A DNA stretch of 30,532 nt from a virus. A program made the position numbers and the translations under genes. The notes beneath the pieces were generated by a model. It ran no database searches, was not told where the DNA came from, and saw only the letters and a program-made list of their open reading frames with translations. The stretch covers positions 1 to 30,532 of IMG/VR virus record IMGVR_UViG_3300020470_002524; one strand, given 5' to 3'. Positions 1-30,532 of this stretch are shown here, one piece after another. The first letter of the stretch is position 1. Each line of letters begins with the position of its first letter.

Positions 1-407
1 TTTACAACGTAAAAATCAGAATCATATAATTTAGTAGCACCAGAAGCAGCAGTCTTACTTGGAGAATAATCATGACGATACATGTCATAAGTAAAACCCA
101 GTCCACCAGTAGTTTGTTCTGGTGAAACCCAGTCAATCCTACGAACGACTTGAACTGTATCCGAAGCAAGGACTCTCTTCAGAGAAATCATGTCATCGTA
201 AGAATTAGCAAATTCATTAAATGAATCTACTGCTTGGGGTGGGGAATTTTCATTATCCCATGCTTGTGGTCTACCAATGAAAAGGTACGCACGATCTCTC
301 GTAGCACCTGCGGCTGCATCACTCTGCGTCGCATCGGGACCTTCTAAAGCTTTAATGAATTTTTTCGCTGAAAAAATTCTAAATTGATCAGTTAATAGAG
401 CTGCCAT
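1..407 (-). CDS. 8: Baseplate wedge protein gp8 (T4-like), N-terminal 135 codons; 3' end off the left edge
   Basis: In T4, gp8 is a dimeric baseplate-wedge subunit that joins gp6, gp7 and gp10 in building the wedge. The visible N-terminus begins MAALLTDQFRIFSAKKFIKA. It then shows YLFIGRPQAWDNE (about residues 41-53), a DSFNEF segment, a KRVL stretch and VVRRIDW (about residues 85-91). T4 gp8 has the same order: ITFGRSEPW, TDSV, KVLP and IPRRDW. No stop occurs before the window edge, so the gene is simply cut. The ATG at 407 is the only plausible start: a TAG stop lies in frame two codons upstream. An AGGAGG lies 17 bases upstream, which is unusually far. The gene follows the 1,390-residue gene after a 35-base gap that carries a late-promoter-like box. 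The assignment rests on remembered family sequence, not a search. Confidence 0.85.
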   Translation of the reverse strand, partial: MAALLTDQFRIFSAKKFIKALEGPDATQSDAAAGATRDRAYLFIGRPQAWDNENSPPQAVDSFNEFANSYDDMISLKRVLASDTVQVVRRIDWVSPEQTTGGLGFTYDMYRHDYSPSKTAASGATKLYDSDFYVV

Positions 408-424
408 GTCCTAGTGACTATTGT

Positions 425-430
425 CCTCCT
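425..430 (-). promoter_or_regulatory. Shine-Dalgarno-like AGGAGG upstream of gp8
   Basis: The minus strand reads AGGAGG here, a perfect anti-16S match, but 17 bases separate it from the ATG at 407. The usual spacing is 5-10. An AGGA even closer to the ATG (one base away) is too near to act. Either a wide spacing is tolerated or the leader folds. It is the only strong ribosome-binding sequence I see in front of any start in the window. Confidence 0.45.
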
Positions 431-433
431 GTT

Positions 434-441
434 TATTTATG
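434..441 (-). promoter_or_regulatory. T4-late-promoter-like box CATAAATA upstream of gp8
   Basis: The minus strand reads CATAAATA, 7 of 8 matches to the T4 late -10 element TATAAATA recognised by gp55-type sigma factors. It sits in the 35-base gap between the stop of the 1,390-residue gene (443) and the gp8 ATG (407). A transcript starting shortly downstream would have a very short leader that only partly includes the AGGAGG. A second such box occurs at the only other gap of comparable length, which supports both. Confidence 0.42.
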
Positions 442-442
442 C

Positions 443-3400
443 CTATTTCGAGCGAGCTGTTGTTTGATACTCGATACTCTTAATTCTATACTTAGCACCA
501 CCAGTTCCTTGAACCTCTTCTCCACCCAAAATTGCGTATGCTTTTGCACCAGCACCAGTGGTATCACCCGCTGCATTGGAGAATGTTATAATGGGATGAA
601 GTGCATAAGAGGAATCAACAGATTGCTTAATACCATAACCACCATTGGTTATAGTAAGTGATGCAACTTGGTCACCTGCTGTTGTCATGTTAACAGTTGC
701 AGTTGCTTCAATATCTCCTATATTTTCAATTGCTACAGCAGGAGCAGCGGTGTAGTTAGTTCCTGCATCTTGTATATAGAAATCAACAATGGTTGAATCA
801 TAAGAAAATTCATATAAGTAACCACCAATACCAACATTAACATTACCAGTATTATAACGAGTAACGTCTTTAACAGTTAGAACGGAAGTATTAGCATCCC
901 AAGATACTACGGTTGCTTGCACACCAGAAATTTGTCCTGTGATAACTTCATTAACACCAAAGTTCTGTCCATTACCATCATTGGTATCAAGTTGGATTTT
1001 TAATTGTGCTATATGCTCTACACCTTCACTTAATCCACCAGCAGTTATAACTGTTGAATATTTGAATGGAATACTTGCATCTTTAATATTATCACCAACT
1101 GCAAATAGTGTGGTATTTTGTCCACCTAATTCTTCTTCAATACCATATAGTGAATTGTAAATTCCACCATCTAGTTTAATTTGATTATCAAATGCTGTAC
1201 CAGTATTTACAAGATCAGGAATACCATCACCTGCAGTAGTTGGTAAAATATCTTGGAACTTACTATTAGCAAGAGTACTTAATGGATCTGTTAATAGTGC
1301 AATAGAATCTCCAGCAGAAGTAAGAATTACATGTGGAAGTTGACTAGAATTAGTACTTTCGTATATACCAGCATCAAACTGAACAATAGCATCCTCAGTA
1401 GATGGTCTACCACCATCAATAAATGCCAACTCATCAACTTCAAATGTAACTAATAATTCTCTTGTAGATGGATTCCAATCATATACTTTTGCTATTTTAT
1501 TATTTTCATTCTCTACTTTACGAATTACTCTATCACCTACATTAAATTTGTAAGTAGAAACTCCATCATTATCAACCTGGGAATCATCAAGAATAACTCT
1601 TTGATCATAATTGAAATTAACACCTCTTGTTAAACCAGAGAATTTACCTGCTGTTTTAGATGTATAAGCAATAGTTTCTGTATTTAAAATAAGGGATCCA
1701 GATCCTGGATAAGCATCAGTAGAATTTACAAATATATCAGTAGCATTAGCACTTACATCTCCAACAAGACCTGTTAAGTATATAACACCCGAATTATTTG
1801 ATTGTCTTGCTCTAGTCTTACGTTTGAGATTTACAAGTTTAGTGAATACAATTTTAGGAGGAGATGTATATCCTGTTCCTGGATCAGTAACATCAATAGA
1901 TTTAATCTCACCCTGATCTATAGTTGCTACTGCTTTAGCACCAGAACCTCCACCACCAGTTATTAAAACATATGGTGCTTCTTGATAGAACTCACCATCG
2001 TTAACAATACTAACACTAGTAACTCTTCCTAATGTATCAATCTCAGCAGCACCTTGAGCACCTTGTCCACCACCACCTTCAAAGATAAGTGTTGGTGGAG
2101 TTGCATAATCTCTACCAGCATTTATTAATGAAAGACCTGTAACTGTTTGAACTGTAGGAGTTCCTACAGCACCAGATCCTTCTCCACCTAAAATATTTGC
2201 ATTAGCAGCACCAAAGAAATTATCACCTGTTTTAGTCATCTTAATATAAGAGACTGATCCATCATCTTTTAATACAACATCACCAGTTGCTTCTGTTGGA
2301 TAACTAGAAACAGAAGAAGGTGGAGTATCACCTTCAAATAAAGGAACACTATAGTAAGTAGTACCAATAGCATATGGATATTGAGGATTACCACTGCCAT
2401 CCTCAGTCATATAATATGCATAAGTTCCATTTGGATACTCTGGAGTTGATGAGAATTTACCATTATGTGCATCAAGAGTACGATTAGAAACTGCTGTATC
2501 CCAAATATAATCTTGAATTAAATCACCTAAAATATATCCTTCTTGTACTGTTCTAAATCCTTGACCAGCAGTTGTATATCCAAACATATACAGAGCAGCA
2601 GGAGAATCTACTGCTACTGTCCATCTCATTTCTCTTGTAGTTGCTAGATTAAAAGCACTTAAATATGCAGTATAAGTTACTTCCGATCCATCAATCCAAT
2701 ATGATATACCATTTCCTGTATAAAGTTTTGTTGTATCTCCAATACTAGGAGGAGACCCTACATGCCAACCATCCTCTGTAGTAGATACAAACATATGTTC
2801 ACTATCATTACTAGAATCATTCTGATTGAAAACGTATGTTTTACCTCTCTTAAGAGTTAAGAATTGTGGAACAGCACCATCAATTAAAAATTTACCATTA
2901 GCAATTGTTACAGCATAAGTAACAGTTGATGCAGTAACTATCTCAGGTCTATTACCTGCATGTTCTCCAGATGTTCTTAATCTATATCCAGAAACTTCTC
3001 TAGCAACTGTACCAGAAGAATTATATCCCCAAGGACCATAAATGGGATATCCATCATAGGACATACCAACAATCTTAGAGTGACCATCTACATGTCTAGA
3101 ATAATCTATTGTAGCAGCATTATTTGGATCACTTTGATAATACTTCTCAACATAATAATTATTTGTTAATGCATCAGTATTATTAGGACTTCCATCAATA
3201 ATCATATATCCTTCATCACCTGCATATCCAGACATATATCTGTGATTTGCACAATGATAATAAATCTTTGCTGTCTCATCACTATTCATTATGAATAGCG
3301 GTTGATATTGATTCTCGTAATCTGCAGAAGGTGCAGAACTTGCACCTGTACTATTATAATAAAGAGTTCCACTATTTAAAGTACCATCGGCAGTTGTACT

Positions 3401-4615
3401 GAATCTAATTGGATGATTGTTATTAGTAGAATCACTCTGATCAAATTTAATTAGATAATTTGGTTCTACTTTAATATTTTCTGGTGCAAAATAATATGTT
3501 CCTGGTGTAAATGCACCGAAATCTGCTGCATTAGTTCCAAACTCAATATAGAAAACACCACTTAATTGTGTTGGTATAGCACCAATTTTAAAAGTAAATC
3601 CATTAGATCCTAAACAAGAATCTCCATTTTCAAATACTTCATTACCTTCACCACCAGCAAGTTGTCTTAAGTATACTCTGGTAACTACATTACTATTATT
3701 TCTTACAACCTTAGATATTTCACCTCTAGCTGCACCAGCAACTTCATCTACAATTCTACCAACTTCAATAGTACCAAGAGATTCATCAACACTATTAACT
3801 TCCAACATTATGTTGTCAGTCTCTACCTTTGTAGTCCAAGTATATTGTTTAAATTTACCCCATTGAAAAACACCATTCGTTAATGCGAATTGATCAATAG
3901 ATTTACTAGATTGGTAATATTGAACATTACCTTCTATAACAGTATCATGAACATTATTACTCTTTACATAATTATACTTAACTGCATCAATTTCAAATCC
4001 TGGAAATACATTACCATCAGTACCCCATCCAGGAGTATGAAGCAATCCACCATTTGCTAGAATACCTGTTACCTTATCATTTTGAAGAACTCTGGTTCCC
4101 ATATCAGGAACGTCTTTACCACCTCTATAAACAAAAGTTTGATTAAATGTTCTATCAGTTAACGGACCACCTCCTGGAACTAATTCTGTTGAAATTGGCG
4201 TTGGTTTAGGATCATTATCAGAAACGATTGTTAATCTATCTGTTACCTCATTATTTACTACAGCATACGATCCTGATGTTGGAGAGTTAGGATGTGTTTG
4301 CCAAATTCTATTAAAATCAAATGAAGTAACAACATTAGGTGTTTCTTGTTGAGGAACAATTTGTAACCTCAAAGGATCATATCCACTACCTCTAGTTAAA
4401 ACCCTAACATGTATAATCTTTCCTGAATCAGTATCTATAATTGGATATAAAAGTGCTTCTTCATCTGGAGTACCACAACCAGTCACAGTTAAACGAGGGG
4501 GATCTGATTGTGAGTAACCAGTACCTCCCTCAACTACTCTTACTGCACGAACTCCAAATATTTCATCAAAAATAGGTTCTATTACAGCACCAGATCCAGG
4601 AACAGTTCTTGCCAT
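443..4615 (-). CDS. Modular virion structural protein (1,390 aa) with cupredoxin-like, YHYH-like and GSGY-repeat modules
   Basis: Probable baseplate- or fibre-associated protein; no enzyme domain is evident. Modules in order: GSGY-type repeats near residues 15-85; a cupredoxin-like domain (about 380-470) with H401, C455, H458 and M461; the first part of a YHYH-like domain (about 505-560, YDGYPIYGPWGY); a second, degenerate cupredoxin-like segment (about 565-685) around H607; the remaining YHYH part (about 690-757, NGKFSSTPEYPNGTYAYY); three glycine-rich GSGY repeats (about 826-926); a module with a GLTRG motif (about 950-1005); and C-terminal GSGY-like repeats (about 1275-1365). The ATG lies 4 bases past the stop of the 413-residue gene and has no clear Shine-Dalgarno, which suggests translational coupling. 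It stops with TAG just before gp8. T4-like cyanophages carry large YHYH proteins near gp8, but I cannot name a specific orthologue. Confidence 0.88.
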   Translation of the reverse strand: MARTVPGSGAVIEPIFDEIFGVRAVRVVEGGTGYSQSDPPRLTVTGCGTPDEEALLYPIIDTDSGKIIHVRVLTRGSGYDPLRLQIVPQQETPNVVTSFDFNRIWQTHPNSPTSGSYAVVNNEVTDRLTIVSDNDPKPTPISTELVPGGGPLTDRTFNQTFVYRGGKDVPDMGTRVLQNDKVTGILANGGLLHTPGWGTDGNVFPGFEIDAVKYNYVKSNNVHDTVIEGNVQYYQSSKSIDQFALTNGVFQWGKFKQYTWTTKVETDNIMLEVNSVDESLGTIEVGRIVDEVAGAARGEISKVVRNNSNVVTRVYLRQLAGGEGNEVFENGDSCLGSNGFTFKIGAIPTQLSGVFYIEFGTNAADFGAFTPGTYYFAPENIKVEPNYLIKFDQSDSTNNNHPIRFSTTADGTLNSGTLYYNSTGASSAPSADYENQYQPLFIMNSDETAKIYYHCANHRYMSGYAGDEGYMIIDGSPNNTDALTNNYYVEKYYQSDPNNAATIDYSRHVDGHSKIVGMSYDGYPIYGPWGYNSSGTVAREVSGYRLRTSGEHAGNRPEIVTASTVTYAVTIANGKFLIDGAVPQFLTLKRGKTYVFNQNDSSNDSEHMFVSTTEDGWHVGSPPSIGDTTKLYTGNGISYWIDGSEVTYTAYLSAFNLATTREMRWTVAVDSPAALYMFGYTTAGQGFRTVQEGYILGDLIQDYIWDTAVSNRTLDAHNGKFSSTPEYPNGTYAYYMTEDGSGNPQYPYAIGTTYYSVPLFEGDTPPSSVSSYPTEATGDVVLKDDGSVSYIKMTKTGDNFFGAANANILGGEGSGAVGTPTVQTVTGLSLINAGRDYATPPTLIFEGGGGQGAQGAAEIDTLGRVTSVSIVNDGEFYQEAPYVLITGGGGSGAKAVATIDQGEIKSIDVTDPGTGYTSPPKIVFTKLVNLKRKTRARQSNNSGVIYLTGLVGDVSANATDIFVNSTDAYPGSGSLILNTETIAYTSKTAGKFSGLTRGVNFNYDQRVILDDSQVDNDGVSTYKFNVGDRVIRKVENENNKIAKVYDWNPSTRELLVTFEVDELAFIDGGRPSTEDAIVQFDAGIYESTNSSQLPHVILTSAGDSIALLTDPLSTLANSKFQDILPTTAGDGIPDLVNTGTAFDNQIKLDGGIYNSLYGIEEELGGQNTTLFAVGDNIKDASIPFKYSTVITAGGLSEGVEHIAQLKIQLDTNDGNGQNFGVNEVITGQISGVQATVVSWDANTSVLTVKDVTRYNTGNVNVGIGGYLYEFSYDSTIVDFYIQDAGTNYTAAPAVAIENIGDIEATATVNMTTAGDQVASLTITNGGYGIKQSVDSSYALHPIITFSNAAGDTTGAGAKAYAILGGEEVQGTGGAKYRIKSIEYQTTARSK
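505..800 (-). repeat. C-terminal GSGY-like repeats of the 1,390-aa protein
   Basis: Two or three divergent copies of the strand-turn unit occur here. One begins IVDFYIQDAGTNYTAAPAVA and the next ASLTITNGGYGI, ending in GAGAKAYAILGG. They match the unit found in the same protein at 1838-2140 and in the giant protein, but the glycine run is mostly eroded. Confidence 0.6.
1600..1765 (-). other. TRG-type module in the 1,390-aa protein
   Basis: The segment reads as DIFVNSTDAYPGSGSLIL, then IAYTSKTAGKFSGLTRG. It resembles the module at the right edge of the window in the giant protein (STIGWPERNGEFLIG, then VQYKEKSLNQFIECTRG) and a third at about 21110-21420 (VLRAQTGT). The shared pattern is a turn with GxxxI, an I/VxY strand and a closing (L/C)TRG. 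It is a recurring small beta module of unknown role. Confidence 0.55.
1838..2140 (-). repeat. Three tandem GSGY/GGGGSGA repeats in the 1,390-aa protein
   Basis: Three units of about 35 residues follow one another: VTGLSLINAGRDYATPP, then VTSVSIVNDGEFYQEAP, then IKSIDVTDPGTGYTSPP. The first two are followed by a valine/isoleucine strand and a glycine run (GGGGQGA, GGGGSGA) and then an alanine-rich strand. They are the same unit as the six-copy array at 28880-29555. Such regular units usually form beta-rich stacks; the function is unknown. Confidence 0.8.
2342..2545 (-). other. YHYH-like domain, second part (1,390-aa protein)
   Basis: LDAHNGKFSSTPEYPNGTYA followed by a tyrosine pair, MT and then QYPYAIGTTYY matches the C-terminal part of YHYH-family domains, which as I recall run LDxxNGxxxxTPEYPxGTYHYHxT...FPYxIG. 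Here the eponymous tetrapeptide is YAYY, so both histidines are lost. This part is separated from the first part by a cupredoxin-like segment. Confidence 0.65.
2565..2920 (-). other. Degenerate cupredoxin-like segment inserted in the YHYH-like domain
   Basis: The segment has a strand ending SEHMFVSTTEDGW (H607), a later RWTVAVDSPAALY strand, and then MFGYTTAGQGF. This aligns with the copper-loop region of the cupredoxin in the neighbouring 413-residue protein (TVPMDAPNTLYYQCTIHAAM). The Cys and the second His are replaced, so metal binding is unlikely. The fold assignment is inferred from the matched pattern only. Confidence 0.5.
2940..3100 (-). other. YHYH-like domain, first part (1,390-aa protein)
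   Basis: HSKIVGMSYDGYPIYGPWGY is a close match to the HSPIIGxAxDGxPIYGPYGY core of YHYH-family domains. The same core is present in the giant protein near 28610-28680. The following YRLRTSGEHAGNRPE also parallels the giant protein's SSYRLKSD. Confidence 0.75.
3210..3480 (-). other. Cupredoxin-like domain with complete type-1 copper ligand pattern (1,390-aa protein)
   Basis: NNNHPIRFST supplies the first histidine (H401). IYYHCANHRYMSG supplies C455, H458 and M461, spaced C-x2-H-x2-M. This is the ligand pattern of a type-1 (blue) copper site, with the short loop known from amicyanin (CTPHPFM). The strand before the loop (ETAKIYYHC) fits the penultimate cupredoxin strand. Copper binding is inferred, not shown. 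Confidence 0.6.
4350..4575 (-). repeat. N-terminal GSGY-type repeat pair of the 1,390-aa protein
   Basis: Two units are recognisable: VRVVEGGTGYSQSDPPRLTV and VRVLTRGSGYDPLRLQIV. They have the strand, then G(T/S)GY turn, then strand layout of the other arrays but lack the long glycine run. Confidence 0.65.
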
Positions 4616-4619
4616 TTAA

Positions 4620-5861
4620 TTATGTTACTACGTTTATTGTGCCGTTCATCGCAGCATGTATTGTACATTGATAATAAAGTGTATTAGGAGCATCCATAGG
4701 TACTGTCCAATACAAAACACCAGTTCCACTACCAGCTTGACCAGCAGTGTAAGGATTACCAGTTAATCCTTGAGTTGATTGAATTCTGAATGGATGAGCA
4801 CCACCCTGTACAGTATTATCAAAAGCATATGTAAACCCTCTATGTACATAGATGGTTGGGTCATTTGCTGTAGATGGGAAACCTGGTCCTTGGAAAGTAA
4901 AGTCTGATGATCCATTAGCATTAATTTCCCACCAAGTAATAGGACTGCGTGTTACTATCCAATCAGTACCATTCCAGAATAAAGAATCTCCTTGAACAGG
5001 AGTTCCAAACTGACCAGTGGTCATATCCGAATCAGTTAATGCTGCAAAAGTGGTAGGGATTGTACCACTAAAAGCAACAGTTAATGTATCTCCAGAAACT
5101 GATGTGGTAATATCCGTACCACCAGCAACAGTTAATGTATCAGTCTGACTATTTGCTGTAGTGGTCCCCGTATCTCCAGTAACTGTAGCAAATATGTTTA
5201 CACTCGAAATACCAGCATCATCATCTGCAGCAACCCATTTACCTGAACTATTATTCCACTTAAGTACCTGAAGGTTTGTAGGAGCAGTTGATAAATCAAC
5301 ATCACCTAAAAGTCCAATACTAGAATACTCAGTTGCAACTTTTGCTCTTACATTACCAGCACCACCAGCAGTAATATTAATGTTTACATATGGATTATCA
5401 TCACCATTAACAGTGAAGAAATAACCAGGATATGATGCTGCAGTAGGAGCATCTCCAATTAGTGTGTACTGATTCTTATATTTTACTTTAGTCGGTAAAT
5501 CTATAATTCCAGTAGCACCATCAAAATTATTCGTAATACCACCAACAGTAGCAATTAAATCACCACTTCCATTAGGAGCGATAGTAATATTACCATTACT
5601 AGATGATACAATGCTGTTACTATTAACATCCAATGCAGATGTTAACGTATTGTAATCAGCAGGTTCAAACCTGTTATTAGAAGTGTACTTTAAAACTTGA
5701 TTTAATGTTGGGTTTGCAACCGCAACATTTAAATCAGTTCCGTTACCAATAGCACTATAGATCTCATTAAAATTATCATTAATCTTATCTCCACCATCAC
5801 GTAGAGTGTCTCCAGTGTTATCGTTGGCAGCTGCGCCTATGCCGAGTGCTTGTTTAGCCAT
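4620..5861 (-). CDS. Fibre-like virion structural protein (413 aa) with C-terminal cupredoxin-like domain
   Basis: The N-terminus (MAKQALGIGAAANDNTGDTL, then a KINDNFNEIY helix) is the widespread tail-fibre leader seen in T4-like marine phages, usually as ANDGTGDxLRxAFxKINDNFxELY. The middle (about residues 40-300) is low-complexity beta-rich sequence: LSTAPTNLQVLKWN, ADDDAG, then repeated DTLTVAGG/DTLTVAF strands typical of fibre shafts. The last 106 residues (308-413) form a cupredoxin-like domain with H356, C399, H402 and M405. The ATG at 5861 is 26 bases past the giant gene's TGA, and a GATAAATA box overlaps that stop. No strong Shine-Dalgarno is visible. It ends 4 bases before the 1,390-residue gene, so the two are probably cotranscribed and coupled. 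A structural role is likely; the exact position in the virion is unknown. Confidence 0.88.
   Translation of the reverse strand: MAKQALGIGAAANDNTGDTLRDGGDKINDNFNEIYSAIGNGTDLNVAVANPTLNQVLKYTSNNRFEPADYNTLTSALDVNSNSIVSSSNGNITIAPNGSGDLIATVGGITNNFDGATGIIDLPTKVKYKNQYTLIGDAPTAASYPGYFFTVNGDDNPYVNINITAGGAGNVRAKVATEYSSIGLLGDVDLSTAPTNLQVLKWNNSSGKWVAADDDAGISSVNIFATVTGDTGTTTANSQTDTLTVAGGTDITTSVSGDTLTVAFSGTIPTTFAALTDSDMTTGQFGTPVQGDSLFWNGTDWIVTRSPITWWEINANGSSDFTFQGPGFPSTANDPTIYVHRGFTYAFDNTVQGGAHPFRIQSTQGLTGNPYTAGQAGSGTGVLYWTVPMDAPNTLYYQCTIHAAMNGTINVVT
4623..4940 (-). other. C-terminal cupredoxin-like domain with amicyanin-type copper loop (413-aa protein)
   Basis: The domain starts at ITWWEINANG and ends at the C-terminus. 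GGAHPFRIQ gives H356. LYYQCTIHAAMNGTINVV gives C399, H402 and M405 in C-x2-H-x2-M spacing, followed by the final strand as in plastocyanin-type proteins (compare amicyanin HCTPHPFMRGKV). The intervening WTVPMDAPNTLYY strand is also cupredoxin-like. All four expected ligands are present. There is no signal peptide; the domain is the tip or base of a virion protein. Confidence 0.68.
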
Positions 5862-5881
5862 TACTTGCAGAGATTTTTAGT

Positions 5882-5889
5882 TATTTATC
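5882..5889 (-). promoter_or_regulatory. T4-late-promoter-like box GATAAATA before the 413-aa gene
   Basis: The minus strand reads GATAAATA (7 of 8 to TATAAATA), overlapping the TGA stop of the giant gene and lying 20 bases upstream of the ATG at 5861. It would drive late expression of the 413- and 1,390-residue genes independently of the very long upstream gene. By eye, these two intergenic boxes are the only NATAAATA octamers I found on the coding strand. Confidence 0.42.
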
Positions 5890-8800
5890 AGAGTATTTCA
5901 GGATCTATAACTTCTTCTCCATATTGACTTAAGTCAGGAGCAGTCCAGTTATCTGGAACAGAAGTTTCAACATCAACGGATGGGTTTTTATATCCCGTAC
6001 CAGTTGCACTAAGTTCAACACCAGAAACACCGACCAATGCACGGATGTTACCATCAAAACCTGAGATGGAGTCAATTCTAACGGTAGGTCTAGAAGTATA
6101 TCCAGATCCACCACCAGTAATTTGAACTGCCTTAATAAGTCCTGATGTTAGATTTGCGGTTGCTTGACCATCACGTCCGAATACAGATCCAAGGTAATCG
6201 AAAGTAATTAGAGAGTTAGAAGACTCAATAACAGCAACTTCTCTATCAGAAACCTCTCCTTGAATATCCAAGAAGTCTCCAGCTTCTACAGGTGGTACAA
6301 CTTCAGCAGCATCAACGTCTGCCTCAGAACCAACGTAAGAGAATGCAACGAATGTTGATCCCACACGAGGAATTTCAGTAAAGATTATTCTAGAACCAAC
6401 AATTTCAAAACCAATACCCGCTTCTTGTACAACACCATTCAGTGAAACAATGATGTTATTTTCTGGTCTAACGGTTGTGGATTGTACACCTTCAGTTAGA
6501 GTTAGTGAGTAGAATATATCATTACGCTTGAGGTTGAAGGACTGACGTAAGGAATCAAACTCGAATGAGATATCATCCAATTGTCTCAACTTACCTACGT
6601 AGAATCCTGTGAATGATGCTCCCACATCAGGTGCTTCAGTAAACTGAATCTGATCAGAGAACGCTGTATATGCGTTAGAAGCACCTGGAGGTTGTAGAAT
6701 ACCATTAATGAATATCAAGAGGTGTCCAGCAGGATCTGGGAAGTATTGAGTACCATTATTAATAGTAAGTTTGAATGAAGTTGTGGTTCCATCAAATCCT
6801 TTGAATGCTCTCTTAACACGTCCCTTAAGGGTAACAAGATCAATAACAGCAGCCTTATAATCATTAGGTCCAATAATGGTATCCTTCTCAGAGAAGGTTC
6901 CAACAATATCACTCAAATAAAGTCTCTTCGTAGTCGTACCATCTTCAATATCTTGTATCAATGCAGATGCTTGACCTGCGACTGTAAGTTTAGTAGATAC
7001 GGTTGCGTAACCAACAGGGAAATTAAGATTACCAGTAGGACCATAATCACCAACATAATCAGTAGAATTAATAGTTCCTTGAATCATCTGAATATAGATG
7101 AAGTTATTATCAAGATCAACTCCAGTAATAACACCATACGTATTGGTATCCTGACCACCTGCAACTACCTTATAAACTCTATGTCCTTCAGTCCAATTGT
7201 TATAGGTAATGTTATTAAGTGTGATGATACTAATACCAAGTTTAAGGTGTCCAGAAGAAGCAATTCTCTGACCAACTTGAACATCTATTCCATTATATCT
7301 TGCAGCATCAATATACTGCTTAGAAGTCTTAGGATAAACAACAGATGTTGTCTCAAAATCACCAATTAGACTATCAGTATCAATTGTTAATGTACCACCA
7401 GTATTATCTGTAACTGCTGCCTCATTCTTATAGAATGCAACAGGTTGTGCAGTTTGCTTACTATTGTATCCCTTGAATGGAATATCTTCAGTAAATGTAC
7501 CCTTCAGAGTTGAAATCTGAATACGATCTTCAATTGCACTAATCTGAGCAGTAGTAGAGTTTTCTGAACCTACAATATTATCAGTAATTGCCCAAGTTCC
7601 ACCAGTTACTTCAACATCAAGATACTTATAATTTGTATCTTCATGATAACCATAAACAACACCTGTAACTGTTGCATCACCACTCTTAACAATGGTTTCA
7701 TTCATAGTGAATGGGCCATCAGTAATATCACCATCAAAACGGAATCTCTTATAGACCTTAGCAACTCTACCTTCATTAAGAGTTACTGAGTTAATTTCAC
7801 CAGAAATACCACTTTGTGTGCCATAAGCAAACTCAGCAAATTGAATTCCACCACCAACACCATTAGGTATCACTCTAGTTCCATACTTATATGTTGGAAT
7901 TGTTATACCATTGTTCTTAAGAATTGTATTATTATAAGCACTATTACCAAGTTGATTCTTAATAATTCCATTAAGATATCTTATACACCTAGTAATAGAT
8001 AACTTATCATAATCCGTACCCTTCGTGCTATCATAATACTTGTAGAATGAAGCATTAGGAGAAGGACTTGTAAGACCATTATCAAGAGATTTGCCCATAT
8101 ATTCAATGAGTCTCTTCATGATCAATGACTTGATATTATACTCAGTGCTAGTATAGAAAACATCATCATCTTGTGATGTATAAGGATCTAGAGCACCCTT
8201 AGCAAGTTTCGCACCCCAGAGATAAACTCCACTGCTACCAGTACCAGCGTAAACTAGAGATTGTGGTACGTTCTTAACGTAAATGATTTGACGTAAAGTA
8301 CTAAATCCAAATGCGAATGTTGCAGTTGCATAAACTCTAAACCATCCATCACCATGAGGTATAACACCTGTAGAAACATTTGTCATATCACCAAGGTTAC
8401 CTTGTCCATCTATCTGGAAGGTAGTTCCTACAACACCAGTATCAAGAGCAATATCAAAGAGTAATCTTTGTGTAGATACGCTTGTAGCAGGGTCAAGCTG
8501 CATCTCCATTCTTATATGATTATACTCACCAGACTTAGCGAAGAATGATACTGTAAATGTCTGAGTTTGTTCAGCAGAACCTGTATCCCATGTTTCATTT
8601 CCACTATCGTACTTAACTGTTCCAGAGTCTAATGTTTCAAAAGCAGTTAGAGAATAATCTCTATAAACAAAGTGCTCAACATTACCAGTAGTATCCATAA
8701 CCTTTTCTGCTGTTGTTGTTCCATCAGGAGCAACTCCAGTATTAGCAGTTCTAGTTACTGCAGATCCAGTCCAATTAGCAATGAAATCTTCAGGAGAGTT

Positions 8801-11800
8801 CCATAAATTAGCACCTGAAACCTGTCCTTCAATTAAGGAAGTAATTCCAATAGCAGTCTTCTTAGTCTTAATATTACCTGGTTTGTTATACCAGTCATAT
8901 GTTGCACTTACACCATTTGCAGCAACAGTTGCTGTAGCACCAGAACTCTGACCTGTAAGAACATCTCCAACAGCAAAGGAAGTATTTGAGAAGAAAGGAC
9001 CAACAACCATTGAAGGTACATCTTCATCAAATTCTAAACACTTAGCATATCCTTTTCCAGAAACTGCACTATTAGAAGAAACAACAATTTCTCCTGCAGT
9101 AAAGTCTCCAGTAACACTAGTTAGAACAATGTCAATAGCATGAGACTTATCATGGATATTAGTAGTAATAAGATCATGTGAAATATTAGTTGTTATTTCA
9201 CTAACAAAATTATCATAAGTCCAACTACCAGAACCAAACTGAGTATTTACAAGAGATTCTAATTCATTTTCATAGTAATTTTCATTGAATAAAATCTGTT
9301 TAGCAGCAGATCTCATAACTTTTCCGCCTGGAGCAAGCATATCAAGTGCTAAATCAACAAGTTCTCTCAAACGTTGTACTACTTGTCCAGTATTTGTAGG
9401 TGTCTCACTATCTGTATATGGAGTTTCAGTTGTATGAACTGCAACATATTTACCTGATGCAGGACTAGAATTCTTAGCAAGTAAATTATTACCTAATGCA
9501 AATTCACCAAGAGTCTTAATCTGTTCAATTGCAAAGAGTGTTGCTAATAATTCATCTTCAATTTCCTTAAGTTCAGTATTAGCATCAAGATAAAGTCTGA
9601 TAGCAGTAATAGTACTATTATTACCACCTGTCTGTAAATCTGAAATTATACTCTTGATAATCTCTTTGATATCTCTCTGACATGTTGCTTCACCAGTAGT
9701 ACCAGGATAAGTAAATGCTGAGTAATCAGTACCATTAAGTGTATAAGTAAACTCTGCTGTTGTAAGACCAGTAATCTCTGCAGCAATATACTTTCTATTG
9801 AAATAAAGTCTATCAGCAGAAATCTCAAAGTCATCTCCCTTAGGAGCAATAATATCATTTAATGTATTGACTAATGTATCAATTGTAGTTTGTACATTAA
9901 CACAATCTGCAGGACGTGTGATTGCATTTGTTGCTGCAGATACAAATGTATGTGTATAATTACCACCAGCAATTACAGCATTATCTTTCGCAGAAACAAA
10001 TCTATGCTCACTAGTATCTGTAGATGGACCAACATTAATAGTAATTGTAGTATCTGTTACAGAATCAATGTTAATAGCATGGTCATATGCTCTATCTCTC
10101 TTAGCAGAAATACCATTGGTTACTGCTGATACCCAAGTGTGAGCATTTGTATTAGTAGAAGGTGTAGTTTCTAGAACTTGAATAGTAAAGTTATTAGCAT
10201 CTACCTTCGTAACTGGAATCCACTTACCGCTAATTGGGTCAGTAGAACGTGGATAAGTCTTATTAACTGCACCACTACCAGTATCACAACTGAAGGTTAA
10301 TGAATTATCAGCAAGTTTAACCAGATCACCAGTTTCTAATCCATGAGTGGACTTAGTAATATTAACAATACCTGTAGTTGGATTATATGTTGTACCAGAA
10401 GCTGCTGTCATCTGATCAATAGTGCTTCTTGGATATGACTTAGGAGTTGTCCAACCATCACTATTATAATCACAAGTTAATGTTATTGCTTCATCAGCAA
10501 GTTTAATACTTGTACCAGCAGCCAAACTATGTGAACCAATAGTTAGAACCATTACACCAGTAGCAGGTGTATATGCAGCATTGGTTATATCATAGTAAGA
10601 AAGTGGAGTTGTTCCAACATTAACTGTTATAGTATTTGTATCAAATGCAGTTACATAGATGTTCTTATTATAGAATGGATCTGAAGTACGAGGATATGTC
10701 TTATTAGTGCTATTACCATCCATTGAACAAGTGAATGTTAATGAATCTTGAGCAATTGTAATAGCATCACCAACGATAAAGTCATGTGCAACTGTTATAC
10801 CATTAGCAACTCCTGAGACAAATGTATGAGCAACGTTGCTGCTAATAGCACTATTTGGTGCACTATTAACATTGACTGTAATCTTAGAAGCAGTTACAGC
10901 AGTAATATCTAAAATCTTATTATATGCATAGTCACGACCATCAGATGTATTAGCACCACTTGAACGAGGATAAGTTCTAGTTGCAACACCTGAACCTGGA
11001 TTACAAGAGAATGAAAGTGAATTCTCAGCAAGTTTAATCTTATCTTTAGTAGTTAAACTATGAGATCCAATTTCTAATACTAAATCACCAGTAGCAGGAT
11101 CATAGGTGGTTCCTGCTGCAGCAGTATAAGATCCTGCATTAGGAGCAACGGTTAGAACTAAATCACCAGTAGAACCATCATAAGTTGCTGCTGTTGGTGT
11201 ATATTGAACTTGAGTCTGTTGTGTTATACCCCAATCACCAGTAATAATAGCATCTGTATTAGTATCATCAAGTGTACCAATAACAGCCTGTTTTGAATAA
11301 TGTGCTAAACGCTCATGAGCATATTCTGATTGCCAAACTTGTAAACGAATATGCTTAATTTCACCTGTAGTAGAATTAATATATTGATTAGCAACCTTAG
11401 TAACATTGTAATTACCACCTAATTCAACGTCTAAAATTATATCTTCTAATATTGAAGAAAGGTCAGACTTACAACGTAAAGTACCAGCACCACTACCATC
11501 AGCATTTCTAGGCATTTCAGTAGCAAGATCTGGATATCTAGTAAGCATATCAACAGATGCCTTATCTACAATAGCACTAGCATTTAAACGAATTAACTTA
11601 GCAGCATCTCTATATCTACCAACTATATCAGTATCAATCTGATTAGTATAAAGTAAATCATTAGCTGCATCATGATAATCAACATTAAATGGAACTTCAT
11701 AGAATCCATCCAATGTTCCACCAATAAATTCTGCAGCTGGTGTAATTTTTGGTAAGTTTCCTAAATGATCAACTGGACTTGCTGCATTTGCATTAGTAAG

Positions 11801-14800
11801 AGTATCAGCAATGATATTCATCAAATTACCAATGGTTGTATATACATCTGAACAACCTACAGGATCGTAATGTGCAATAGAAACTGCATTGGATTTAGCA
11901 CTTGAGAATGTATGTGCATAACGATCACCAAGAGGTGAAGCACCTACATTAACTGTAAATGTATCCTTAGTATTTGAAAGTACTTCTAATAATTGATTTG
12001 CAGCAGGATCATCAGCACGAGGATATGCAGCTACCTTATCATTACCATCCATAGTACATGTAAAGAGTACTGATTCAGGTGCAAGATAAACAGCATTAGC
12101 ACCAACTGTAATTCCATTAGCTTTTGCAGTAACAAATGTGTGTGTATAATTACCACCTGTTGTTATTGCATTAGTTGCTGATGTCTTAAACTTATGAACA
12201 TAATCACCACCAATGATAACACCATCAGTTCCAACATATCCAGACTTCCACTGGTGAGTACTGGTATCACTAGACTTACCTACATCAAGAGTAATAGTAG
12301 TAGCTGCTGTAGCAACAACTTCAAGAGCAGTATCATATGCTCTATCACGTTTCTGCTTAATACCATTAGTGGTTCCTGACTGGAAGAAGTGGTTTGTTGT
12401 ATTAGAGGAAATACCAACTTGAACCTTAAATGTTGTATTTGTTACTTCATAAACTGGTAACCATTTACCACTAAACGGATCAGTTGATCTTGGATAAGTA
12501 TGATTTTCAGTTTGTTGATCTTGATCGCACTTAAATGTTAATGAATTGTCATCAAACTTAATATAATCTCCATTCTTCATTCCATGAGCAGAAGAAGTTG
12601 TCACTGTCATTACACCTGTTGCTGGTGCATATGCAGTTCCTGCTGTAGCAGTATGAGTATCAATAGTAGTTCTTGGATAAGTATGATCTGATCCATAACT
12701 ATCGGTATTACACTGGAATGTTAATGAATTATCAGTAAGTTTAACTGTAGAATTCGCTTTGCTTAAACCATTTGTAGCAAATGATACAAATGTATGACTT
12801 TGAATATTTGTTGTAGTCCCAACGTAGATATCAAATGTATTGTCAGTTACATTAGATATTGGAGTCCATACTCCGCTAATTGGATCAGTAGCACGAGGAT
12901 ATGCAGCCTGAGATGAAGTAACTGCAGTAACGTTAACTGTAATTGTTGTAGCAGATACAGCACTAATTGCTAGAACACCATTATTAAGAGCTGATGTATT
13001 AGTAGATGCAGGGTCAGTAGCACGTGGATATGTATGATTAGAAGCATGGTTATCAGCATCACAAGTAAATGTTAATCCATTATCAGCAATGCTGATTGTA
13101 TTACTTGTAGTCAAACTATGTGATCCAATTTCTAATACTAAATTACCATTTGAAGGATCATAAGTTGTTCCTGCTGCTGCAGTAAATGGTCCACCAGAGT
13201 TTGCAGTAATAGCATTAGTAACACCACTTACAAATGTATGAGTTCCTGTACCACCAGCACAACTAAATGTTATTGCACTATTATCAAGTTTAACTTTATT
13301 GCCATTTTGGAATCCATGATTAGCAAGTGTTAGAGTTAATATGCCAGTAGCATTACTATATGATGCTCCAGTTGGAGTATGAGTCGTTGGAGCAGCCAAA
13401 CCATGTGTTCCTATAGTCAATACCATAAGACCTGTTGCAGGGTCATATGTGCCGTTTGTAACGTCCTTCTTAATTAGAGGTGTAGGACCAACATTAAATG
13501 TAATAGTATTATCTCTCTTAACAATGCTGTTTCTTAAAGCAGAAACAAATGTATGAGTATATTGATCATCAGAAAGAGCTGCTTTACCAACATCAACTGT
13601 AAATGCAGTATCTGTAACATCTGATACCTTTAACCATCTATTAGCATAAGCATCGACTCCATGACGAGGATATTTCGCAGTTGTATAATTACCATCCTTT
13701 TCACAAGTAAATGATAAAGATCCATTTTCAATTCTGATTTCATCTCCATTAGAAAGTTGATGCTTCTCAGAAGAAATGCTATCAGGAACAGCATACTTAA
13801 AGATATGATCATAATCACCACCAGTGCTGATTATTGCTCTGGTAACAGAATTGGCAACTGCTGAAACAAAAGTATGTGCATCTGTATTAGTAGGAGTTGT
13901 ACCCTGTAGAGCATTAACTGTAATTGTACTTCCAGTTGCTGCTGTAATAGGTACATATCTACCACCTCCCATTGGGTCAGTAGAACGAGGATATGACTTA
14001 GTAACTGCACCTCCACCACCAAATGTACAACTGAATGATATACCATCATCAGCAATCTTAATGTACTCACCAACTTCCATTCCATGATCAGCAATTGTTA
14101 GTACTAAATCACCTGTTGCAGGTGTATATGAAGCAGTTGTAGGAGTATAGGTAGCAGGAGTTGGGAAGAATGTATGTGTATGATTACCACCAGAAATTAC
14201 ACCATTTGCCAATGCAGAAACAAAGGTATGAGCAGTAGTATTAGATGATATACCAACATCTAAAGTAATAGTTGTAGGAGTTGTTGCAGTTACAGCAACA
14301 GCAGTATCATATGCCTTATCACGCTTCTGCTTAATAGCATTAGTAACAGAAGAAACAAATGTGTGTGCATTTGTATTTGTAGAAGGTATAGTATCTAAGA
14401 CTTGAATATCAAATGTATCTGTAGCAACATTCGATACTTGAATCCACTTACCACTTATTGCATCAGTAGAACGAGGATAAGCAGTACCAGATCCAGCAGT
14501 GGTTCCAACGTTAACTGTAATTGTACCAGCACTAGTATCTGCTGCAGTAATTGCTAATGCAGTGTTATGTGCGGGGTCGGTTGCACGAGGATATGTATGG
14601 GTTGTTGCATTATTATCAAGAGCACAAGTAAATCCTAACTTATTAGCACCAATAGTAACTGTATTAGAAGTTGTTAATGCATGGTTACCAATAGTCATTA
14701 CTAAAACACCAGTATCAGGTGTATATGTTGCATCATATACTGCGTATGTTGCATTATTATTATCAGTAACAGCATCTGCTACAGTACCACTGACATAATT

Positions 14801-17800
14801 GTGAACTTCTTCACCATATGTACATTTAAAGGTTATAGCACCATCATCTAATTTAACCCAGTCACCATTACGCATTCCATGTCCAGCAACTGTTAATGTC
14901 ATAATACCTGTATTAGGATTATAAGCACCATTAGTTGCTGTATGATTATCAATAGTAGTTCTTGGATAAGAATGATTTCCACTACCTTGAGTACAAGTGA
15001 ATGTTACAGCACCATCTAAAAGTTTAACTGAATCTCCAGTTGTAATTCCATGTGAACCAATTGTTAATACTAAGAGTCCTGTTGTAGGAGTATAAGTTGC
15101 ACCAGTAGGTGTATATTCAATTGTTGGTGTTGAACCAACATTGAGTGTTATTGCTGTTGAAGTTACAGACTTAATCTCAACAGGCTTATTATAGAAAGGA
15201 TCAGTTGCTCTTGGATATGCATGGTTACTAAAGTTACCATCCATTGCACATCTAAATGTCAATCCAGCATTTGCAATCTTAACATTAGTACCAGCAGTTA
15301 AAGTATGACTACCAATTGTTAATGACATATCACCTGTTAATGGGTTATATGTTGCAGCAGTTGGATTATAAGCAACTAAAGGAGATGCACCGACATTAAC
15401 ATCAAGTGTATCTGTAGTTACATTTGAAAGAGGTAACCATGTACCACTCTTAGGATCACTTGATCTTGGATATACATGATCAGACTTATGACTATCCATT
15501 GAACATGTAAACTTCAATGCATCATCATCAATCTTAATTCTATCGTTATTAGCCATTCCATGACCAGGAATGGTGAGTTTCATTACACCTGTTGTTGCTT
15601 CATAGGTAGCACTAGTTGGAGTAAATTGCTTACCTGCAGTAATAACTAACTTACCATCAGCAGGTCCATATTGTGCAGCAGTTGCTGAATAAAGAGATCC
15701 ATCTCTATAAACAGGAAGAGAAGTTGCAGAAGCAGGATCTGTTGCTCTAGGATAAGTATGATCGCTCATATGTTGATCCATTGAGCAAGTAAATGTCAAT
15801 GAATTATTAGCAAGTGAGAATGTCTCTCCTGCCTTAGTTAAACCATTAGGTGCACCTTTAAGGAATTTGTGTGTATAATTACCACCAGCAATTACAGCAC
15901 CTGATGTTGCTGACTGGAATACATGGTTAGTGGTATCTGTAATAGCACCTTGTCCACCATTAACATTGATTGTAATTGTAGTAGGTGTTCTCGCAATAAT
16001 TGGTAAAGCAGTATTATATGCATAATCTTCACCAGTTGTACGAGGATAAGTCTTATTAGTTGTGTAATTATCGTTATTGAAATCACAACGGAAGGTTAAT
16101 GAATTATCAGCAAGTTTGATGCTATCACCAATATCTAAGGTATGAGCACCAATAGTTAATGTCAAATCACCTGATGCAGGACTATAAGTAGCAGCAGATA
16201 CGTTGAAAGTAGTATTTGTTGTAGCACCTACATTAACATCAAACGCATTATTGCTGACATTAGAAATAGTAAGCCACTTGTTATAATAAGGATCGCTAGT
16301 TCTTGGATACTTCTTAACAGATGAACTCTGATCCATATCACACTGGAATTCCAATGATCCTTCGCTAAACATGACCTTATCACCTATAGCAAATCCATGA
16401 CTAGGCATTAAAGCACTAGAAGCAGAACCAGCAAATTGATGAGCATAATTTCCACCAGTAGTTACAGCATCTGTAACTGCAGAAACGAATGTATGAGTAG
16501 TAGTATTAGATGATATACCAACATTAAACTTGATCTTACCATCCATGTAAGTCAATCCATTTGTAGTTGCAGATACAAATGTATGAGTACTAGTATTAGT
16601 AGAAGGTATTACATCTAATACAGTTACGTTGAAATCATTTCCAGAAACACCAGAAATTGTTAACCATCTATCATATGCATAATCAGTAGGTCTTGGATAG
16701 GAATAATTTCCACTACCAAGAGCACAACTATATGTTAGTGAATCAGGAGCAAACTTAATCTTATCACCATTTGAGAAGGAGTGACCAGCACCAATAGTAA
16801 CTGTTATCACACCTGTTGATGGATTATAAGCACCAGCAGTTACTGTATGAGTAGTACCTACATAATCAATTGACATTGGAAGACCTTGATATGGGTCTAC
16901 TTTTGCTTTAAGAGCACCAGCAGTTGCTGATACAAATGTATGAGTAGTTGTATTAGGAGAAACTCCTACATTAATATCAATTGTATCTGTAGCAGCATCT
17001 TCTATAATTACCCATTTACCACTGATTAGATCAGTAGAACGAGGATATGCATGGTTAGAACCATTATTATCCTGAGCACATGTAAAGGTTATACCACCAT
17101 CAGCAATCTTAATAACATCATTTGCTTTCTTAACACCATTAGTAACTGCTGAAACAAAAGTATGAGGGTAATCACCAACTGAAGTACTTCCTACTGGAAT
17201 AGTAAATGTATTTGTATCAGCAGCAACAATATCAACCCACTTATTACTAATTGGATCTATAGATCTTGGATAAGCACTTCCTACAGAACTTACACCAACA
17301 TTAACTGTTATAGTTGTAGTAGTTACAGCAGTAATTGCAATGTTCTGACCATACTGAGGATCAGTAGTACGAGGATATGTGTGTGTAGTTGCATATCCAT
17401 CTAAATCACACTGGAAACTTAAAGAATTAGCAGCAATTTGAACTGTGTTGCTAGTTGTAAGTCCATGAGCACTACCAAAGGTAAGTACCATTACACCTGT
17501 GCTTGGTGTGTAAGTAGCAGCAGTTGGAGTAATAGCAGCACCAGCATTAGGAGTAACTGCATTAGTTGCTGCAGAAACGAATTTATGAACACCAGCACCA
17601 TATGTACAACTAAAGGTTATAGCACCATCTGCAAGTTTAACTTTATCACCAACTACAAATCCATGAGAAGATTTGGTAAGTGTCATTAAACCTGTTGCTG
17701 GATCGTAAGTAGCACCTGTTGGTGTAGTTGAAGATGGACCTGTAAGTCCATGAGCAGCAGAAGTTACTTGTAATATACCTGTTGTAGGAGTATAAGTTGC

Positions 17801-20800
17801 AGCAGTTATATTCTTATCAGATGTAGTCGTTCTAGGATAAGTCTTAGGATCACCAGAACCTCCAGTTGCACAATAGAATGTTAATCCATTATCCTTAATT
17901 CTAATTGATGAACCAAGAGAAAGATCATGATCACCAATGGTCAACTCCATAACACCTGTTGCTGGAGTAAATGCAGCAGCAGTTGGAGTGTATCCTACTT
18001 CTGGGGTTGTACCAACATTAATTGTAACTGTAGTAGGAGTTGTATCCTTAATAAAGATAGTATCTCCATAGGTAGGATCTGATGCTCTAGGATATGCATG
18101 AATAACCTGATGGTCATCCATATCACAAGTAAAGAATAGAGAGTTAGGTCCAACCTTGACCTTATCTCCCTTATTGAGACCATGAGAACCAATAGTTAAT
18201 GTTAGATCACCAGTAACTGAACTATAAATTGCATCAGATACATTGAATGTATCAGACTCAACTTCAATATTCATCAAACCTGTTGCAGGTGTATATGAAG
18301 CATCTTTAACTGTAAACTTACTACCTGGTGTCATGTCATGATCACCAATTGTAGTTGTTAACCAACCAGTTGCAGGGTCAAAATTCGCTGCGGTAGGAGT
18401 CCAATTTCCTGCAGGAGCCTTACCAACATTGATATCAAAAGTAGTTGCAGTAGAACCTGAAGCAACCATCCAACCTTGACTACCAGGATCCTGAGGTCTT
18501 GGATATGCATGGTTTGTTGAATTACTATCCTGAGTACAAGTAAATGTTAGAGAATGATCGTCAAGTTGAATACTATCGCCATTATTAACACCATGACCAA
18601 TCTTAATGCTATTAGAAACTGCTGAAACAAATGTATGTGCTACATTATGACTAATAGCACCTTGTCCACCATTTACATTAATTGTAATTGTAGTTGCTCC
18701 AACAGCAAGAATTGGTAAGTATCTACCATGTGCATAGTCAGCACCACTATCTGTATTAGCACCAGATGATCTAGGATAAGCTCCATTACCAGTTGAACCA
18801 CCATATGAACAACTAAATGTAATTCCACCATCATCAATTCTAGCAAAATCATCTGTTGTTAATGTATGAGCACCAATGGTGATAACCATCTCACCAGTTG
18901 CTGCATCGTAAGTAGCACCAGTAGCAGTAAATTGACTTACTGCAGTAGTTATTTGTAAAATACCTGTTGATGGAGTGAATGAAGCAGTAGTTGCAGTGAG
19001 TTTTCTACGAGTTCTTAATCCATGATCTGCTTTTGTAAGAACTAAATCACCAGTTGCTGCATCATAAGTAGCATTTGAAGGAGTAATTTGAGTTATACTT
19101 ACACCATCAACCTCAGTAATTCTAGAATCAGATGTCTGAGATAACTTATGATCTCCTTGAGTATCCCAAAGAGTATTATTAATTACATATCTTACGATTT
19201 CTTGTGCTTTTTCTAAGGTATAAACACTTTCAGGAACTTCAGTTTCAACATGATTTAATGTAACAGGACTTGAAGTTCTATTAACATAGAATGCTGCAGC
19301 ATCCCAAACATGACTATTACTACCATTTCTAAGATCTTCAACAACTGCATCAAGAATATCTCTTACATCATCCTCACAATTAACTTCTCCACCAGGAACT
19401 GAGAAAGAAGGATATCTAGACTTCATTAAGAATACTGCTTCATTAGCAATATAATCTTTATTTGCTAAAATTAGATCAGCAGCATTAATATATCTTTGAG
19501 AATTTCCAGTAAATCCTTTAGGTTCTCTAGCAATACCAACGTTAACTGTAATAGTAGTTCCAGATACAGCAGTAATTGCTAATGCAGTGTTATATGCTGG
19601 ATCTGTTGTACGAGGATAAGTATGACTTGTAGCATGTCCATCCTTAGAACATGTGAAACTTAAAGCACCTGCAGTAATAGTAACTGTATTAGATGTCGTA
19701 TAACTATGGGATCCAATTGTTAATTCTAAAACTCCAGTCTCAGGATTATAAGATGCAGCAGTTACATTCTTCTTACTACTATCATTGAATGTGAGGGCAT
19801 CAGTTGCTGTTCCACCATTGTAAATATGAACACCAGCAACACGAGAAGTAGCAAGAATTGCATCGTTATTGAAGTATTCTCCAACTGTAAATGCTTCTCC
19901 ACCAGACCAGTCATCAGTCCAAACCTGACCATCAAGACCATCTAAGTGAAGTATTAATTTTGCATTAGCATCTCCTTGCTGAATACCATTTCTTGCTGTA
20001 AATGCAGCAGTATAACGACCAGAATCGGAAATTCTAACTTCATCAATATGACCATTAAATGCATTTGCACCCGCTAAATCAGCACCAATAACGATTGGTT
20101 TTGTTGTTCCATAGTTATTAGCATCAGTATTAGACGCAATTTGAGCACCATCAATGAATAATTTAGTAGTACCACTTGCTCTTGAAACTGCAATATGATA
20201 CCAAGTATTTTGAGCAACACTACCACCATTAACTACATTAGAACCATTACTTTGATATTCTACTGCAGTACCATTTAATCTTAATGTTGGTGCTACTTGA
20301 GGATCTGCTGTTCTAAGATCAACTAAATTTTGTACCCCTGTTACAGAAGCAGGACGCACCCAAAGTTCAATTGTAAAATCACCAGTACCAAATCCAAACT
20401 CTGTTGATGTAGCAACAGAAATATAATCACCAGTACCATCAACTAGAAGTGATGATTCACCAAATTTCTTTTGTGCTGTATCTAATTGTGCATCCTTAGC
20501 AAATGAAATTGCATGATAATCTTGTCCATTTGCTTTAGTTCTACCAATCTTACCAAGATAAACAATTTGATCAGCTACACTGTATCCAACAACCTCTGCT
20601 TTAGTATCTCTAGTTCTAATAGTTTGACCCTTAAGGAAAGCACCACTACCAATTTTATCTCTAAAACTTAATTTTCTAACCTTACCTTCTTCCCCTGCAA
20701 TGAACTCTCCTTGATTACCAGTGTATTTAAGCTTATAATTACGGATATATTCATCTTCCATTATGGAACCACTAGCATTATCATACTTGATAACGTAGTT

Positions 20801-23800
20801 ACTAATTTCTTCTGTTGAAGGGAACTTAGTATTAATTGCAGTAGCATTATCAGTGAAATCAACTACACTTATAGCAGATTTTGAAATATCATCAATAACA
20901 ACGTTTGGATAAGTCTGAGAAGTAATTCTGTTGAATAGAAGACCAAAGAATGAAGATCCATCTGAAATATTAACCTGTGAGATTGTTTCTCCAGTTACAG
21001 GGTCTGCATACACTGCAGTAGATGTAATCTTAGCAACAACACCAGATGAAGCACCAATAATGTAATCATTCAACTGAATATCATAAAGACCAGGTGTTGA
21101 TTGATAAGTACCAGCGGTTTTACTCAAAACCATTGTATTGGTAATTAATATCTCAACCTTACGAAGTGGAACATCTTCTTGATGAGAATCTGCTGATGTA
21201 CCAGTTTGTGCTCTTAATACTGTTAAAGTTGTATAATCTGCAGCATTTGTAATAGTTTGAACTTTAATTATTTCATTATTAATTCTATAATCCTTACCAA
21301 CTACAAAATTGCCAGCAGGAACTACCTCATCAGCAGTAGTATTATCTTCCTTATACTTAACAACATCAATAGTTGTAGCACCACTACCAATAGTAAAACG
21401 TAACTGAGCAATAGGATCCTCAGTACCCTGTTCTATATTAGTTTGTGAAACTTTTGCAGTATTACCTTCTAGATTAGTTACTGTTTCATCGTATGTAAAC
21501 AATCCAATGTTAGTTACACTTGTTTGAGATAGGTAATTAGCATTAAATCCAGTTGCAGAAACATTACATAATTCATTAGTAATAAATCCTGTGCCACCAG
21601 TACCCATATCAGTAATGAAACCATAGATTACATTACCTTCTACACTAGTAACAATCATATCAGTACCAGATACAGATCCAACTAAAACATTACCTATAGT
21701 TGGGAAAATACCACTAATCGTACCAGCATCGAAACTGACACCAATTGTGTTCTGTTGTTGTATACCAACACTTACATACTTAACACTTGCAGGTGGTTTT
21801 GGTGGTTCAACAAATACAATTTTATCTTGCTGAATACTAAATGATGTTCCAGGGTTTTGTACAACACCATTCAAAACAATCATTAACTGATTAGCATTAG
21901 CAACAACGTTATTACCATCAACTTGTAATGGGAATGATGTCTTAATACCATCAAATTGACTAGAAATATCATCAACACGTTGTACAACAGAAGTTAGAAT
22001 GTTTTCTGAAGATGTTAATCTCTTCTGTCTGAATAATACCTCAGTGTTATTAAATTCAGAGTAAATTGGTTCAACAAGAGCAAAATTCTGAATATTAGGA
22101 ACAATTGCTTCTTGTGCAAGTTCTACAGATTTTGTAATTGAGAAGAATGTCTCTTTGTTAGGTATAACACCATATTCATCCAAATTCAACTCACCAAAGA
22201 TCTTAAATGATGCAGGGTGAACATTCTTAACTAAAATATCTTTCCAATCATTAATAGAGACTGCAGACTTAACAGCATAAGAGAAGTCTTGATAATAGTA
22301 AGAGTCTTGTATCTTTTGAATAATTTCAGAAGGTTTACCAATATCATCAATAAATTGACCAGTAGTTGTTGTAATAGAACCAATTTCTAAGACACCTTTA
22401 GCAATCTTAAGATCAGAAATAAGACCAGAAGATTTAGAAACTACACCAGTAATCCTTTCATTAGCATTAAATGTACCAACATAATCAACAATTTTAAGAA
22501 TTCTAGGTCCAAGCTGCCATCCAGCATTAGTTGAAACATATCCTGTTGCGGTAGCATTCTCTAATGAAGAACCTTGATATACTAATTCTCCTTCAAGGAA
22601 AGTAGAAGTAATAACATTTGCTTCTGCAGCACCACCGAATGATGAAGTTAAAGCAGTTTGACGACCTGTACCAGCATTAACAAATGTAATTGCATCTCCA
22701 AGAGCTGCGTTTGCTGGTGTTAAAGCAAGTTTTAATTGATCACCATCAAGTGAATTTGCAGTACCAGCAATTGCATAATATGTTGTTACTCCATTAAGTC
22801 TACCTATAGCACCACTAGCAAGTGGGAATTCAGCACCATCTCCAATATCAGTAACTGATAAAGTAATCTCAGCACCATTTACAATACCATGAGGATAAGC
22901 AAATTGTAGTAATCCTAAATCAAGGTTAACAACATAGTTAAAGGAAGATGCTAATGTAATTGTTGGTTCTGAAGAATATCCAGATCCAGAATCTTTAACG
23001 ATAATCTGATCTAATCTACCATTCTTAACGATTGCCTCAGCAATTGCTCCAGATCCACCACCACCTGTAATCAAAACAGCAGGTGCTTGAGAATATCCAG
23101 AACCTGGATTTGTAATAGTAATACTATCAAGTATACTTGTAGAAGTTAACTGAGCATTAATTGGGAATGTAATCTCAGGACGTAATGTATAGTCATGAGG
23201 ATAATCATAACCAAAGTTATTATTTTTAAGTTTTTTAATCTTACCAACACTAGTACCTTTAGTGAAGATAGATGCACCAGTACCAAATGGAGGGATAACA
23301 ACCGTTAATTCTCCACCAGAACCAGTAGTTCCTGGTCCTAAAATACCATCAATTGCTTCAATATCAATAGATGCTGTAGTGTATCCTATACCAGGAGAAG
23401 TAACTACAACTTTACTAATCTGACCTGGAATAGTTTGATTATTTTCATCAAGTCCATCAGAAACAGTAATTTCTACTAAACCACCTTCACCATCACCTGC
23501 AATAGGAACACCTGTGTAAGTTCCTACAGCATATTCAGTACCTGGAGTCTTAATATCTACTCTTTCAATCTTTCTACTAGAAATTATATTACTAACAATA
23601 GGTAATCTTGTATAGAAACCACCAGAATTAACAATTCTAACAGAAGAAATAGATCCAACTGCCTTGAGAGAACTTGTACTATATTTTGCTGCAGATGTAG
23701 TTGCATTTCCTTCAGGCTCATTTGGTAGAAGGAATTTAAATACATCATCACCTGTAGTAATTGTAGCACCAGAAGTAGATGTTAAATCAAAGGTTCCAAC

Positions 23801-26800
23801 ATAAGGTGAATCTACAACATCAAGATAACTACCTGAAATTACAGGAGAAGTTGCATCAGTAGTCCTAGAAGGATCGAAATAATAAGAAATATTAGTTACA
23901 ATTCCTCTATCACACTTAAGTTTAATTGTAGGTGATGGATTACCTTGTGATACAATTCCAGGAGTTCCAACCCTTTCAATTGAGTTAAATGAATATTCTA
24001 ATTTATAAAGATTATCTTTAGCAAATGATAAGTTTGCACCGACCATTGTAGAGTGAGCTACATCAAAAATGTATTGATGTCCATAATACATCTTCAAAGT
24101 AGGTGATTTAACAAAAACATCAACTGCAGCTACACCAGCTGGAGATCCTGCTCTAAGTGCAGGTGAAGTTGTAGCAACTGCTGGTAATTTATATGTAAAT
24201 TCAATTGGACTTACAATTGTATCAACTGGGAAAGTACCATCATATTCAGTTGCTGGATCAGTTGAATTTACAGAGTTACCATCAATATACAGAATTTCTC
24301 CTGTTGATAAGTAATGCTTACTAGAAGTAACTACATAAACCTCATCTGTATTAGAAACTGCTGTAACTTGTAATATCTTCTCTAAATTTGCTACAAGAGT
24401 AATTTGAGTAACACCTGCTAAATTAGTAAACTGAACTGTACTCTTTGTAGCATTAAATGCTACATTTGCAGGATCTAAAGTAACTACAGAACCAACAGCA
24501 TAATTAGATGCTCCAGAAATAGCATCAATTCTAATAGTATAATCATCAGCACTATATGCCTTAAATTTAGCGAAACTATCAAGATCTCCTACACAAGTAG
24601 CAACTGTAAACTTACAATCAGCATTACCAGTAGTGAGAGTAATTACATCACCAACTTTATAACCAGAACCTGCAGTATTAATTGTTACAGCAGAAACATT
24701 ACCACCAGAAGCAGTAAAGTTAACTGTTAATCCAGTACCAGTACCAGTAGTAGTTGTAGCAACGTTAGTTCCAGATGCAGCATAACCAGTACCTGCTGCA
24801 CTTATAGCACCTAATGTTGCAGGTACATCTCCTACAGTCTTATCTACATCAAAATTATTTAAATCAATATCAAATTGACCTGCTGAAGTATTGGCAATTT
24901 GAGCAAATGTATAACCTGTAATTTCATTAACAACATTAGGCATTGGACCAACAATACCATAAGTACCTTGTTCACTAAATTGCTCTAAAGAAAGTGATCC
25001 AGTATTTAAATCATCTGCCCAACTATTAGTATTAATAGCAAGATAAACAAGATTATTGGGAACATCGGTTTTAACGATATAACCGCTATTAATTGTAGTA
25101 CCACCAGAATTTTTCAATACCAATTTGGTATTATTTGTAAATGCAAATGATTGATTAAGAGTTAATTTTTGAATATTATCAATCTTTAAAGTATTAGTAG
25201 ATTTAAAGAAATAACGATCTTTAACTACTGCAGTTGCTCTTAATTTTTGAGAACCAGGAGAAGGTACTGTAGCAGTTCTAGATTCCCAAATATCTGCTGT
25301 ATAAGTAGGAGTTTGGGTATCTTGACCCATTGTTGTATCTGCAGCTTCATAATCCAAAGATTGTAAACCAGCAGCACCTAATTCAAAATCTGTAGTTGTA
25401 AGAGTTAATGCTGTTCCTGCTACTGGTGTAACTGCTGTTCTAAGGAAACCAATAGTTGTATTTGTATTATTTTCTTGTCCAAGTTTAGTAGCATCCTTAT
25501 CAACCTTAAGAACAAATCCAGCATAGTCAATATAATCATATCTTGCAAGATAAGTAGTGAACCAAGGATCATTAACCCAATTATAGGTAAATCCAAATTC
25601 ACTAGCAGTAGGATACCCAGTTACATCAGTAGGAACTGTAGGTGTCACTGCCCTATTTCTAAGACGGAAATTATCAACAAAGAATTGACCTTGCTCATCC
25701 TTACGGAAATTACCTGCACTACCATTTCTACCAGGGAACTGAGCAATATAAAGATCTTTTGAACCTAAAGAAGTATTAGCAACTGTTAAGGAATATATTG
25801 AATTACCATTAACATAAACTGTAAATGTATTACCACTCTTTTTAACACCAAAGAATGACCAATTATTATCGGCAAACATGGTTGTTAATGTAGATTCTGA
25901 TATAGTTCCTGCTCCATGAGCAGTATTAACAGTTGTTGAATTATTAGTTACAATGGTCTTTAATTTACCATCAGATATATCGTAGTATATCCAAAGACCA
26001 CCAGTTGCAGAAGTTGCATCACCAATAGACATTATTGTCTGATCAGCTTGTGATAATGTTTGTGATGCAGTTGAATCCTTATATATCATAAATTCAACTG
26101 TCCAATCATCATTTAACTTTGTTCCAAGTTGAGCAGCAGTAATTTGAAGATTTCCTTGAACCCATGTGGAATTAGATCCTGCAGGATTGTATCCATAAAT
26201 CTTGGCAACATTATCAGCATAAGTTACTGAATTAGTAGTTGAAGTAGTGGTAAGAGTATAATGTCCTGTAGTATCTGTTTGATTGCCGTCAAATGGGAAT
26301 ATAAACTCATTTCTGTTCCAAGATGTCTGACCACTTATTAATACATCTCCAGAATCATCTGATTCAATTCCATATATGGAAGAACCTTCAATTCTATTAG
26401 AATTAAAATCATTGGTGGTATGATTCTTCATAACACCATTATATCCAATTTTAACCGTATCTAATGTTATTTTACCAGTGGTGCTATTAGTTCTTGTGAA
26501 ACCAAGATTTAAATCACCAAATATATCAATTACACACTTATTAGCAAGTCTTATATCTCTACCAGGTGCAACATAACGATAATTCCATAAGAAAGTTCCT
26601 GCATTATCGAGTTTACCAACCCAGAAACTATCTGTATTAGTAGTATCTGCTTTTAACCTTAATGTGGAAGAAATATAGAATTCATTAAATTCATCTACTG
26701 CAATAGCAGTATCAATGAATGAATATGCACTATGTGTGTATGTTTTGAAGAAATCAACTGTAAATACACTTGTTCCTAGGGTTACTTTACCAAATCCTAC

Positions 26801-29800
26801 ATTAACATCTGTTGCTGTTGCAGTATCTGCTAATTCTGCTGAGAAGTATATTCCACCATCTTCAGAAACAACCAAAGATGTTATTTTCTCTGATTTATTG
26901 GTAGATGAAATTTTTCTCTTTATTGCAAAAGCACCATTAGTATCGATTGATGCAATAAACGCATCATAAGGATTTGATGAATTAGTATTGGTATATCCAC
27001 CAATAATCATCCTTGTATCGGAGAATTTAGCAAGTGAAGTGATTTGATCAGCACGAGTAGCACCAGATATACCAGCATATGCTTTTTGCTTATTAAGTGT
27101 AGCACTTAACCCATTAGATGCTTCTATGTACTTACAAAGTATGATATCAGGGTTATATGCGTTCAAAATCGCAGAATTTGGATTATTAATTCCAACAACC
27201 CAAATATTGCTTCCATCTAAGACAATTTTTGAAAATTCTGTAGATTTTTGACCATCTGTACTAGCTAAGGTCTTTTGCCATTCTTTTACTCCAGAAGCAT
27301 TGATTTTTGCTATAAATGCTTGCTCTTCATCACCAGCAGTATTCTTGGTTTTACCACAAATGTACGAAACCTTAGTAGGAGTTGTAACTACATCATTTAT
27401 CTTGACATAACCATTATTATTAACAAGAGAAACAAAATAATCTGCTTTCTTAAAGACTTGAGGATGTGATAGGATAACTCTAGGATTCTTAGTATACTCT
27501 GATCCAGAATTAATAACATTAACCTTCTCAATAGCACCTACAGTACTTACAACTGCTTCTAATTTTCCAGCTTTACCATCACCATCAATAATAATAGTTG
27601 GAGGAATGTCAGTATTGTATCCAGAACCTGTTTGAGTAATAAGAACTTCTTCAATACCTTTATATTGACGAACGACAAAGGTTTTACCAGTACTATTCAT
27701 AACTGGTGTATAATCAACAAAAACTCTATCTCCAGTAAGTAATTGGTGAGGAACTGAAGTTTTTATTCGACCATAACTAACACCACTAATATTTTCATAA
27801 GTATATTCACTAACTTCTTCACCTGTAATCTTAGAAACACGTGCAGAAACACCTAAACCATCAGTATCAGTATTATCAAATACCAATCTATCATCTACCT
27901 GATAGTTTTTACCTGGGTTTTCAATAGAGAATCCAGTAACAGATGCTTCCTCAAACTTAGTAATAGTTTCAACTTCAATATCAACTTTTGAGTCAAATTT
28001 AACAGCAGGGAAGTAATCAAAAAGTTGTAGAGGTGCTTCCTCAAAGATTTGATCAGGATCATCAATTTCTGCCTGTTCTATGACACCACTTCTATCTTCG
28101 TCTTCTATCTCAAATAAGAGTATCTCACCACCTTCGGTAGTTAGAGCGTTTGTAGAGGCATTTGGAACCCTTGTAACGTCAATATCAACGTTCTCATAAG
28201 GATCTCTATATCTTACAACACCAGTCGGAATATTCTGCTGAACAGCAGCTGCTGCAAGGTTCCAAGGATCTACAACAGAATTATAGTTTGGACCAAGAAC
28301 ATATGGGAATGTAGGATTACCAGCATCTGTAGCATCAATAGTTACAAAATAGCAGTATCTACCTTCAGCAAAGTCTGGTGTTTTACAAAAACGACCATTA
28401 TATTGATCTAAATCTCCTAAAGCAAAGACATATTCATAATCTTCTACAAATTTTCCTGCAGGTTCATCACTTAATGTAGGACCAGCTGTTCTTACTGGAT
28501 TTGGATTAGAATTAGCATCATAAACTAAATCTGACTTTAATCTATAAGAACTATTAAGTCTAACAATAGCAGATGCTTGATCAGTAGGATCTGTGAATCC
28601 ATAAGGACCATATATGGGATTACCATCAAATGCCCACCCAATAATAGGAGAGTGAGCAGTTCCTGATGATTGTTCTTCTAAAGCACCACCAGTAGTTTCA
28701 AATAAGTTATCACCAAGAACATACCTTAATCTTTGAGGATTAGATAGGTGTGCATATTCACCACCATATTGATTATTATATCCCTCAAATACACTACCTT
28801 TAGCACTATCAAATGTAGTTGTTTCTTGAAGATTATAAGTCCATTGGAATACATTTGCAGTAAATGCAGCATCTTGTCCAACAGAAGTTAGGTTAATAAC
28901 AGTTGTTCCTTGAACATATCCAATACCTTTATTTGTAATGGTAATACTAGTAACCCTACCAGCATTTTCACCATCAGTATCAATAGTTGCTTTTGCAACA
29001 GCACCAAATCCAACACCTTGAATACTTACTTCAGGAGCAGTTGTATATCCAGATCCAGCATTAATAATAGCAATAGAAATAATACGTCCATTACTTACAA
29101 TTGGTTGTGCAACTGCACCAGAACCAGAACTCAATGTTACAGTTGGAGTTGATGTATAGTTAGATCCTCCAGAATCTACAGAAATGCTCTTAATTGGACC
29201 TCTAACCGATGCTGTAGCTTCTGCTCCAGTTCCATTACCACCAACAATACTAATTGTAGGTTGAGATGTATATCCAGTACCAGCATCAACAATTAAAATT
29301 CTAGATACTTCACCTTTAGTGATAATTGCTGTTGCAGATGCACCAGAACCACCCCCACCAACAATAGAAACCAATGGAGATGTAGTATATCCACTACCAC
29401 CAGCAGTTACATCAATACTACTTAAAGAACCATTAACAACTACTGATGCAGTTGCTCCTATTCCACTACCACCAGAAATTGTTGCTGCAGGTGGAGATGC
29501 TGCATCATAATCTTGACCAGCATTAGTAATATTAATACCAGTTACAGCACCATAAGTTTTTGTAATTGCAGACTTATAAGACCATATAGAAACACCATTT
29601 ACCCATGAACCAATTGGACCTGCTGTAATAGCATTTTTAGTTGAAATTGTAGACGCAACACGAGGTATTCTAGTTAATTTACGTTGGTTTCCTGGTAAAA
29701 GAGCAGATCCAGGGAAAGGACCAATCTTATAGTTAGGAATACCTGTAGAAGCGATATAAACGTAATTATCGTTGAAAAATGTGTTCTGAATATTGGTAGT

Positions 29801-30532
29801 ATAAGGACCAATAGCATTCAAAACAGCACTATTGTCAGATTTACCTTTATTAAGGTCAATAGACACAAGAATATTACCCTGAGGTACTACTATAGCAGTT
29901 TGAGGTAATTCATACTGGAAAATTTTATCACTATCTCTAGAAGTAACTAAAAATGTTCCATTATAAAGAATTGGGTTTGCACCATAGATTGTAACTTGGT
30001 CTCCAACAAGAACACCATGATTATTCTTACAAGTTACAGTAGCATACTTATTATCAACACCACCAAAGGTAATAGTGTCAACTTCAATTAATTTTTTAAC
30101 ATTATACAACCAAGTTTTCAATTCTGGAGTTGTTGCTGTACCACCTAACTTGGAAATCGTTAATTTATCACCAGGAAGGTAATATGAACCAGTATCAGTT
30201 AATGTAGTCTCTTCCGCATCTACAATACCAACAACATTCATTACAACTTCTTGAGCCGTACCTTTATTGATATAAACTTTAAAATTAGATTTAACTTCCG
30301 TGGCAGCGTCCCATTCCCTTGCAGTAGTATTACTTGCACCACGTGTACACTCAATAAACTGGTTTAATGACTTTTCTTTATATTGAACAACTTCACTATC
30401 ACCAATTAAGAATTCACCATTTCTTTCTGGCCATCCAATTGTAGAGTCAACTGTAATGATATTAGAAGTTGCAGTAAGAGGTTCTGCGAGTTTTGTTTTA
30501 TATGGAACTACAAATTTTCCTTTAATTGTCTC
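5888..30532 (-). CDS. Giant modular virion structural protein, at least 8,214 aa; 5' end off the right edge
   Basis: The frame is open from the right edge to TGA at 5888-5890. I translated 30242-30532 by hand and found 97 further sense codons before the first in-window ATG (30241), so that ATG is internal and the true start is outside. The protein is a chain of adhesion- and structure-type modules: a CTRG module, E1-FCCH-like modules, a split YHYH-like domain, GSGY repeat arrays, a propeller-like region, two LamG-like domains, 28 Cys/YPR repeats alternating with helical modules, a carbohydrate-binding-like jelly roll, and NGVxQ modules. No transmembrane helix, protease or intein signature was noticed. 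It precedes gp8 by two genes; in T4-like cyanophages this region (after gp6) holds large proteins, sometimes labelled VrlC-like. A host-contacting baseplate or fibre role is inferred. Several modules are known in cyanophage structural proteins; the length is exceptional. Confidence 0.93.
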   Translation of the reverse strand, partial: ETIKGKFVVPYKTKLAEPLTATSNIITVDSTIGWPERNGEFLIGDSEVVQYKEKSLNQFIECTRGASNTTAREWDAATEVKSNFKVYINKGTAQEVVMNVVGIVDAEETTLTDTGSYYLPGDKLTISKLGGTATTPELKTWLYNVKKLIEVDTITFGGVDNKYATVTCKNNHGVLVGDQVTIYGANPILYNGTFLVTSRDSDKIFQYELPQTAIVVPQGNILVSIDLNKGKSDNSAVLNAIGPYTTNIQNTFFNDNYVYIASTGIPNYKIGPFPGSALLPGNQRKLTRIPRVASTISTKNAITAGPIGSWVNGVSIWSYKSAITKTYGAVTGINITNAGQDYDAASPPAATISGGSGIGATASVVVNGSLSSIDVTAGGSGYTTSPLVSIVGGGGSGASATAIITKGEVSRILIVDAGTGYTSQPTISIVGGNGTGAEATASVRGPIKSISVDSGGSNYTSTPTVTLSSGSGAVAQPIVSNGRIISIAIINAGSGYTTAPEVSIQGVGFGAVAKATIDTDGENAGRVTSITITNKGIGYVQGTTVINLTSVGQDAAFTANVFQWTYNLQETTTFDSAKGSVFEGYNNQYGGEYAHLSNPQRLRYVLGDNLFETTGGALEEQSSGTAHSPIIGWAFDGNPIYGPYGFTDPTDQASAIVRLNSSYRLKSDLVYDANSNPNPVRTAGPTLSDEPAGKFVEDYEYVFALGDLDQYNGRFCKTPDFAEGRYCYFVTIDATDAGNPTFPYVLGPNYNSVVDPWNLAAAAVQQNIPTGVVRYRDPYENVDIDVTRVPNASTNALTTEGGEILLFEIEDEDRSGVIEQAEIDDPDQIFEEAPLQLFDYFPAVKFDSKVDIEVETITKFEEASVTGFSIENPGKNYQVDDRLVFDNTDTDGLGVSARVSKITGEEVSEYTYENISGVSYGRIKTSVPHQLLTGDRVFVDYTPVMNSTGKTFVVRQYKGIEEVLITQTGSGYNTDIPPTIIIDGDGKAGKLEAVVSTVGAIEKVNVINSGSEYTKNPRVILSHPQVFKKADYFVSLVNNNGYVKINDVVTTPTKVSYICGKTKNTAGDEEQAFIAKINASGVKEWQKTLASTDGQKSTEFSKIVLDGSNIWVVGINNPNSAILNAYNPDIILCKYIEASNGLSATLNKQKAYAGISGATRADQITSLAKFSDTRMIIGGYTNTNSSNPYDAFIASIDTNGAFAIKRKISSTNKSEKITSLVVSEDGGIYFSAELADTATATDVNVGFGKVTLGTSVFTVDFFKTYTHSAYSFIDTAIAVDEFNEFYISSTLRLKADTTNTDSFWVGKLDNAGTFLWNYRYVAPGRDIRLANKCVIDIFGDLNLGFTRTNSTTGKITLDTVKIGYNGVMKNHTTNDFNSNRIEGSSIYGIESDDSGDVLISGQTSWNRNEFIFPFDGNQTDTTGHYTLTTTSTTNSVTYADNVAKIYGYNPAGSNSTWVQGNLQITAAQLGTKLNDDWTVEFMIYKDSTASQTLSQADQTIMSIGDATSATGGLWIYYDISDGKLKTIVTNNSTTVNTAHGAGTISESTLTTMFADNNWSFFGVKKSGNTFTVYVNGNSIYSLTVANTSLGSKDLYIAQFPGRNGSAGNFRKDEQGQFFVDNFRLRNRAVTPTVPTDVTGYPTASEFGFTYNWVNDPWFTTYLARYDYIDYAGFVLKVDKDATKLGQENNTNTTIGFLRTAVTPVAGTALTLTTTDFELGAAGLQSLDYEAADTTMGQDTQTPTYTADIWESRTATVPSPGSQKLRATAVVKDRYFFKSTNTLKIDNIQKLTLNQSFAFTNNTKLVLKNSGGTTINSGYIVKTDVPNNLVYLAINTNSWADDLNTGSLSLEQFSEQGTYGIVGPMPNVVNEITGYTFAQIANTSAGQFDIDLNNFDVDKTVGDVPATLGAISAAGTGYAASGTNVATTTTGTGTGLTVNFTASGGNVSAVTINTAGSGYKVGDVITLTTGNADCKFTVATCVGDLDSFAKFKAYSADDYTIRIDAISGASNYAVGSVVTLDPANVAFNATKSTVQFTNLAGVTQITLVANLEKILQVTAVSNTDEVYVVTSSKHYLSTGEILYIDGNSVNSTDPATEYDGTFPVDTIVSPIEFTYKLPAVATTSPALRAGSPAGVAAVDVFVKSPTLKMYYGHQYIFDVAHSTMVGANLSFAKDNLYKLEYSFNSIERVGTPGIVSQGNPSPTIKLKCDRGIVTNISYYFDPSRTTDATSPVISGSYLDVVDSPYVGTFDLTSTSGATITTGDDVFKFLLPNEPEGNATTSAAKYSTSSLKAVGSISSVRIVNSGGFYTRLPIVSNIISSRKIERVDIKTPGTEYAVGTYTGVPIAGDGEGGLVEITVSDGLDENNQTIPGQISKVVVTSPGIGYTTASIDIEAIDGILGPGTTGSGGELTVVIPPFGTGASIFTKGTSVGKIKKLKNNNFGYDYPHDYTLRPEITFPINAQLTSTSILDSITITNPGSGYSQAPAVLITGGGGSGAIAEAIVKNGRLDQIIVKDSGSGYSSEPTITLASSFNYVVNLDLGLLQFAYPHGIVNGAEITLSVTDIGDGAEFPLASGAIGRLNGVTTYYAIAGTANSLDGDQLKLALTPANAALGDAITFVNAGTGRQTALTSSFGGAAEANVITSTFLEGELVYQGSSLENATATGYVSTNAGWQLGPRILKIVDYVGTFNANERITGVVSKSSGLISDLKIAKGVLEIGSITTTTGQFIDDIGKPSEIIQKIQDSYYYQDFSYAVKSAVSINDWKDILVKNVHPASFKIFGELNLDEYGVIPNKETFFSITKSVELAQEAIVPNIQNFALVEPIYSEFNNTEVLFRQKRLTSSENILTSVVQRVDDISSQFDGIKTSFPLQVDGNNVVANANQLMIVLNGVVQNPGTSFSIQQDKIVFVEPPKPPASVKYVSVGIQQQNTIGVSFDAGTISGIFPTIGNVLVGSVSGTDMIVTSVEGNVIYGFITDMGTGGTGFITNELCNVSATGFNANYLSQTSVTNIGLFTYDETVTNLEGNTAKVSQTNIEQGTEDPIAQLRFTIGSGATTIDVVKYKEDNTTADEVVPAGNFVVGKDYRINNEIIKVQTITNAADYTTLTVLRAQTGTSADSHQEDVPLRKVEILITNTMVLSKTAGTYQSTPGLYDIQLNDYIIGASSGVVAKITSTAVYADPVTGETISQVNISDGSSFFGLLFNRITSQTYPNVVIDDISKSAISVVDFTDNATAINTKFPSTEEISNYVIKYDNASGSIMEDEYIRNYKLKYTGNQGEFIAGEEGKVRKLSFRDKIGSGAFLKGQTIRTRDTKAEVVGYSVADQIVYLGKIGRTKANGQDYHAISFAKDAQLDTAQKKFGESSLLVDGTGDYISVATSTEFGFGTGDFTIELWVRPASVTGVQNLVDLRTADPQVAPTLRLNGTAVEYQSNGSNVVNGGSVAQNTWYHIAVSRASGTTKLFIDGAQIASNTDANNYGTTKPIVIGADLAGANAFNGHIDEVRISDSGRYTAAFTARNGIQQGDANAKLILHLDGLDGQVWTDDWSGGEAFTVGEYFNNDAILATSRVAGVHIYNGGTATDALTFNDSSKKNVTAASYNPETGVLELTIGSHSYTTSNTVTITAGALSFTCSKDGHATSHTYPRTTDPAYNTALAITAVSGTTITVNVGIAREPKGFTGNSQRYINAADLILANKDYIANEAVFLMKSRYPSFSVPGGEVNCEDDVRDILDAVVEDLRNGSNSHVWDAAAFYVNRTSSPVTLNHVETEVPESVYTLEKAQEIVRYVINNTLWDTQGDHKLSQTSDSRITEVDGVSITQITPSNATYDAATGDLVLTKADHGLRTRRKLTATTASFTPSTGILQITTAVSQFTATGATYDAATGEMVITIGAHTLTTDDFARIDDGGITFSCSYGGSTGNGAYPRSSGANTDSGADYAHGRYLPILAVGATTITINVNGGQGAISHNVAHTFVSAVSNSIKIGHGVNNGDSIQLDDHSLTFTCTQDSNSTNHAYPRPQDPGSQGWMVASGSTATTFDINVGKAPAGNWTPTAANFDPATGWLTTTIGDHDMTPGSKFTVKDASYTPATGLMNIEVESDTFNVSDAIYSSVTGDLTLTIGSHGLNKGDKVKVGPNSLFFTCDMDDHQVIHAYPRASDPTYGDTIFIKDTTPTTVTINVGTTPEVGYTPTAAAFTPATGVMELTIGDHDLSLGSSIRIKDNGLTFYCATGGSGDPKTYPRTTTSDKNITAATYTPTTGILQVTSAAHGLTGPSSTTPTGATYDPATGLMTLTKSSHGFVVGDKVKLADGAITFSCTYGAGVHKFVSAATNAVTPNAGAAITPTAATYTPSTGVMVLTFGSAHGLTTSNTVQIAANSLSFQCDLDGYATTHTYPRTTDPQYGQNIAITAVTTTTITVNVGVSSVGSAYPRSIDPISNKWVDIVAADTNTFTIPVGSTSVGDYPHTFVSAVTNGVKKANDVIKIADGGITFTCAQDNNGSNHAYPRSTDLISGKWVIIEDAATDTIDINVGVSPNTTTHTFVSATAGALKAKVDPYQGLPMSIDYVGTTHTVTAGAYNPSTGVITVTIGAGHSFSNGDKIKFAPDSLTYSCALGSGNYSYPRPTDYAYDRWLTISGVSGNDFNVTVLDVIPSTNTSTHTFVSATTNGLTYMDGKIKFNVGISSNTTTHTFVSAVTDAVTTGGNYAHQFAGSASSALMPSHGFAIGDKVMFSEGSLEFQCDMDQSSSVKKYPRTSDPYYNKWLTISNVSNNAFDVNVGATTNTTFNVSAATYSPASGDLTLTIGAHTLDIGDSIKLADNSLTFRCDFNNDNYTTNKTYPRTTGEDYAYNTALPIIARTPTTITINVNGGQGAITDTTNHVFQSATSGAVIAGGNYTHKFLKGAPNGLTKAGETFSLANNSLTFTCSMDQHMSDHTYPRATDPASATSLPVYRDGSLYSATAAQYGPADGKLVITAGKQFTPTSATYEATTGVMKLTIPGHGMANNDRIKIDDDALKFTCSMDSHKSDHVYPRSSDPKSGTWLPLSNVTTDTLDVNVGASPLVAYNPTAATYNPLTGDMSLTIGSHTLTAGTNVKIANAGLTFRCAMDGNFSNHAYPRATDPFYNKPVEIKSVTSTAITLNVGSTPTIEYTPTGATYTPTTGLLVLTIGSHGITTGDSVKLLDGAVTFTCTQGSGNHSYPRTTIDNHTATNGAYNPNTGIMTLTVAGHGMRNGDWVKLDDGAITFKCTYGEEVHNYVSGTVADAVTDNNNATYAVYDATYTPDTGVLVMTIGNHALTTSNTVTIGANKLGFTCALDNNATTHTYPRATDPAHNTALAITAADTSAGTITVNVGTTAGSGTAYPRSTDAISGKWIQVSNVATDTFDIQVLDTIPSTNTNAHTFVSSVTNAIKQKRDKAYDTAVAVTATTPTTITLDVGISSNTTAHTFVSALANGVISGGNHTHTFFPTPATYTPTTASYTPATGDLVLTIADHGMEVGEYIKIADDGISFSCTFGGGGAVTKSYPRSTDPMGGGRYVPITAATGSTITVNALQGTTPTNTDAHTFVSAVANSVTRAIISTGGDYDHIFKYAVPDSISSEKHQLSNGDEIRIENGSLSFTCEKDGNYTTAKYPRHGVDAYANRWLKVSDVTDTAFTVDVGKAALSDDQYTHTFVSALRNSIVKRDNTITFNVGPTPLIKKDVTNGTYDPATGLMVLTIGTHGLAAPTTHTPTGASYSNATGILTLTLANHGFQNGNKVKLDNSAITFSCAGGTGTHTFVSGVTNAITANSGGPFTAAAGTTYDPSNGNLVLEIGSHSLTTSNTISIADNGLTFTCDADNHASNHTYPRATDPASTNTSALNNGVLAISAVSATTITVNVTAVTSSQAAYPRATDPISGVWTPISNVTDNTFDIYVGTTTNIQSHTFVSFATNGLSKANSTVKLTDNSLTFQCNTDSYGSDHTYPRTTIDTHTATAGTAYAPATGVMTVTTSSAHGMKNGDYIKFDDNSLTFKCDQDQQTENHTYPRSTDPFSGKWLPVYEVTNTTFKVQVGISSNTTNHFFQSGTTNGIKQKRDRAYDTALEVVATAATTITLDVGKSSDTSTHQWKSGYVGTDGVIIGGDYVHKFKTSATNAITTGGNYTHTFVTAKANGITVGANAVYLAPESVLFTCTMDGNDKVAAYPRADDPAANQLLEVLSNTKDTFTVNVGASPLGDRYAHTFSSAKSNAVSIAHYDPVGCSDVYTTIGNLMNIIADTLTNANAASPVDHLGNLPKITPAAEFIGGTLDGFYEVPFNVDYHDAANDLLYTNQIDTDIVGRYRDAAKLIRLNASAIVDKASVDMLTRYPDLATEMPRNADGSGAGTLRCKSDLSSILEDIILDVELGGNYNVTKVANQYINSTTGEIKHIRLQVWQSEYAHERLAHYSKQAVIGTLDDTNTDAIITGDWGITQQTQVQYTPTAATYDGSTGDLVLTVAPNAGSYTAAAGTTYDPATGDLVLEIGSHSLTTKDKIKLAENSLSFSCNPGSGVATRTYPRSSGANTSDGRDYAYNKILDITAVTASKITVNVNSAPNSAISSNVAHTFVSGVANGITVAHDFIVGDAITIAQDSLTFTCSMDGNSTNKTYPRTSDPFYNKNIYVTAFDTNTITVNVGTTPLSYYDITNAAYTPATGVMVLTIGSHSLAAGTSIKLADEAITLTCDYNSDGWTTPKSYPRSTIDQMTAASGTTYNPTTGIVNITKSTHGLETGDLVKLADNSLTFSCDTGSGAVNKTYPRSTDPISGKWIPVTKVDANNFTIQVLETTPSTNTNAHTWVSAVTNGISAKRDRAYDHAINIDSVTDTTITINVGPSTDTSEHRFVSAKDNAVIAGGNYTHTFVSAATNAITRPADCVNVQTTIDTLVNTLNDIIAPKGDDFEISADRLYFNRKYIAAEITGLTTAEFTYTLNGTDYSAFTYPGTTGEATCQRDIKEIIKSIISDLQTGGNNSTITAIRLYLDANTELKEIEDELLATLFAIEQIKTLGEFALGNNLLAKNSSPASGKYVAVHTTETPYTDSETPTNTGQVVQRLRELVDLALDMLAPGGKVMRSAAKQILFNENYYENELESLVNTQFGSGSWTYDNFVSEITTNISHDLITTNIHDKSHAIDIVLTSVTGDFTAGEIVVSSNSAVSGKGYAKCLEFDEDVPSMVVGPFFSNTSFAVGDVLTGQSSGATATVAANGVSATYDWYNKPGNIKTKKTAIGITSLIEGQVSGANLWNSPEDFIANWTGSAVTRTANTGVAPDGTTTAEKVMDTTGNVEHFVYRDYSLTAFETLDSGTVKYDSGNETWDTGSAEQTQTFTVSFFAKSGEYNHIRMEMQLDPATSVSTQRLLFDIALDTGVVGTTFQIDGQGNLGDMTNVSTGVIPHGDGWFRVYATATFAFGFSTLRQIIYVKNVPQSLVYAGTGSSGVYLWGAKLAKGALDPYTSQDDDVFYTSTEYNIKSLIMKRLIEYMGKSLDNGLTSPSPNASFYKYYDSTKGTDYDKLSITRCIRYLNGIIKNQLGNSAYNNTILKNNGITIPTYKYGTRVIPNGVGGGIQFAEFAYGTQSGISGEINSVTLNEGRVAKVYKRFRFDGDITDGPFTMNETIVKSGDATVTGVVYGYHEDTNYKYLDVEVTGGTWAITDNIVGSENSTTAQISAIEDRIQISTLKGTFTEDIPFKGYNSKQTAQPVAFYKNEAAVTDNTGGTLTIDTDSLIGDFETTSVVYPKTSKQYIDAARYNGIDVQVGQRIASSGHLKLGISIITLNNITYNNWTEGHRVYKVVAGGQDTNTYGVITGVDLDNNFIYIQMIQGTINSTDYVGDYGPTGNLNFPVGYATVSTKLTVAGQASALIQDIEDGTTTKRLYLSDIVGTFSEKDTIIGPNDYKAAVIDLVTLKGRVKRAFKGFDGTTTSFKLTINNGTQYFPDPAGHLLIFINGILQPPGASNAYTAFSDQIQFTEAPDVGASFTGFYVGKLRQLDDISFEFDSLRQSFNLKRNDIFYSLTLTEGVQSTTVRPENNIIVSLNGVVQEAGIGFEIVGSRIIFTEIPRVGSTFVAFSYVGSEADVDAAEVVPPVEAGDFLDIQGEVSDREVAVIESSNSLITFDYLGSVFGRDGQATANLTSGLIKAVQITGGGSGYTSRPTVRIDSISGFDGNIRALVGVSGVELSATGTGYKNPSVDVETSVPDNWTAPDLSQYGEEVIDPEIL
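5945..6145 (-). repeat. C-terminal GSGY repeat pair of the giant protein
   Basis: LIKAVQITGGGSGYTSRPTV and VSGVELSATGTGYKNPSVDV are the last two copies of the GSGY unit, ending about 25 residues before the C-terminus. Placing this unit at or near a protein end is repeated in the 1,390-residue protein. Confidence 0.7.
6330..6815 (-). repeat. Two tandem NGVxQ modules near the C-terminus of the giant protein
   Basis: Each copy runs F(K/E)FD, a FxL strand, a (L/I)(I/V)xxNG(I/V)(L/V)Q turn, and then an IxFTExPxxGxxFxxF strand. Copy 1 contains LLIFINGILQPPG and IQFTEAPDVGASF. Copy 2 contains NNIIVSLNGVVQEAG and IIFTEIPRVGSTF. A third copy lies at 21765-21965 (MIVLNGVVQNPG). The module is familiar from cyanophage structural proteins; its function is unknown. 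Confidence 0.75.
7820..8165 (-). other. Short alpha-helical module in the giant protein
   Basis: The segment IKSLIMKRLIEYMGKSL, then TRCIRYLNGIIKNQLGN, lies between the jelly-roll domain and beta modules and reads as two or three amphipathic helices with one cysteine. It resembles the later half of the larger helical modules but lacks their DL-x2-GGN motif. Confidence 0.45.
8180..8840 (-). other. Carbohydrate-binding-like jelly-roll domain in the giant protein
   Basis: The segment runs LWNSPEDFIANWTGSAVTRT, then APDGTTTAEKV, then TFTVSFFAKSGEYNHIRMEM, GDGWFRVYATATF and SGVYLWGAKLAKG, ending near DPYTSQ. This layout (NxxxDF, APDGTxxA, FTxSFxAK, GWxRxxxT, LWGAxLxxG) matches the CBM-4/9-like discoidal beta-sandwich often found in phage tail-fibre and structural proteins. 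Glycan binding is plausible by family; ligand residues cannot be judged here. Confidence 0.65.
9180..9905 (-). other. Helical modules C and D (third helical insert)
   Basis: The insert begins CVNVQTTIDTLVNTLNDII. It continues SADRLYFNRKYIAAEITGL, then CQRDIKEIIKSIISDLQTGG followed by N, a helical stretch (LKEIEDELLATLFAIEQI), RELVDLALDMLAPGG, and a partial second copy SAAKQILFNENYYENELESL. It is clearly homologous to helical modules A and B through the N-x2-YI-x2-E helix and the C-x2-DI-x2-I...DL-x2-GGN element. It ends the 9.9 kb repeat region. Confidence 0.75.
9906..11210 (-). repeat. Cys/YPR beta-repeat block 2 (4 units)
   Basis: Four units are recognised by Cys-containing strands FSC, FTC, LTC and FSC and by YPRSSGA, YPRTSDP, YPRSTID and YPRSTDP. 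The block ends with an AKRDRAYD segment and two HxFVSA strands (EHRFVSAKDNAV, HTFVSAATNAI) directly before the helical modules. The unit layout is given under the 23-unit block. Confidence 0.85.
11215..11873 (-). other. Helical module B of the giant protein
   Basis: The module begins CSDVYTTIGNLMNIIADTL, parallel to CVNVQTTIDTLVNTLNDII of module C. It continues AAKLIRLNASAIVDKASVDM, then CKSDLSSILEDIILDVELGG followed by N, and a YAHERLAHYSKQAVIGTL helix. The conserved skeleton is A-x2-LI-x2-N helix, RYP, C-x2-D-x3-IL-x2-II-x-D(V/L), GGN, and an A-x3-Y helix. Confidence 0.75.
11874..19090 (-). repeat. Cys/YPR/HTFVSA beta-repeat block 1 (about 23 units)
   Basis: A full unit of about 90-110 residues runs: ATYxPxTGxLxLTIGxHxL; GDxIKLADNSLTFxC; D/N-x(5-9)-H-x-YPRxTDP; LxIxxVTxxTITVNVG; HTFVSAxTNAI. 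I count 23 Cys strands and 23 YPR motifs here, giving about 105 residues per unit. Many units are incomplete: some jump from the Cys strand straight to HTFVSA (GAGVHKFVSA), some from YPRTT straight to the next ATYxPxTG, and some repeat YPRSTDPISGKW after NVG. The Cys strand and the YPR-preceding His are strongly kept. The fold is probably a chain of small beta domains; I do not recognise a named family. Confidence 0.88.
19100..19525 (-). other. Helical module A of the giant protein
   Basis: INAADLILANKDYIANEAVF, then KSRYPSFSVPGG, then CEDDVRDILDAVVEDLRNGS followed by N, WDAAAFYV, and a later EKAQEIVRYVINNTLW helix. This form is the closest to modules I recall from cyanophage proteins (NRxFIAxEAVxxM, PGFxVPGG, CxxDIxDxIDAxxxDL). 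It interrupts the beta-repeat series after its first unit. Confidence 0.75.
19530..19775 (-). repeat. First Cys/YPR beta-repeat unit (block 0)
   Basis: A single, nearly complete unit: ASYNPETGVLELTIGSHSYT, LSFTCSKDGH, HTYPRTTDPAYNTALAITAV, TITVNVG. It runs directly into helical module A without an HTFVSA strand. It shows the unit can stand alone. Confidence 0.85.
19970..20520 (-). other. LamG-like (concanavalin A-like) jelly-roll domain in the giant protein
   Basis: The segment carries AQKKFGESSLLVDGTGDYIS, then GDFTIELWVRPAS, NTWYHIAVSRASGTTKLFID, and IDEVRISDSGRYTAAFTA. These are the standard blocks of the LamG_3-type fold: FGxxSLxxDGxxDYI, FTIExWVRP, WYHIAVxR...LFIDG and IDEVRIS. The domain is intact and immediately precedes the Cys/YPR repeat region. 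In other proteins these domains bind glycans or other surface ligands, so host adhesion is a reasonable inference. Confidence 0.85.
20640..21070 (-). other. Conserved phage-structural region SSFFGLLFNRI in the giant protein
   Basis: DGSSFFGLLFNRITSQTYPN, then IDDISKSAI, then MEDEYIRNYKLKYTG and a glycine-rich FIAGEEGKVRKLSF. I recall the SFFGLLFNRI element from large structural proteins of T4-like cyanophages. It sits between the TRG-like module and the LamG domain. Its role is unknown. Confidence 0.5.
21765..21965 (-). repeat. Internal NGVxQ module of the giant protein
   Basis: SSQFDGIKTSFPLQ, MIVLNGVVQNPGTSFSI and IVFVEPPKPPASV form a third copy of the NGVxQ module found in tandem at 6330-6815, about 15 kb away in the same gene. 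Confidence 0.7.
22080..22320 (-). other. YYYQDFSYAVKS helix region in the giant protein
   Basis: YYYQDFSYAVKSAVSINDWK, then NVHPASFKIFGEL. The pattern YYQDxSYxxKS...W...VHPAxFxxFG is a recurring element of marine T4-like structural proteins. It marks the switch from the GSGY-rich part to the NGVxQ module. Confidence 0.55.
22945..23670 (-). repeat. GSGY repeat cluster (4-5 divergent units)
   Basis: Units begin VRIVNSGGFY, VDIKTPGTEY, VVVTSPGIGYTTA, ITITNPGSGYSQAPAV and IIVKDSGSGYSSEPTI. One keeps the full glycine run GGGGSGA. They are separated by irregular spacers such as GDGEGGL and GPGTTGSGG. Same unit as the six-copy array near the N-terminal side. Confidence 0.75.
24190..24380 (-). other. 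E1-FCCH-like module (second copy)
   Basis: VYVVTSSKHYLSTGEILYID, a YDGTFPV turn, and IEFTYKLPAVA follow the pattern strand-H-x-L-x2-G-(E/D), xxI-xG, YxGTFxV, F-x-Y-x-LP. This is often matched to the FCCH domain of ubiquitin-activating enzyme E1 in phage annotations; there is no ubiquitin link here. Confidence 0.5.
24575..24830 (-). repeat. GSGY repeat pair with threonine/glycine-rich loop
   Basis: LGAISAAGTGYAASGTNVAT is followed by a TTTTGTGTG loop and a second unit VSAVTINTAGSGYKVGDVIT. The usual GGGGSGA run is replaced by TGTGTG. Confidence 0.65.
25635..26320 (-). other. LamG-like jelly-roll domain (first, more divergent)
   Basis: The segment reads FIFPFDGNQTDTTGHYTL, then DDWTVEFMIYKDS, a GLWIYYDISDGKL strand, DNNWSFFGVKKSGNTFTVYV followed by NG, and FFVDNFRLRNRAV. 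This is the same block order as the clearer LamG domain (start strand, xWTVExMIY, WxFxxVxxxGNTxxVYVNG, xxDNFRLRN). It follows the propeller-like region directly. Confidence 0.7.
26320..27460 (-). other. Beta-propeller-like repeat region in the giant protein
   Basis: Recurring blades of about 50-70 residues follow the pattern (Y/I)-x-(S/G)G-x-T...DAFIAKID-x2-G-x3-W. Examples are YICGKTKNTAGDEEQAFIAK, IIGGYTNTNSSNPYDAFIAS, and YISSTLRLKADTTNTDSFWV followed by GKLDNAGTFLWNY. A last blade has DVLISGQTSWN. This resembles the SBBP-type or quinoprotein-like propellers of surface proteins. I can identify four or five blades; whether the ring closes cannot be judged. Confidence 0.6.
27470..27960 (-). 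repeat. Divergent GSGY units around an FCCH-like strand
   Basis: Three units are visible: VTGFSIENPGKNYQVDDRLV, VLITQTGSGYNTDIPPTIII and VNVINSGSEYTKNPRVIL. Between them lies GRIKTSVPHQLLTGDRVFVD, an FCCH-like PHxLxxGDxV turn. Confidence 0.6.
28245..28690 (-). other. YHYH-like domain, main part (giant protein)
   Basis: HSPIIGWAFDGNPIYGPYGF is an almost perfect YHYH-family core. It is followed by SSYRLKSD, then LDQYNGRFCKTPDF, GRYCYFVT and FPYVLGPNYNS. The position of the family's YHYH tetrapeptide reads YCYF, so both histidines are missing. The N-terminal piece of the domain lies about 0.9 kb upstream, beyond the six GSGY repeats. Confidence 0.75.
28880..29555 (-). repeat. Six tandem GSGY/GGSGA repeats
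   Basis: Units of about 37 residues begin VTGINITNAGQDYDA, LSSIDVTAGGSGYTTSP, VSRILIVDAGTGYTSQP, IKSISVDSGGSNYTSTP, IISIAIINAGSGYTTAP and VTSITITNKGIGY. Most continue with a VxIxGGxGxGAxAxAxI strand pair. This is the longest uninterrupted array of the unit in the window. Confidence 0.85.
29560..29665 (-). other. YHYH-like domain, N-terminal piece (giant protein)
   Basis: TKNAITAGPIGSWVNGVSIW followed by SYKSA matches the GPIGxxxNGVxIxxYK start of YHYH-family domains. It runs directly into the six GSGY repeats, after which the domain resumes. Confidence 0.6.
29895..30055 (-). other. E1-FCCH-like module (first copy)
   Basis: YATVTCKNNHGVLVGDQVTI, then YNGTFLVTSRDSDKIFQYEL. This matches the HGxxxGDxVxIxG, YNGTFxVT, FxYxLP pattern seen in many phage tail proteins. 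Confidence 0.55.
30242..30532 (-). other. In-frame N-terminal extension of the giant protein with a CTRG module
   Basis: Manual translation from the right edge gives 97 sense codons, beginning ETIKGKFVVPYKTKLAEPL. It includes STIGWPERNGEFLIG, VQYKEKSLNQFIECTRG and REWDAATEV, and joins without a stop to the methionine at 30241. The content is typical of the TRG-type module elsewhere in these proteins, so it is coding and not leader sequence. Confidence 0.85.

Follow-up and report, generated by a model that had tools for sequence, protein, structure and literature searches.

The 30,532-bp stretch of DNA analysed here (the window) probably encodes the gp7-type baseplate wedge protein of a T4-like marine cyanophage (Kyanoviridae), a giant protein that sits in the gp7 slot and carries a very long adhesin-like extension, within which a repeat array would vary in frame by recombination and exchange. 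The window is a complete IMG/VR record, and the 5′ end of the giant gene falls beyond it. The features of the window are as follows, residues and codons being counted from the first visible codon of the giant frame.

5888–30532, minus strand: giant virion structural protein, 8,214 codons plus stop, 5′ end off the contig
20800–30532, minus strand: conserved N-terminal arm, residues 1 to ~3,245 visible (phrog_701 matches, collinear map, length of the N flank)
28328–28912, minus strand: YHYH domain, residues 541–735 (Pfam PF14240, E=3.3e-32)
20024–20440, minus strand: Laminin-G/concanavalin A-like lectin domain, residues 3365–3503 (Pfam PF13385, E=3.7e-23)
10031–19768, minus strand: 'YPR' repeat array of ~78–80-aa units, residues 3589–6834 (unit HMM, YPR motif counts, AlphaFold2 model)
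19067–19495, minus strand: non-YPR spacer, residues ~3680–3822 (self-comparison)
12897–13272, minus strand: putatively exchanged repeat stretch, codons ~5754–5879 (DNA identity to P-SSM7, L160 and L151/L148)
5891–9907, minus strand: conserved C-terminal region, residues 6876–8214 (about 57–58% identity with most isolates)
4620–5861, minus strand: gp9-like baseplate wedge/tail fibre connector, 413 aa (Pfam T4_gp9_10_N, E=1.1e-10; phrog_677; gp9 annotated there in relatives)
443–4615, minus strand: baseplate wedge subunit (phrog_708, T4-GC 399), 1,390 aa, with a YHYH domain (Pfam and phrog match, order in relatives)
3–407, minus strand: gp8-like baseplate wedge protein, N-terminal 135 residues, running off the contig (phrog_438, E=5.8e-53; gp8 there in relatives)

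The giant frame runs off the end of the contig after 8,214 codons without a stop, the sole stop in its translation being the terminal one. For the given base composition, chance would put ~592 stops into one frame (P about 10^-267); 411–1,230 are present in each of the other five frames of the same stretch. The first ATG in the window would give 8,117 aa, with 97 open codons 5′ of it. These codons are coding, since residue 1 of the visible protein matches position 798 of the phrog_701 profile; the same residue aligns with residues 792–809 of complete relatives. The preliminary description had proposed from the letters a single open frame of at least 8,214 codons that starts outside the window and continues through these 97 codons, and both points are borne out. 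The position of the start was taken from relatives, because the record ends with the window and none of the best 80 matching IMG/VR loci (74–80% protein identity) is a near-identical contig over the first 500 residues. In complete relatives the start codon lies 790–809 residues upstream of window residue 1, and therefore the full protein is predicted to be ~9,010 aa long (~1 MDa), with ~797 N-terminal residues off the contig. Provided that the genome has a typical size of ~180 kb, the gene would take up about 15% of it, in agreement with the notable genome share suggested earlier.

A frame of this length could in principle arise from an assembly that joined two phages or expanded the array. 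The contig is cut at both ends, codons 1–3,797 have no near-identical second contig, and the third-position GC goes up past codon ~7,200 from 0.12 (0.09–0.15 before this point) to 0.20–0.23 in the last ~1,000 codons (~7,201–8,214; window 5891–8932), all of which would suit such an error. Against it stands an independent contig from another assembly, L175 (IMGVR_UViG_3300020472_002684), whose match is limited to the 3′ half of the giant frame; over codons ~3,798 to about 8,104–8,214 it is collinear with the window as one open frame without stops at 86–88% DNA identity, and it agrees in array order and in C-terminus, with the gp9-like gene coming next. Exact DNA repeats within the array reach 30 bp at most, too short for an assembly from short reads to collapse it. 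Alignments with P-SSM7 and S-SSM5 continue through residues 3,387–3,700, and many other contigs carry comparable frames. The dN/dS against L175 over the matched half, 0.28, also speaks against an artefact; more exactly, it is 0.275 over 4,200 codons, ranging from 0.15 to 0.40 per block and from 0.23 to 0.40 per block across the array, with the lowest value of the giant frame, 0.15, in the last 700 residues. As judged from these substitution patterns, the half open to this comparison is under purifying selection. The giant frame is thus read as a real gene and an assembly artefact as unlikely, indeed highly improbable, the first 3,797 codons being backed by relatives only (about 66–80% protein identity).

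The three genes downstream of the giant frame, i.e. the gp9-like, phrog_708/GC399 and gp8-like genes, lie in the same order as in Kyanoviridae isolates, where the locus reads gp6, giant gene, gp9-like gene, GC399 and gp8; in the window the position of gp6 is beyond the contig end. The match of the gp8-like gene to Pfam Phage-Gp8 (E=1.8e-4) is below the cut-off of that model. These neighbours agree with the earlier placement of a 5′-truncated gene in a structural locus of T4-like type next to gp8. Both the gp9-like protein (residues 356–405; 4647–4796, minus strand) and the phrog_708 protein (residues 401–461; 3233–3415, minus strand) contain the pattern H...C-x2-H-x2-M, in which the ligands are ordered as in plastocyanin-type copper sites. 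Across the loci searched, a slightly looser H/C/H/M pattern was counted in 114 distinct sequences, and Pfam and PDB searches with the two regions returned no significant match. Going by this pattern, cyanophage baseplates possibly have a cupredoxin-like domain in the gp9-like and phrog_708 proteins.

T4 gp7, the 1,032-aa baseplate wedge initiator, follows gp6 just as the giant gene does in isolates, and the two appear to share a core motif of ~30 residues; T4 gp7 is about nine times shorter than the giant protein. The motif, DFYxxKGxxxSxxxLFKLLYxE, is located in the N-terminal part of relatives, a region that falls off the window, and seems to recur at residues 729–760 of T4 gp7. In hhalign comparisons the N-terminus of the relatives aligns with T4-like gp7 over 32 columns at 44% identity (E=1.6e-6), and E is 4.7e-7 when N-termini of shorter relatives are used. 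The Pfam model Baseplate_wedge (PF23786) also matches the N-terminal part of the relatives above its cut-off (E=1.7e-7). The gp7 match is short, ~30 residues, and was non-significant in a PDB profile search (E=0.059); the AlphaFold model of the motif region (pLDDT ~30) has too little confidence in its core for a judgement. Three Pfam models that do match T4 gp7 (Gp7 helical, domain V and domain VI) gave no match in the first 800 aa of L016, one of the relatives, or in the window pieces scanned. In a 5,319-codon frame of L182 (IMGVR_UViG_3300008097_000003, 3011–3913), only ~130 residues lie between the DFYxxKG motif and the helical N-terminal part, and the relatives of the giant protein carry a beta-rich insertion of ~500 residues at this place.

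According to a paper of 2020 (PMC7029224), these phages lack T4 gp7 and have VrlC in its stead. On that account the gene would be a cyanophage-specific tail fibre or adhesin gene in the place of gp7, with no homology to it, and VrlC would be the functional gp7. The shortness of the gp7 match, the occurrence of the repeat units in genes annotated as tail fibre (phrog_5342) and the presence of YHYH and lectin-like domains are all compatible with this account. The position of the gene directly after gp6 in isolates, as for gp7 in T4, the motif apparently common to T4 gp7 and the above-threshold PF23786 match speak against it, and we regard it as unlikely. The sequence evidence presented here is at odds with the reported absence of gp7, and a gp7-type wedge protein is the reading that we prefer.

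The window protein is a member of a family already deposited. The phrog_701 profile (6,136 positions; phage virion structural proteins) covers nearly the whole frame, from position 798 to position 6135 at the C-terminus. The orthologues of isolates have 6,171 aa in S-SSM5, 6,180 in S-SM1, 6,603 in P-RSM4, 7,041 in S-P4, 7,124 in P-SSM7, 7,312 in P-SSM4 and 8,573 in P-RSM6. IMG/VR contigs with a close C-terminus have frames of 7,974–8,458 codons, and those with a more distant N-terminus reach 9,553–9,560 codons, the 9,560-codon frame being read across two adjoining sequence pieces. The comparison with marine myovirus genomes that the preliminary description had suggested finds the same gene in cyanophages known at 6,171–8,573 aa, and its statement that T4-like proteins near gp8 extend to a few thousand residues at most does not hold for cyanophages. 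A very large phage protein it is, at ~9,010 aa predicted, and an unusually long one even within its family; a record size was considered and rejected in view of the longer IMG/VR frames. The window protein is a long but ordinary, non-record member of phrog_701. No paper describing these genes as encoding giant proteins came up in the literature searches.

The orthologues of P-SSM4 (gp7, AAX46881.1), P-SSM7, P-RSM4, S-P4, S-SSM5 and S-SM1 (phrog_701; T4-GC 397/643/969) share the gene order, have N- and C-terminal arms collinear with those of the window protein at about 51–68% identity, and contain the same repeat units; they differ in having 2–9 near-full units and 6,171–7,312 aa, against 22 units and ~9,010 aa in the window. 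P-RSM6 CPXG_00128 (YP_007675165.1) and the IMG/VR relatives of 9,553–9,560 codons share the gene position and a similar size, and the array of P-RSM6 is expanded as in the window (15 near-full units), whereas their arms are 42–43% identical and an extra ORF lies ahead of the gp9-like gene.

Mass spectrometry identified the S-SM1 orthologue (SSM1_102, 6,180 aa, T4-GC 969) in purified virions (PMC3037559), and it is for this orthologue only that presence in the virion is shown. The long product might also be split by proteases once translated, giving several virion proteins and no chain of ~1 MDa in the particle. Phage structural proteins can undergo proteolytic maturation, which gives this idea some ground; on the other hand, no cleavage signal came to notice and the frame is unbroken in every complete relative examined, and we consider cleavage quite improbable.

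The N-terminal arm is 66–68% identical to those of S-SSM5, P-RSM4 and S-P4 and has modules common to other baseplate proteins. Flank lengths are conserved across relatives (N ~4,000 aa, C ~700 aa), and the variable middle between the arms has 1,494 aa in S-SSM5 and 4,238 aa in the window. Within this middle, the YPR array of the window gives 37 matches to the unit HMM, 22 of them near full length, and 28 YPR motifs, interrupted by non-repeat spacers; by self-comparison the spacer at residues ~3680–3822 is related to a later one at ~6329–6463 (window 11144–11548). Near-full units number 2 in S-SSM5 and S-SM1, 5 in P-RSM4, 7–9 in S-P4, P-SSM4 and P-SSM7, 15 in P-RSM6 and 22 in the window. Unit number tracks protein length broadly but not strictly and explains part of the length spread only. 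Across the aligned sequences, the length differences sit between the conserved arms, mainly in the YPR array. AlphaFold2 predicts the units as all-beta (pLDDT 84). Foldseek of the repeat unit against PDB gave no match to a solved fold (best E=0.13), and against viral models the named significant matches are cyanophage structural and tail proteins. A similar YPR-type repeat sequence is present in the phrog_5342 'tail fiber protein' family (CPMG_00024 of MED4-213, for example), whose members are separate genes outside the gp6–gp8 block. Two further matches were set aside as probably due to chance, one of the array profile to iota-carbonic anhydrase (E=0.0044, 40 columns; weak) and one to Pfam E1_FCCH (below cut-off).

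A 376-bp stretch of the array (~125 aa, 12897–13272) has 90% DNA identity with P-SSM7 and 91% with L160 and L151/L148, with sharp edges and background identity on both sides. Its distance to the stop, taken from the coordinates, is ~1,490 codons in P-SSM7 versus ~2,460 in the window, and L175, otherwise collinear, lacks 106 of its codons. This displaced P-SSM7-like stretch suggests an exchange of repeat units between phages. Recombination between repeats together with exchange of stretches between phages would be the simplest account of the change in array length.

Taken as a gp7-type wedge protein, the giant protein would work as follows. Its N-terminus is probably a neighbour of gp6 within the wedge, a placement that the gp7-core motif, seen in relatives only, supports but does not prove. 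The remainder would reach outward as a series of beta domains (YHYH, lectin-like, repeat array), which may extend the baseplate rim and present carbohydrate-binding surfaces to the host envelope. The Laminin-G/concanavalin A-like domain is a possible carbohydrate binder, and the YHYH and lectin-like domains and the predicted all-beta repeats all fit an outward, host-facing extension with a putative binding function. In-frame growth and shrinkage of the array, driven by recombination among its repeats and by stretches passing from one phage to another, would give ~9,010 aa in the window versus 6,171 in S-SSM5. It is tempting, though speculative, to go further: the T4 wedge initiator may have been turned into an adhesin of ~1 MDa whose repeat number is set by exchange of stretches between phages, with baseplate reach or host range following array length.

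Frames of 8,000–9,500 codons are therefore to be seen as normal in some cyanophage baseplates and not as assembly errors. Much of the length of the giant protein is traced to the repeat array between conserved arms, and the P-SSM7-like stretch offers a concrete example of repeats apparently displaced between phages. The disagreement with PMC7029224 bears on which cyanophage protein fills the role of T4 gp7.
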